Shown one piece after another: positions 1 to 46,707 of a DNA stretch of 46,707 bases. The stretch is from Chthoniobacter flavus (GTDB lineage: Bacteria > Verrucomicrobiota > Verrucomicrobiia > Chthoniobacterales > JACTMZ01). The number at the start of each line of letters is the position of its first letter. Position 1 is the stretch's first letter. The notes beneath the pieces were generated by a model that searched no databases, had not been told where the DNA came from, and saw only the letters and a list, made by a program, of their open reading frames with translations. The stretch is taken from assembly GCA_945871065.1 (NCBI GenBank), contig CAMBUL010000011.1:1-46707 (forward strand). The letters run 5' to 3'. Made by a program: the position numbers and the translations under genes.

Positions 1-99
1 ATATCGTCTTCCATCCAAACCTTCGCTTTTGGGCGTTGGACGGACCTCCAACTCTCCGCTGGTCACCCGTTCTGGGTGCTTTTACCCTCTAATTTCACC

Positions 100-139
100 A
101 TTCTCCTTTTGTTCCGGCGAGAATTCTCCTTTTGTTCCG
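100..139. repeat. 17-bp direct repeat upstream of yicC
   Basis: ATTCTCCTTTTGTTCCG occurs at 100-116 and again at 123-139, a 23-bp period. It lies in the 201-bp gap before yicC, which holds no convincing gene. It could be a duplicated protein-binding site or simple slippage; nothing identifies the ligand. Confidence 0.6.
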
Positions 140-201
140 TCGCCGACACCAATGGCCCGCAGGCTCGACACCCGGCCTGCCGCACGCTGTCATTTCGAAT
201 C

Positions 202-1068
202 ATGAAAAGCATGACCGGTTTCGGACGCGGTGAGTGCATCAGCCGCGGCACGCGCTATGCGGTAGAGATCGGCACCGTCAATCGCCGCAACGCGGAACTC
301 GTCTTCAACCTGCCGCGCGAACTCGCCGTGCAGGAAAACATCCTGCGCGAAATCATCACCCCGTCCGTGGTCCGCGGCCGCGCCACCGTGACCGCCTCCG
401 TTTCTTCCGGACAAGAATCCCGTCCGCTCCTCGACCCGACACTCTTCCGACGCCTCCACCGGGAAATTGCCGCGGTCCAAAGCGACCTCAAGATCCCCGG
501 CGCGCCGACCCTCTCCGATCTCGTGCGCCTCTACGCGGCCACCGCGCGCGAGACGTCTTCCGCGCCGCAGACCGATACCGTGGCCCTGGCCAAGGCGGCC
601 CGTTTAGCCGTCCGCTCGCTCGAAGCAATGCGCGCCAAGGAAGGTGCCCACTTGGCGCGCGAATTGCGGCGCCTCCTGGCCAGCTTTGCCGCCGAGATCA
701 CCGCCATCCGCAAGGTGGCACCTGCTGTGACGGCCAAACATCGCGAAGCGATGCGCGCACGATTGGACGCACTCGAGCCTTCATTTGCCGCCGACGACGA
801 GCGTTTGGCCCGCGAGCTGGCGCTCTTCGCCGACCGTTCCGATATCACCGAAGAACTCAGCCGCCTCGAAAGCCACTTCAAACAATTCTCCACCGGCCTC
901 GCGGCCAAAGAGGCCAACGGCCGCGCCCTCGACTTCCTCGCCCAAGAAATGTTCCGCGAATGCAATACCATCGGGGCGAAAGCAAATTCCGCCGAAGTGA
1001 CCCGCCGGGTGATCAACGCCAAAACAGAACTGGAGCGCCTCCGCGAGCAAGTGCAGAATGTCGAATAA
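202..1068 (+). CDS. yicC: YicC/YloC family endoribonuclease
   Basis: The 288-residue protein begins MKSMTGFGRGE, the hallmark N-terminus of the YicC/YloC family, and ends with the family's conserved tail (EMFRECNTIGAKANSAEV, then a NAKTELERLREQVQNVE-like helix). YicC proteins are cytoplasmic endoribonucleases linked to RNA turnover and stress. The reading frame stays open upstream to a GTG at 76, but the family start motif fixes the ATG at 202. The length matches the family (about 290). It sits directly before gmk, a common bacterial pairing, with a 59-bp gap that carries a repeat element. No Shine-Dalgarno is evident. The call is secure at family level; the RNA substrate cannot be read from sequence. 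Confidence 0.93.
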   Translation: MKSMTGFGRGECISRGTRYAVEIGTVNRRNAELVFNLPRELAVQENILREIITPSVVRGRATVTASVSSGQESRPLLDPTLFRRLHREIAAVQSDLKIPGAPTLSDLVRLYAATARETSSAPQTDTVALAKAARLAVRSLEAMRAKEGAHLARELRRLLASFAAEITAIRKVAPAVTAKHREAMRARLDALEPSFAADDERLARELALFADRSDITEELSRLESHFKQFSTGLAAKEANGRALDFLAQEMFRECNTIGAKANSAEVTRRVINAKTELERLREQVQNVE

Positions 1069-1081
1069 ATGAGCGCTCCGA

Positions 1082-1122
1082 TCTCCGCTCTCTTTCCACC
1101 CGCCACCCTCAACCCTCAATTC
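1082..1122 (+). repeat. 41-bp C/T-rich leader element, copy 1 (gmk)
   Basis: The element has the form TCTCCGCTCTC, 13 variable bases, then CCCTCAACCCTCAATTC, and ends 5 nt before the TTG start of gmk. The same two blocks with identical spacing precede the TTG of cysS at 4002-4042. It takes the place where a Shine-Dalgarno would be. Confidence 0.65.
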
Positions 1123-1127
1123 TTCCG

Positions 1128-1733
1128 TTGAAACGCCTCGGCATTCTCTTCGTCATTTCCGCGCCATCCGGCGCCGGAAAGTCGACGATTTGCAGTTCGC
1201 TCCGGCAGACGCCGGATACGGTCTACGCCGTCTCCTGCACCACGCGGACACCCCGCGCCGGGGAAACCGATGGCGAGGACTACCATTTCATGGACCCCGC
1301 CGACTTCGAACGACGGATCGCATCGGGCGATTTCCTTGAATACGCCAGAGTGCACGACCACTACTACGGCACGCTCCGCCAGAGCATCGTCGACACCCTG
1401 CGGGAAGGCACGGATGTGCTCGTCGATATCGACGTGCAGGGTGCGGACACCATTCGCCAGAGCACGGATCCTTTCATCAGCGACTCCCTGGTCGACATTT
1501 TCATCATGCCCCCCAGTCTCGAAGAGTTGCGGCACCGCCTCGAGAAGCGCGGCACGGAGTCCGCCGGGCAAATCGACTTCCGCCTGACCAATGCCGCGGC
1601 CGAAATGAAATGCTGGCGGGAATACAAGTACACCATCATCAGTGGATCGATGGAGGAGGACCTCACCAAATTCCGCGCCATCACCCGCGCCGAGCGCTAC
1701 CACAGCCGGCGCATCATCTCGCTGGAGAACTGA
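1128..1733 (+). CDS. gmk: Guanylate kinase
   Basis: The 201-residue protein phosphorylates GMP to GDP with ATP in the cytoplasm. It starts KRLGILFVISAPSGAGKST, which contains the guanylate-kinase P-loop, followed by SCTTRTPRAGETDGEDYHF, the GMP-binding region with its conserved Arg and Tyr, and DIDVQGADTIR for the second substrate-binding strand. The frame is open far upstream, but the only sensible start is the TTG at 1128, which gives the usual family length (about 200). No in-frame ATG lies near. It follows yicC and is separated from coaC by a single base, so the three genes are probably co-transcribed. The rare start codon and the C/T-rich leader suggest unusual translation initiation. 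Confidence 0.94.
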   Translation: MKRLGILFVISAPSGAGKSTICSSLRQTPDTVYAVSCTTRTPRAGETDGEDYHFMDPADFERRIASGDFLEYARVHDHYYGTLRQSIVDTLREGTDVLVDIDVQGADTIRQSTDPFISDSLVDIFIMPPSLEELRHRLEKRGTESAGQIDFRLTNAAAEMKCWREYKYTIISGSMEEDLTKFRAITRAERYHSRRIISLEN

Positions 1734-1734
1734 C

Positions 1735-2283
1735 ATGTCCGCACCGAAAACCATTGTCCTCGGCGTGACCGGCTCGATCGCGGCCTACAAATCCGCCGAC
1801 CTCGCCAGCCTGCTCGTCAAGAAAGGCCATGATGTCCGCGTCATCATGAGCGACTCCGCACAACGTTTCATCACGCCACTCACCTTGCAAACCCTGAGCA
1901 AAAATCCGGTCACGACCGCCGTCTTCGCCGGAGAGGAAGGCTGGTGCCCCGGACATATCGAACTTGCCGATCGCGCCGACCTGCTGCTCATCGCGCCCGC
2001 TTCGGCCGCCGCGCTTGCCCGCCTGGCCTGCGGCCTCGCCGAGGACGCGTTGACCTGCGTGGCACTGGCCACTCGTGCCCCGTTGCTCATCGCACCGGCC
2101 ATGAACGGCAAGATGTGGTCGCACCCGGCGACCGTGCAGAACACGGAGGTGTTGCGCGCACGCGGCGCGACCTTCATCGGACCCGATGCAGGTCTGCTCG
2201 CTTGCGGATACGAAGGTGCCGGGCGCCTTTGGCCCGTTGAGGATATCGCCGCGCAAGCGGACGAAATGTTGCGGCGCGATTGA
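1735..2283 (+). CDS. coaC: Phosphopantothenoylcysteine decarboxylase, stand-alone CoaC flavoprotein
   Basis: This 182-residue HFCD-family flavoprotein should decarboxylate 4'-phosphopantothenoylcysteine in coenzyme A synthesis. Visible motifs are the FMN-binding GVTGSIAAYKSADL near the N-terminus, the catalytic His in GHIELADRADLLLIAPASA (His74), the PAMNGKMW motif (Asn124) and the active-site Cys157 in ACGYEGAGR. In most bacteria CoaC is fused to the CoaB synthetase in a protein of about 400 residues. Here the frame stops just after the CoaC domain, with no CoaB domain downstream. The start ATG at 1735 lies 1 bp after the gmk stop. Either coaB lies elsewhere or another enzyme supplies that step. 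EpiD/Dfp-like decarboxylases are alternatives, but the motifs and the gmk context favour CoaC. Confidence 0.88.
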   Translation: MSAPKTIVLGVTGSIAAYKSADLASLLVKKGHDVRVIMSDSAQRFITPLTLQTLSKNPVTTAVFAGEEGWCPGHIELADRADLLLIAPASAAALARLACGLAEDALTCVALATRAPLLIAPAMNGKMWSHPATVQNTEVLRARGATFIGPDAGLLACGYEGAGRLWPVEDIAAQADEMLRRD

Positions 2284-2378
2284 CGTCGCCGCAGGCGCGA
2301 CGGAACTTTTTGCGCAGCGCGCGCGCAAAAATGCGCGGATCTCCCGCAAAAGTATTTGAAAGTTTTTTGAAAAAACCG

Positions 2379-2431
2379 TTGACGACTGTGCCGCACAGTT
2401 CTACCAACGCAATTGTGAGTTGCATTATAAG
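2379..2431 (+). promoter_or_regulatory. Probable promoter and operator-like palindrome of the H1-like gene
   Basis: An A/T-rich stretch (about 2348-2376) precedes TTGACG at 2379-2384, like an UP element and -35 box. The next bases form a 7-1-7 palindrome, ACTGTGCCGCACAGT (2385-2399), inside the would-be spacer. The -10 is uncertain: TACCAA at 17-bp spacing is poor, while TATAAG at 2426-2431 is better but lacks a matching -35. The palindrome could be a repressor site or an early RNA hairpin. Confidence 0.4.
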
Positions 2432-2475
2432 CACACTCCTAAACCGCTACTGCGGATTGAAAGGGGGGATTTTGG

Positions 2476-2589
2476 ATGCCCGCTAAAAAGAAAACAGCTG
2501 CCAAGAAAAAAGTTGCGAAGCGCAAGCCCGCCAAGAAAAAGGCTGCTAAGAAAACAGCAAAGAAAAAAGCCGCTAAACGCCGTCGCTAA
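2476..2589 (+). CDS. Histone H1-like Lys/Ala-rich DNA-binding peptide
   Basis: A 37-codon gene encodes a protein made almost only of Lys, Ala, Arg and a few Pro, Thr and Val. It begins MPAKKKTAAKKKVAKRKP, repeats KKxAAKK units and ends AAKRRR. This is the composition of the disordered tail of histone H1 and of bacterial H1-like proteins (HctA/Hc1 type), which bind DNA or RNA through charge. It has the clearest Shine-Dalgarno of the region (AAGGGGGG, 7 nt before the ATG at 2476), its own upstream A/T-rich promoter region and a strong terminator 26 bp after the stop, so it is probably a highly expressed monocistronic gene. The function is inferred from composition only; a ribosomal or RNA-associated role is possible. 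Confidence 0.8.
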   Translation: MPAKKKTAAKKKVAKRKPAKKKAAKKTAKKKAAKRRR

Positions 2590-2614
2590 ATCTTAGTGGT
2601 TTAACGAAGTTGCA

Positions 2615-2648
2615 CGGGAGGGGATTTCGATCCCCTCCCGATTTTTTT
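2615..2648 (+). terminator. Rho-independent terminator of the H1-like gene
   Basis: A perfect 10-bp G/C-rich stem (2615-2624 paired with 2631-2640, loop TTTCGA) is followed by A and seven T. It lies 26 bp after the H1-like stop codon. Confidence 0.92.
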
Positions 2649-2688
2649 GTCCGCCGCACACGCCACATCTGCTACCACATCATCAGAC

Positions 2689-3444
2689 ATGTCCGAATTC
2701 CTCACCACGGCCGTCGATGCCGCACTCCTCGCCGGAAAACTGCTCCGCGAAAATTTCGATAAGCCGCTCGAGGTCGATGCCATGCATGCTCACGACATCA
2801 AGCTCGAACTCGACCGCCGCACCCAACGCCTCATCGAAGATCACATCCTAGCCCGGTACCCCGGCCACGCCATCCTCGGCGAGGAAGGCACTACAGAAGG
2901 AACCAGTAACTGCGAATGGATTGTCGACCCCTTGGACGGCACAGTGAACTACTTTTATGGCATCCCCCATTTCGCCACGACCATCGCGGTCCGCCGCAAC
3001 AACGAACTCCTTGCCGGTGTCGTCCATGATCCGATGCGCGACGAAACCTGGACCGTCGAAGCCGGTGGGCCCGCGCTGCTCAATGGACGGCAGATCGAGG
3101 TCAGCGCCCGCACCGAATTGTCGGCGTGCATCATCTCCATGGGTGTCTCGAAAACCGGCGACACCATCGACAACACCCTGCCCGCTTTCAACCACGCCAT
3201 CCGTCAGGTCAAAAAAATGCGCATGCTGGGCAGCGCCGCACTCGACATCGCCTATGTCGCCACCGGCCGCCTCGACGCTTACCTCGAAGGGACAATCAGC
3301 TTGTGGGACATCGCCGCCGGCCTCCTTCTTGTTCCCGCCGCCGGCGGCACGGTCGACCTCCAACCCCACCCCGACAACCCCAACAAGTTCCGCATCACCG
3401 CCACGAGCGGACGAGCCGACTTCGCCTCCTTGGTTCCCAACTGA
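2689..3444 (+). CDS. suhB: Inositol-1-monophosphatase family phosphatase (SuhB-like)
   Basis: The 251-residue protein has the Mg-dependent phosphatase signature of the IMPase family: GEEG (metal-binding Glu), WIVDPLDGTVNY (the DPLDGT motif) and LWDIAAGLLLVPAAGG (the WDxAAG motif) near the C-terminus. It should hydrolyse sugar or inositol monophosphates in the cytoplasm. A TTG at 2647 would add 14 residues but lies in the preceding terminator T-tract, so the ATG at 2689 (MSEFLTTAVDAALLAG) is chosen and gives a typical family length. It precedes ispF by 35 bp. The exact substrate (inositol phosphate, histidinol phosphate or PAP) cannot be told from motifs. PAP phosphatase activity would be relevant to the sulfotransferases in this window, but CysQ-specific features are not evident. 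Confidence 0.88.
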   Translation: MSEFLTTAVDAALLAGKLLRENFDKPLEVDAMHAHDIKLELDRRTQRLIEDHILARYPGHAILGEEGTTEGTSNCEWIVDPLDGTVNYFYGIPHFATTIAVRRNNELLAGVVHDPMRDETWTVEAGGPALLNGRQIEVSARTELSACIISMGVSKTGDTIDNTLPAFNHAIRQVKKMRMLGSAALDIAYVATGRLDAYLEGTISLWDIAAGLLLVPAAGGTVDLQPHPDNPNKFRITATSGRADFASLVPN

Positions 3445-3450
3445 TCAAAC

Positions 3451-3475
3451 ACTGAAAACTGCACACTGAAAACTT
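3451..3475 (+). repeat. 25-bp start-proximal repeat, copy 1 (ispF)
   Basis: Two ACTGAAAACT units are joined by GCAC and followed by T, ending 4 nt before the ispF ATG. A copy differing mainly at one base of the linker precedes leuD at 40701-40726. No Shine-Dalgarno is present at either gene. Confidence 0.75.
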
Positions 3476-3479
3476 CGGC

Positions 3480-3959
3480 ATGATCACCACCGGCCTCGGT
3501 TACGACATCCACCGCTTTAGCGAAGGACGCCCCCTCGTTCTTGGAGGCATCGTCATCCCGCACCATCGCGGGTTGCAAGGTCACTCCGACGCCGACGTTC
3601 TGACCCACGCCATCGCTGATGCTCTTCTCGGTGCCATCGGCGAACGTGACATCGGCCACCATTTCCCCGATACCGATGAATCTCTCCGCGGCATCTGCAG
3701 TTTGGAAATCCTCTCCCACGCCCGCGAACTCGTCACCGCCCGCCGCGCCACGATCAACAACATCGATGCCACCCTCGTGGCCGAAGAGCCCAAGATCGGC
3801 CCGCACTTCGACTCCATCCGCCAAAGCCTTGCCTTGACCCTCGGACTCCCCGTCGAACGCATCGGCCTCAAAGCGACCACCAATGAAGGCCTCGGCTCGA
3901 TCGGCCGCGGCGAAGGCATCGCTGCCATGGCCATCGCCACGGTCGAACGCCCCGCCTAA
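3480..3959 (+). CDS. ispF: 2-C-methyl-D-erythritol 2,4-cyclodiphosphate synthase
   Basis: The 159-residue protein catalyses the fifth step of the MEP isoprenoid pathway, releasing CMP while forming the cyclic diphosphate. The metal ligands are visible as Asp9 and His11 (GYDIHRF) and His43 (LTHAIADALLGA). The family motifs GHSDADV, HFPDTDE and ATTNEGLGSIGRGEGIAA are all intact, and the length is typical. It starts at the ATG at 3480, directly after a 25-bp repeat rather than after a ribosome-binding site. It is on the same strand as the upstream phosphatase gene and cysS. IspF is a homotrimeric cytoplasmic enzyme. Confidence 0.96.
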   Translation: MITTGLGYDIHRFSEGRPLVLGGIVIPHHRGLQGHSDADVLTHAIADALLGAIGERDIGHHFPDTDESLRGICSLEILSHARELVTARRATINNIDATLVAEEPKIGPHFDSIRQSLALTLGLPVERIGLKATTNEGLGSIGRGEGIAAMAIATVERPA

Positions 3960-4001
3960 CCACCTCCCCTTCGGCCTACCACCCTTCACTCAAGTTTCAG
4001 G

Positions 4002-4042
4002 TCTCCGCTCTCCGCCCTCTTCTCCCCCTCAACCCTCAACTC
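4002..4042 (+). repeat. 41-bp C/T-rich leader element, copy 2 (cysS)
   Basis: TCTCCGCTCTC and CCCTCAACCCTCAACTC are separated by 13 bp, exactly as before gmk (1082-1122). The element ends 2 nt before the TTG start of cysS. The 17-bp second block recurs as its exact reverse complement at 5466-5482 beyond the cysS stop. Confidence 0.7.
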
Positions 4043-4044
4043 CC

Positions 4045-5448
4045 TTGCTCCACTTCCACAACACGCTGACGCGAGCAGCCGAGCCATTTGTTCCCCTCGA
4101 TCCGGACGGCAAGAAGGTCAAGGTCTACACCTGCGGACCGACCGTCTACAACCACGCCCACATCGGCAATTTCCGCGCCTACCTCTTCGAAGATCTTCTC
4201 CAGCGCCATCTCGAATACCGCGGATTCCAAGTCAAGCGCGTCATGAACCTGACCGACGTGGACGACAAAACCATCCGCGGCGCCCGGGAGAAAGGCATTC
4301 CCTTGGCCGATTTCACCAAACCCTTCAAGGACGCTTTTTTCGAGGATCTGACCACCCTGCGCATCAAACCGGCCGACGCTTTCCCCGCGGCGACCGAACC
4401 GGAGCACATTGCGCGCATGATCGCCATGATCGCGCAACTCATAGCTGCCGGTCACGCCTACCAGGCGGACGACAAGTCGGTCTACTTCCGCATCGCCAGC
4501 TTTCCCCACTACGGGAAACTCGCCCATCTCAATCTGGAAGAACTTCGCCCCTCGGGCCGCGTCAGCTCCGATGAATACGAAAAGGAAAACATCGGCGACT
4601 TCGCCCTCTGGAAAGCGCACAATGCGGCCGACGGCGACGTGAAGTGGGACAGCCCGTGGGGTCCGGGTCGCCCCGGCTGGCACATCGAATGCAGCGCCAT
4701 GGCCACCGGAATACTTGGCGACCGGCTCGATATCCATTGCGGAGGCGTCGACAACATCTTCCCCCACCACGAGGCCGAAATTGCGCAGACGGAATGCTGC
4801 ACGGGGCAAACTTTCGTCAATTTGTGGATGCACTGCGCCCACCTCATGGTCGACGGACGGAAGATGGCCAAGTCGTTCGGCAACTTTTACACCCTGCGTG
4901 ACCTGCTCGACAAAGGTTGGACCGGACGCGAGGTGCGCTTCGTCCTGCTCTCCGCCCACTACCGCCTCCCCCTCAACTTCACCTTCGAAGGCCTGGCCGG
5001 CGCCCGCAGCGCCCTGCAGCGACTCGACGCATGGCAGCAGCGGATCACCGAACTGGCGGCCACGGCGAAAGCAAGCACCCCGCATCCCGCCGCCGCGGAA
5101 GATAAGTTCGCCGCCGCCCTTGATGACGATCTCAACATCTCGGCCGCCCTCGGTGCCCTCTTCGATCTCGTCCGTGATACCAACCGCGCCATGGACCGAG
5201 GTGAACTCTCCCCCGAACAAGCCCGCGGGCTCCTCGATTACTGGGAACGCTTGAACTCCATCCTCCGCCTCGAACCCGAAGCTACCGCCATCCCGCCGGA
5301 AATCGCCGCCCTCCTTGAGGAACGCACCAACGCACGCACCGCCCGGGATTGGGCCAAGAGCGACACCCTGCGGGATGCGTTGCTCCAACACGGCTGGGTG
5401 GTCAAAGATACCAAAGAGGGGACCAAACTCACCCGCACCGGAGGTTGA
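4045..5448 (+). CDS. cysS: Cysteinyl-tRNA synthetase
   Basis: The 467-residue class I aminoacyl-tRNA synthetase charges tRNA-Cys. It shows the zinc-ligand Cys30 in YTCGPTVYN, the HIGH-type motif HAHIGN (37-42), WHIECSAMA with another zinc ligand, GGVDNIFPHHEAE, and the KMSKS-type motif KMAKS (273-277) followed by FGN. The C-terminal helical domain (LDDDLNISAAL onward) is intact. The frame continues upstream as an open but meaningless extension. The TTG at 4045 gives the normal length (461 in E. coli), and no ATG lies between it and the first conserved residues. It shares the TTG start and the 41-bp leader element with gmk. Confidence 0.95.
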   Translation: MLHFHNTLTRAAEPFVPLDPDGKKVKVYTCGPTVYNHAHIGNFRAYLFEDLLQRHLEYRGFQVKRVMNLTDVDDKTIRGAREKGIPLADFTKPFKDAFFEDLTTLRIKPADAFPAATEPEHIARMIAMIAQLIAAGHAYQADDKSVYFRIASFPHYGKLAHLNLEELRPSGRVSSDEYEKENIGDFALWKAHNAADGDVKWDSPWGPGRPGWHIECSAMATGILGDRLDIHCGGVDNIFPHHEAEIAQTECCTGQTFVNLWMHCAHLMVDGRKMAKSFGNFYTLRDLLDKGWTGREVRFVLLSAHYRLPLNFTFEGLAGARSALQRLDAWQQRITELAATAKASTPHPAAAEDKFAAALDDDLNISAALGALFDLVRDTNRAMDRGELSPEQARGLLDYWERLNSILRLEPEATAIPPEIAALLEERTNARTARDWAKSDTLRDALLQHGWVVKDTKEGTKLTRTGG

Positions 5449-5465
5449 AAGTCGTTGAGGGTTTA

Positions 5466-5482
5466 GAGTTGAGGGTTGAGGG
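5466..5482 (-). repeat. Inverted 17-bp copy of the cysS leader block
   Basis: GAGTTGAGGGTTGAGGG on the plus strand is the exact reverse complement of 4026-4042, so cysS lies between inverted 17-bp repeats about 1.4 kb apart. A weaker GTTGAGGGTTTAGAG copy adjoins it at 5453-5467. Confidence 0.75.
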
Positions 5483-5526
5483 AGGAAACAACACGATTGG
5501 TCAGTTCGTCACTCGTCACTTCTTCC

Positions 5527-6204
5527 ATGACTTTCTCTCCCGCCGATTACCTCGACCTCGAGCACACCGACCACCGCTCATTGTTTGACAAGGTGACCAA
5601 TGTCTGGGAAGCCCTCCCTCTCATCGCTTCCTATCTCCAATTCCGCCTCAAGCCGGCCATCCATGGCAAACAAATCGGCCGCCCCTTCATCAGCAATGCC
5701 GTCTACATCGGTCACGGCACCACGATCGAACAAGGCGCCATGATCAAGGGCCCTGCTTGGATCGGCGACCGCTGCCAGATCCGCGCCGGTTGCTACATCC
5801 GCGAAAATGTCATCGTGGGCAACGATGCCGTCCTCGGCAACTCTTGCGAATTCAAAAACTGCATCGTCTTCGACGCCGCGCAAGTTCCGCACTTCAACTA
5901 CGTGGGTGATTCCATCCTCGGCCACAAAGCGCATCTCGGCGCCGGGGTCATTCTTTCCAATGTCCGCCTCGACCACGACGAAATCATCGTCCGCGGGTCC
6001 GACGCGTCGATTCCCACCGGCCTCAAAAAATTCGGTGCCATCGTCGGCGATCGGGCCGAAATCGGCTGTAATGCGGTGATTAGTCCGGGCTCGCTGCTCG
6101 GGCGAGAATCCGTGGTCCACCCCTGCGTCCACTGGAAAGGCCTTCTCCCCGCCCAAACCGTGGCCAAACTCCGCCAGGAAATCGAAACCACCCTGCGCTC
6201 CTGA
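5527..6204 (+). CDS. Left-handed beta-helix protein, GlmU C-domain-like acyl/nucleotidyltransferase
   Basis: The 225-residue protein has hexapeptide repeats of the left-handed beta-helix through most of its length (SNAVYIGHGTTIEQGAMIKG, IGDRCQIRAGCYIREN, VIVGNDAVLG, and later IVGDRAEIGCNAVISPGSLLG). LGHKAHLGAGVILSNVRLD resembles the acetyl-CoA-binding part of the GlmU C-terminal domain. It lacks an N-terminal nucleotidyltransferase domain. It therefore looks like a bacterial UDP-GlcNAc-diphosphorylase-related or trimeric acetyltransferase of unassigned substrate. The start chosen is the ATG at 5527 (MTFSPADYLDL); an in-frame GTG upstream at 5476 would add 17 residues that look like noncoding sequence. 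It is on the same strand as cysS, 78 bp away. Confidence 0.72.
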   Translation: MTFSPADYLDLEHTDHRSLFDKVTNVWEALPLIASYLQFRLKPAIHGKQIGRPFISNAVYIGHGTTIEQGAMIKGPAWIGDRCQIRAGCYIRENVIVGNDAVLGNSCEFKNCIVFDAAQVPHFNYVGDSILGHKAHLGAGVILSNVRLDHDEIIVRGSDASIPTGLKKFGAIVGDRAEIGCNAVISPGSLLGRESVVHPCVHWKGLLPAQTVAKLRQEIETTLRS

Positions 6205-6220
6205 CCCCCTGACCAGAACC

Positions 6221-6781
6221 TTGCCAAACCTTCGCACTCCACTCTTTGTGCCCGCCGCCATTCTTTTCGCGGCCGCGGTAGCCTTTGTCTTAGCCGTCCC
6301 GACGCCAGCCCCGGGCCAAAACCCGCCAGACCCGACGGTGATCAGTGAGCTCTCGGAGCCACATCCTTACCTTGACCGCAAAGTCGGCTCGATATTGGAG
6401 GGCTGGCAGGGGCGGATGAAAAATGAGCACCTCAATGCCTATCTGATTGCCTATAGCGGCATGCTTGCCGGCATCACCGGACTCCTTTTCGGCTTGGCCG
6501 CATACCGAATGAGCGATCCCATGTCTCCTTATCGCTTGGTCAAGCGCCGCACCCTTCAACTGGCCATGGCCATCGGAGGCTCCCTCGGGATTCTTGTCGC
6601 GGTCATGCAGGTTCCCCCCAACGCTCCGGGCAGACTCTCCCTGCTCCTCGCCGCCACGCTCGCCGGCGCCATGAGCACACTCCTCTCGGCATGGCTGGCT
6701 TTTCAAATCATGCGTAGCAGGAGCAACCGGGCAGCTCTGAAAGACGGGCGGCGCCTGACGGACCGGATGCGGCAGGCTTGA
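6221..6781 (+). CDS. Small membrane protein of unknown function
   Basis: This 186-residue product is not recognised as a named family. It begins with a hydrophobic segment followed by AVPTPAPGQNPPDP, which could be a cleaved signal peptide. A short soluble stretch follows, then three hydrophobic helices (AYLIAYSGMLAGITGLLFGLAAY, LQLAMAIGGSLGILVAVMQV, LSLLLAATLAGAMSTLLSAWLAF) and an Arg/Lys-rich tail. The start is a TTG at 6221, 16 bp after the previous gene; no ATG lies before the hydrophobic N-terminus. It is probably an inner-membrane protein. It faces a convergent lipoprotein gene 66 bp downstream. Confidence 0.6.
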   Translation: MPNLRTPLFVPAAILFAAAVAFVLAVPTPAPGQNPPDPTVISELSEPHPYLDRKVGSILEGWQGRMKNEHLNAYLIAYSGMLAGITGLLFGLAAYRMSDPMSPYRLVKRRTLQLAMAIGGSLGILVAVMQVPPNAPGRLSLLLAATLAGAMSTLLSAWLAFQIMRSRSNRAALKDGRRLTDRMRQA

Positions 6782-6847
6782 TCTAGACCAGCCCGGGACC
6801 GGTCGCGCAACATCTGGGTCTCTCCCTCGCGACTCGGCAGCGCTGAC

Positions 6848-7165
6848 TCACCTAGCCACCGCACGAGTGACCGCGGAAGCAATCTGCTCCGAGGCCTCCG
6901 GCCGCAAGGCCGCAGCATAGTTCCCCAACTCGACGGCAGAATTGGGGTTGTCCCAAGCCATGCGCGAGACAGTCGCCACCAACTCGTGATCCCCTCCCCG
7001 CGAGGCTTCCCTTAGCTGCCAGAGCTGTTCGGAATTCAGGCTGGCATAGGTCTCTCGCGCATCCTCCCCTTGCGGACCTGTCCCGACATCCATGCCCACG
7101 CAACCGGCCAGGATAAACGCCACCAACGGAGCCAGCCCCAGGCCGAACCGTTGCCCGGCTCTCAA
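6848..7165 (-). CDS. Small lipoprotein of unknown function
   Basis: The 105-residue product has a short basic N-terminus, a hydrophobic core and the lipobox ILAGC, so it should be lipidated and periplasmic or outer-membrane attached. The mature part ([19 protein letters not shown] onward) is predicted helical and ends with [16 protein letters not shown]. The chosen TTG at 7165 overlaps the stop of the upstream sulfurtransferase gene (TTGA), which indicates translational coupling. An ATG at 7213 would place 16 unlikely residues before the signal peptide and overlap the upstream gene more. No family is recognised. Confidence 0.6.
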
Positions 7166-8031
7166 GCGTCCTCCTCCCCCACGGCAATGGGCGCCCGCAC
7201 ACGGTTTCCCCATTCGGTCCAGGACCCATCGTAGTTCCGCACTTTGTCATAGCCCAGAAGATAGGTCAGGACAAACCAAGTGTGACTCGAACGCTCGCCG
7301 ATCCGGCAATAAGCCACGATGTCGGCGCCCGGCGCCAACCCGCAACCATGGGTGTAAATTTTCTCGAGTTCATTGCGCGACTTGAACGTTCCGTCGTCAT
7401 TGACCGCCGCCTTCCAAGGCACGCTCCGAGCACCGGGCACGTGACCGCCACGCAGCACACCTTCTTGGGGATATTCCGGCATATGGGTGACCTCCCCGCG
7501 GAACTCGCCAGGCGAACGGACATCGATCAGGGGCAATTTCGCCTCGCTGTGGCGCATCGCATCCTCGTAAAACGCGCGAATCGCGGCATCGCGCCGCATC
7601 GTCGGCACGGGGTAATCCACTGAGGCGTAATGCGGTTTCTCCCGGGTCAGCGGACGACCTTCAGCCACCCACTTGTCGCGCCCGCCATTCATGACTTTGA
7701 CCTTCCCGTGACCAAAGAGACGAAAGACCCACAGCGCATAGCACGCCCACCAGTTCGACTTGTCGCCATAGAAAACGCATGTCGTGTCGGGACCAATTCC
7801 GTTTTTCGCACAGACCGCGGCGAATTCCGCCGGCGTGATGTAGTCACGGACCGTCTGGTCCTGCAGGTCGGTCCGCCAATCGATATGCACCGCGCCGACA
7901 ATGTGCCCCATGTCGTAGAGCAACACGTCCTCATTGCTCTCGATGATCCGCACCGCAGGATCATTCAGATGCTCGGCCACCCACTGGGTGGAGACCAAGG
8001 CTTCAGGGTACGCGTAATCTTGTTGGCTCAT
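7162..8031 (-). CDS. Thiosulfate sulfurtransferase (rhodanese, CysA/SseA-like)
   Basis: The 289-residue protein has two rhodanese domains: an inactive N-terminal one ([43 protein letters not shown]) and a catalytic C-terminal one with Cys242 in the loop [15 protein letters not shown]. The CRxGxR loop points to thiosulfate rather than 3-mercaptopyruvate as sulfur donor, and this loop is the one seen in mycobacterial CysA-type enzymes. The frame stays open 208 codons upstream through the repeat array and the tRNA-Ser gene. Real homology begins at [22 protein letters not shown], so the ATG at 8031 is used. It is transcribed in the same direction as tRNA-Ser and may be co-transcribed with it. Confidence 0.92.
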
Positions 8032-8100
8032 ATCTGGTTGGTTGGCAGACCGAGCTTTTAGGATGGTCCCCTTCGCACCATGCGACAAGAAAAACGAAGA

Positions 8101-8513
8101 GATTCCTAACCCGGCTTCGCCGACTCGAACTGCGAAAGTTGATTCCGGCCCCACGGCCTCCACCCTGCCGGACCGACCTTTGGTCGGTTTATGCCGCGGC
8201 GCGGCGTTCTCATCCCACCGGAAAGCTTCAGCCCGGCTTCGCCGGAAATCGGAGGGGGTGGGATTGGCCGCCTTCGGCGCCCTGTCTCCGGCTCGAACTT
8301 CGGATGTTGATGCCGGCCGTTGGCCTTCACCCCTGCGGGGCCGACCTCCGGTTGGTCTGTGCCGCGGCGCGGCGCTCTCATCCCACCGGCAAGTTTCAAC
8401 CCGGCTTCGCCGGAAATCGGAGGGGGTGGGATTGGCCGCCTCCGGCGCCCTGTCTCCGGCTCGAACTTCGTTCTCATCCCACCGGAAAGTTTCAACCCGG
8501 CTTCGCCGGAAAT
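8101..8513 (-). repeat. Direct-repeat array beginning with the 3' end of tRNA-Ser
   Basis: Read on the minus strand, the last 16 nt of tRNA-Ser including the discriminator (AATCCCACCCCCTCCG, 8529-8514) recur at 8433-8418 and 8265-8250. Each is followed by the same flank (ATTTCCGGCGAAGCCGGG, then a CCGGTGGGATGAGA block). The periods are 96 bp (8529-8434) and 168 bp (8433-8266); a third long unit decays towards about 8101. The 96-bp unit looks like the 168-bp unit with a 72-bp internal deletion. Both periods are multiples of three. The units contain small G/C-rich hairpins. The array lies between tRNA-Ser and the sulfurtransferase gene, in transcription order. Confidence 0.88.
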
Positions 8514-8598
8514 CGGAGGGGGTGGGATTCGAACCCACGGACCCTTGCGGGTCTCCGGTTTTCAAGACCGGTGCAATAGACCGCTCTACCACCCCTCC
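8514..8598 (-). tRNA. tRNA-Ser (anticodon UGA)
   Basis: The 85-nt class II tRNA has acceptor GGAGGGG pairing with CCCCTCC and discriminator G, anticodon loop CTTGAAA giving UGA, a variable arm around GAGACCCGCAAGGGTC and T-arm GTGGG-TTCGAAT-CCCAC. The 3' CCA is not encoded (the next bases are ATT). Its 3' end seeds a repeat array downstream. Confidence 0.97.
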
Positions 8599-8608
8599 TG
8601 AATTGGAT

Positions 8609-8637
8609 AGTTTAGCCGAACTGACAGCTGCTGGCAA
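8609..8637 (-). promoter_or_regulatory. Promoter of tRNA-Ser
   Basis: On the minus strand TTGCCA (8637-8632), a 17-bp spacer and TAAACT (8614-8609) lie with the -10 box 10 bp before the mature tRNA 5' end, the expected geometry for a sigma-70-type tRNA promoter. Confidence 0.65.
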
Positions 8638-8639
8638 GC

Positions 8640-9129
8640 GGTGGAACATGCGCATTCCTAGATCCTTCTTAAACGCCCAAATTCTTTGGGGTCAACTCAT
8701 TATGGCCAATTCGCAACAGGCATTCTCCGCGCGGATTGCTGTACGAAATCAAGAATGCGGCTCCTCCCCCGAGGCTGAGATTCTAGGAGCCTACTGCTCC
8801 CGTGAAGCTCCCGTGAGATTTACTTCTTGAGCAAGCACCGTGAAGACAAAAACCGGAGAGCAAGCGGGAAAATGTGGCAAAGTTTTTACCGTAAAAGGAA
8901 TGACTGAGCAGCTGGCCTATTGATGCCGCCAACAGGTTTTTACTCTCGCTCCCCTTGGCGGAGATACATTATTAAATCGGAGATCCGGCAAGGCATCAGC
9001 CCGCAACCACACAGAATGAGCAAAGTCATCACCCGAGCGCGGCCGGATCTGCCTGCAACTTGTTGCAAGGTTTGGATGCCTCTGCTGGCGCAGTTCAAGA
9101 ATGTCGCTGAGTCCGGCCACATGGTCTGA
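8640..9129. other. Intergenic region before the capsule island
   Basis: About 490 bp hold no credible gene on either strand; the short frames here lack conserved features. The region is less G/C-rich than its surroundings and must contain the promoter(s) for the capsule operon. An A/T-rich stretch at about 8962-8980 (GATACATTATTAAAT) is one candidate, without a clear -35. Confidence 0.5.
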
Positions 9130-9146
9130 CCAAGGGCGGTAGCTTG
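9130..9146 (+). promoter_or_regulatory. JUMPstart/ops-like element (RfaH recruitment site)
   Basis: CCAAGGGCGGTAGCTTG matches 15 of 17 bases of the enterobacterial JUMPstart core CCAGGGGCGGTAGCGTG. It includes the complete ops core GGCGGTAG (9135-9142), then C, one base and T, as in ops. It ends 15 nt before the ATG of the first capsule gene, on the transcribed strand. In E. coli this DNA makes RNA polymerase pause and recruits the NusG paralogue RfaH, which also helps recruit ribosomes where a Shine-Dalgarno is absent; none is seen here. Presence of an RfaH homologue in this genome is not known. Confidence 0.65.
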
Positions 9147-9161
9147 TCCCACCAAAGCCCG

Positions 9162-10427
9162 ATGAAGCCGACGCACAGAAAAATGGCCCTTCTTGCCTCA
9201 GCACCGGCACAGCGGCGTCGAAAGGGCAAATTGTGGCCGTTTGTCTTACTACCGCTTTTCTTGACGTTGGCTGGTTGCACCTTTCTCCCCAGCTCTGGTC
9301 CGTCGGGTTTCCGCATCAAGGCCGGGGCCAAGCAGACCAAGGGGCTGGCTTCTTACGAATGGCTGCAGGTCGACCAACCGACGGTCGAGCTGCTCCAGCA
9401 ATTCAGTCCGACACCATCGTATGTTTCCGCTGAGGGAGAGAAGAAGGTCCTCACGTCTCTCCCTCGAGGCATCGAAGCGCTCGGTCAGGGAAGCGCGCAA
9501 GCTATTCAACCCGGGGATATCGTTCATATTGCAATTTTCGAGAGCGGGGGCGGCCTCTTCACACCTTTAACGCCAGAGGGACAAAGTAGCGGAAGCCCGG
9601 TCACATCCCTTCCTGCCCAAAGGGTTGACCAACAGGGTGACATTACCGTGCCGTTCGCCGGACGGGTGCGTGCGCTTGGGCGTTTGCCTGGTGACCTAGA
9701 GTCTGAAATCACCGAAATGCTGAGCGGAAAGACGGTCGACCCCCAAGTCATCGTCACCGTCGCCAAGCGCGACGGAGGAGATCTCGTGAGCGTGGGGGGA
9801 GATGTTAAGTCTCCTACTCAAGTCCCGGTTAGCCTTGCCGGCACACGTCTAGTCGACGCGATTACCACAGCAGGCGGCAGCACGGCGCGTCCCCACCAAG
9901 CCATGGTTGTGGTAACGCGCAATGGGGTCACCCGCTCCGACTCTCTTCAAGAGATTTACAACGTGCAGGGGAAAAATATTCTTCTGCAACCTGGCGACAC
10001 GGTCCTGGTGAGTAACCGTTTACTCAGTTATCTCGTCTTTGGTGCTGGCGGGAAGATTGGTAATCAACCAATCGAAATTGAGGACTTGAGCTTGGCTCAA
10101 GCTATCGCAATCTCGGGAGGGCTTGATGACAACAGGGCGAATCCCTCCACAATATTCGTTTATCGGAAAGAATCACGACGTTTTCTCGAGGCAGCAGGCA
10201 AGACAAACCTCCCTCCCGGTGCTGCCCTGCCGGTCATATACCAACTTCAGCTTCAAGAACCGCAGGGCTTCTTCTTTGCAGACAATTTCATGATCCGCGA
10301 CAACGACATCCTTTATTACGGCGCGGCTGGCAGTGTGGGCGTTCTCAAGTTTATGAGTCTGCTCAATGCCTTTTTTGCCCCTGCCCGCTCGGGTTTGAGC
10401 GTGACCAGTCCTGCCGCAGGATTCTGA
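9162..10427 (+). CDS. Outer-membrane polysaccharide export lipoprotein (Wza/BexD/KpsD type)
   Basis: The 421-residue protein should form the outer-membrane channel for capsule export. A basic N-terminus and hydrophobic segment end in the lipobox LTLAGC (Cys39), followed by a polysaccharide-export domain (IQPGDIVHIAIFESGGGLFTP, QQGDITVPFAGRVRALGR, VDPQVIVTVAKRDGG) and SLBB-type repeats (SVGGDVKSPTQVPVS, LLQPGDTVLVSNR, AIAISGGL). A TTG at 9144 is in frame but lies inside the ops element, so the ATG at 9162 is preferred; the ATG at 9183 is also possible. It leads a compact operon with kpsM, kpsT and kpsE. No Shine-Dalgarno precedes it, which fits the ops element. Confidence 0.9.
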   Translation: MKPTHRKMALLASAPAQRRRKGKLWPFVLLPLFLTLAGCTFLPSSGPSGFRIKAGAKQTKGLASYEWLQVDQPTVELLQQFSPTPSYVSAEGEKKVLTSLPRGIEALGQGSAQAIQPGDIVHIAIFESGGGLFTPLTPEGQSSGSPVTSLPAQRVDQQGDITVPFAGRVRALGRLPGDLESEITEMLSGKTVDPQVIVTVAKRDGGDLVSVGGDVKSPTQVPVSLAGTRLVDAITTAGGSTARPHQAMVVVTRNGVTRSDSLQEIYNVQGKNILLQPGDTVLVSNRLLSYLVFGAGGKIGNQPIEIEDLSLAQAIAISGGLDDNRANPSTIFVYRKESRRFLEAAGKTNLPPGAALPVIYQLQLQEPQGFFFADNFMIRDNDILYYGAAGSVGVLKFMSLLNAFFAPARSGLSVTSPAAGF

Positions 10428-10444
10428 GACCCTCACGCTTCCCC

Positions 10445-11278
10445 ATGACCACCCGGCAAGCCCCCGCAGCCTTGCCGCCTGAGATCCCTGAACACTCGCT
10501 CCGCCATGCTTTGCGGGAGCAGGTCTCCGTGATCTGGGCTCTGATGATGCGCGAGGTCATGACTCGCTTCGGGCGCCACAAGCTTGGCTACCTATGGGTC
10601 TTTCTGGAGCCAACTATTCACATTGGAGTCTGGTTCGTTATACGTCTCGCCATCCGCGCAGGAGGTGGTGCGGCGGACATGTCTCCCTGGCTGTTCCTCG
10701 GCACCGGTGTTATGCCACTCATTACCTTCATGCAGATGAATAGCTATGTCGGGGGGGCGATTTCCGCCAATGGAGCCCTCCTTGCCTTTCCTCCCGTCAA
10801 GACACTCGACACCATTGCGGCGCGCTTTTTGTTGGAGTCGGGCACATTAATCGTGGTTGCGGTCGTGCTCTTTACTGGACTGGTGGCATTTGGAGTAGCG
10901 ACGTGGCCTGACAGTCTCGGAACTCTTGCCTTGGCTGGAGGCGGCATGGCATTGCTCGGATTAGGCTTCGGCATTTGCAAAGCCATTGCGACGGCCTTCT
11001 TCCCGGTTGCAGGCCAGCTCAATGTCATCGTCGTCAGAGTGCTTTATTTAACTAGCGGCATTTTCTTTGACCCGGAAAAACTACCTCCCGACATACAGTA
11101 CTGGCTCTCGTTCAACCCCTGCCTGCACGGCGTGCAATTATTCCGTCACGGCTATTCCAATCTCTATGTTACAAATCTGGCGGATCCGTGGTATCTGTTT
11201 TCGTGGGCTCTCGGACTCGTTGCGCTCGGACTTCTTCTGGAGCGCATCACGAGACACCGCATGAAAGACCTGCCATGA
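10445..11278 (+). CDS. kpsM: Capsule ABC exporter permease, KpsM family
   Basis: The 277-residue ABC-2-type permease is the membrane half of the exporter that moves the completed polysaccharide across the inner membrane. A cytoplasmic N-terminus with MMREVMTRFGRHKLGYLWVF (the usual motif before the first helix) leads into about six hydrophobic segments. LTSGIFFDPEKLPPDIQYWLSFNP near the end is typical of KpsM/Wzm proteins. It starts 17 bp after the export lipoprotein gene, and its stop overlaps the kpsT start (ATGA). Wzm of O-antigen export is the alternative name; the KpsE, KpsC and KpsS partners in this island favour KpsM. Confidence 0.93.
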   Translation: MTTRQAPAALPPEIPEHSLRHALREQVSVIWALMMREVMTRFGRHKLGYLWVFLEPTIHIGVWFVIRLAIRAGGGAADMSPWLFLGTGVMPLITFMQMNSYVGGAISANGALLAFPPVKTLDTIAARFLLESGTLIVVAVVLFTGLVAFGVATWPDSLGTLALAGGGMALLGLGFGICKAIATAFFPVAGQLNVIVVRVLYLTSGIFFDPEKLPPDIQYWLSFNPCLHGVQLFRHGYSNLYVTNLADPWYLFSWALGLVALGLLLERITRHRMKDLP

Positions 11279-11928
11279 TCCAACTCGAGCGAGTCACCAA
11301 AACTTACCGCATCGAGGGCGGGCTCAAACTTGTCCTTGATGACATTGATTTTGTCTTTCCCTCGGGGCTTAGCGTGGGTGTATTGGGAATGAACGGAGCC
11401 GGCAAGTCTACACTACTGCGTTTGCTGTCTGGAGCGGACCAGCCGACGTCCGGTCGTGTCCGCCGCAACCGTCGCATTTCATGGCCCGTGTCGCTCAGCG
11501 GTTTCAACGGTTCTTTGACCGGCGAAGAAAACGTGCGTTTTGTCAGTCGTCTCTACGGCGTCGACCACCGCGAGGTCATGCGCTATGTTGCCTCGTTTAC
11601 CGAATTAGGAGACGACCTCTACCAGCCCACGCGCACCTATTCAGCCGGCATGCGCGGGAGATTATCTTTTGCTTTGAGCCTGGCCTTGGACTTCGACACG
11701 TACATTGTCGATGAGGGCCATGCCACCGGAGATGCAAGGTTTGCCAAGCGCTTCAATCAGGAGTGGCGCCAGCGTCTGCAAAGGGCGAATATTATCATGG
11801 TTTCCCACCGAATCGGCACCATTTATGAACACTGTACCCACGCTGCCATACTCCATCAAGGCAAACTCAGCCCGCTGATGACTATCGATCAGGCGGCCCC
11901 GATCTACGAGTATCTCCTCGGCGTTTAA
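11275..11928 (+). CDS. kpsT: Capsule ABC exporter ATPase, KpsT family
   Basis: The 217-residue ATPase powers the KpsM permease. It has the Walker A loop GMNGAGKST (38-46), the signature-like YSAGMRGRLSFALSLAL and Walker B YIVDEGHATGD with the catalytic Glu, then the switch His in MVSHRIGTIYEHC. The short length, without a C-terminal carbohydrate-binding domain, is typical of KpsT rather than of Wzt, which carries an O-antigen-binding extension. The ATG at 11275 overlaps the kpsM stop, so the two are translationally coupled. One base separates its stop from kpsE. Confidence 0.95.
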   Translation: MIQLERVTKTYRIEGGLKLVLDDIDFVFPSGLSVGVLGMNGAGKSTLLRLLSGADQPTSGRVRRNRRISWPVSLSGFNGSLTGEENVRFVSRLYGVDHREVMRYVASFTELGDDLYQPTRTYSAGMRGRLSFALSLALDFDTYIVDEGHATGDARFAKRFNQEWRQRLQRANIIMVSHRIGTIYEHCTHAAILHQGKLSPLMTIDQAAPIYEYLLGV

Positions 11929-11929
11929 T

Positions 11930-13246
11930 ATGGACACCAATCCCTCATCTCCCGTCCCGTCGGAAGGCCCAAAGAAAGCCGGGACTCCGGACCTGCCAGC
12001 GGCTCGCGGTCCCCTGGATGGCCGTCGGCGCCGTGCAGCCGCCCAGTTAGCTTCTGCCCACCCGGCGCTGAAGGTCCGGGCGGAGGAGATCTTTCCCCCG
12101 ATAGCCGGCCTACCGCAGCGCCCCACCGCACCACGGCGCACGCGAAATTTACTTTTGTCGGCGGTTCTGTTCATGGCTCTGCCTGTTGTTCTTGCCGTGC
12201 TCTACTTCGGTTTTATGGCCAGCGATCAATACTACACCACAGCGGACTACGCGGTTCGCTTCTCCCAGGGTGCCGCGGCTGCTCCACACTCCGCAGGCGG
12301 CGGCGGCTTGGGTGGGATGCTGGCCGGAGGGGCAGCGGCCGCTATGTCAGACATGTTTATTCTGCGCGACTACATTCTCAGCCACCAGATCCTCGAAGAC
12401 CTCGAACCCGAGCTCGACATTCGAGCTATTTACTCCGATCCCAAAGCGGACCGCTTGGCACGACTGGACCCCGCGGTAAGCAAAGAGGACCTACTCGAAT
12501 ATTGGAGAGGCATGATTAGTGTCCGTTGCGATATAACCACAGGCATAAGCCACCTCGGGGTACGTGCCTTCACCGCAAAGGAAGCCAAGCAAGTTGCCGA
12601 CAGCGTACTCCGTCTGAGCGAAGCACTCGTAAACCGGTTGTCCGACCGGGCCCAAGATGACCGGCTTGAACTAGCACAGCGGGATGTGGACGAAGCATAT
12701 ATACGAGTAGCCGAGGCGCTTGATGGTCTTCGCATTTACCAAGAGCGGGCTGGTCAGGTTAGCCCCGAGGGATTTGTTCAGGCGCGCAGCGAACTCGAAG
12801 CGGGCATCGAGCAGGAAGTTTCACGATACGAGGCCCAGATCGAGAGACTTCGGCGCGACCTGCCAGACGATGCGCCGGGTATTAGGCAACTCCGTCAGCG
12901 CCTCGAGATTGCCCGCAGCCAACTCGGCGCAGAACGTCAACGTTCCACCTCTTCCCCGTCAAATGAGGGGGCTTCGGCGTCGGAAATTTTTACCGAATTC
13001 TCCAAGCTCAAGCTCGAGAGCGAGTTTTCCGCCAAGGCTTACGACTCAGCCTTGGCTTCGCTGGAACAGGCGCGCCTCGAGGCGGCTAAGCAGGACAGGT
13101 ATCTTGAGGCCTTTGTGCGCCCTCAATTGCCGGATGCTCCCGAATACCCACGCCGCGCATTCAATATCGCGCTCGTCGCCGTCGGTTCCTTTCTTGTCTG
13201 GTCAATCGGCGGCCTCATGGTCGCTGCAGTGCGCGAACACCTTTAA
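11930..13246 (+). CDS. kpsE: Capsule export inner-membrane protein, KpsE/BexC family (PCP-3)
   Basis: The 438-residue protein should link the inner-membrane ABC exporter to the outer-membrane channel. A proline/alanine-rich cytoplasmic tail of about 70 residues precedes one transmembrane helix (about 73-95). A large periplasmic part follows, with coiled-coil helices (about 235-400), and a second helix close to the C-terminus (ALVAVGSFLVWSIGGLMVAAV). The motif PxxPxxPRR before the last helix appears as PQLPDAPEYPRRAFN. A Gly/Ala-rich loop (AGGGGLGGMLAGGAAAA) follows the first helix. It is somewhat longer than E. coli KpsE (about 380) because of the N-terminal tail. The first 13 codons read SSPVPSEGPKK-like low complexity. 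Confidence 0.9.
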   Translation: MDTNPSSPVPSEGPKKAGTPDLPAARGPLDGRRRRAAAQLASAHPALKVRAEEIFPPIAGLPQRPTAPRRTRNLLLSAVLFMALPVVLAVLYFGFMASDQYYTTADYAVRFSQGAAAAPHSAGGGGLGGMLAGGAAAAMSDMFILRDYILSHQILEDLEPELDIRAIYSDPKADRLARLDPAVSKEDLLEYWRGMISVRCDITTGISHLGVRAFTAKEAKQVADSVLRLSEALVNRLSDRAQDDRLELAQRDVDEAYIRVAEALDGLRIYQERAGQVSPEGFVQARSELEAGIEQEVSRYEAQIERLRRDLPDDAPGIRQLRQRLEIARSQLGAERQRSTSSPSNEGASASEIFTEFSKLKLESEFSAKAYDSALASLEQARLEAAKQDRYLEAFVRPQLPDAPEYPRRAFNIALVAVGSFLVWSIGGLMVAAVREHL

Positions 13247-13298
13247 GGCGATTCAATCCCCGTTTGCCACGGCATCCGGCAAAACCGTGAACTGCTCC

Positions 13299-15803
13299 AT
13301 GATTGCATCCTATCTGGCGCCACTTTTGCTGGCCCGGGGCCCAACGACCGCGAGGGGACGTCTGCGGAAGTGGTGGCTACTTTGCGCTTCATTAATTGTC
13401 CGCCGGTCCGGACTTTTCGACCGCGATTATTATGAGCAGCAAAACCATGACGTTGCTGAAAGCGGAATGGATCCTTTGTGGCACTATCTGGCCTATGGTG
13501 ACCGCGAAGGGCGCCAACCTATGCCTTGGTTTGATCCTGAGCACTATCGGCGTTCGCTGCCCGCGCCGATTTCCCACCAATACAACAGTCTTCTGCACTA
13601 CTTGTTCATCGGGCGATTCCTCCAACCCGAGGTCAGTCCGAATTTCGACACCCGGCACTTCTACCAGAATCATCGTGATGTCCGGCTCAAACGGAAGGAG
13701 TCATTACTTTGGTTTCGCCAACTGGGTAACGCTGCCGCATCTCACTACTCTCCTTTCGCCTTGGCCGCAGGAACTCACTTACCAGAGGCACCATCGCGCG
13801 AAGATTGGACCAGATTGCCCGCCATGCAAGGAGCCGCACCATTAGTCGACATCATTGTTCCCGTCTTCCGGGGCCGCGCCGAGACTTTGCGCTGCCTGTA
13901 TTGTGTCCTTAGCTCCAAACAACAAACTCCTTTCCGGCTGATCGTGGTCAATGACAGCAGCCCCGACAAAGAACTAGCCGCTGAACTAAGCCGATTGGCT
14001 GAGCGAGGTCTATTCGATCTGGTGGAACACGCAGACAACAAAGGTTTTGTCTTTTCTGTTAATCAAGCTCTTTTGCTCCACCCCGATCGAGACGTTATCT
14101 TGCTCAACGCAGACACCGAACCGCACAATGACTGGCTCGACCGCCTGCGAGCGACCGCCTACCGGCATCCGCGGGTTGCCACGGTGACGCCTCTTTCGAA
14201 CAATGCGACAATCGCCAGCTATCCGCGTTTTGACCGCGACAATCCCGGGCCGCTTGAATTGGACCCAAAAGAATTTGACCGGTTGGCGGCGGAGACCAAC
14301 CGCGGAATATGTGTCCAGGCACCGACCGGTGTGGGCTTCTGTCTTTACATCCGCCGCCTCGCTCTTCGGGAAGTCGGTCCGCTTGATGAAGCAAGCTTCG
14401 GGAAAGGATACGGAGAGGAAAACGACTTTTGCCGGCGGGCGGTCAAATTAGGGTGGGAAAACCGGATCACCGCGGACGTTTACATCTGGCATTGGGGCGC
14501 TCGTTCGTTTTTGGGTGAGAAAAACAAGCATGTTTCCCGCGCTATGCAAGTCATGGAGCAGCGGCACCCTGGCTATCGGCGGTTGGTCGAGGAGTTCGTG
14601 TCGGCCGACGGGCTGGCACCGCATCGCGCCGGACTCGATCGAGCCCGCCTGTTGCGCCGCCGATCTTCTGCGGAGAACGTTCTCTTCGTGACTCACACCA
14701 GAGGGGGCGGAGCGGCTAGACACGTGGAGTCGGAGATGCGGCACCTGAGTAACCGGGGAGTTGGCAGCTTCTTACTGCAGCCGGAAAAAGAAAGATTCGG
14801 ACGCCTCGGCGCCCCCGGGCTGCCGCGGCTTCCCAACCTTCCGCCTGTGGATCTTACTTCTGCCGAACAGCTCGAAGACTTGCTTGGCTGGCTGGGCATC
14901 AGCGAGGTTCAGATACATCAACTGGTCGACTTCCCGCGGGCCATCACGGGTGGCGACCGCGGCGCGGCACGGACGATCGCGGGCGCGGCACGTCGTCGCG
15001 GGATTCCGTTCGACTTTTATGTTCACGACTATCAACACATTTGCCCCCGCATCAATCTTGTCGGGCCAAGTTCAGTTTACTGCGGAGAGCCGGACGAGCA
15101 CACTTGCCGGCGCTGCCTCAAAATCCGGGTCCGCGGTATAGAAAATCCGAACATAGCTGATATTCATGCATGGAGGGTGCGTCAGGCTTCTCTACTAGAG
15201 GGAGCACGGCGGGTCATCGTCCCCGACCAAGATGTCATGGATCGTCTCTCCTATTACTATCCACATGCCCATTACTTAGTCCGACCGCACGAAGACCCGG
15301 CCATATTCCCTCCGTCTTCTGCATCACGCTCCGGCCGCCGCGGCCCGGTGCGGATCGTTGTTCCGGGCGCCATAAGCACGGTCAAGGGCTACGACATCGT
15401 CTTAGCTGCTGCCCGCGCAGCGAAGAGGGCACGGCTGCCCCTTGAGCTTATCGTCATGGGTTACACGCGTCGGGACAAAGAACTAGCAAGCGTTGGAGTG
15501 AAAATTACCGGACGATATTGGGACGAGAACGCGGGCGACACACTACGGGAGATTGACGCGGATATGGCTTGGGTCCCTTCGGTCTGGCCTGAGACTTATT
15601 GCTACGCCTTGTCGATCCCGCTCAAGGCAGGCCTTCCCGTTGCCGCGTTCGACCTCGGGGCACAGGCGTCCCGGTTGCGTCGTCACGGCGGGGATCATTT
15701 GCTCCTTTCCATGGAGTTTGCCCGTAAACCCCAAGAACTAATCGCGGTCCTCCACCAGTTCGCTAGCGCCCGGCGAAGACCCTGCCAGAAACTAGCCGCT
15801 TAA
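13299..15803 (+). CDS. Multidomain glycosyltransferase: FDxxYY repeats, GT2 and GT4
   Basis: The 834-residue protein has three parts. Residues 30-140 carry three imperfect repeats of the type LFDRDYYEQQNHDVA...DPLWHYLAYGDREGR, often seen at the front of capsule glycosyltransferases. Residues about 181-420 form a GT-A/GT2 domain (VDIIVPVFRGRAETLRC, VVNDSSPD, LLNADTEPHNDW, GYGEENDFCRRA). Residues about 459-820 form a GT-B/GT4 domain (NVLFVTHTRGGGAARHVES; PSVWPETYCYALSIPLKAGLPV). It should add at least two sugars, or one sugar with one modified activity. The ATG at 13299 is chosen; a GTG at 13287 is also in frame, and the earlier open frame overlaps kpsE and is not coding. It is the last gene before a 546-bp gap. 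Confidence 0.85.
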   Translation: MIASYLAPLLLARGPTTARGRLRKWWLLCASLIVRRSGLFDRDYYEQQNHDVAESGMDPLWHYLAYGDREGRQPMPWFDPEHYRRSLPAPISHQYNSLLHYLFIGRFLQPEVSPNFDTRHFYQNHRDVRLKRKESLLWFRQLGNAAASHYSPFALAAGTHLPEAPSREDWTRLPAMQGAAPLVDIIVPVFRGRAETLRCLYCVLSSKQQTPFRLIVVNDSSPDKELAAELSRLAERGLFDLVEHADNKGFVFSVNQALLLHPDRDVILLNADTEPHNDWLDRLRATAYRHPRVATVTPLSNNATIASYPRFDRDNPGPLELDPKEFDRLAAETNRGICVQAPTGVGFCLYIRRLALREVGPLDEASFGKGYGEENDFCRRAVKLGWENRITADVYIWHWGARSFLGEKNKHVSRAMQVMEQRHPGYRRLVEEFVSADGLAPHRAGLDRARLLRRRSSAENVLFVTHTRGGGAARHVESEMRHLSNRGVGSFLLQPEKERFGRLGAPGLPRLPNLPPVDLTSAEQLEDLLGWLGISEVQIHQLVDFPRAITGGDRGAARTIAGAARRRGIPFDFYVHDYQHICPRINLVGPSSVYCGEPDEHTCRRCLKIRVRGIENPNIADIHAWRVRQASLLEGARRVIVPDQDVMDRLSYYYPHAHYLVRPHEDPAIFPPSSASRSGRRGPVRIVVPGAISTVKGYDIVLAAARAAKRARLPLELIVMGYTRRDKELASVGVKITGRYWDENAGDTLREIDADMAWVPSVWPETYCYALSIPLKAGLPVAAFDLGAQASRLRRHGGDHLLLSMEFARKPQELIAVLHQFASARRRPCQKLAA

Positions 15804-16349
15804 AACCCTGCGGGTCAGCGATTTTGCGCGGGCAACACAAGCTTCTCCCGTGGCCCTTACGACTTCTGAAAACAATTGCGTGCCTCTTTGAACCGTGAAA
15901 AAACACCAATAGGGTACCGAGACTCGGGACCGTCTCCATGTCTCCCCCGGGCTGCGCCTATGGTCTCGTGGCGCTGGGCAAAACATGCGATTTTTTCTCC
16001 AAAGCCACCCCACCACCACCCGAGCAGAGCGCGCCTAGCGCCGGAACGGCCCGAATTGGCCATCACATGGCCCATGGCGGGGAAGGCTTGCTCCACTTGT
16101 CTTCCGCAAAAACGCTACCGCAGGCTCCTTTCAAGGATGCGAGAAAGTTGTTAAAAACTGCCTGGGCGTGGTTGTCGCAAATCACGGACGCGAAAGGATC
16201 TTGCCCGTCTGCCCCTCTTTCTTACGGCCATTTCTAGCTTGATACCGGGTCGGGGTGCGCGGCGCGCGTGGGCCAACCTTTTGACGGTAGTCAGAGGCAT
16301 CATTTTCGCGTAGAGTGCAGAGTCAGTCCCGTTCACTAGCCACCCCACC
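15804..16349. other. Noncoding gap inside the capsule island
   Basis: The 546 bp hold only short frames without recognisable protein features. An ops-like sequence lies at 16283-16291, 58 bp before the next gene. GGGTACCGAG at 15913-15922 is shared with the gap before 26460, but a 10-mer match between two such gaps is weak evidence. Confidence 0.5.
16283..16291 (+). promoter_or_regulatory. Degenerate ops-like element before the double GT4 gene
   Basis: GACGGTAGT differs from the ops core GGCGGTAGY at one position and lies 58 bp before the ATG at 16350. It is on the coding strand in a gap that needs a promoter. Supported only by similarity and placement. Confidence 0.3.
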
Positions 16350-19300
16350 ATGAAAAAGTTGCTCGGCAGAATCCAGCGAACAATTGCTTCTCCCCCGACC
16401 ACCTTGGGCAGAGCGGAAACTGTTTTTAGTGTGGTCTGGCGTGCCGATCGTCCGGGGTTGGAGGCAGTTCTTGGGCAACACTCCGAGGAAGCCGCATCGG
16501 AGCTCATCCCGCAGCTGGTAATCAATGGCACATCGCTCCCACCATCTCGCCGACAGCGCAGGCCGGATGACGGCCGCCTGATTTTGGTTTGGGAAGAACT
16601 TCCCACCATGGCACGCGAACAGGAAAAAATCCTCTTCTCCTTCGCTTCCAAAATTGTCAAACCAGCTTCGGCCCGAGTGGGCGCCCCGCGCCCTGGCGAT
16701 GCGGCGATGGAGCCGGTTGCGGGACACTTCGAGGGCTTCGATCACGCAGGCAATATTTGCGGCTGGCTCGACCGTTCAACACGGCATCCCGGAGAGTTTT
16801 CCGTCGTTTGCGGCGATGAGCGATTGCCAGTGCATCCTGAAATCCAACGCCAAGATTTGGCGGAGGCGGGTTTCCCTTCAGGGCGCGGTTTCATTGTGGA
16901 ATTCCGCGAAATCTTACCGCTATTGGGTCCGTTTTTTTCCGGGCGCGCCCTGAGGATCGAAGGAATCTCTGGCGCGCTTGTCAGTCAGCCCCTTTACTGG
17001 CCGGTCCTTCAGCCCGCACGCCGCAATGAGATACTTTGGAACTGGCTCGCGAGATTCTTTGCTCTGAGCTTGGAAAGCAGCACCTTCGATCTGGAGGCCC
17101 TGGAGCTTTTCGACGCAGAGTTTTCCAAGCTTGAACAGGAAGGTCTTGCAGGGCTGCAAGATGAGACGGGAGCCATGCGTTGCGTGCAACTCATGCAGGA
17201 CTTGTGTGGCCAGCAAGTCGGCGGGCAGGCGGACTTCCGGTCCAACCTTGCCAAACTCTGTCAACTCAGCTCGCGATTGGCCCGGTCACACCCCTTGTGG
17301 AAAAACGCGGTGGCGGGCTTTCAAGCGGCCATGATTGCCGAAGATTTCCTCGACACCGTGCGAAGCGTCTGGAAGCAGCAAGCGCTGCTGGAGGCCGAGG
17401 ACGAAAAACCCGTCGCACCGCCCGCCCCCCTCGAAGCGTTATTTCTCGCCCCGGTGCTCCACGCCGGTCGCCTGCACTTTCTTCCTTGGGAAGGCTGGGT
17501 GCGTAATAATTTGCTCAGAACTATTGAACTGGCCACCAATCTCCCGGCCGAGAGAAACGGAAACGAAGATTTGGCCGCCAAACTCTCGGCGGTCGAAGCT
17601 GTTGTCTCTCTTCTTTACAGGGACGAGGAAATTATAGGCGGATTGCAGCGCTTGCGGCGTCAACTCGGGGTTTACAGTGGCCAACCCTCGGCACATGCCC
17701 GCCGCGAGGTCGTCGCCCTCATGAAACAGCGCAAATTTCTGCAAGCTCTCTCCATTGAGAGCCGCATTCCGAGCGAGGAGTCGGTTTCCGGTGCAGTCAA
17801 CGCCTTTGCATCGCAACTTGGTGCGGCGCGCGAACTCGGGCAGACCTTGCCAACTGCGGTCATCCGCGCCTGGAAGGATCGCCTCGGCTCCGGCGTGGAA
17901 CAGGCGGTGACGAACCCCGTATTTCTCGCGGCACTGCACGGTTACCTTGAATTTGCGGGCCAAGTTCTGATGAATCCGGCCACAACGGCAGGGCAACCAA
18001 TCGGCCAAGCGCAGCAGACGCGCCTCGATATCATCGGATCCATCAAGGAGTTACTCTCGTTGGAACCGATCCGCCCTTTAGCCCGCGGGTCGAAAGCCGC
18101 AGGCGAACCGCTCAATATCCTGCTCGTTGGTTCGCGGGACCTGCCTCAAGTCCATCTCTACCGACAAGAACAAAAAGTGGCGGCTTTGCGTAACCTCTCC
18201 ACCCGCACAAGGCCGATAAACGTCGAGCGGGCCGATACTTGGGAAAAGATCAACGATCCCAAGCTGACCCGTTGTTTGGTCGGATCCGACATTCTCGTGG
18301 TCTGTCGGCTGCCGGCAACTCTTTCCGTTTTGCGACTCATCCACGCCGCTCGCCGGGCCGGCGTGCGGGTGATTTACGAAGTCGATGATCTGATTTTCGA
18401 CCACGAAAATTTCCCACCCGCCTACGAGACTTATTCTGGAAGTGTCACCCGGCGAGAGCATCGGCAACTTGCGGAGGACACTCCACTGTGGCTCGAGGCC
18501 ATGCGTTTGGCGGATGAGATCATTGTTTCGACCGCCACGCTAGCCGAACGCGTACGAGTTCTCTTAGGCGACAACCAGCCCGTGCATATCGAACCAAATT
18601 GCCAGCCGGGTCCACTTCGCAGCCGGGGAAGAGTTTCCCGCTATTTGTCGCACCCAACCATCCGCAGGTGGCGGGCCACCGAGCGCATGCGTCTCGTCTA
18701 CGGAACAGGCACCAAAGCGCACAAACAAATCATAAACCAATGGATCCTGCCGGTGCTAGAGGATTTGCTTGAGCGGTATCCTCAGTTAGACATCACCTTG
18801 GTTGGACGACTCAAAGCCATTCCCCACGGCCTTGCCAACCACCCGCGTGTCCAGATCGTTCCCTTCATTGGCTACGACGCATATCTCGACATTCTTTCCT
18901 CCGCAGACCTTACTCTCGCCGCCATCGAGGAGGGTGTGGCCTCGGATGCGAAGAGCGGGCTCAAATGGATGGAAGCCGCCTTTCTCGGCGTTCCGTCGGT
19001 CGTTAGCCCTTCCGCCACTTACCGCGAGTTGCTGGAGGACGGATCGGATGTTCTTTTCGCCGAAACCAAGGAACAGTGGGAAGAACAACTGGGGCGATTG
19101 ATCAGCGACCCGGATCTCCGCACGCGAATTGCCGAGAGGGCACTCCGCAAGGCAACCGCCTCATTTTCCCCAACAACCGCTGAAAATGTGTGGTCCAAGA
19201 TCATCAGGCAAGAAGCGACAAACCCGCAGGAGGCTTGGCCCGCCGGACGCCCGCTGCGACTGCTCTTGGTTAATCTTTATTTCCAACCACAGTCGCAGGG

Positions 19301-20660
19301 AGGCGCCACACGCGTGGTCGAAGACCAGATCCGCAAATTGCTCGATCGCTACCCGGGACGGTACGAGATAACCGTGCTTTGCGCGGACCGGTTTGCTCAC
19401 GATGGAGGCACCGACATTTACTGGCAAGAAAGCGTTCGTGTTGTCCGGTTCAAGACCAGTTCCAAGGAATGGCACTCCTATAGGGACGACGAGAGCAAGA
19501 AATTCATGCAAGATTGGCTCCGCCGGGAGAGCTTCGACGTAGTCCACGTACACGCACTCCAAGTGCTAACCGCGAGCGTGCTCGAGGCGGTGGCAGCAGC
19601 CAGCATTCCTTACATCGTGAGCATCCATGACGCTTGGTGGTTCTCACCCCACCAGTTTCTCACCTCGCCCTCCGGCCAGCCCGTGGACCCCCAGGACTGG
19701 TTGGCCGAGACCGGTATGCGCCCACCCTCCCCAACATCGGGCGGCGAGGTCGTGTCGGTCGCCGCGCAATTGCGGAAACTGGAAAAATTACTCCGTCTTT
19801 TACACCGTAACGCTCAGGAGCAATCGGAGGCCTCCGCCCGAGGAGACATTTCTCAGCGCGGTCAGTTGCAGGCCAAACGGCGTGAGTTAGACGTCCGTCT
19901 CGAAGATTTGATCGCCGATCAGTCCATCCGCATCCGCGTCTATTCGGCTTACGTCAGACAGCGTGACCTCTTAGGTATTCTGCACGGTGCCACCGCACGA
20001 CTGGCCGTGTCGTCTTCATTTGCCCGGCTATGTGCACAAGCAGGAGCGGAAGAGGTCGAAGTCTTGAACAACTCGTGGCAAATTTTTTCCCCCGGAGGTG
20101 TCCGCCCGGAAGCCGCCCCCCTCGAGTGCGCCTTCATAGGCGGGTGGAGCCTGCACAAGGGTGCCGGCATTCTGCTCGAAGCCTGCCAATTGCTCGGTGA
20201 GGCCGACCAGATCCGTTTACGCATCGTCGACCACTCCCTTGCCGGCGATGAATACTGCGCCGTTAAATGGGGCGGCATCGACGTTCGATTCATTGCCCCG
20301 ATTCCGATGACCGGCATGCAGCTGTTCTATTCGTCGATTGATGTCCTTATTGCTCCCTCCATTTGGCCTGAAAGTTTCGGGCTGGTCACTCGCGAAGCCT
20401 TGGCAGCCGGGGTGTGGGTCATCGCCGCGGATTCTGGAGCGCTCGCCGAACCAGTTTTCGATAGCATCAACGGCCAAGTCATTCCCCCTCGCGACGCGCA
20501 GGCGCTGGCCGACGCCATCCGGTGGGCATGCACCCCGGAGGGGCGGAAGGTGCTGCAGGGCTGGCGAGAGGATGCGCTCGCCGGCATTGGCTCGAACAAA
20601 CCCCCGGACAACCTGGAAACACTGCACAGTTTATACAAAAAAGCCGCCGGCATTTCATGA
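16350..20660 (+). CDS. Giant capsule glycosyltransferase with two GT4 modules
   Basis: This 1436-residue protein carries two complete GT-B/GT4 modules. Module one spans about 587-960 (NILLVGSRDLPQVHLYRQEQ, RVIYEVDDLIFD, LVYGTGTKAHKQ, SGLKWMEAAFLGVPSVVS). Module two spans about 964-1430 (LRLLLVNLYFQPQSQGGATRV, IVSIHDAWWFSP, FIGGWSLHKGAGILLEA, PSIWPESFGLVTREALAAGV) with a charged helical insert at about 1130-1200. Residues about 120-200 (GHFEGFDHAGNICGWLDRS) resemble a small beta domain common in polysaccharide glycosyltransferases. Residues 200-580 are helical and unrecognised. It is probably a processive or two-step polymer-building enzyme at the inner membrane face. Its stop overlaps the next start (ATGA). 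Confidence 0.85.
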   Translation: MKKLLGRIQRTIASPPTTLGRAETVFSVVWRADRPGLEAVLGQHSEEAASELIPQLVINGTSLPPSRRQRRPDDGRLILVWEELPTMAREQEKILFSFASKIVKPASARVGAPRPGDAAMEPVAGHFEGFDHAGNICGWLDRSTRHPGEFSVVCGDERLPVHPEIQRQDLAEAGFPSGRGFIVEFREILPLLGPFFSGRALRIEGISGALVSQPLYWPVLQPARRNEILWNWLARFFALSLESSTFDLEALELFDAEFSKLEQEGLAGLQDETGAMRCVQLMQDLCGQQVGGQADFRSNLAKLCQLSSRLARSHPLWKNAVAGFQAAMIAEDFLDTVRSVWKQQALLEAEDEKPVAPPAPLEALFLAPVLHAGRLHFLPWEGWVRNNLLRTIELATNLPAERNGNEDLAAKLSAVEAVVSLLYRDEEIIGGLQRLRRQLGVYSGQPSAHARREVVALMKQRKFLQALSIESRIPSEESVSGAVNAFASQLGAARELGQTLPTAVIRAWKDRLGSGVEQAVTNPVFLAALHGYLEFAGQVLMNPATTAGQPIGQAQQTRLDIIGSIKELLSLEPIRPLARGSKAAGEPLNILLVGSRDLPQVHLYRQEQKVAALRNLSTRTRPINVERADTWEKINDPKLTRCLVGSDILVVCRLPATLSVLRLIHAARRAGVRVIYEVDDLIFDHENFPPAYETYSGSVTRREHRQLAEDTPLWLEAMRLADEIIVSTATLAERVRVLLGDNQPVHIEPNCQPGPLRSRGRVSRYLSHPTIRRWRATERMRLVYGTGTKAHKQIINQWILPVLEDLLERYPQLDITLVGRLKAIPHGLANHPRVQIVPFIGYDAYLDILSSADLTLAAIEEGVASDAKSGLKWMEAAFLGVPSVVSPSATYRELLEDGSDVLFAETKEQWEEQLGRLISDPDLRTRIAERALRKATASFSPTTAENVWSKIIRQEATNPQEAWPAGRPLRLLLVNLYFQPQSQGGATRVVEDQIRKLLDRYPGRYEITVLCADRFAHDGGTDIYWQESVRVVRFKTSSKEWHSYRDDESKKFMQDWLRRESFDVVHVHALQVLTASVLEAVAAASIPYIVSIHDAWWFSPHQFLTSPSGQPVDPQDWLAETGMRPPSPTSGGEVVSVAAQLRKLEKLLRLLHRNAQEQSEASARGDISQRGQLQAKRRELDVRLEDLIADQSIRIRVYSAYVRQRDLLGILHGATARLAVSSSFARLCAQAGAEEVEVLNNSWQIFSPGGVRPEAAPLECAFIGGWSLHKGAGILLEACQLLGEADQIRLRIVDHSLAGDEYCAVKWGGIDVRFIAPIPMTGMQLFYSSIDVLIAPSIWPESFGLVTREALAAGVWVIAADSGALAEPVFDSINGQVIPPRDAQALADAIRWACTPEGRKVLQGWREDALAGIGSNKPPDNLETLHSLYKKAAGIS

Positions 20661-21550
20661 GCCATCGCTTCATTATAGGCATAGGCTCGCAGCGCGCCGG
20701 TTCGACACTGCTCCACCGCCTGATAGGGGACTGCATAGAAGTGTTCATGCATCCGGTCAAAGAGCTCCATTACTTTGACACCCTTTTCGGAAGTCGGCCG
20801 CAAAAAGCGCTCGCGGATTTCTCCCGCCGACAACTTTCCCGCGAAATGGACCGCATTATGGCTGCGAAAGACTATGGCTTCATGAGCCGCCGATATAAAA
20901 GTTTCCTTCGAGCAAACTCAATCCTTGCGACCACGGCGATCAGCGATGTCGACTACCTGGACTTGTTCCGCCCGTGCCTCCGCAAGTACAGCGTCCTCGG
21001 TGAAGTCACGCCGGAATACATGCTCTTCGACGAAGAACAGGTTGCCCGCATGCGCGGAATGGTCGGCGAAGATGCCACCATCATCATGCTTTGTCGCGAC
21101 CCGGTTCAACGCCTGTTTTCCGCCGCCAAACTCTACAACATTTATAATGCCCTACGGATGAACCGCTTGCAATTGGATGCCTGGTTGCGTCGGAATTTGG
21201 CCGAGAAGACGACTTGGATGCTGGCCCAGGACAGCTACAACGATTACGAGCGCGCCATTCGGATCTACCGCTCGGTATTCCCGCGCTTTCTGGCGCTCAG
21301 TTACGAACAGCTCGTTACCGAGCCGGAGTCCGTATTGCCCCTCCTGCGGGAAGCCTGCAACGTCACAATTGACGCGGTTCAGTTCCGTACTGGCGTCGGC
21401 AAAGTTAGCAATCGCCTTGAGGAAGTCGAGCCGCCTGATGCCGAGCTGGTGACGCAAGTGACCGAGCGCTACGCTGCGCAGATTGCCTTTCTTTCCGATT
21501 TTTTCCCCCATTACAAGTCGCGGGCCCTGGCCCCGTGCAGTGACACCTGA
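20657..21550 (+). CDS. PAPS-dependent sulfotransferase
   Basis: The 297-residue protein shows the two PAPS-binding motifs of carbohydrate sulfotransferases: the 5'-phosphosulfate loop IGIGSQRAGSTLLHRLIG near the N-terminus and the 3'-phosphate motif MLCRDPVQRLFSAAKL. HPVKELHYFD after the first motif and LALSYEQLVTEPE near the end are also family-typical. It should transfer sulfate from PAPS to a hydroxyl or amine of the polysaccharide in the cytoplasm before export. The ATG at 20657 overlaps the stop of the double GT4 gene, so sulfation is translationally coupled to chain synthesis. It is distinct in sequence from the two other sulfotransferases in the island. Confidence 0.9.
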   Translation: MSHRFIIGIGSQRAGSTLLHRLIGDCIEVFMHPVKELHYFDTLFGSRPQKALADFSRRQLSREMDRIMAAKDYGFMSRRYKSFLRANSILATTAISDVDYLDLFRPCLRKYSVLGEVTPEYMLFDEEQVARMRGMVGEDATIIMLCRDPVQRLFSAAKLYNIYNALRMNRLQLDAWLRRNLAEKTTWMLAQDSYNDYERAIRIYRSVFPRFLALSYEQLVTEPESVLPLLREACNVTIDAVQFRTGVGKVSNRLEEVEPPDAELVTQVTERYAAQIAFLSDFFPHYKSRALAPCSDT

Positions 21551-21976
21551 GGTGTCGACAAGCAGTTCCGGCGCACGTAACCAAACAGGCATGAAAAGTG
21601 GTTTGCGGAGGGCATTAGCCACCCGGTAGTAGTCTGCCACCGGATTTCCAGCGTGCGCGCTACACCGATCGAGATTGGACAGTCTGAGTTCCCCCAAGGC
21701 AAGCCCGCCACCACGGAACCGGAAGGTCAAATAATTTTTGCTCGCCCCTCGCCGGGCATGTCCGCGACCCGTCTGGCAATGGCACACTGGAGACCGTGCG
21801 TATATCGTCTCTTTTGTCCGCTGCAGCCTCTTTGTCATGACGCAGCCTTGACCTGCCGGGCTGCATGGTCGATTGTTCCGACAGCGATGGTCCTTAAAAG
21901 GCTGCTGTCTCAAGGGCTAAATGCATTAATTTAGACGCGACCAAGCGGCGATAAGCAATTGCTGGAAGCCAACCTT
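21551..21976. other. Noncoding gap inside the capsule island
   Basis: The 426 bp contain several short frames on both strands with no conserved pattern. CCCGGTAGT at 21622-21630 resembles ops with two mismatches. A minus-strand frame reading NPVADYYRVANALRKPLF could be a relic of a lost gene but is unsupported. Confidence 0.45.
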
Positions 21977-22816
21977 ATGGACGGAATATGCACCTTGGCA
22001 AACGACCGCATGTCTCCATTTTTGGAGGCATTTTTACCAAGCGTCCGCGCTCACATGCCTGATTTGCCAGTCCGCATAATCCCTTTCGACGACAACATCG
22101 AGAAAACAAAGGCTCTGGCCAAATCTCATCGTGCACAAGTTGTAGAGCCAGACCAACGCTGGGACGAGTTGGGAGCCAAACTTTTCGGAGACGAGGATTA
22201 TCGACGGGGAGTGCCTGCGTGGCGCTATCTGCGCAAACTGAACGCCTTCCAAACGGATCTGGACAGGTTTCTTTTTCTCGATGTCAACTGCCTCGTTTTA
22301 AACGACCTGCGGCCTCTGTGGACGGCTTGCATGAGTGACGCCCAGGATATTGTTTTTGCGATCAGATCACGACTCGACAGGACAATCAGCAAGCCCGATG
22401 TCCGTTCCGTGCTGGAAATACTCTCCCCCCGTTTGGGCGGGGCCTTTAACGCATGCTGCTTCATGAGCAGGCGGGGAACAATAGAACCGGAGACAGCACT
22501 GGCCATCGGCAGGAACAAAAATCTTCGGCTTCTCTTCGGTCGTGCCCCCGAGCAGGCGTTCATGGCTTGGTACATCGCAGTCACCGGCTTGAATGCGTTT
22601 TCCATGGCAGAAATTAGCCGGAGTCTGCGCAGAATCATCGGCGGAGCACGCTTCTCGATTGAGAAGACCGACGGCGGCCTTCATCGCTTTACCGAGGGTC
22701 CGTGGAAAAATAATCCGATCTACCTCCTCAAATGGGGCGGCCAGGACGTATCCGCCGTGCATGGCGGCAAGAACGCGGATCTCTTCCATCATCACCGGCA
22801 AATGGCTCTTTCCTAG
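21977..22816 (+). CDS. GT-A-like capsule protein, paralogue 1 (MDGIxTxAND family)
   Basis: The 279-residue protein starts MDGICTLANDRM and contains IIPFDDNIEKT, GDEDYRRGVPAWRYLRKLNAF, FLFLDVNCLVLNDL and RAPEQAFMAWY. The pattern of an N-terminal nucleotide-binding strand, then a hydrophobic strand ending in D-x-D before 'LVL', resembles GT-A enzymes such as GT8, and a cyanobacterial family of unknown function starting MxGIYTxAND that I recall only approximately. Here the third position is Asn (Asp102-Val-Asn104), not Asp. It is clearly paralogous to 23810-24637. The ATG at 21977 matches the paralogue's start; a TTG 18 bp upstream is less likely. The function is unproven: a glycosyltransferase or an inactive relative. 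Confidence 0.65.
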   Translation: MDGICTLANDRMSPFLEAFLPSVRAHMPDLPVRIIPFDDNIEKTKALAKSHRAQVVEPDQRWDELGAKLFGDEDYRRGVPAWRYLRKLNAFQTDLDRFLFLDVNCLVLNDLRPLWTACMSDAQDIVFAIRSRLDRTISKPDVRSVLEILSPRLGGAFNACCFMSRRGTIEPETALAIGRNKNLRLLFGRAPEQAFMAWYIAVTGLNAFSMAEISRSLRRIIGGARFSIEKTDGGLHRFTEGPWKNNPIYLLKWGGQDVSAVHGGKNADLFHHHRQMALS

Positions 22817-22840
22817 AATGGACTTGTTCAGCGAAGCAAG

Positions 22841-22849
22841 TCGGTAGCC
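22841..22849 (+). promoter_or_regulatory. Degenerate ops-like element before the second sulfotransferase
   Basis: GTCGGTAGC differs from the ops core at one base and lies 91 bp before the ATG at 22941, on the coding strand, in a 124-bp gap. Supported only by similarity and placement. Confidence 0.3.
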
Positions 22850-22940
22850 ATAACAACAAACGGATTAACAAGTCTCCTCTAGTGATGGTAAAAATCCGCC
22901 GCTATTTAAACTTTGGCGTCAACAAACAAAGCGTCCGGAA

Positions 22941-23798
22941 ATGATCGACAAGCTCTTCCTGTCTGTTGGTGCAATGAAGTCGGGGACCACTTGGCTTTAC
23001 GATAAAGTACGCCATCATCCAGGCATTCATTTCTCCCCACAAAAAGAGGTGCATTTTTTCGCCTTTCATTATGGGCACAGCAACGCCTTAGCCGGCAAAA
23101 AGCGCGACAGGCGGGCCAAGCAGGCCATGCGTCTCGCGCGTGGCGAAAAAGCGGCAACGAAGACCCTCCAAAGGCTACGTCGGTGGCGAGCGAGCTACCT
23201 CAGCGATCCCGTCGACTTCAACTGGTTTGAGACCATTATGGATGCGCCCCAAGCCAATGGGCGCTTTCTAGCCGACTTCTCGAACCTGAACTGCTTTCTG
23301 ACTCCGGACAACTGGCGTGACCTGAGAGACAAGCATGCGCGGGAAATCCGTGTGATTTATATTCTCCGCGATCCGCTCCCACGAATTTGGTCGCACTTCA
23401 AATACCATCTTCAGTTTAGCAAACATCCCGCGGCTCGGGAACCCGAGAAAGACTTTGATCTCTTTCGAACAGTTTTAGCCAAGGGCTGGTTTTGGCGAAA
23501 CGCTTGCTACTCCACAACGGTCCAATCATTGCGGGCCGGCTTAGGCACCGGCAATTTTGGCCTTTTTTACTTTGAGGACATGATAGCGAGCCCGGACCAG
23601 TTTCTCGCGGAACTCTTCCGCTTCCTTGAAATAGAACCCGTGGTCTATCATGGCGACCTGCACGGTCGAAAAAATATAAGCACGCCTGCTTCCATCCCGC
23701 CAGACTGGGCCGACTACACGCGTGCCAGACTCCACGAAGAAATGTTGTCGATGCGAGCGGCCGGAATTTGGCATGAGAAGTGGTCCTCGCTCGCTTAG
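22941..23798 (+). CDS. PAPS-dependent sulfotransferase, heparan-sulfate-transferase-like
   Basis: The 285-residue protein has VGAMKSGTTWLYDKV, the canonical 5'-phosphosulfate loop with Lys-Ser-Gly-Thr-Thr, and IYILRDPLPRIWSHFKYHL, the 3'-phosphate-binding motif. The stretch FSPQKEVHFFAFHYG after the loop matches the family of heparan-sulfate-like sulfotransferases, where a Glu/His near this point aids catalysis. It should sulfate the capsule chain. It sits between the two MDGIxTxAND paralogues, with only 11 bp to the second, so these three are probably one functional block. The start ATG at 22941 is preceded by CGTCCGGAA, a weak ribosome-binding site. Confidence 0.9.
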   Translation: MIDKLFLSVGAMKSGTTWLYDKVRHHPGIHFSPQKEVHFFAFHYGHSNALAGKKRDRRAKQAMRLARGEKAATKTLQRLRRWRASYLSDPVDFNWFETIMDAPQANGRFLADFSNLNCFLTPDNWRDLRDKHAREIRVIYILRDPLPRIWSHFKYHLQFSKHPAAREPEKDFDLFRTVLAKGWFWRNACYSTTVQSLRAGLGTGNFGLFYFEDMIASPDQFLAELFRFLEIEPVVYHGDLHGRKNISTPASIPPDWADYTRARLHEEMLSMRAAGIWHEKWSSLA

Positions 23799-23809
23799 CA
23801 CCCTGACTA

Positions 23810-24637
23810 ATGGATGGCATCTACACAATGGCCAACGACAGAATGGCTTCATTTTTGGAGTCCTTCCTGCGGAGCCTAAGACGTGTTATGCCATCCGTGC
23901 CGATCGGGGTTATTCCGTTCGACGATTCCGTGCAGAAAACAGAGCAATTGGCAGCCACTTACGGGGCATCACTGGTCCCACCGGATCTAACTTGGGACCT
24001 CATCGGCAAGAATATCTACGGCGACGAAGACTACCGTCCTGGCGTGCCGGCCTACCGGTATTACAGAAAATTCAATGCATTCACGGGTCCGTTCCAGACG
24101 TTTTGTTTCATGGATGTTAACACGCTTGTTCTCAGCCCCCTCAACGAGCTGGGAAAGAGATTAGACCAAAACCATGATATATTGTTTCTGATGCGTTCGT
24201 CCCCAAAGCGTTCAATCCGACGCGATGTCGCGCGGTGCACCATGCAAATTCTCTCCCCCGGTATACTTAGTGGCTACAACGCCGGTTTCTTTCTGAGCCG
24301 TCGGAATACCGTCGACCCCTTGCACGCGGCGACACTCGGCCGGAATAAAAATCTGCGCCGCATTTTCGGCATGGCCCCCGAACAGGCATTCTTTGCTTGG
24401 TATGCTACGATTTGCGGTCTCCGTCACGGCCTCATTGGGGAGTTGGATCCGAGTCTCCAAAACGTATCTTCGGGTAAAAAGTTCCTTGTCGAAAAAAGCG
24501 GCGACGGGCGCTTTTATTTTCTGGAGGGTCCGTCGCAGGGGCGGCAGGCTTATTTCCTTAAATGGACAGGGCAAGACGCAGCAGAGATGAAGGGTGGCAA
24601 GAATGCAAACCTGTTGGATCTCTGCTTTTCCCCTTAA
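23810..24637 (+). CDS. GT-A-like capsule protein, paralogue 2 (MDGIxTxAND family)
   Basis: The 275-residue protein matches 21977-22816 along its whole length: MDGIYTMANDRM, VIPFDDSVQKT, GDEDYRPGVPAYRYYRKFNAF, FCFMDVNTLVLSPL, GRNKNLRRIFGMAPEQAFFAWY and YFLKWTGQDAAEMKGGKNANL. The putative metal site again reads Asp-Val-Asn (102-104). FNAGFF-like sequence (YNAGFFLSRRN) corresponds to the acceptor-side segment of GT8-like enzymes. Tandem duplication around the sulfotransferase gene is the simplest origin. Its stop overlaps the next start by one base (TAATG). It is probably a sugar transferase acting on the same chain at a different position; this is inference. Confidence 0.65.
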   Translation: MDGIYTMANDRMASFLESFLRSLRRVMPSVPIGVIPFDDSVQKTEQLAATYGASLVPPDLTWDLIGKNIYGDEDYRPGVPAYRYYRKFNAFTGPFQTFCFMDVNTLVLSPLNELGKRLDQNHDILFLMRSSPKRSIRRDVARCTMQILSPGILSGYNAGFFLSRRNTVDPLHAATLGRNKNLRRIFGMAPEQAFFAWYATICGLRHGLIGELDPSLQNVSSGKKFLVEKSGDGRFYFLEGPSQGRQAYFLKWTGQDAAEMKGGKNANLLDLCFSP

Positions 24638-26088
24638 TGCTAATGGACAAAACCACAATTCAAACAACCACGGTTAATCCTCGCCACATTGGTGAACAAC
24701 AATTTTCCGAATTTCTCCGCCTTACTGCTTTTCCTACCCTCTTGGAGGAACTTAAAGGACAGGCGCTTGAAACCATTGGTTTTTTGACCAAACATGCGAC
24801 GCGTGCTATCGAATATCCTTGGGCCGCCCACCAACTCGAATCGCGCGGAGTGCGCACGGCGGTTGATGTGGGTGCTGGAGTCTCGCCGCTACCTTTGCGT
24901 TTGGCCAGTCGGGGAATCAAAGTCACAACCGTTGACTATAGCCGTAATGTGCGATCCTTGAAAGATCGTGAAAAGTGGACCGAGTGGGGATTCTTGGATT
25001 ACTCCCTCCTTGATCCTTCGATAAGCTCCTATAATAAGCCTCTTTCTAAAGTGGACCTCGAGGCCGGTTCTCTGGATGCATTTTACTGCATTAGCGTGAT
25101 TGAGCACACTCCACGGTCGCTACGCATCGAAATGCTCGAAACGGCGGCACAGCTTGTCAGGGCAGGAGGCTGGGGAGTGGTCACCTTGGACCTCGTTCCC
25201 CGCACCCGGCGGCTCCGCAATCGTGATCGAGGTCGCAAAGTCGAGGACGACAAAATTCATGGCACGGTTGACGATTTTGTCGATGAAGCGGCGATGGCAG
25301 GCTGGAAGCTAGAAACCACCGAAATCGCAAAGCAGATTCCTGGTGCCGTGACGGATGTGGCGATGCTTGTATTTCACAGGACCGCAGACCCCGCCCCAAC
25401 TGCGGAGGCACGCCGCCACGTTGTTGCGAACGGCGACTCGGCAAGTCTGCAAGAACGGTTCTCCAAAATCTATCGGCGCGGAGGCTGGTCCGGTGGCAAA
25501 GCGGGTTCCGCTTCGGGAGCGGGTTCCAGTTTGGAATACACGAAAAACCTCCGGCAGAATCTTGGGGCACTGCTCGAAGAACTCCGGGTCTTCACTTTTC
25601 TTGACGCTCCGTGCGGTGACTTTGCCTGGTTCAAAGAGGTTGAGGTCCCAGAAGGGATGGTTTACTTAGGCATGGATGTGGTGCGTGACCTGATCCGTGC
25701 CAATCAGTCAAAATTCGCCTCCCGCCACCGCGTTTTCTTTGCCGGCGACATCACAGCCGACCCCCTCCCGAGTGCCGACCTCATGATGTGCCGCGATTGT
25801 TTATTTCATCTTTCGGACGACGATTGTTTTGCGTTTCTCCAAAACTTTATTGCCAGCGACATTGACGCCCTTTTGCTCACTTGTCACCGAAACACGGCGA
25901 ACAACGACCTCCCCCCGGGGAAGGGATTCCGACAAATAAACTTCCGCTTGCCTCCCTTCTCCTTTCCGGAACCGCAAAAAGCTATCGAGGACTACGTCCA
26001 AGGTTTCCCCGCTCGCGACGTCTGTTTATGGCAGGCGGAGGAGCTCCGAGCTGCACTAGCCTCGCGAAAAAGTGGGGCCGCAACGTGA
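24637..26088 (+). CDS. Tandem SAM-dependent methyltransferase (two domains)
   Basis: The 483-residue protein contains two class I methyltransferase folds. The first has its SAM motif at about 70-95 (VDVGAGVSPLPLRLASRGIK) with VTTVDYS as the acidic strand and FYCISVIEHTP as a catalytic-region strand. The second has FLDAPCGDFAWFKEVEVPEG at about 318, YLGMDVVRDLI for the acidic strand and LMMCRDCLFHLSDDD. A Ser/Gly-rich linker (GGWSGGKAGSASGAGSS) joins them. It should methylate the polysaccharide or its terminus. Each half resembles stand-alone methyltransferases of other gene clusters, so this is a fusion. The ATG at 24637 overlaps the preceding stop; an ATG at 24643 is the alternative. Confidence 0.85.
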   Translation: MLMDKTTIQTTTVNPRHIGEQQFSEFLRLTAFPTLLEELKGQALETIGFLTKHATRAIEYPWAAHQLESRGVRTAVDVGAGVSPLPLRLASRGIKVTTVDYSRNVRSLKDREKWTEWGFLDYSLLDPSISSYNKPLSKVDLEAGSLDAFYCISVIEHTPRSLRIEMLETAAQLVRAGGWGVVTLDLVPRTRRLRNRDRGRKVEDDKIHGTVDDFVDEAAMAGWKLETTEIAKQIPGAVTDVAMLVFHRTADPAPTAEARRHVVANGDSASLQERFSKIYRRGGWSGGKAGSASGAGSSLEYTKNLRQNLGALLEELRVFTFLDAPCGDFAWFKEVEVPEGMVYLGMDVVRDLIRANQSKFASRHRVFFAGDITADPLPSADLMMCRDCLFHLSDDDCFAFLQNFIASDIDALLLTCHRNTANNDLPPGKGFRQINFRLPPFSFPEPQKAIEDYVQGFPARDVCLWQAEELRAALASRKSGAAT

Positions 26089-26459
26089 AGGACCTCTTTT
26101 TTACGGGAAAGCCCGGCACTCACTGCAGTCCAAACGAGGCGGTTTACTCTTTCTTGCATGCGACTCTGGTTTGTTTCCGGTTCTTCTCGAATGAACTGTG
26201 CCTGACTCAAGCGCCCAGTGCTTACGTCGGCACCTTTAGTCACTGTGGTTTTCGCGCCTTGTGAGGGCAGTTATGGTAATTAACGCGGTACGTATCTCGA
26301 AATTTGACCGACGCGAAGCGCAATTGCCTATACTTGTTCCAAAAATAGTGGGTACCGAGTTAAACCGGGACGACCAGCATTGATGCTGAGGCTAGGAAAT
26401 CCTTTAGTCACCCTTTTCTACCCCTATCCCTGCAGCACACTCCAGGAGGGGAAACTCCG
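26089..26459. other. Noncoding gap inside the capsule island
   Basis: The 371 bp hold no convincing gene. The right half looks regulatory: a promoter candidate at 26304-26334 and a strong Shine-Dalgarno (CAGGAGGGG, 26442-26450) before the ATG at 26460. Confidence 0.5.
26304..26334 (+). promoter_or_regulatory. Promoter candidate for the third capsule operon
   Basis: TTGACC (26304-26309) and TATACT (26329-26334) are good -35 and -10 matches but with a 19-bp spacer, longer than usual. They would start a transcript about 120 nt before the Stf0-like gene. Confidence 0.4.
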
Positions 26460-27311
26460 ATGCCCAGTTGTCGTCAGTTTATCGCCATAACGCCCCGCTG
26501 CGGGAGCACATGGTGGTGCGATCTGCTTGCTCACGCGGGCTTAGGTCGCCCGGCGGAATTTCTCAACGGTGATGGCCTGTGGTGCAAATCACGTCCCCCC
26601 AATACTCCACTTATCTCCTGGGCTGAACTGCACCAAGGCATGGCATGTTCGTCCGGCACGGAGCAATACGACCTCAAAGCAAGCTGGTTCCAATTCATGC
26701 CATTGCTCGACCCGCCGCTGGAGACAACTCTGGCAACGGAGGGTTTTCCAACCACCATATGGAGTTACCTGACGCGTCGTGACCTGCCGGCCCAGGCTCT
26801 CTCACTGTACCTTATGCGGAGAGTTGGCTCGGCTCACTCGCGCAAGGGCCAGGCCAAGCCCGTGTTTGATGCAACTTGGTTTCATCCCTCTCCGGCAAAT
26901 CATGAGGCACTGATGTGCTGGTTGCTGCACATCGTCCAGCAGGAGTATGGTTGGGAAGCTTTTTTCCTGCGTCACAGCATCAAGCCTTGGCGCTACATTT
27001 ATGAAGATATCGCACAGCACCCGATCCTCAGTCTTCGCCGGTATTTACGACATGCCGATCTCCGGGGAGTCCGGAGGGCGGAGCTCACATTAAGCCCCGC
27101 GGTCTGCGCTCGTCGTGCCACGAGATGCTCGAGGTTTGTCAAACGAGATTACCCCACAACCGCTTCGGGGGACTTGCTGGCGAGCTTCAAACATAGGTTT
27201 GCCCGACAGCTTTCGACTATCGACGAGCTGCGCGGGAAAGAGGCGGCTGCCTCACTCATGAAAATCTGCGCGATGAGCCGGTTAGACCGCAGTGAGATGA
27301 AAGGGCTTTAA
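26460..27311 (+). CDS. Stf0-like sulfotransferase
   Basis: The 283-residue protein begins with IAITPRCGSTWWCDLLAHAGLGRPAEFLN, the PAPS loop and following segment of the Stf0 family (the trehalose-2-sulfotransferase of mycobacteria is the model). SYLTRRDLPAQALSLYLMRR matches the Stf0 3'-phosphate region, and EAFFLRHSIKPWRYIYEDI matches its WxxYF...I.P..YE segment. Stf0 enzymes sulfate sugars. It starts with the best ribosome-binding site of the island (AGGAGGGG, about 9 nt before the ATG). It is the first gene of the block that leads into kpsC. It belongs to a different sulfotransferase subfamily from those at 20657 and 22941. Confidence 0.88.
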   Translation: MPSCRQFIAITPRCGSTWWCDLLAHAGLGRPAEFLNGDGLWCKSRPPNTPLISWAELHQGMACSSGTEQYDLKASWFQFMPLLDPPLETTLATEGFPTTIWSYLTRRDLPAQALSLYLMRRVGSAHSRKGQAKPVFDATWFHPSPANHEALMCWLLHIVQQEYGWEAFFLRHSIKPWRYIYEDIAQHPILSLRRYLRHADLRGVRRAELTLSPAVCARRATRCSRFVKRDYPTTASGDLLASFKHRFARQLSTIDELRGKEAAASLMKICAMSRLDRSEMKGL

Positions 27312-27384
27312 GCACAGTCACCTTTTGCTCGCGTCCCTGACATGCGGAACAGCCGCCTCCAAATAAGTCCCTCACCTACTGCCC

Positions 27385-28383
27385 GTGACTCAAACTCCGC
27401 ACAATTCGGCCCTAGTTCCGCCCGGGCACTCCCGCGCTGGCTACAACCATGCTTTTGTCCTTGCACCATCGCCATCTCCGACGCTCGAGTATTATTTTTC
27501 GCATGTCGCAGACAAAGTGCCGTCTGGAAACATCGAAACTTGCTACGCATCCCGACCCTGCGTGAAACGTCCGAAACTCCAACCCGGAACCTGGGTCGTA
27601 ATATTCAGGCATGCGCACCCGTCGTGGCTCCGCTTCATTCTTTCCCGAAGAGAGGAGCTATCACGCGTTACCTGGTTCCTCGATGATGACATTCCTGCAA
27701 TGCTTTGGCAGAGATCTTTGCCTACTGTGTACGTTTGGAAATCGTATGTGCGATACCTGCACGTTAAGGTCCTTCTGGCAGGAAGGGGAACGGACTATGC
27801 TTTCTCGACAGAGGAACTGGCTTCGCGCTTTCCCAATATCCCTCGCGAGGTATGGCCGCCTCGGAGGGTGGACCCGCCTGCGCGGGAGCTTCCATTGCTC
27901 TATTTTTACCATGCAACCTCGTCGCACCATGCCGAACTGGCGTGGCTTGCCCCAATAGTGGGAGAGGTCCAGCGCCGTGTTCCCGAAGCATGGTTTGAAC
28001 TGTTTGCGGACCGCACGGGAAGGGAAATTTTCCGTTCGGTTCCGCGGACCCGTTGCATTCACCCCATGGTCTGGGCGGACTTTTTGCGCTACACATCGAC
28101 TTTCAAGGCGGACGTGGGGCTTGCGCCACTCCTCGATACGGCTTTGAACCGGGCCCGCGCGCCTGTCAAGTTTTTCGATATCGCCCGCACCGGAGCTGCA
28201 GGCATCTTTTCCGAAAGCCAAACTTTTAAAGGCACCGTGCGGGATGGTGTCAACGGGCTCCTGCTGCCCAACGAGCCTGAGCGCTGGGTTGAGGCAATTA
28301 TTCGTTTGCTGCAATCCCCCGCAGAACGACTCAGCCTTGCCACCCAAGCAAGCCGTGATTGCGGGACAGCTTCTGCAAAATGA
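27385..28383 (+). CDS. GT-B family glycosyltransferase
   Basis: The 332-residue protein has a GT-B look: an N-terminal half ending in VTWFLDDDIPAML and a C-terminal half with LPLLYFYHATSSHHAELAWL, RCIHPMVWADFLRYTSTFKADVGLAPLLDTALNRARAPVKFFDIARTG and VRDGVNGLLLPNEPERWVEAI, which correspond to the donor-binding region of GT1/GT4 enzymes. It is probably a capsule sugar transferase acting near the Kdo-linker, given that its stop overlaps the kpsC start (ATGA). It starts with GTG at 27385; no ATG precedes the conserved part. The sugar is unknown. Confidence 0.75.
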   Translation: MTQTPHNSALVPPGHSRAGYNHAFVLAPSPSPTLEYYFSHVADKVPSGNIETCYASRPCVKRPKLQPGTWVVIFRHAHPSWLRFILSRREELSRVTWFLDDDIPAMLWQRSLPTVYVWKSYVRYLHVKVLLAGRGTDYAFSTEELASRFPNIPREVWPPRRVDPPARELPLLYFYHATSSHHAELAWLAPIVGEVQRRVPEAWFELFADRTGREIFRSVPRTRCIHPMVWADFLRYTSTFKADVGLAPLLDTALNRARAPVKFFDIARTGAAGIFSESQTFKGTVRDGVNGLLLPNEPERWVEAIIRLLQSPAERLSLATQASRDCGTASAK

Positions 28384-30437
28384 ACCGCTGGACCGACGTC
28401 TTGCCGGAGCGCTTCTTTCTCGGCTCACCGGGTGCGGTTCGTCAGCGCGGACATGCCCGACGCTTGGGGGAACTATTAGCGCCGTCCCGCATTACGGCCG
28501 ACCCAACAAAGGCACAAGCCGTCATCGCTTGGGGTCTCAAACCGAGTTCCGAGAAGGCGGCCGAAGCGGCAGCCCGACACGGGCTGCCGCTCTGGCGGGC
28601 AGAGGACGCCTTCCTCCGCTCCGTTTGCCCGCGGCAGTCAGACCCTGCGCTTGGTATGGTTTTTGACGACCTCGGCATCTACTATGACGCTGACCATGAA
28701 TCGCGGCTGGAGCGGCTGATTTTCCAAACTTCGGGCTCGGCGGCCAATGAGGAACGGGCCGCCAATCTGGTCCGTCTGTGGCGGAAGCACCGGGTTTCCA
28801 AATACAACCACGCGCGGGAGTTTTCTGGCCAACTCCCAGAAAACTACGTTCTGGTCGTCGATCAGACACTGGGAGATCTCTCCATTCGTCACGGCCGTGG
28901 GGACCCGTCTGTTTTCCACCGCATGCTCGAAGCTGCGCTTAAGGAGAATCCGGACGACCACATTGTGCTCAAAGTCCACCCTTTGGCGGCCAAAGGGACT
29001 AAGCCGGGACACTTCAACCTAGGAATGGTCGGCCGGGAACGGCGTATATACCTCATCTCAGAGGATACTCATTTGGTGCGCTGTATCGAGCAGGCCAAAA
29101 AAGTTTACACTGTCACTTCGCAAGCGGGCTTCGAGGCTCTTCTATGGGGCAAAGCTGTTCGCACCTTCGGCATGCCTTTCTACGCAGGTTGGGGATTGAC
29201 CGAGGACGCGATTGCTGCCCCCAGCCGGAGACGGCGTTGCCCCCTTGGACGATTGGTGCAAGCAGCTCTGGTCGATTATGCGCGCTATGTGAACCCCGAA
29301 ACCGGCCAGCAGTGCGAGCCGGAAGAAATCATCGAGTACCTCGGCGTTCAGCGGGAGATTATGGAGCGATACCCGGCGTATCTGGCTGCGCCCAGCTTGT
29401 CTCTCGCCAAGCGTGCCGCCGTAAGACGCTTTTTTCCTTGCAGCCAGGTCAACTTCAAAAAAAGCGCACTCCATGCAAAAAATACCGAAGCGGTCTTGGT
29501 TTGGGGGAGATCGCGCTCGCCCCACCATAGCTGCGGTAAACCCGTCATCCGACTGGAAGACGGCTTTATTCGCTCCGCGGGCTTAGGGTCCGCTTTCACA
29601 CCCGCTGCATCGTGGGTAGCGGATAGAACGGGAATCTACTTTGATGCTTCTCGGCCTTCCGACCTCGAGAGCATCCTCCAGACGGCAGTTTTCACCCCGG
29701 AGTTGCGGTCCAGGGCCAGGTCTTTAACCGAAGCGATAATCAGCGCTAGATTGACCAAATATAATGTCGGCTCGGACGGCTGGACTATACCGGACGGCGT
29801 CGGACGACTCATCCTTGTGCCCGGCCAAGTGGAGGATGATGCCTCGGTGGTTTGGGGATCTCCCCAGATCAGAACGAACATTGCGCTGCTCCGAGCCGTA
29901 CGCGAGCGGAACCCGGATGCCTACCTGCTCTACAAGCCTCACCCGGATGTCATCGCTGGCTCACGCTACGGAGGGGATGGTGCCTGGCTAGACTGGGCCG
30001 ACAGCATAGCTGACCGTTGGGTGTCATTAGATTCTTTGTTTCCGATGGTGCACGAGGTTCACACCATGACATCCCTCGCTGGGTTTGAAGCATTGTTGCG
30101 GGGCAAGTCCGTTACCGTCCACGGCATGCCTTTTTATGCTGGATGGGGGCTGACAAACGATATACTTGGGTCGCCTGGAAGGCGGGACCGGCTCTTGGAC
30201 CTTGAGGAGTTGGTTGCCGGTGCTCTCATCCTTTATCCGCTTTATCTCAGCGCAGTGACAGCACGCCCGACGACGCCTGAACGGGTCGTGCAGGAAATAG
30301 CGGAAGGACTTCGTCTCGGAGCCGCGGGCATATTAGAAACCCTGCTCGCACAATTCAAAAAAACCACCACTCGTTGGTCTGCTCCCTCTGAGAAGACAGG
30401 AGTGGGATCACTGCCTGCGAGGAACTTGCTGAGCTGA
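28380..30437 (+). CDS. kpsC: Dual-domain capsule Kdo transferase KpsC
   Basis: The 685-residue protein has the two-module architecture of KpsC (E. coli about 675), which builds the poly-Kdo linker on lyso-phosphatidylglycerol with two transferase activities of families GT99 and GT107. Both modules show the paired motifs: AEDAFLRSV and LEDGFIRSAGLGS; DLGIYYDA and RTGIYFDA; TSQAGFEALLWGKAV and TSLAGFEALLRGKSV; each followed by GMPFYAGWGLT. The ATG at 28380 overlaps the upstream glycosyltransferase stop. The C-terminus overlaps the 3' end of kpsS on the opposite strand by 30 bp. It is the best evidence that the product is a lipid-anchored, group 2-type polysaccharide. Confidence 0.96.
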   Translation: MNRWTDVLPERFFLGSPGAVRQRGHARRLGELLAPSRITADPTKAQAVIAWGLKPSSEKAAEAAARHGLPLWRAEDAFLRSVCPRQSDPALGMVFDDLGIYYDADHESRLERLIFQTSGSAANEERAANLVRLWRKHRVSKYNHAREFSGQLPENYVLVVDQTLGDLSIRHGRGDPSVFHRMLEAALKENPDDHIVLKVHPLAAKGTKPGHFNLGMVGRERRIYLISEDTHLVRCIEQAKKVYTVTSQAGFEALLWGKAVRTFGMPFYAGWGLTEDAIAAPSRRRRCPLGRLVQAALVDYARYVNPETGQQCEPEEIIEYLGVQREIMERYPAYLAAPSLSLAKRAAVRRFFPCSQVNFKKSALHAKNTEAVLVWGRSRSPHHSCGKPVIRLEDGFIRSAGLGSAFTPAASWVADRTGIYFDASRPSDLESILQTAVFTPELRSRARSLTEAIISARLTKYNVGSDGWTIPDGVGRLILVPGQVEDDASVVWGSPQIRTNIALLRAVRERNPDAYLLYKPHPDVIAGSRYGGDGAWLDWADSIADRWVSLDSLFPMVHEVHTMTSLAGFEALLRGKSVTVHGMPFYAGWGLTNDILGSPGRRDRLLDLEELVAGALILYPLYLSAVTARPTTPERVVQEIAEGLRLGAAGILETLLAQFKKTTTRWSAPSEKTGVGSLPARNLLS

Positions 30438-31685
30438 CGCCCGTTTTTCGAGCAGGCTAACGATCGAAGGAACGGCAAGACTGATTCCTTTGTCCGAGTA
30501 ATAAGACCCTCGGATAAGGCACCGACTGAACAGAACATCGCAGAAGTCACGATGCACACGCGGGTCAGGTGCCGTGGGATTACGCCAAAACTCGTCAAGA
30601 GATACCTGGGAGGCTAGTCCTGGGAAATTGTAAATGGCGCGCCCGAGTGCTTTGACCGGGCATCCATGGTCAAAAGCCGAGGTGGCCACGGTGCTGTTAA
30701 TGGTAACCAAGCCGCGGGTTTTTGCGAGGAGAGTGGGCAAATGGCCACCGTCGATAAAAAGAACCCGACTCGCTAAGCCGTGGTGGGCGGCAAGACGGGC
30801 GGTCTGGCCGCCGCGGGGCACTAGATCGTTGTCAAGAGGGTGGCACTTGACGACTAAACTCATTGGAGTCGGGGCGTAGCGCGCAAAGGACGCGAATACC
30901 TCCCCCAGAAACTCCTCAATGTCGAGGAAGTCCGAATGCTTCACGACTTGCGCGTCGCTATCCAGTTGCAGGGGCACAAAAAAGAAAGGCGTTCCCGAAG
31001 CAAGAAAGAACCCCAACCTTCTCAAATGCCGACGCTTCTCGCCGAGCGCGTGCCGCCTCAGGATGCGCCTGGACCAACCGAATAGCTCACGCATCGGATG
31101 ATAGGGGCGGTGGGAGCGGTAGTGCGGATGCAACCAAGGCATGGAAAGATTGGCGGCATGGTTCGAGACATCCCAAGCCGCACGCCTGACCATGGAAATG
31201 GGCACTGGATCGACCGAGCGGCAGGACACTGGGTCGGCGGATGCCGCAGCAGCGAGAGCCTCAGCAGATCTAGGCAGCGGTGAATTAGCGTTGGCCCCTC
31301 CGAAATCTAGAGACAGACAGTATGGGCGAAGATAACCCTCCTCAAAAACGTGTATGCGCAGGCCCAAATTCAGCGCCTCTTGGCAGGCCAGACCATGCAT
31401 GGGCCGCACGTCGGAAAAAAGCACGAGGTCTGTGATATTTTCGACCGCGAGAATTTCCCGCAGGAAGCCGGGCCACTCGTCATATCGACCACGGTAATTA
31501 ACTGCATCCGGCCGTCTCCAAAATAGACGGTCGCCGGCGCAAAAATTTACCCGCACACAGCGGTGGCCACGAGCATCAAGCTCGTCGGCAAGCCGCGCAA
31601 ATAAGGGCGAAGCAACACCTTGCAGGAAGAGAAAGGTCAGACCAGATCCTAAAAACGTGTCGTCGCGTTTTACGTCAGCGCGCAT
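30408..31685 (-). CDS. kpsS: Capsule Kdo transferase KpsS
   Basis: The 425-residue protein belongs to the KpsS family that adds the first beta-Kdo to the lyso-phosphatidylglycerol anchor before KpsC extends it. It shows the FLQGVASPLFARLADELDARGH start with VNFCAGDRLFW, VLFSDVRPMHGLACQEA, HVFEEGYLRPYCLSLD, SLVVKCHPLDNDL and INSTVATSAFDHGCPVKALG, all typical of capsule synthesis KpsS/LipB. It is on the minus strand, convergent with kpsC, whereas the two usually lie side by side. Its start overlaps the end of the LtaS-like gene by 16 bp, so the pair are one operon. Confidence 0.93.
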   Translation of the reverse strand: MRADVKRDDTFLGSGLTFLFLQGVASPLFARLADELDARGHRCVRVNFCAGDRLFWRRPDAVNYRGRYDEWPGFLREILAVENITDLVLFSDVRPMHGLACQEALNLGLRIHVFEEGYLRPYCLSLDFGGANANSPLPRSAEALAAAASADPVSCRSVDPVPISMVRRAAWDVSNHAANLSMPWLHPHYRSHRPYHPMRELFGWSRRILRRHALGEKRRHLRRLGFFLASGTPFFFVPLQLDSDAQVVKHSDFLDIEEFLGEVFASFARYAPTPMSLVVKCHPLDNDLVPRGGQTARLAAHHGLASRVLFIDGGHLPTLLAKTRGLVTINSTVATSAFDHGCPVKALGRAIYNFPGLASQVSLDEFWRNPTAPDPRVHRDFCDVLFSRCLIRGSYYSDKGISLAVPSIVSLLEKRASAQQVPRRQ

Positions 31686-33196
31686 GCGGAATTTTTCGGT
31701 TTCCTAGAAAACTCTCTTATGACAGAAAGAAGGACTCTCGGAAGTTCATGGGCACAGAGGGTGATTGGAAGGGATGCAAATGATTTGGTCAGTCCGTTGG
31801 TGGTGATCAGGTAATCAGTGTAAGGCGTGCGTGAGTGGAAGATGTCGCGAGCAAGTATCGGGGCATGATCTCCATACCAGCACAGCACGATTGGTCTGTC
31901 GAGGCGGGCGCCGAGAGTTACTAACGCGCCGAACATCTGGTCACTGTTACCGAGGTGCTGGAGGTAGGCCTCCCGCGGCGACTGGCCTTCGTCCAAACGG
32001 CCGGAAAGCCAAGGGCCATGGTTTTCCATAGTCACCGCAAAGGCGAAGCGTGGTTCCTCGCTTTCTTCGAAGAGGCGTTCCAAATAGACGGCCAAAGCGG
32101 CATCGGATACGTGAGGGCCGCAGCGCGGGGCGGTGCGGAATCGTTCAGCTCCGTGTAACCGGTCGAAACCCAAGGCGGGCATCACCCTGTTACGGCGGAA
32201 AAAGCGCAAGTCGTGAGGATGAACAAAGTCCGTGGTGTACCCTTCCTCTTTGAGTATTCCCGGGAGCGAAGCATATTGGCGCCGTTCGGCACGGGCATAC
32301 GGATTAAAGCAGTCACAGCCCAGCGCAGCTGGAGGAATCCCGGTCAGAAAGCTGAATTCGGTGCGCATGGTATAGGCTCCGCCGCAGGGCACGTCTAGAG
32401 ACCCGTAAGCTGACGCATCGTGCTTTGCGGCTTGGAAATCGGGCAAGTTTGGTGCGTCGACAAAGATTCTTCGTGGGTCAATAAACGACTCGCATTGGAC
32501 AGCGAGAACGTGAGGCAGCCGCGACAACTGGCTGGGCAGCCGGAGAAATTTATATTGCGGCTTGGGAGCCGACTGCTCGGTGATCCACCGGGAGTATTGG
32601 GCCAGCATTGGGACAAAAATACCCCACTTGTTCGTTGCCACCTGGGGACGGAGTTCATCGGCGGGCGCGCACAATAGCCTTCGGATTCTATCGGCCAAAA
32701 TAATATAGCGCGGCATGAGCCACAGCAGCATTGGTCCAGCGAGAAAAAGTGCCCACAAACCCCGATGAAGTGGTGGATCAAGCTGCGGCTCCATTCTAAC
32801 CAAGGAGAAAAGCAGGGCACCGAGTCCAAGGAGAATCAACCCTCCGGCGAGCGCATTACGGGGCGCAAGTAAGAGTTGCCCGTAATAGAGTCCGGGATAC
32901 CGAAGGATCTGGCCGACGAACTGCAGATCGAGAAAAACAAGCGGTTCGCCGAGCAAGTGGTGCTTGGTCCGGCCGGAAGCCACAAAGACACCGACCGTGG
33001 CCAGGCCCAGTACCAAGGAGATAATTGGGCGGTTAGTTGCGGCGCACCAAAAGCCATAGATGACGGCAAGCAGGAGGATTCGGAAAAAAAGCACCGTCGG
33101 CTGATACCACGTCTTGCGGTTTCTCTGGGTAACAGCCAACTCTTCAAGCGCGGAGCCGGCAAGGAGGAAGACTAACAAAGACAGCAAAAGACTCAT
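31670..33196 (-). CDS. LtaS-like sulfatase-fold phosphoglycerol transferase
   Basis: The 508-residue protein has about four to five transmembrane helices in the first 170 residues, then an extracytoplasmic alkaline-phosphatase-fold domain. Its metal and nucleophile motifs are VQCESF (Glu236), GGAYTMRTEFSFLTG with the likely catalytic Thr276, FVHPHDLRFF and WYGDHAP. These match lipoteichoic acid synthase and the OpgB/Cps-type phosphoglycerol transferases of Gram-negatives, which take glycerol phosphate from phosphatidylglycerol. No Gram-positive teichoic acid is expected here, so it probably decorates the capsule, its anchor or an osmoregulated glucan. A sulfatase role is less likely, because the active site has Thr and not the Cys or Ser of sulfatases. 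It is co-transcribed with kpsS. Confidence 0.85.
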   Translation of the reverse strand: MSLLLSLLVFLLAGSALEELAVTQRNRKTWYQPTVLFFRILLLAVIYGFWCAATNRPIISLVLGLATVGVFVASGRTKHHLLGEPLVFLDLQFVGQILRYPGLYYGQLLLAPRNALAGGLILLGLGALLFSLVRMEPQLDPPLHRGLWALFLAGPMLLWLMPRYIILADRIRRLLCAPADELRPQVATNKWGIFVPMLAQYSRWITEQSAPKPQYKFLRLPSQLSRLPHVLAVQCESFIDPRRIFVDAPNLPDFQAAKHDASAYGSLDVPCGGAYTMRTEFSFLTGIPPAALGCDCFNPYARAERRQYASLPGILKEEGYTTDFVHPHDLRFFRRNRVMPALGFDRLHGAERFRTAPRCGPHVSDAALAVYLERLFEESEEPRFAFAVTMENHGPWLSGRLDEGQSPREAYLQHLGNSDQMFGALVTLGARLDRPIVLCWYGDHAPILARDIFHSRTPYTDYLITTNGLTKSFASLPITLCAHELPRVLLSVIREFSRKPKNSACALT

Positions 33197-33607
33197 AAAG
33201 TTTTGGCCAATTTAACCCAGTATGTCTTAAAGCATTCCGAGGAAACGAAGCATTTTGGATGTCATTCGGAGTTCTTTTGTTCCGAAAACGCTACCTCTTG
33301 GCTATTTCGACGGAAATCCCCCCAAAAAACACACACCACTGAGAATAGGAATTTGCATCTCAGCCGTTGGAATAGAGCGATGACGTTGAAGTATGGACAC
33401 CCCGTCTCGAGCCCAGCGCGACCTTGGGCGAATGTTGAGGTGACCGTCACTACGGCAGAACCGATCGCGCCGGTTTTCCAGTTCACTGTCGAAATCATCG
33501 AGCCGAGTGTCGGAGAGCGACGATGGTTGCGGTCCTCTGGCCGGACAATTCTCCGCGCAAGAGGAATCTGACCTCCCCTCGTTTACGGCCAGCCGGCCAC
33601 TACAAAT
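33197..33607. other. Intergenic region right of the capsule island
   Basis: The 411 bp hold no supported gene; a plus-strand frame at 33203-33571 and a minus-strand frame at 33262-33498 have no conserved features. It should contain the promoter for the LtaS-like/kpsS operon on the minus strand, but no clear boxes were found. The left half is noticeably A/T-rich. Confidence 0.45.
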
Positions 33608-33640
33608 AAAAACGCCGCCCCGTGGAGGGCGGCGTTTTTA
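33608..33640 (-). terminator. Bidirectional terminator after the LEA-like lipoprotein gene
   Basis: AAAACGCCGCCC and GGGCGGCGTTTT form a perfect 12-bp stem around the loop CGTGGA, with T-runs on either strand. It follows the minus-strand gene at 33661-34026 by about 20 bp. Confidence 0.93.
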
Positions 33641-33660
33641 TGAATGATTGGTTGGATGGA

Positions 33661-34026
33661 TTACTCGGCAGCTTTTTGCAGGTCCTGCCCGACGGTTTCA
33701 ACGGCTTCGCCCGTGGCTTTGGCGGCGTCTTTGGTGCCATCCCACATGCCTCCGGTTACGTCCTTCACGCCCGAGGCAGTGTCCTGCACGGCGCCCCAAG
33801 TTCCTTCGGTCAACGTTTGGGCACCTTCGCCGACGGCTTTGCCGGTTGCCTTGGTCGCATCCCATGCGCCCTCGGCCACTGCCTGGGTACCGTCGCCCAC
33901 AGCTTGGGTGGTGGACTCAACAGCATCACCGGTTTTTTCGACGGCCTGTTGGACGTCTTGCTTGGTTTGATCACAAGCGGCCAGACCAAACGCGGTCGCC
34001 GCCACAATAAGGAAGTATGGTTTCAT
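33661..34026 (-). CDS. LEA-like repetitive lipoprotein
   Basis: The 121-residue product begins MKPYFLIVAATAFGLAACD, a signal peptide with the lipobox LAAC. The mature part is one long amphipathic helix-type repeat: DGTQAVAEGAWDATKATGKA, EGAQTLTEGTWGAVQDTASG, then GGMWDGTKDAAKATGEA, ending ETVGQDLQKAAE. Repeats of about 11 residues with Ala, Lys/Asp, Thr and Gly resemble late-embryogenesis-abundant (LEA group 3/4) and apolipoprotein-like proteins, linked to desiccation or envelope stress. The ATG at 34026 puts the signal peptide at the N-terminus; the open frame continues 15 codons upstream. It has its own terminator. The stress role is inferred. Confidence 0.75.
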   Translation of the reverse strand: MKPYFLIVAATAFGLAACDQTKQDVQQAVEKTGDAVESTTQAVGDGTQAVAEGAWDATKATGKAVGEGAQTLTEGTWGAVQDTASGVKDVTGGMWDGTKDAAKATGEAVETVGQDLQKAAE

Positions 34027-34126
34027 AGCACTTCCAAAGGTGAAGAGCCCCAGCTCTGGGCGCAAACACATTTTCGAAAAATCGCGGGGACAGACCGCTA
34101 AATACAGAGGTCATCAGTCTGCAACC

Positions 34127-34156
34127 TTGACAGCCCTTGCCCGCACTGCTTGTTTT
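34127..34156 (+). promoter_or_regulatory. Promoter candidate for tRNA-Asn
   Basis: A consensus -35 box TTGACA (34127-34132) lies 50 bp before the tRNA. The -10 region (TGTTTT at 34151-34156, 18-bp spacer) is weak. Confidence 0.4.
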
Positions 34157-34176
34157 GCTCTGTCATCGCGGCCAAG

Positions 34177-34251
34177 TCCTGAGTAGCTCAGTGGTAGAGC
34201 GGTCGGCTGTTAACCGATTGGTCGTAGGTTCAAATCCTACCTCAGGAGCCA
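34177..34251 (+). tRNA. tRNA-Asn (anticodon GUU)
   Basis: TCCTGAG pairs with CTCAGGA, discriminator G, encoded CCA at 34249-34251. The anticodon arm GTCGG-CTGTTAA-CCGAT reads GUU, and the T-arm is GTAGG-TTCAAAT-CCTAC. The D-arm is GCTCAGTGGTAGAGC. The mature tRNA body is 34177-34248. Confidence 0.97.
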
Positions 34252-34387
34252 GCGTCTGGCTTCGTGAGCAGAAAAGACGATGGTGTGCCACCGCCAGCGG
34301 GGCCGAAGAAGTGATGTCCTCCCATCCACCGGAACCTTCTGCACGGGCGGGAGCCAGAAACCCACCACCGGCGAGAAATTTCCTCCA

Positions 34388-34780
34388 TTAGTCGTTGTTG
34401 GTTGATCCATCCTGCAGAGCCTGGCCGAAAGCTTCACCGGCTTTGCGGAAGGCTTTACCGACATTCGCCGCGGCTTCCTTGGCCTTGAGCAGGCTGGCCG
34501 TCATGCGTGCGGCGGTATATTGCGCCTGAAGCGCATCCCGCTGTTGGCCCAGGCCACCAGCCTCGGCGGTCTTGCCGTCCGTGCGTATTTTGACGATTTG
34601 GCTGTCCAGCCGGGTAAAGCCTTCGTCGATTTTCGCCGCAGCCTCATCGGTTGGCGCAGCGGCATAAGCCGAAACTTCTTTCTGCAGGGTCTGCAAGGTG
34701 TCCTGCGGTTTATCGCAGCCGGGCACGGAGAAAAGAACCACGGCCGAGAGGACCAAAACAATGGCGGGTTGCGTTCTCAT
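34388..34780 (-). CDS. Small coiled-coil lipoprotein of unknown function
   Basis: The 130-residue product has a signal peptide ending in the lipobox SVPGC and a helical mature part ([43 protein letters not shown]) that looks like a coiled coil; it ends [10 protein letters not shown]. No family is recognised. The ATG at 34780 overlaps the pgi stop (ATGA), so it is translationally coupled to pgi, an unusual partner for a lipoprotein. It ends 136 bp from tRNA-Asn on the opposite strand. Confidence 0.65.
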
Positions 34781-36408
34781 GAATTCATACGACGGTAGCG
34801 CGCGATGAGCGCATTCGTCGAGCTGTCGTGCTTGAGCTCCGGAGCGTCCTGGCTTTCCAACTCGGGAATGATGCGCTGGGCCAGCACTTTGCCCAGTTCG
34901 ACCCCCCACTGGTCGAAGGGATTGATCCCCCAAATGGTGCCCTGCGTGAAAACACTGTGCTCGTAGAGCGCAATGAGCTTGCCGAGCGTTTTTGGATCGA
35001 TCACCTCCGCCAGGATGGTGTTGGACGGACGGTTGCCCTCAAAAACGCGATGCGGCACAAGGTCTTCGCGCGTTCCCTCGGCACGGACCTCTTCCGCTGT
35101 TTTCCCGAAGGCCAAGGCCTCCGCTTGGGCAAACATGTTGGCCAGAAGAATGTCATGGTGGCGACCGATCGGGTTGAGCGTTTTGGCAAAACCGATAAAA
35201 TCGCACGGGATCAAGTGCGTCCCTTGGTGGATGAGTTGGTAGAAGGAGTGCTGACCGTTCGTGCCCGGCTCGCCCCAGTAAATGGCGCCGGTATTGTAAT
35301 CGACGTGGTCTCCGTCGAGCGTGACGCTCTTGCCATTGCTTTCCATGGTCAGTTGCTGGAGGTAGGCAGGGAAGCGCTTGAGATACTGTTCGTAAGGCAA
35401 CACTGCCGCCGTCTGGGCGTCGAAAAAATCTCCGTACCAAACGGCGAGTAGCGCCATCAGCACCGGCAGGTTTTCCCCGAAAGGCGCGGTGCGGAAATGT
35501 TCGTCCATCTCATGAAAACCGGCGAGCATGGCGTGGAAGTTGTCCGGGCCAACCGCCACCATGGTCGACAAGCCGATGGCCGAATCCATCGAGTAGCGGC
35601 CCCCCACCCAATCCCAGAATCCGAACATATTTGCCGTATCGATGCCGAACTCACGGACCTTCTCCGCATTGGTCGACACGGCGACAAAATGCCTGGCCAC
35701 GCAACTCTCATCACCACCCAAACCGGCCACCACCCAGTCGCGCGCGGTGCGTGCATTGGTCATGGTTTCCAGCGTGGTGAAAGTTTTGGAGGAAATGACG
35801 AACAACGTCTCGGCCGGTTCAAGTCCGCGCACCGCCTCGGCAAAATCGTCACTGTCCACATTCGAGACGAATTCGCATCTCAGGGCGCGGTCGCTGTAAA
35901 ATTTCAGCGCCTCATAGGCCATGACCGGCCCGAGATCGGAACCGCCGATGCCGATGTTGATCACGTTGCGAATTTTCCGGCCGGTGTGTCCAAGCCATGC
36001 GCCGGAGCGGACACGACCGGCAAAATCCGCCATTTTGTCCAGAACCTCGTGCACGCCCGGCACCACGTCCTCGCCGTCGACCACGATTTTCTCCCCGCGC
36101 GGCGCGCGCAGCGCAACGTGGAGCACAGCACGATTTTCCGTGGTATTGATCTTCTCCCCGCGGAACATCGCGTCGATGCGGCCCCGCAATCCGCGCTCCG
36201 CGGCGAGGGCGACGAGCAATTCGAGCGTGCGTCCGGTCACCCGGTTCTTCGCATAGTCGAGATAAAGCCCGCAGGCCTCGGCGGTGAAGCGGTCTCCGCG
36301 CGTCGGGTCGGCCGCGAAAAGTTGGCGCAAATGAAGGCCGGCCACCTCGGCATGGTGGGCCTGAAGTGCCTTCCAGGCGGGAGAGTCGGTCAGGGTAGAG
36401 GTGCTCAT
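34777..36408 (-). CDS. pgi: Glucose-6-phosphate isomerase
   Basis: The 543-residue enzyme interconverts glucose 6-phosphate and fructose 6-phosphate in the cytoplasm. It carries [25 protein letters not shown] (the sugar-phosphate loop), [13 protein letters not shown], the catalytic-region [18 protein letters not shown] and [11 protein letters not shown] near the C-terminus. The length matches family members (about 549). An in-frame TTG at 36420 would add four residues; the ATG at 36408 ([15 protein letters not shown]) is preferred. Besides glycolysis it supplies fructose 6-phosphate for amino-sugar precursors of surface polysaccharides. It is divergent from the lipoprotein gene at 36508. Confidence 0.97.
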
Positions 36409-36507
36409 GGGCGTCGACAAAGGAAACAGAGATCCGGCCGAAGGTGAAACCTGAAATTCCGCCGGTTTGCGCTTGCTCCACAGGCCAAAGCAGCCAGATT
36501 AAGAAAG

Positions 36508-36885
36508 ATGAAAGCACTTCTTCCCCTTGCCCTGGCCGCCGCGCTCCTTGCCGGATGTGCCGCCATTCAGCGGGCTGAAAACAACTCCACCGAGCAACTT
36601 CTCACCGCGGCCGGTTTCCGCGTGCTGCCCGCTGACACCACGCAAAAGCAGGCCAAACTGGCCGAGCTGAAACCTTACACCATCGCGCGCCAGATCCGCG
36701 GCAACAGCGTGTATTACATTTATCCGGACGATCAGAACAACTTCGTCCTTGTCGGCGATCAGGCCGCTTACTCGAAATACCAAAACCTTGTTGTCCAGCA
36801 GCAACTTTCCAACCAAAACCTGATGGCCGCCCAGATGGAGACCACGCCCGGCATGTGGGGCGGTTGGGGCTACTACGGCTACTAA
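36508..36885 (+). CDS. Lipoprotein of a widespread uncharacterised family
   Basis: The 125-residue product has a signal peptide with the lipobox LAGC (MKALLPLALAAALLAGCAAI). It then reads LLTAAGFRVLPADTTQKQAKLAELKPY, TIARQIRGNSVYYIYPDDQNNFVLVGDQAAYSKYQ and a Gly/Tyr/Trp-rich tail (MWGGWGYYGY). The 'AAGFxxxPADT...YVGxQxAYxxYQ' pattern is one I have seen in many proteobacterial lipoproteins of unknown role. It is probably outer-membrane associated. It has its own downstream terminator and lies divergent from pgi. Confidence 0.7.
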   Translation: MKALLPLALAAALLAGCAAIQRAENNSTEQLLTAAGFRVLPADTTQKQAKLAELKPYTIARQIRGNSVYYIYPDDQNNFVLVGDQAAYSKYQNLVVQQQLSNQNLMAAQMETTPGMWGGWGYYGY

Positions 36886-36906
36886 AACCGAGCCATCCTC
36901 ATTTAC

Positions 36907-36943
36907 CACGGGCCCGCTTGCCACAAGCGGGCCCGTGTTTTTT
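36907..36943 (+). terminator. Rho-independent terminator after the lipoprotein gene
   Basis: A perfect 14-bp stem (36907-36920 with 36924-36937, loop CCA) is followed by six or more T. It lies 21 bp after the stop of the gene at 36508-36885. Confidence 0.93.
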
Positions 36944-36982
36944 CCTCCCGCCGCGGCACTGCCTTGTCAGATCACCCTCCCG

Positions 36983-37711
36983 ATGACCACCTCTTTTCCG
37001 CACGATTTCGACCGCCGCGCCTCGGTCTACGAGGAACACGCTCCGGTGCAGCGCAAGGCCGCGGCATGGCTGGCCGAGTGGCTGCCGGAAACCATCGACG
37101 GTCCCGTCCTCGAAGTCGGCGCCGGCACCGGGCTTTTCACCCGCCATCTCGCCGGACGCACCGGACAGCTTTGGGCTTCCGACATTTCTCCACGGATGGT
37201 CCAAGCCGGCCGGACCACCGTACCGGCCGCCCAATGGTCGGTTGCAGATGCAACCAATCCGCCGGCAGGTCCGGGCTACCGCTGGGTCTTTAGCTGCAGC
37301 CTGATTCAATGGCTTCCTGATCCCGCCAGCGCCTTCCAAGCATGGTACCGAATGACCGTGCCCGGGGCGCGGTTAGTCTCCGGATGGTTCGTTCGTGGCA
37401 CTCTCGCCGGACTGTTTGAGGCCTGCCCGGAGGCCGCACCTTTCACATGGCGAGGACCCGCGGAGTGGCATGATCTCCTGCAGAAAAACGGCTGGGAAAC
37501 GGAACGCAGCGAGAGCCGCACTTACACAAGGCAGCATCTTCATTCCACCGCCATGCTCCGCGCGGTGCAAAATGCCGGGGCGGTCATCCCTCACCGTCTC
37601 GGTGCCGGGCGACTCCGGCAAGCTTTGCGCCAATACGACCGTGAACACCGTGGTGAAAACGGCGTGACCGCCAACTTCGAATTCCTCCGGCTGGAGGCCC
37701 TCAGGTCATGA
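36983..37711 (+). CDS. bioC: BioC-like SAM-dependent methyltransferase
   Basis: The 242-residue class I methyltransferase begins TTSFPHDFDRRASVYEEHAPVQ, which matches the N-terminal FxRxAxxYxxxAxxQ signature of malonyl-ACP O-methyltransferase BioC. It contains VLEVGAGTGLFTRHLA (SAM motif I), WASDISPRMV and SCSLIQWLPDP. BioC starts biotin synthesis by methylating malonyl-ACP. No other bio gene lies here, so the assignment rests on the motif and length. The ATG at 36983 was chosen over upstream codons because the terminator of the previous gene ends just before it. Its stop overlaps the MEKHLA gene start (ATGA). Confidence 0.65.
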   Translation: MTTSFPHDFDRRASVYEEHAPVQRKAAAWLAEWLPETIDGPVLEVGAGTGLFTRHLAGRTGQLWASDISPRMVQAGRTTVPAAQWSVADATNPPAGPGYRWVFSCSLIQWLPDPASAFQAWYRMTVPGARLVSGWFVRGTLAGLFEACPEAAPFTWRGPAEWHDLLQKNGWETERSESRTYTRQHLHSTAMLRAVQNAGAVIPHRLGAGRLRQALRQYDREHRGENGVTANFEFLRLEALRS

Positions 37712-38169
37712 ACGCCGCCGAATCGGCAGAACTTATTCTTGCCAACTACCGCCGTCTTTTCGGCCGCGATCTCGTGGACACCGCGGACCCTTCGTGCGCC
37801 ACGCAGCATCTCTGGGAGGCCCCGCGCGCCGTCCTCTCGGCCCTCGGACCTCCCGGCTCCGATCACCTTTTCAATTACGCCAACCGCACGGCGCTGGACC
37901 TTTTCGAATACGAGTGGAGCGAATTGATCGGTCAGCCCTCGAGCACGAGTGCCGAACCCGTACACCGTGACGAGCGGCGGCGTCTGCTTGATGAGGTGAG
38001 CAGGCACGGATTCATCGAGAACTATTCCGGGATCCGCATCAGTAAAAGAGGGCGCCGTTTCCGCATCGACAAGGCCACGGTCTTCAATCTGCTCGACCCG
38101 GCCGGCCACTACCTCGGCCAAGCCGCCACCTTCGCGGACTGGGCCCCGTTGGCCGATTTGCGCACTTGA
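37708..38169 (+). CDS. MEKHLA-domain (PAS-like) protein
   Basis: The 153-residue protein matches the MEKHLA domain, a PAS-related fold: NYANRTALDLFEYEWSELIGQPSSTSAE, RRRLLDEVSRHGFIENYSGIRIS and GRRFRIDKATVFNLLDPAGHYLGQAATF are the landmark segments. It is a small cytoplasmic sensor or enzyme-like protein of unknown ligand. It starts by ATGA overlap with the BioC-like gene, so the two are probably co-expressed. It is convergent with the HdeD-like gene, 8 bp apart. Confidence 0.85.
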   Translation: MNAAESAELILANYRRLFGRDLVDTADPSCATQHLWEAPRAVLSALGPPGSDHLFNYANRTALDLFEYEWSELIGQPSSTSAEPVHRDERRRLLDEVSRHGFIENYSGIRISKRGRRFRIDKATVFNLLDPAGHYLGQAATFADWAPLADLRT

Positions 38170-38177
38170 AGCTTTCC

Positions 38178-39179
38178 TCACCCGACCCGCTGCGTCCTCC
38201 AATTGAGCCAGATGGTCGAGATGCCGGCCGAAACAAACGAAACCGAGAGTGCCACCCCGAGGACCCAGGCCGCGGCAGAACCCTCTTTGTGGATCCAAGC
38301 AACCCATGCCGTGCCCAGAAGTAGAAATCCGGTGAGAAATGTGCCGATCCAAGCGACGAACGGACGGCTCCGCACCGCGACGCCGATGCGGGCAAGCCCC
38401 ACCACCGCCAGAGCAATGGCCAGCACGCCATTGCTGTTGGTCAGCAAAAAATGGTCGTTGATCCACACCGCAGCCCCGCCCGCCATGGAGAGCAGACCGA
38501 AGGAGACGGTCGAAACAAACGTCCGCCAGGCCCGCGACGAAAACGCGTAAATCACATCGGAAACGCCGATGGCGAAGAGCAGAAGCGCGACGAGCTTCAC
38601 GTAGTGAAAACCGGTGAGGAGAGGCGCCCCCAACCCGAGCACACCGACGATCACCGCGATCATCCCGAAATACCATGCGGCCGGCACCGTCGGGGCCACC
38701 TCCTTGTAAAGCGCAGGGGATGACTCGCGGCCCGGTGGCGGCGAAAGGTGTTGCCCCTTTTCGATCTGTCCGGTTTTCGCCCGGACGCGGTTGGCCCAGT
38801 CCTGGCACTGGTTGCTGAAAAGGGAGTAGTAGGCCCCGTCCTCCACCTCCCCGAGTGCCTCGAAAGCCGCCTTGGCATTGTAGCGAGGCTCCACGAACCA
38901 GTAACCCTGTGCCGTGATGTCCTCTGGCGTGCGCATCACCTTCCCCATGTCGCGCTCGTGAAAACGTTTACCGTCGTCACCATACCCGATCTCGTCGACC
39001 ACCTCGCCGGCTTTCATGAAAAAAAGTTGGTCGTGACGCAACTGAAGGTGCAAAAGCGCGCCGAGCTTGTTATTCACCAGCGGATAGAGGAACGATAGCT
39101 TGTCCAGATTGCGCAGGGCAAACTGCGCATAATCCGCTGTGGCACACTCCGGCCTGACCACTGCTTCTACCGTTCCCAT
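38178..39179 (-). CDS. Membrane protein: LRAT/NlpC-like N-domain fused to HdeD-like C-domain
   Basis: The 333-residue protein has a soluble first half (about 1-165) with [21 protein letters not shown], a Cys-containing segment like those of LRAT or NlpC/P60-related folds, preceded by [17 protein letters not shown] that could supply the His. The second half (about 168-330) is six hydrophobic helices of the HdeD/DUF308 type ([23 protein letters not shown]). The catalytic role of the N-domain is unverified. The ATG at 39179 ([11 protein letters not shown]) is chosen over a GTG two codons upstream. The gene is divergent from leuC with a 91-bp gap. Confidence 0.6.
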
Positions 39180-39270
39180 AGTCACGGAGCATCAGCATCC
39201 GCCGCCACAAATTCAAGTCCGCCGACGCTTGCCGCCCCTCCGCGCGCCCGCTACGGTTCAGTCTTCGCTT

Positions 39271-40680
39271 ATGGGCAAAACCTTGTTCGACAAAGTCTGG
39301 GCCGCGCACACCGTGCGTGAGTTGCCCAATGGAATGACGCAACTTCTCATCGGCACCCACCTCATCCACGAGGTGACCAGCCCGCAGGCCTTCGGCATGC
39401 TGCGCGACCTAAAGCTGCCGGTGCTTTACCCGCAACGCACCTTCGCCACGGTCGACCACATCGTCCCGACCGACGAGCGCGAAGAACCTTTTTCCGATTC
39501 CCTGGCCGACGCCATGATCAAAGAACTACGCCGGAATTGTGACGAGGCCGGGATCAAGTTTTTTGATATGGCCAGCGGCAAGCAAGGCATCGTGCACATT
39601 GTCGGCCCCGAACAAGGCATCACCCAACCGGGCACGACCATCGCCTGTGGTGACTCGCACACTTCGACGCACGGCGCCTTCGGAGCCATTGCCTTCGGCA
39701 TTGGCACCAGCCAGGTCCGCGACGTCCTCGCCACGCAAACCATGGCGTTGCAAAAGCCAAAAGTCCGCCGCATCGAGGTCAATGGCAAACTCGCCCCCGG
39801 GGTCTACGCCAAGGACGTCATCCTCCACATCATCCGGAAGCTCGGGGTCAACGGAGGCCTCGGTTACGCTTACGAGTACGCCGGTTCGACCTTTGACCAT
39901 TTCACCCAGGAAGAACGCATGACGGTCTGCAATATGTCGATCGAAGGCGGGGCCCGGGTCGGCTACGTCAATCCCGACCAAACCACCTTCGACTACCTGC
40001 GAGGACGGCCCTACGCACCGGCTCAGGCCGACTACGACGCCGCCGTTACCCGGTGGAAATCCTTCGCCAGCGATCCGGATGCGAAATACGACGACATCGT
40101 CAAATACGACGCGGCGGACATCGGTCCGACAGTGACTTGGGGTATCAATCCCGGCCAAGCGATCTTCATCGACGAGACAATCCCCACCCCGGAAGAGTTG
40201 CCGGAAAAGGACCGATCCACGGCCGAAGAGGCCTACGCGCACATGAAACTACAGCCCGGCCGACCGATCAAGGGGACCAAAGTCGACGTCGCTTTCCTCG
40301 GTTCCTGCACCAACGCCCGGATCAGCGACCTGCAGGAAGTCGCCAAGTATCTGCACGGCAAAAAAATCAAAGCGGGGGTCAAAGGGATTGTTGTTCCCGG
40401 GTCGCAAGGTGTCGCCGCCATTGCCGAGTCCATGGGTTTGGCCGACATCTTCCGCAACGCCGGCTTCGAGTGGCGGGGGGCCGGCTGCTCGATGTGCCTC
40501 GGCATGAACCCCGATAAACTCGTCGGCGACCAACTCTGCGCCAGCTCGAGCAACCGCAACTTCAAAGGCCGCCAAGGTAGCCCGACCGGCCGCACCGTTC
40601 TCATGAGCCCGCTGATGGTCGCCGCCGCTGCCGTGACCGGCGAAATCAGCGATGCCCGCGAAGTCTTCGGACTGAGCTGA
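39271..40680 (+). CDS. leuC: 3-isopropylmalate dehydratase large subunit
   Basis: The 469-residue protein, with LeuD, isomerises 2-isopropylmalate to 3-isopropylmalate in leucine synthesis using a [4Fe-4S] cluster. Cluster ligands are visible as Cys in [12 protein letters not shown] and in [34 protein letters not shown] and the end segment [12 protein letters not shown] are diagnostic. The frame is open upstream, but the conserved N-terminus [15 protein letters not shown] begins at the ATG at 39271. It is 48 bp from leuD, a spacer that holds a 25-bp start-proximal repeat. Confidence 0.97.
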
Positions 40681-40700
40681 AACTCTTCCGTCACTCTGCC

Positions 40701-40726
40701 CACTGAAAACTGAACACTGAAAACTT
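40701..40726 (+). repeat. 25-bp start-proximal repeat, copy 2 (leuD)
   Basis: CACTGAAAACT, GAAC, then ACTGAAAACTT lies between leuC and leuD and ends 2 nt before the leuD ATG. It corresponds to 3451-3475 before ispF apart from the linker base. Confidence 0.75.
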
Positions 40727-40728
40727 CC

Positions 40729-41334
40729 ATGTCTCTCGCTAAAATTTCGCAAATTGCCGGCCCCGGCGTTTACGTTCCCGGTGATGATGTCGACACCGAC
40801 CGCGTCATCCCCGCACGTTACATGAAGTGCATCACGTTTGACGGCCTTGGTGAATATGCCTTCTACGACGAGCGCTTCGACGCGAACGGCCAGCCCAAGC
40901 CCCACCCGATCAACGACCCCAAATACGCCGGCGCCACCATCCTTTTGGCCGGTCGCAACTTCGGCTGCGGCAGCTCCCGCGAGCACGCCCCGCAAGCCCT
41001 CTACCGCCACGGCTTCCGCGCCATCCTGGCCGAGAGCTTCGCCGAAATTTTCTTCGGCAACTCCATCACCCTCGGTATGCCTTGCCTCGTCATGGACGGT
41101 CGCGACATCCGCGCTCTCGCCGCCCTGATCGAAGAAGCCCCGCAAACCGAACTCAACATCGATATCCCCAACGGCCAAGTCTCCCTTGCCGATGTCAGTT
41201 TCCCGGCCAAACTTCCCGACCATGCCAAAGAGGTCCTGGTTGACGGCAAGTGGGATGCCATCGCCGACCTTCTCGAAGGCCTCGACGCCGTCAAGTCCAC
41301 CGCCGCCAAGCTCCCCTACATCCAAACGGCGTAG
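40729..41334 (+). CDS. leuD: 3-isopropylmalate dehydratase small subunit
   Basis: The 201-residue partner of LeuC has DDVDTDRVIPARYM, the substrate loop GRNFGCGSSREHAPQAL and ILAESFAEIFFGNSITLGMPCL, all characteristic of the swivel-domain subunit. Length matches the family (about 200). The ATG at 40729 follows a 25-bp repeat rather than a Shine-Dalgarno. It ends 50 bp before the RAYT stop codon, with a REP-like element between. Confidence 0.97.
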   Translation: MSLAKISQIAGPGVYVPGDDVDTDRVIPARYMKCITFDGLGEYAFYDERFDANGQPKPHPINDPKYAGATILLAGRNFGCGSSREHAPQALYRHGFRAILAESFAEIFFGNSITLGMPCLVMDGRDIRALAALIEEAPQTELNIDIPNGQVSLADVSFPAKLPDHAKEVLVDGKWDAIADLLEGLDAVKSTAAKLPYIQTA

Positions 41335-41341
41335 CAAGCGG

Positions 41342-41390
41342 TTGCAGCGGTGGTCTCTATGCCCGCCGGAACCCAAGGCTCCCGCTACAA
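41342..41390. repeat. REP-like pair at the 3' end of the RAYT gene
   Basis: TTGCAGCGGTGGTCT and, inverted, GGCTCCCGCTACAA are degenerate relatives of the 25-bp REP arms at 41866-41936. The inverted unit overlaps the RAYT stop codon. Confidence 0.6.
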
Positions 41391-41858
41391 AACCAGATCC
41401 CGCCGGTATTCCAGGTCGTTGATCTGCCCGGCAAAAGGCCACGCCCCCGCGTCGTCCACCAGTCCTGCCCGCACCGGATTCTCCCGCACATAGTCCCACT
41501 TGCCCGAATAAGACTCCGCCCCGCGCAGCACATGATCGAAGAAGCCCTTCTGCCAATGCGGCCCCAAAACACCGGCCGACCGCAAAGCCTTCGAAAGCGC
41601 ATTCTTCAGCGACTTCACCCAGGTCGAAAGCCGGATCCGCTCGTCGTCCACCGCAACAAACCAATGCATATGGTCTGGCATCAAAACATATTTCCCCACC
41701 CACACCCCGCGGTCTGCCGCCTGGCGCGCAAAGACAACGAAGACCCTATGCACCTCGTCACTCGCCAGCATCTTTCGTCGATCCCTCGTACAAGCCGTCA
41801 AAAAATAAATCGGATGCCGCTCATAAACCCGCTCCAGCCTCCTCAGTCGCTCGGCCAT
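41385..41858 (-). CDS. REP-associated tyrosine transposase (RAYT, Y1/TnpA-REP)
   Basis: The 157-residue protein contains YVLMPDHMHWFVAV, the HUH motif (HMH) of Y1 transposases, and the catalytic Tyr in YSGKWDYVRENPVRAGLV, plus HPIYFLTACTRDRRK near the N-terminus. RAYT proteins are single-copy, domesticated relatives of IS200/IS605 that nick and move REP palindromes. The ATG at 41858 gives MAERLRRLERVYERHP; upstream in-frame codons would place 21 residues inside the REP. REP elements flank both ends of the gene, as expected for a RAYT locus. Confidence 0.88.
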   Translation of the reverse strand: MAERLRRLERVYERHPIYFLTACTRDRRKMLASDEVHRVFVVFARQAADRGVWVGKYVLMPDHMHWFVAVDDERIRLSTWVKSLKNALSKALRSAGVLGPHWQKGFFDHVLRGAESYSGKWDYVRENPVRAGLVDDAGAWPFAGQINDLEYRRDLVL

Positions 41859-41865
41859 TGACCGC

Positions 41866-41936
41866 TTGTAGCGGCGGTCTATGACCGCCGCAACCTCAAC
41901 CGCTTGAGCACCGGCGGTCATAGACCGCCGCTACAA
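41866..41936. repeat. REP inverted pair (BIME-like) at the RAYT 5' side
   Basis: Two perfect 25-bp arms (41866-41890 and 41912-41936) are exact reverse complements around a 21-bp spacer, and the spacer itself has CTCAA/TTGAG. Each arm is internally palindromic: GCGGCGGTC, TAT, GACCGCCGC. Such REP pairs are the substrates of RAYT proteins. Confidence 0.9.
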
Positions 41937-42020
41937 TCACACCTATCGCTTAAAGACCCCGCGCCCCGCCCCAGCATACTTCTCCTTCCCCCCCCGCGCG
42001 CTCTTTCCTACCCTCCACGC

Positions 42021-42941
42021 GTGCTCAAGCTGATCATCCGACGTCTGCCCGCGCTTTTTTTCGTCCTCTTTTGCGTCATCACCCTGACCTTTTTTCTCGT
42101 CCGTCTTGCTCCAGGGGGGCCATTCGACCGCGAGCGTAAAATTCCCCCGGCGATCGAGGCCCAACTCCTCGCCAAATACCAACTCGACGGACCACTCTGG
42201 TCCCAGTTCACCGGTTACCTTGCGGACGTGGTCCGTGGCGACCTCCGCCTCTCGACCAAATACCGCAACCGCAGCGTCAACGAAATCCTCGCCCAAACCC
42301 TGCCGGTCACCTTCGCTCTCGGCGGATTAGCCTTCCTGCTCGCCACCGCCGGCGGCGTCTGGCTTGGCACCTTCGCCGCCGTGCGGCGCGACACGGCGGC
42401 CGACCGCCTCGCCATGGGTGTCGCCCTCCTCGGACTTTCCATTCCGATGTTCGTCGTTGGCCCCATCCTTATCCTCCTCTTCGGCCTCTGGCTAAAATGG
42501 CTCCCGGTCGGCGGCTGGGGGTCGCCCGCGCAACTCATTCTCCCCGCCATCACCCTTGCCGTTCCTTTCGCTGCGGTCATCTCCCGTCTCATGCGCACTA
42601 GCTTGCTCGAAGTGCTCAACCAGGATTTTATCCGCACGGCCAAAGCCAAAGGACTCCCCGAACGCACGGTGGTTTATAAGCACGCCCTCCGCGTCGCCAT
42701 TTTGCCCGTTGTGACCTACCTCGGCCCACTCGCCGCCCATCTCCTCACCGGCTCGATCGTGGTCGAAACCGTCTTCAATATCCCCGGCGCCGGCGGGTTC
42801 TTCGTGAATTCCATCCTTAACCGCGACGGCTTTCTCCTCGGCGGCGTAGTGATTGTCTACTGCGGCCTTTTGATTGTTTTCAACCTGCTGGTCGATGCCA
42901 GCTACGCGCTGCTCGACCGGCGCATCCGCGTCGATGCTTGA
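42021..42941 (+). CDS. oppB: Oligopeptide/dipeptide ABC transporter permease, OppB family
   Basis: The 306-residue permease (same length as E. coli OppB) has LKLIIRRLPALFFVLFCVITLTFFLVRLAPGGPFD at its N-terminus, about six transmembrane helices and the EAA-type loop DFIRTAKAKGLPERTVVYKHALR that docks on the ATPase. It forms the inner-membrane channel with OppC. A GTG at 42021 is chosen; the frame runs upstream into the REP region, but that part shows no similarity. The genes for the binding protein and ATPases are not beside it. Confidence 0.92.
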   Translation: MLKLIIRRLPALFFVLFCVITLTFFLVRLAPGGPFDRERKIPPAIEAQLLAKYQLDGPLWSQFTGYLADVVRGDLRLSTKYRNRSVNEILAQTLPVTFALGGLAFLLATAGGVWLGTFAAVRRDTAADRLAMGVALLGLSIPMFVVGPILILLFGLWLKWLPVGGWGSPAQLILPAITLAVPFAAVISRLMRTSLLEVLNQDFIRTAKAKGLPERTVVYKHALRVAILPVVTYLGPLAAHLLTGSIVVETVFNIPGAGGFFVNSILNRDGFLLGGVVIVYCGLLIVFNLLVDASYALLDRRIRVDA

Positions 42942-43824
42942 ACCCGGCACCGCCTCCCGCATCCTCCGCCGCCCCACCGCGCGCATCTGTCTCGGCATCC
43001 TCATCGTCGTGGCGGCCGCCGCATCGCTCGGCCCGGAACTTTTCCCCGCAAGCTACCGCGAACCCGGCCCACTCCAATACGCCCCGCCCTCGTGGCAACA
43101 TCTCTTCGGCACCGACCTCAACGGCCGCGACGTCCTCTACCGCGTCCTTCTCGGTGCGCGCATTTCGCTCATCGTCGGACTGGCCGGCGCCGCGGTCAGC
43201 CTCTTCCTCGGCTCTGCCTACGGTCTGATTGCCGGTTATGCCGGGGGCAAAGTCGACAATGCCATGATGCGCCTCGTCGACATCATGTATTCCGTCCCCC
43301 GACTCATCTTCATTCTTATTTTCATCAATGCCTTCGACGGCCACGTCCGCGACTTCGCCGCCCGCTTGGACTGGCAATGGCTGGTCAGCTACTCCCGCAT
43401 TGTTATTCTCATCATCACCCTCGGCCTGATCGAATGGCTCACCATGGCGCGCATCGTGCGCGGACAGGTCCTCGCCCTCAAGGAACGCTCTTTCATCCAC
43501 GCCGCGCAGGTCCTCGGTCAGTCCCACCTAAAAATCATCACCCGGCATCTCCTCCCCAATATCCTTCCCATCATCATCGTCTATCTCACCCTGACCGTTC
43601 CCGCCGTCATTCTCGACGAATCGTTCCTCAGCTTCCTCGGCCTCGGCATCCAGCCCCCGCAAGCCAGCTGGGGATCGCTCCTCGCCGAGGGGGCACAATC
43701 GATCAACCCGCTGAAAATCTACTGGTGGCTCCTCTTCTTCCCCGCCGCCACCATGTCGGGCACCCTGCTCGCGCTGAATTACCTCGGCGACCGCCTGCGC
43801 GACACCCTCGACCCCCGGCGTTAA
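42934..43824 (+). CDS. oppC: Oligopeptide/dipeptide ABC transporter permease, OppC family
   Basis: The 296-residue partner of OppB has HLFGTDLNGRDVLYRVLLGARISLIVGL, MMRLVDIMYSVPRLI and the EAA-type loop FIHAAQVLGQSHLKIITRHLLPN, all standard OppC/DppC segments. The ATG at 42934 overlaps the oppB stop by 8 bp. It ends 14 bp from psuG, which is convergent on the other strand. OppB and OppC without their ATPase genes (usually oppD and oppF) suggest the operon is split in this genome. Confidence 0.92.
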   Translation: MLEPGTASRILRRPTARICLGILIVVAAAASLGPELFPASYREPGPLQYAPPSWQHLFGTDLNGRDVLYRVLLGARISLIVGLAGAAVSLFLGSAYGLIAGYAGGKVDNAMMRLVDIMYSVPRLIFILIFINAFDGHVRDFAARLDWQWLVSYSRIVILIITLGLIEWLTMARIVRGQVLALKERSFIHAAQVLGQSHLKIITRHLLPNILPIIIVYLTLTVPAVILDESFLSFLGLGIQPPQASWGSLLAEGAQSINPLKIYWWLLFFPAATMSGTLLALNYLGDRLRDTLDPRR

Positions 43825-43838
43825 AAGCAAACCGCCGC

Positions 43839-44744
43839 TCAAGCTGCGTAGGCGACGGCGATCTCCGCCGCGACCTTTGCGTTGTTCTTCACCAAGGCGA
43901 TATTGGCCTGCAAGGAACGCCCTTTGGTCGTTTTGGCAATTTCAGCCAACAAGAAGGGAGTGACATCTTTGCCGGAAATCCCCAGCCGGTCCGTTTTCTG
44001 CAAAGCGGCCGCGATGACCGGCTCGATCTCCGCCGCCAGGATTTCATCCGCCTCGGGAATCGGATTGGCCACAATGACCGCGCCGGTCAGACCAAGTGCC
44101 CACTTCGATCGCATGATCCCCGCGACCTCTTCCGCCGAGTCCGCACGCATCGGCACTTTTAGCCCGCTGGAACGCGAGTAAAAGGCCGGAAACTCTCCAG
44201 TCCGATAACCAACCACCGGCACCCCATCCGTCTCAAGCCGTTCCAGCGTCAGCGGCAGATCAAGGATCGCCTTCGCCCCCGCCGTGATCAGCGCCACATT
44301 GCTGCGCGTCATTTCGGTCAGGTCAGCCGAGACGTCGAAAGTCTCCCCCGCACCGCGGTGCACCCCGCCCATTCCGCCGGTGGCAAAGACCGGAATTCCC
44401 GCCATGGCGGCAATCCGCATCGTGGCAGCCACCGTCGTCGCGCCATCCAAACCCCGTCCCACCACGAACGGCAAATCCCGCACCGAAACCTTCATGATCT
44501 CCGGCCCCGACTTACCGAACATCTCGATCTCTTCCGCCGACAACCCGGCTTTCAACTTTCCCTTGATCACCGCGATGGTGGCCGGCACCGCCCCGTGGAA
44601 ACGCACCACTTGCTCGACCGCCGTTGCCGTTTCCACATTCGCCGGATAAGCCATGCCATGCGCGATGATCGTGGATTCGAGCGCGACGACGGGCCGGCCC
44701 GCCGACATGGCGCTGGACACTTCGGGGGAGAGGATAACATTCAT
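43839..44744 (-). CDS. psuG: Pseudouridine-5'-phosphate glycosidase
   Basis: The 301-residue enzyme reversibly splits pseudouridine 5'-phosphate into ribose 5-phosphate and uracil. VALESTIIAHGMAYPANVETA, GGMGGVHRGAGETFDVSADL (metal-binding Asp), ALITAGAKAILDL with the catalytic Lys and IVANPIPEAD identify the family (E. coli YeiN about 312). It is the third gene of the accC-thiE-psuG unit; its start overlaps the thiE stop (ATGA). No pseudouridine kinase gene is adjacent, unlike E. coli. Confidence 0.95.
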   Translation of the reverse strand: MNVILSPEVSSAMSAGRPVVALESTIIAHGMAYPANVETATAVEQVVRFHGAVPATIAVIKGKLKAGLSAEEIEMFGKSGPEIMKVSVRDLPFVVGRGLDGATTVAATMRIAAMAGIPVFATGGMGGVHRGAGETFDVSADLTEMTRSNVALITAGAKAILDLPLTLERLETDGVPVVGYRTGEFPAFYSRSSGLKVPMRADSAEEVAGIMRSKWALGLTGAVIVANPIPEADEILAAEIEPVIAAALQKTDRLGISGKDVTPFLLAEIAKTTKGRSLQANIALVKNNAKVAAEIAVAYAA

Positions 44745-45375
44745 GCTGGTTCCTCAGGAATCAGGAGACTACGCACCGAGCGCACCGCACTCGAGATATC
44801 GTCGGCTTGCAACCATCCGGAAACAATCACCACCCGCCGCGCGCCCGCGTCCCGGACTTGCGCGAGGTTTGCCAGTTTGATCCCCCCGATACAGAAAATG
44901 GGGACCGCAACCAATCCATGCACCGTAGCGATATCCAGCACCCCGATGGCCGGACGCCCCGGCTTGGTCGGGGTGGCAAAGAGAGGGCCGAACCCGAGGT
45001 AATCTGCCCCCTCCTCGGCCGCCGCGCACGCCTGCGCGATGCTGTGGGTTGATTTGCCGATGATGACCGGGCGCCCCGCGGCGGCACGTGCTTCGGCCAC
45101 GGACAGATCATCCTGCCCGACATGGGCACCCTCGGCGGGAACATCGCGGAGCAGATCCGGATGATCATTGAGGATGAGTGGAACGCCAAGCGGCGCGGTC
45201 AGCGCGTGGATCTCCTCCGCCAAAGCGGCCACGATGGATTTGTCCGTTTGCTTGGCACGGATTTGCAGGATGTCCACGCCTCCTTCGAGGAGCCTTTCCG
45301 CGGCGACGGGCGCGGTGTCGGCCGAGAGATAACCGAGATCGACGATCCCGTAGAGGCGGGCGGCCGCCAGCGTAT

Positions 45376-45379
<4 letters not shown>
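44741..45379 (-). CDS. thiE: Thiamine-phosphate synthase
   Basis: The 212-residue TIM-barrel enzyme joins the pyrimidine and thiazole halves of thiamine. It shows [12 protein letters not shown] (substrate phosphate strand), [47 protein letters not shown] and [10 protein letters not shown]. The length is typical. It overlaps accC by its ATGA start and psuG by its stop, so all three are one transcript. No other thi genes are nearby. Confidence 0.95.

Positions 45380-46707
<1,328 letters not shown>

Follow-up and report, generated by a model that had tools for sequence, protein, structure and literature searches.

An inserted gene island in the genome of an uncultured Verrucomicrobiota bacterium (Chthoniobacter flavus) very probably makes a surface capsule that bears sulfate and perhaps also glycerol phosphate. 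It occupies approximately 8900-33196 of the window (the whole 46,707-nucleotide stretch of contig CAMBUL010000011.1 that was analysed) and contains three PAPS-type sulfotransferase genes (20657, 22941 and 26460) within an ABC-type capsule set, KpsDMTE plus KpsC/KpsS. The best explanation, and a likely one, is an ABC-transporter-dependent (Kps-type) capsular polysaccharide that would be sulfated in the cytoplasm before export. The island starts with a conserved leader at ~8900, and whereas an earlier reading of this DNA (hereafter the sequence-only reading) had ended it at 30437, it continues to 33196 via kpsS and a GacH-like gene. The features are listed below, where G004 is the sister species used for comparison with the genome of the window (G000).

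8900..9161, + strand: capsule operon leader, ~80% conserved in G004, with an ops/JUMPstart-like element GGCGGTAGCTTG at 9135-9146, before kpsD
9162..10427, + strand: kpsD-like outer-membrane polysaccharide export protein (PF02563 1.6e-13, SLBB; VexA/KpsD-type NCBIfam matches)
10445..11278, + strand: kpsM, ABC-2 permease (PF01061; multiple hydrophobic segments)
11275..11928, + strand: kpsT, ABC ATPase (PF00005 2e-15; inferred start, ATGA overlap with kpsM)
11930..13246, + strand: kpsE-like inner-membrane export protein (TIGR01010 BexC/CtrB/KpsE 5.5e-77, under its curated cut-off)
13299..15803, + strand: GT_A, GT2 plus GT4-type glycosyltransferase (PF00535; 85% identity in G004)
16350..20660, + strand: GT_B, giant glycosyltransferase of 1436 aa (PF13524, PF13439/PF00534; two or more regions of GT-B type, the N-terminal part having no assignment; 73% identity in G004)
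20657..21550, + strand: ST1, sulfotransferase (PF13469 1e-11; motifs GSQRAGST, KELHYF)
21977..22816, + strand: NpA, possible GT-A/GT8-like glycosyltransferase (NF045582 2e-17, under cut-off)
22941..23798, + strand: ST2, sulfotransferase with an NDST/3-OST-like predicted fold (PF13469 2e-11, PF00685 2e-10)
23810..24637, + strand: NpB, NpA paralog (48% identity; NCBIfam search and sequence comparison)
24637..26088 (start approximate), + strand: protein with two methyltransferase regions (PF08241 at ~residues 101-205; weak PF00891 at ~384-429 of the ORF)
26460..27311, + strand: ST3, Stf0-like sulfotransferase (PF09037 4.6e-9; motifs TPRCGSTW, RPAEF)
27385..28383, + strand: GT_C, GT1-type (weak PF13692)
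28380..30437, + strand: kpsC, beta-Kdo transferase for the capsule linker (PF05159 3e-75, matched in two halves)
30408..31685, - strand: kpsS, beta-Kdo transferase (PF05159 5e-64)
31670..33196, - strand: GacH-like membrane phosphoglycerol (or similar) transferase (PF00884; overlaps kpsS)

The sequence-only reading had proposed a complete Kps-type export island, and Pfam and NCBIfam matches do identify all six Kps proteins (KpsD, M, T, E, C and S). With the KpsM/T/E/D exporter and the Kdo transferases KpsC and KpsS, the locus is of the ABC-transporter-dependent (Kps, group 2/3) type; the kpsC product is similar to proteobacterial KpsC over its full length (~39-44%), and homologs of GT_C adjoin KpsS/KpsC in other Chthoniobacterales (phmmer 1e-69 in G133, 3e-68 in G203). 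KpsC and KpsS would make a Kdo linker on lipid, GT_A, GT_B and GT_C, probably with NpA/NpB, would extend the chain, and KpsM/T/E/D would export it. By family, the island glycosyltransferases are GT2/GT4/GT1-type enzymes. For NpA/NpB, a profile run against solved structures gave a weak match to LgtC (E 0.03), and the fold model built from the two sequences, with a mean pLDDT of 40, was set aside. Methyl groups may be added by the product of 24637..26088, which also has a weak TIGR02021 match in its C-terminal half.

All three sulfotransferase open reading frames exceed the curated Pfam cut-offs, and a chance origin is excluded by the family E-values together with the fact that the syntenic island of G004 has conserved ST1 and ST2, at 57% and 54% identity respectively. 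Their assignment to distinct subfamilies holds at the subfamily level, but ST1 and ST2 share one Pfam family, though they are only ~19% identical. Elsewhere in the genome no PF13469 match was found, so this pair of enzymes is confined to the island. ST2 had been called heparan-sulfate-transferase-like, which both profile and predicted fold back: a profile of ST2 with ST relatives matches 3-OST-3 at 2e-19, and the predicted fold (pLDDT 84) is closest to the heparan-sulfate NDST and 3-OST enzymes, with Z scores of 19.2 to NDST1 and 18.5 to 3-OST-3, and of 16.9-19.2 across the listed NDST and 3-OST chains vs at most 13.0 for TPST/SULT. Its PAPS-binding motifs lie at residues 10 and 35, and E36 aligns in the profile alignment with the 3-OST-3 Glu, the conserved Glu of KE.HFF. 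A profile of ST1 only (two rows) found no solved structure. The description of ST3 as Stf0-like agrees with PF09037 (36.6 bits vs a cut-off of 22), while it falls far under the trehalose 2-sulfotransferase equivalog cut-off (NF047724, 21.7 bits vs 400); its match to Stf0 is weak, and by sequence it matches no solved structure. Membrane segments are predicted in none of ST1-3, which fits a cytosolic PAPS reaction ahead of export, in which the three enzymes would move sulfate from PAPS onto hydroxyl or amino groups, either on the chain itself or on the units it is built from.

The substrate of a sulfotransferase cannot be read from its fold. The Stf0 family takes in trehalose 2-sulfotransferase and PF13469 members act on many unrelated substrates, so that family membership alone gives no substrate, and on this ground the three enzymes might act on a target outside the capsule, be it a glycolipid, a protein or a small molecule, and owe their place in the island to hitch-hiking alone. 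This is unlikely in view of the gene arrangement and its conservation. The proposed translational coupling of ST1 to the giant glycosyltransferase is borne out by an ATGA overlap at 20657-20660, in which the ST1 start codon runs into the stop codon of GT_B, and the same overlap occurs in G004; moreover, ST1, ST2 and ST3 all lie between glycosyltransferases and kpsC. At the same site the island is present in G004 and absent in four congeners, and the congeners without it also lack kps, whereas G004 has kept ST1 and ST2 along with the exporter, in the same order. A relative of ST2 on a Parasedimentitalea marina plasmid is likewise located in a region for polysaccharide export, where another sulfotransferase is also encoded; for NpB, ST1 and ST3 the plasmid collection held no relative at the limits used. 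In a scan of named genomes, the sister Chthoniobacterales MAG was the closest and sole relative found. The other decoration genes of G004, including the third sulfotransferase, have been swapped, and the place of ST3 is taken by another sulfotransferase-like gene (motif HIGMNKAGSTS). If the sulfated capsule reading is true, this island pair, with constant decoration genes (ST1, ST2) vs exchanged ones, would be a natural experiment on the contribution of each enzyme. Between G000 and G004 dS is saturated for ST1/ST2, so that no dN/dS value resulted.

A sulfated capsule would need PAPS, and the sequence-only reading would have been refuted by a lack of PAPS synthesis genes. That refutation did not materialise: CysC (apsK 1.3e-58), CysN (TIGR02034 6e-167) and a CysD fragment (NF003587 2e-71), split across two contig ends, were found by genome profile search, plus a PAPS-type CysH; a Met3-type ATP sulfurylase was searched for and is absent from the genome, CysDN being used instead. 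PAPS would be made by CysDN and CysC. Because the CysH is of the PAPS type, these genes also serve ordinary sulfate assimilation and are permissive rather than specific. The cysC/D/N genes sit on contigs C31 and C14 and not on the island contig (C11), and the island itself has no cys genes, unlike Cobetia and Vibrio. PAPS genes inside a sulfated capsule locus have been presented as a hallmark (PMC11641403), but their presence within the locus is not required biochemically. The PAP left by the sulfotransferases and CysH would be cleared by two candidates named from sequence similarity, the products of an NrnA-like gene and/or of a gene outside the island:

2689..3444, + strand: SuhB-like phosphatase, possible PAP phosphatase

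The latter had been suggested as one possible PAP-removing partner; it is the sole inositol-phosphatase (IMPase) family gene found in the genome, yet it scores better as an inositol/histidinol phosphatase than as CysQ.

It is also conceivable that the capsule carries methyl and glycerol-phosphate groups and little or no sulfate, at least one sulfotransferase-like protein being inactive or using another donor. The weak likeness of ST3 to Stf0 and one motif deviation in G004, where the 5'-PAPS motif of ST1 is GSQRAAST vs GSQRAGST in the window, lean this way, as does Vibrio sp. KMM 8419, in which three sulfotransferase genes go with one sulfate per repeat (PMC11641403). This is nevertheless quite improbable, as the core motifs of ST1 and ST2 (GxxKxGTT/GSQRAGST, KE.H[FY]F and RDP..R..S) are intact in the window, and seven aligned positions (K35, E36, H38, R143, P145, R148 and S151) are invariant in nine sequences from seven genomes.

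The glycerol-phosphate group is suggested by the last gene of the island. As a 'sulfatase-family' gene, 31670-33196 was considered as a desulfating enzyme, which is ruled out by its threonine nucleophile and its similarity to GacH; in place of the formylglycine sulfatase motif C/S-x-P-x-R, the catalytic position reads GGAYTMRTEF. Its closest solved structure is GacH (4e-11), with whose threonine the Thr is aligned, and five N-terminal hydrophobic segments agree with a GacH/LtaS-type enzyme, for which a threonine nucleophile and membrane helices are expected. GacH of Streptococcus pyogenes (5u9z, 5wcx) shares the catalytic domain and the threonine position, and its role, glycerol phosphate decoration of a polysaccharide, is likened to that of the protein here; in contrast, GacH serves a Gram-positive cell wall polysaccharide, whereas this gene adjoins and overlaps kpsS. 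The active site of the membrane enzyme should face the periplasm, where it probably adds a glycerol-phosphate-type group.

While a sulfated capsule is thus the best-supported reading, the 'glycosaminoglycan-like' part of the earlier proposal is not supported. A true glycosaminoglycan (hexosamine-uronate backbone), sulfated as heparan-like material, would accord with the predicted fold of ST2 and with the N-sulfated glycosaminoglycan-like exopolymer of Pontiella, another Verrucomicrobiota genus (PMC7356697), but it is very improbable, since uronic-acid, amino-sugar or other sugar-nucleotide genes are missing among the Pfam and NCBIfam matches of the island, no island glycosyltransferase matched a known GAG synthase, and the GT2+GT4 and multi-GT-B enzymes indicate some other heteropolymer.

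Capsules of the sulfated Kps type have been described before, in a few marine bacteria (Cobetia, Vibrio), and within Verrucomicrobiota sulfated exopolymers have been described too (Pontiella). The capsule cluster of Cobetia marina KMM 1449 shares with the island an ABC-type Kps exporter (kpsETMD), kpsSC and sulfotransferase genes, and its repeat carries sulfate and glycerol phosphate; it differs by phylum and in that it includes cysNDC/cysQ, sugar-nucleotide genes and a wcb lipid operon, while the PAPS genes are elsewhere here (PMC11766843). Several sulfotransferases in one capsule locus had been called uncommon, which is less unusual than claimed, as Vibrio sp. KMM 8419 also has three, together with an ABC transporter, although its locus spans 95 kb, mixes CPS and O-antigen genes and includes a second set of cysNDC (PMC11641403). 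Pontiella (Kiritimatiellae) belongs to the same phylum and also has PF13469-type sulfotransferases next to numerous glycosyltransferases, but its exopolymer is a stationary-phase product and kps has zero occurrences in the text of the paper (PMC7356697). In the synechan xss cluster of Synechocystis sulfotransferases (xssA, xssE) are likewise integrated in a polysaccharide cluster, which however is an exopolysaccharide cluster with separate polymerisation genes and two sulfotransferases (PMC13125312 and references therein). In the literature searched, no sulfated capsule is reported for Chthoniobacterales, and the papers that join Chthoniobacter with sulfotransferase are, by their abstracts, not about synthesis. 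If true, the reading would extend sulfated Kps-type capsules to Chthoniobacterales and provide a set of candidate carbohydrate-modifying enzymes, of which two fall, for the model tested, into a sequence and fold space like that of NDST/3-OST.

A fuller picture, in which a Verrucomicrobiota capsule with both sulfate and glycerol phosphate is encoded by an inserted island, with ST3 swapped between sister species like a serotype cassette and the long operon governed by an ops element together with a NusG paralog resembling RfaH, is offered tentatively and may well not hold in all its parts. The genome does encode such a NusG paralog, whose best NCBIfam match is RfaH TIGR01955 at 94.0 bits, under the cut-off of 144.5, so that it is termed 'RfaH-like' only. 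The leader at 8900-9161 carries the GGCGGTAG element, and GGCGGTAGCTTG agrees at 11 of 12 positions with the E. coli ops sequence. It is the sole ops-like match in the window and stands at the same place in G004.

The window is the entire contig C11 of a draft genome (2.53 Mb in 120 contigs, 95% complete), and the Kps-type export island that the sequence-only reading had called complete does contain all six Kps functions. From position 9162 the plus strand carries, in order, kpsD, kpsM, kpsT, kpsE, the glycosyltransferase genes GT_A and GT_B, the sulfotransferase gene ST1, NpA, ST2, NpB, a two-part methyltransferase, ST3, a third glycosyltransferase gene (GT_C) and kpsC, and the minus-strand end consists of kpsS followed by a GacH-like gene that overlaps it. 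ATGA overlaps join kpsM to kpsT and GT_B to ST1, the stop codon of GT_B and the start codon of ST1 sharing the four nucleotides, which bears out the proposed coupling of ST1 to the giant glycosyltransferase. Individual features are:

9135-9146, plus strand, ops/JUMPstart-like element GGCGGTAGCTTG (leader 8900-9161)
20657-21550, plus strand, sulfotransferase ST1
21977-22816, plus strand, NpA
22941-23798, plus strand, sulfotransferase ST2
23810-24637, plus strand, NpB
26460-27311, plus strand, sulfotransferase ST3
31670-33196, minus strand, GacH-like membrane protein (sulfatase Pfam family)

The matches of ST1 and ST2 to PF13469 and of ST3 to PF09037 all exceed the cut-off, in agreement with the three sulfotransferases first read within the capsule island; the genome has no further PF13469 match. 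Nine sequences drawn from seven genomes, when aligned, share invariant K35, E36, H38, R143, P145, R148 and S151 (ST2 numbering), and the profile built from this alignment finds 3-O-sulfotransferases (2e-19) and NDST (1.5e-11) ahead of any SULT. The predicted model of ST2 (pLDDT 84) reaches Z 17-19 against NDST, 3-OST and the bacterial structure 3rnl and at most 13 against TPST and SULT, so that its description as heparan-sulfate-transferase-like is backed at the level of the fold. ST3 falls below the trehalose 2-sulfotransferase equivalog cut-off, hence it is assigned to the Stf0 family without a substrate. NpA and NpB, paralogs with 48% identity on either side of ST2, belong to an uncharacterised family with weak NF045582 and LgtC matches, and may be unrecognised GT8-like glycosyltransferases.

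The cysC, cysD and cysN genes sought for PAPS synthesis are all present: CysC lies on contig C31; CysD is broken between two contigs, with one part at an end of C31 and the other at an end of C14, and C14 carries CysN next to it. As the ends of the CysD protein overlap and CysN is next, cysC-cysD-cysN form one run; together with a PAPS-type CysH (exceeding the TIGR02057 cut-off), this indicates that PAPS is made, although it would be produced for assimilation regardless of the capsule. NrnA is a family of bifunctional PAP phosphatases. For PAP removal, the SuhB-like gene, the sole PF00459 gene found in the genome, stands as a candidate beside an NrnA-like gene, but the former scores higher as inositol phosphatase (140 bits) than as CysQ (85 bits) and the latter is under its family cut-off.

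The GacH-like protein is readily misannotated as a sulfatase. Among solved structures it lies closest to GacH, LtaS-type enzymes and relatives. Its N-terminal part holds five hydrophobic segments, a threonine occupies the position of GacH's threonine, and the protein is likelier to attach glycerol phosphate or a similar group than to take sulfate off. The combination of both groups is credible, since one repeat of the Cobetia marina KMM 1449 capsule carries a sulfated rhamnose and a mannose bearing glycerol phosphate (PMC11766843). The analysis establishes what genes the island holds, their conservation, their coupling and the supply of PAPS, and from these we infer sulfation, its substrates and a glycerol-phosphate group for the island polymer: most likely, the chain would be assembled and sulfated from PAPS in the cytoplasm and then exported via Kps, with the glycerol-phosphate step in the periplasm. 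Vibrio KMM 8419 likewise has three sulfotransferases and an ABC transporter (PMC11641403), and with Cobetia (PMC11766843), synechan (PMC13125312) and Pontiella (PMC7356697) it shows that such a system, and its presence in this phylum, already have precedents. Unlike these, the island lacks PAPS and sugar-nucleotide genes, includes an Stf0-type enzyme among its three sulfotransferases, and couples a GacH-like enzyme to kpsS.

PF05159 occurs in only two of 11 genus members, this genome and G004, and in G008 MT2, pgi, a small lipoprotein-like gene and a rhodanese gene lie together with the island absent (the last two also adjoin in G010, G002 and G005); the island is therefore accessory. Its GC3 (0.57-0.69) is lower than that of most flanking genes. 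The adjoining rhodanese gene (7162-8655, minus strand) has internal repeats and matches G003, G004, G005 and G010 partially or with an in-frame stop. Between the two islands, identity is 81-90% for the exporter, KpsC and GT_A, 73% for GT_B and the GacH-like protein, and 54-60% for ST1, ST2 and GT_C. NpA and NpB are missing from the G004 island, where the places of these, the methyltransferase and ST3 are taken by two FkbM methyltransferases, one unassigned protein and a further sulfotransferase-like protein (motif HIGMNKAGSTS, no Pfam match). The unassigned protein of this decoration cassette, 377 residues long (L009:6555-7688), has no above-cut-off Pfam match.

The leader is conserved throughout in G004, with the ops-like element at the same place (L008:12185). 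GGCGGTAGCTTG, 16 nt upstream of the kpsD ATG, is the sole match in the window to the E. coli ops element at one mismatch or fewer; as 27% of shuffled windows hold at least one such match anywhere, it is notable for its position. Besides NusG, the genome encodes a NusG paralog (L066:1363-2031) whose best matches are RfaH (solved RfaH 1.5e-14; TIGR01955 94 bits, below the cut-off of 144.5). All genus members searched have it, whether or not they carry the island, so it is not island-specific. RfaH is reportedly about 95% proteobacterial and occurs in 23 of 117 phyla (PMC7593976).

PF05159 passes the strict limit in 13 of the 384 genomes sampled from the class, and clear PF13469 genes lie beside it only in this genome and G004 (in G353 a match below the threshold is 5 kb away), an absence elsewhere that is weak evidence because several contigs are short. 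In G157, a 1541-residue protein with a PF17784 sulfotransferase match (L035:1176-5801), about 10 kb from KpsC, is related to the third sulfotransferase-like protein of G004 (6e-71), and next after it come a protein with a CDP-glycerol transferase domain and a GDPD protein; judging from these genes, the locus could possibly specify another sulfated or glycerol-phosphate capsule. The Parasedimentitalea marina plasmid pW43A (L076) has a region for polysaccharide export in which two sulfotransferases are annotated; one of them, at 32% identity, is the top-ranking relative of ST2 on plasmids.

Follow-up and report, generated by a model that had tools for sequence, protein, structure and literature searches.

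Paired GT8-like proteins with Asn and Lys at metal-ligand positions in a capsule-type locus of Chthoniobacter flavus: candidates for metal-independent glycosyl transfer

GT-A enzymes are usually recognised by a DxD motif and their GT8 relatives by DxD together with a C-terminal histidine. In LgtC-like enzymes these residues hold the metal ion that neutralises the diphosphate of UDP. The stretch of DNA analysed here (the window; 46,707 nucleotides, contig CAMBUL010000011.1 of the Chthoniobacter flavus assembly GCA_945871065.1) encodes two related proteins, P1 and P2, in which both ligands appear to be replaced, and a sulfotransferase gene lies between their genes. Are these proteins dead enzymes, enzymes with a remodelled metal site or transferases that work without a metal, and do they form a dedicated unit with the enclosed sulfotransferase?

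A paralogous pair in a capsule-type locus

The features needed for the argument are the following.
8881..34251, no strand assigned: capsule-type locus, collinear with that of the congener G010 except for a variable centre
20660..21550, + strand: S1, upstream sulfotransferase (PF13469, 46.2 bits)
21977..22816, + strand: P1, GT8-like GT-A protein of 279 aa (D102-V-N104, E192-Q193, K252-W-G-G255; frame open)
22280..22288, + strand: P1 codons D102-V103-N104 at the DxD position (DVN aligned with DID of LgtC by phmmer)
22730..22732, + strand: P1 codon K252, where homologues have the C-terminal metal-ligand His (145/145 rows)
22941..23798, + strand: S2, sulfotransferase of 285 aa between P1 and P2 (PF13469, 44.9 bits; PF00685, 40.9 bits)
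23810..24637, + strand: P2, paralogue of P1, 275 aa (D102-V-N104, E191-Q192, K251; frame open)
24113..24121, + strand: P2 codons D102-V103-N104 (from sequence and alignment)
24560..24562, + strand: P2 codon K251 at the C-terminal His position (from alignment)
24637..26088, + strand: protein with two methyltransferase domains (PF08241, two stretches)
26460..27311, + strand: Stf0-like sulfotransferase (PF09037, 36.6 bits)

The locus encodes an SLBB export protein, an ABC transporter pair, large glycosyltransferases, two Capsule_synth proteins and a sulfatase-domain protein. The domains that mark a transporter-dependent (Kps-type) capsule system are present, i.e., PF05159 (253.9 and 217.2 bits, KpsC/KpsS-type), PF01061, PF00005 and PF02563. 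Sulfated capsules have been described in other bacteria, and because the genome contains an APS kinase, PAPS for sulfation can be expected. A sulfated-polymer gene cluster is reported for Pontiella in PMC7356697. In the sequence TAATG, the stop codon of P2 and an in-frame ATG at the head of the methyltransferase gene overlap. G+C content is lower at 21-27 kb (0.53-0.56) than elsewhere (0.56-0.63), which fits an exchange of the capsule centre.

The original prediction, made from the letters of this DNA, had described P1 and P2 as end-to-end paralogues that share the motifs MDGIxTxANDRM, GDEDYRxGVPA and APEQAF, flank a sulfotransferase gene and read D102-V-N104. All of this is borne out: the two proteins, both encoded by open frames, align end to end with 129 of 269 positions identical (48%; E 4e-92, BLASTP, single comparison), all three motifs occur in both, S2 scores above the curated cut-offs of PF13469 and PF00685, and both sequences contain the predicted Asn. 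Identity between the two genes amounts to 56, 70 and 39% at the first, second and third codon position, respectively, and both genes thus look as if they are held by selection at the protein level. With codon positions identical only to this extent, a recent duplication was set aside. An assembly or sequencing error as the source of the Asn was likewise set aside as unlikely, because the codon is AAC in two genes that have otherwise diverged in their codons and because the aligned homologues carry Asp. P1 and P2 are the only copies of their family found in the genome.

Fold and metal-site residues of P1 and P2

AlphaFold2 models built on a 62-row alignment reached a mean pLDDT of 91.8 and a pTM of 0.91 for P1 and of 90.9 and 0.90 for P2. 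When the P1 model was submitted to Foldseek, LgtC was the top match (E 1.7e-9). VIA-align placed P1 on glycogenin with Z 18.1 (rmsd 3.1, 221 aligned residues) and on LgtC with Z 17.6 (3.5, 235), while LgtC was the best match for P2 (Z 17.6, rmsd 3.5, 235 aligned). The GT-A fold that had been proposed for the pair is therefore found in both models, and its assignment to the LgtC/glycogenin (GT8) type is secure at the level of predicted structure.

At the sequence level the proteins fall outside the formal families. The best sequence-family match is NCBIfam NF045582 (Npun_R2821/Npun_R2822), with 63.8 and 61.9 bits over approximately residues 2-174, far under the curated whole-protein cut-off of 250 bits. 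NF045582 states no function, and no literature on Npun_R2821/2822/2823 was found among open-licence PMC papers. For the Pfam GT8 family PF01501, P1 scored 11.6 bits against a cut-off of 24.3 and P2 gave no match; two relatives, at 22.6 and 16.3 bits, also remained under this cut-off. No match to PF01501 at E 1e-10 turned up among 38 relatives, and hence no local GT8 control was at hand. P1 was matched to LgtC by phmmer with E 0.00096. A profile of the 62-row family alignment matched nothing in the PDB at E 0.01, a two-row profile matched LgtC in its N-terminal region only (E 0.031), and a profile comparison with WaaO/WaaJ (91.5% probability) spanned the DxD and DQ elements and ended before the His.

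Homologues came from two sources. A genome-collection scan with one genome per species gave 73 loci, 72 of them cyanobacterial and one from Gracilibacteria judging by their titles; the others were taken from genomes of the order, class and phylum to which the window belongs. Of 153 ORF matches, 13 were dropped (eight copies of the window itself or of a duplicate locus and five under 250 aa). Among the 140 aligned rows that were kept, many of the cyanobacterial ones closely related (60 representatives at <72% identity), the second Asp of DxD is present in 139, the remaining one being unreadable, and the C-terminal His in all 140; P1 and P2 carry Asn and Lys instead. Five further relatives, read separately, have Asp in 5/5 and His in 5/5. 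Pooled, these sequences from cyanobacteria and from the phylum of the window make 145 homologous rows, all with His and 144 with Asp (the other one being unreadable), and in none of them was Asn found at the DxD position or Lys at that of the His. Close relatives with DVN and Lys were absent from the genome-collection scan, 57 relatives and 387 phylum, 213 order and 384 class genomes (overlapping samples). Relatives of P1 and P2 were not detected in two viral-contig scans or in phages, and a plasmid search returned one weak match, from Methylosinus. A phage origin of the pair was set aside, as PHROGs gave just E 0.089, to a family of no assigned function, besides the lack of a phage match.

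The column of the C-terminal His is secure and no accident of alignment, since its flanking residues match: P1 reads LKWGG and P2 LKWTG, compared with IHWAG or LHYIG (IHWxG/LHYxG) in the relatives, whose HWxG/HYxG corresponds to HYCGPAKPW in LgtC and HYIGPTKPW in E. coli WaaO. As the two-row profile did not extend to the C-terminal part of LgtC, the basic residue K252/K251 was assigned to the metal-ligand position by alignment of the HxxG/HWxG motif rather than by direct profile alignment or a ligand-bound model. In LgtC this His coordinates the metal, according to an eLife study on GT-A enzymes (PMC7185993). Both hallmarks of GT8, DxD and the C-terminal HxxG His, are missing from P1 and P2, in which G255 is retained, and the loss of an acidic DxD ligand is a hallmark of metal-independent GT-A proteins. 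By inspection, KPW is absent from P1 and P2 and likewise from the inspected relatives. The Lys of KPW contacts the donor phosphate in the GT8 clade.

Judged by the alignment, P1 and P2 share the same two exchanges at predicted metal ligands, Asp to Asn and His to Lys. The altered metal site proposed originally is thus supported in a stronger form, as the C-terminal His is also replaced, and the Asn does not prove to be a general property of the homologues, which carry Asp. The idea that the Asn is constrained because both copies have it fared less well: the Asn is indeed retained, but this alone is a weak sign of constraint, as any two residues chosen beforehand have a chance of about 23% of both being common to P1 and P2 at 48% identity (arithmetic). 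Keeping Asn and Lys in both copies is therefore mild evidence when taken alone; more weight falls on its combination with retained residues outside the metal site. In a table of 138 rows, from which two with X had been dropped, N9, D10, S22, P36, R86, F98, D102, Q193 and G255 are kept in both proteins. Others are altered: N197, Asn in 138/138 other rows, is Ala in both; D128, Asp in 133/138 other rows, is replaced by Ala or Leu; G160 is Cys in P1; and R274 is missing from P2. These changes could signal lost catalysis.

In a tree, P1 and P2 form a sister pair (100/100) whose stem measures 3.92 changes per column, for which the program warns of long branches, and are placed beside rows from the window's phylum, apart from the cyanobacterial rows. 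All substitutions may represent a single event that preceded the duplication, and the two proteins thus do not count as independent evidence. Since the duplication, the substitutions have lasted through approximately 0.9 changes per column on each side.

The enclosed sulfotransferase and its occurrence elsewhere

The original prediction further suggested that P1, S2 and P2 could be a module dedicated to adding one sugar and sulfating it. A tight arrangement is in its favour, with just 11 bp from the S2 stop to the P2 start, as is a looser association of the family with sulfotransferase genes that recurs in cyanobacteria. After exclusion of L073, which gave no ORF match, 72 loci of the genome scan have a readable family member, and in 60 of them an adjacent paralogue lies on the same strand. 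Nine sulfotransferase ORFs were found in 6/72 loci, always downstream of the pair and at most 2 kb away, never upstream; six were checked with Pfam and all six passed. Six of the nine start within 1 kb, where approximately 0.66 would be expected if they were evenly spread over the 906 kb of flanks (arithmetic). We regard this association as suggestive and not universal, since the six genomes concerned are rich in sulfotransferase genes (7-21 PF13469 matches in each, none in a seventh genome searched, that of locus L003). In two of the six loci, L033 and L061, the nearest neighbour moreover lies on the opposite strand, which speaks against a common unit.

The comparison with G010 speaks against the module. 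The capsule locus of this strain is collinear with that of the window (84% over 8881-15707, 74% over 16731-21261 and 82% over 27897-34251) and carries S1, a gap of 17 bp, an S2 homologue (54% identical) and then unrelated genes, including two for FkbM-type methyltransferases. G010 has nothing at the position of P1, and P2 falls within the variable centre. A relative of P1 or P2 was not found in G010; tblastn with both proteins against two stretches of its DNA gave nothing beyond one 42-residue match to P2 (E 0.003). S2 was detected in 2/210 genomes of the order, the window's and G010, the latter lacking the paralogues. The search for the three-gene arrangement elsewhere thus revealed S2 next to S1 without P1 and P2, and the dedicated add-and-sulfate unit is left unsupported and appears highly improbable. 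Presumably, S2 acts on something that both strains make.

Proposed metal-independent transfer, its alternatives and known systems

We lean towards the reading that P1 and P2 are active, metal-independent, GT8-like transferases which add lineage-specific sugars to the capsule, a view built on sequence, predicted structure and analogy. Replacement of Asp by Asn would take away one negative charge and that of His by Lys would add one positive charge in the same pocket, which would then be more positive by two units, matching the charge of the absent Mn2+. Side chains of P1 and P2 would take the place of the metal, binding the donor diphosphate and stabilising UDP as it leaves. The pair probably adds a sugar or sugars specific to the capsule of this strain, which the neighbouring sulfotransferases and the methyltransferase may then decorate. 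Catalytic activity, metal independence, the role of the Lys and the donor and acceptor of P1 and P2 are what we infer here. A more specific proposal is quite possible but tentative, namely that the two exchanges electrostatically replace Mn2+, were fixed before the duplication and kept in both copies, and that metal independence arose separately from GT6, GT14 and LtpM by turning a metal ligand into a cation.

A non-transferase role, also raised originally, is possible and not favoured. As the main rival it would make P1 and P2 pseudo-glycosyltransferases that assist another capsule enzyme as its scaffold, chaperone or glycan-binding partner, in the manner of COSMC and T-synthase, a precedent described in PMC7185993. 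The loss of both metal ligands, together with the changes at N197, D128 and, in P2, R274, and the very long stem leading to the pair agree with such a role. It is nevertheless unlikely, given that the family-conserved, non-metal residues N9, D10, R86, D102 and Q193 are retained in both copies, that the His became a cationic Lys in both instead of drifting, and that no catalytic partner of the same family was found in the genome, which holds just these two copies. Even less probable is that P1 and P2 are still metal-dependent, with a weakened or remodelled site of D102, Asn104 and water. Asn can still bind a metal, and the first Asp is kept. In PMC7185993, changes of the C-terminal His are described as tolerated, GT-A families without it using water or another residue instead. 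The simultaneous change of two ligands argues against this explanation, and repulsion between the Lys cation and a metal ion would be expected.

Because both ligands have changed in step in this natural pair, while the relatives keep both in every row found, it offers a clean test of whether two side-chain changes can replace a metal. If active, P1 and P2 would extend the short list of metal-independent GT-A enzymes to the GT8 fold and would caution against dismissing DxN proteins as dead. The locus also helps to read capsule loci with several sulfotransferases in little-studied bacteria. A literature search did not find a metal-independent GT8 enzyme, but was confined to open-licence PMC papers, so that absence is unproven.

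Among known systems, the NF045582 family is the nearest by sequence. Some cyanobacterial relatives share the MDGICTLAND start and also occur as paralogous pairs, but the relatives found here have DxD and His, and the cyanobacterial pairs are mostly adjacent and not split by a sulfotransferase. With the GT8 enzymes LgtC, glycogenin and WaaO/WaaJ, P1 and P2 have in common the GT-A fold over the whole chain and alignable DxD-position, FNAG-like and EQ/DQ elements; they differ in having DVN for DxD, Lys for the C-terminal His and no KPW. BoGT6a, as described in PMC3961637, is metal-independent with an NXN motif, and UDP is contacted at its diphosphate by Lys231, a residue close to the C terminus. 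It resembles the pair in the change from Asp to Asn at the DxD position, and its Lys has the role proposed for that of P1 and P2. However, it belongs to GT6, both its Asp residues are Asn where P1 and P2 have changed one, and its Lys231 is conserved in metal-dependent GT6 enzymes as well, whereas the Lys of P1 and P2 replaces a metal ligand. LtpM, a Legionella glucosyltransferase, shows the same DxN pattern and, according to PMC6393602, works in the absence of cations and depends on both residues of the motif, but it is an injected effector from another GT-A branch and not a capsule enzyme. In GT14 (C2GnT-L), finally, PMC7185993 describes a metal replaced by basic side chains, the same kind of solution as we propose for P1 and P2.

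Exchange at the centre of the capsule locus

Judged from the comparison of the window with stretches L092 and L093 of the congener genome G010, positions 21550-27900 are the centre of the capsule locus that is swapped between the congeners. On both sides, the flanks of this centre share 74-84% identity with those in G010, and in the window G+C falls to 0.53-0.56 within it. Other features of the locus and its surroundings are as follows.

8120-8470: tandem repeat close to the start of the capsule locus (168-bp unit, 2.1 copies, 87% matches)
16350-20660: protein of 1436 aa, containing two glycosyltransferase regions of the GT4 type
31670-33196, opposite (minus) strand: sulfatase-domain protein (PF00884), adjoining a Capsule_synth gene

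Repeats related to the 168-bp unit are present at the corresponding site in G010, which also has the sulfatase-domain protein. In the window, this protein shares the locus with three sulfotransferases.

Homologues of P1 and P2 in other genomes

A pair of the cyanobacterial type was also found in L038, a locus from a record titled Gracilibacteria. Since its family copy groups within the cyanobacterial rows of the tree, mis-binning of the record is suggested. The locus from Nostoc sp. 106C (L069) carries a run of four consecutive family members (6603-10917), one of which lies on the opposite strand and reads DLD instead of the usual DAD or DTD.

Possible relation to Mannosyl_trans3

The second member of a cyanobacterial pair (L003:9007-9945) passed the Pfam cut-off for Mannosyl_trans3 (PF11051) with 25.8 bits, a match hinting at a connection between the P1/P2 family and the Mannosyl_trans3 group.
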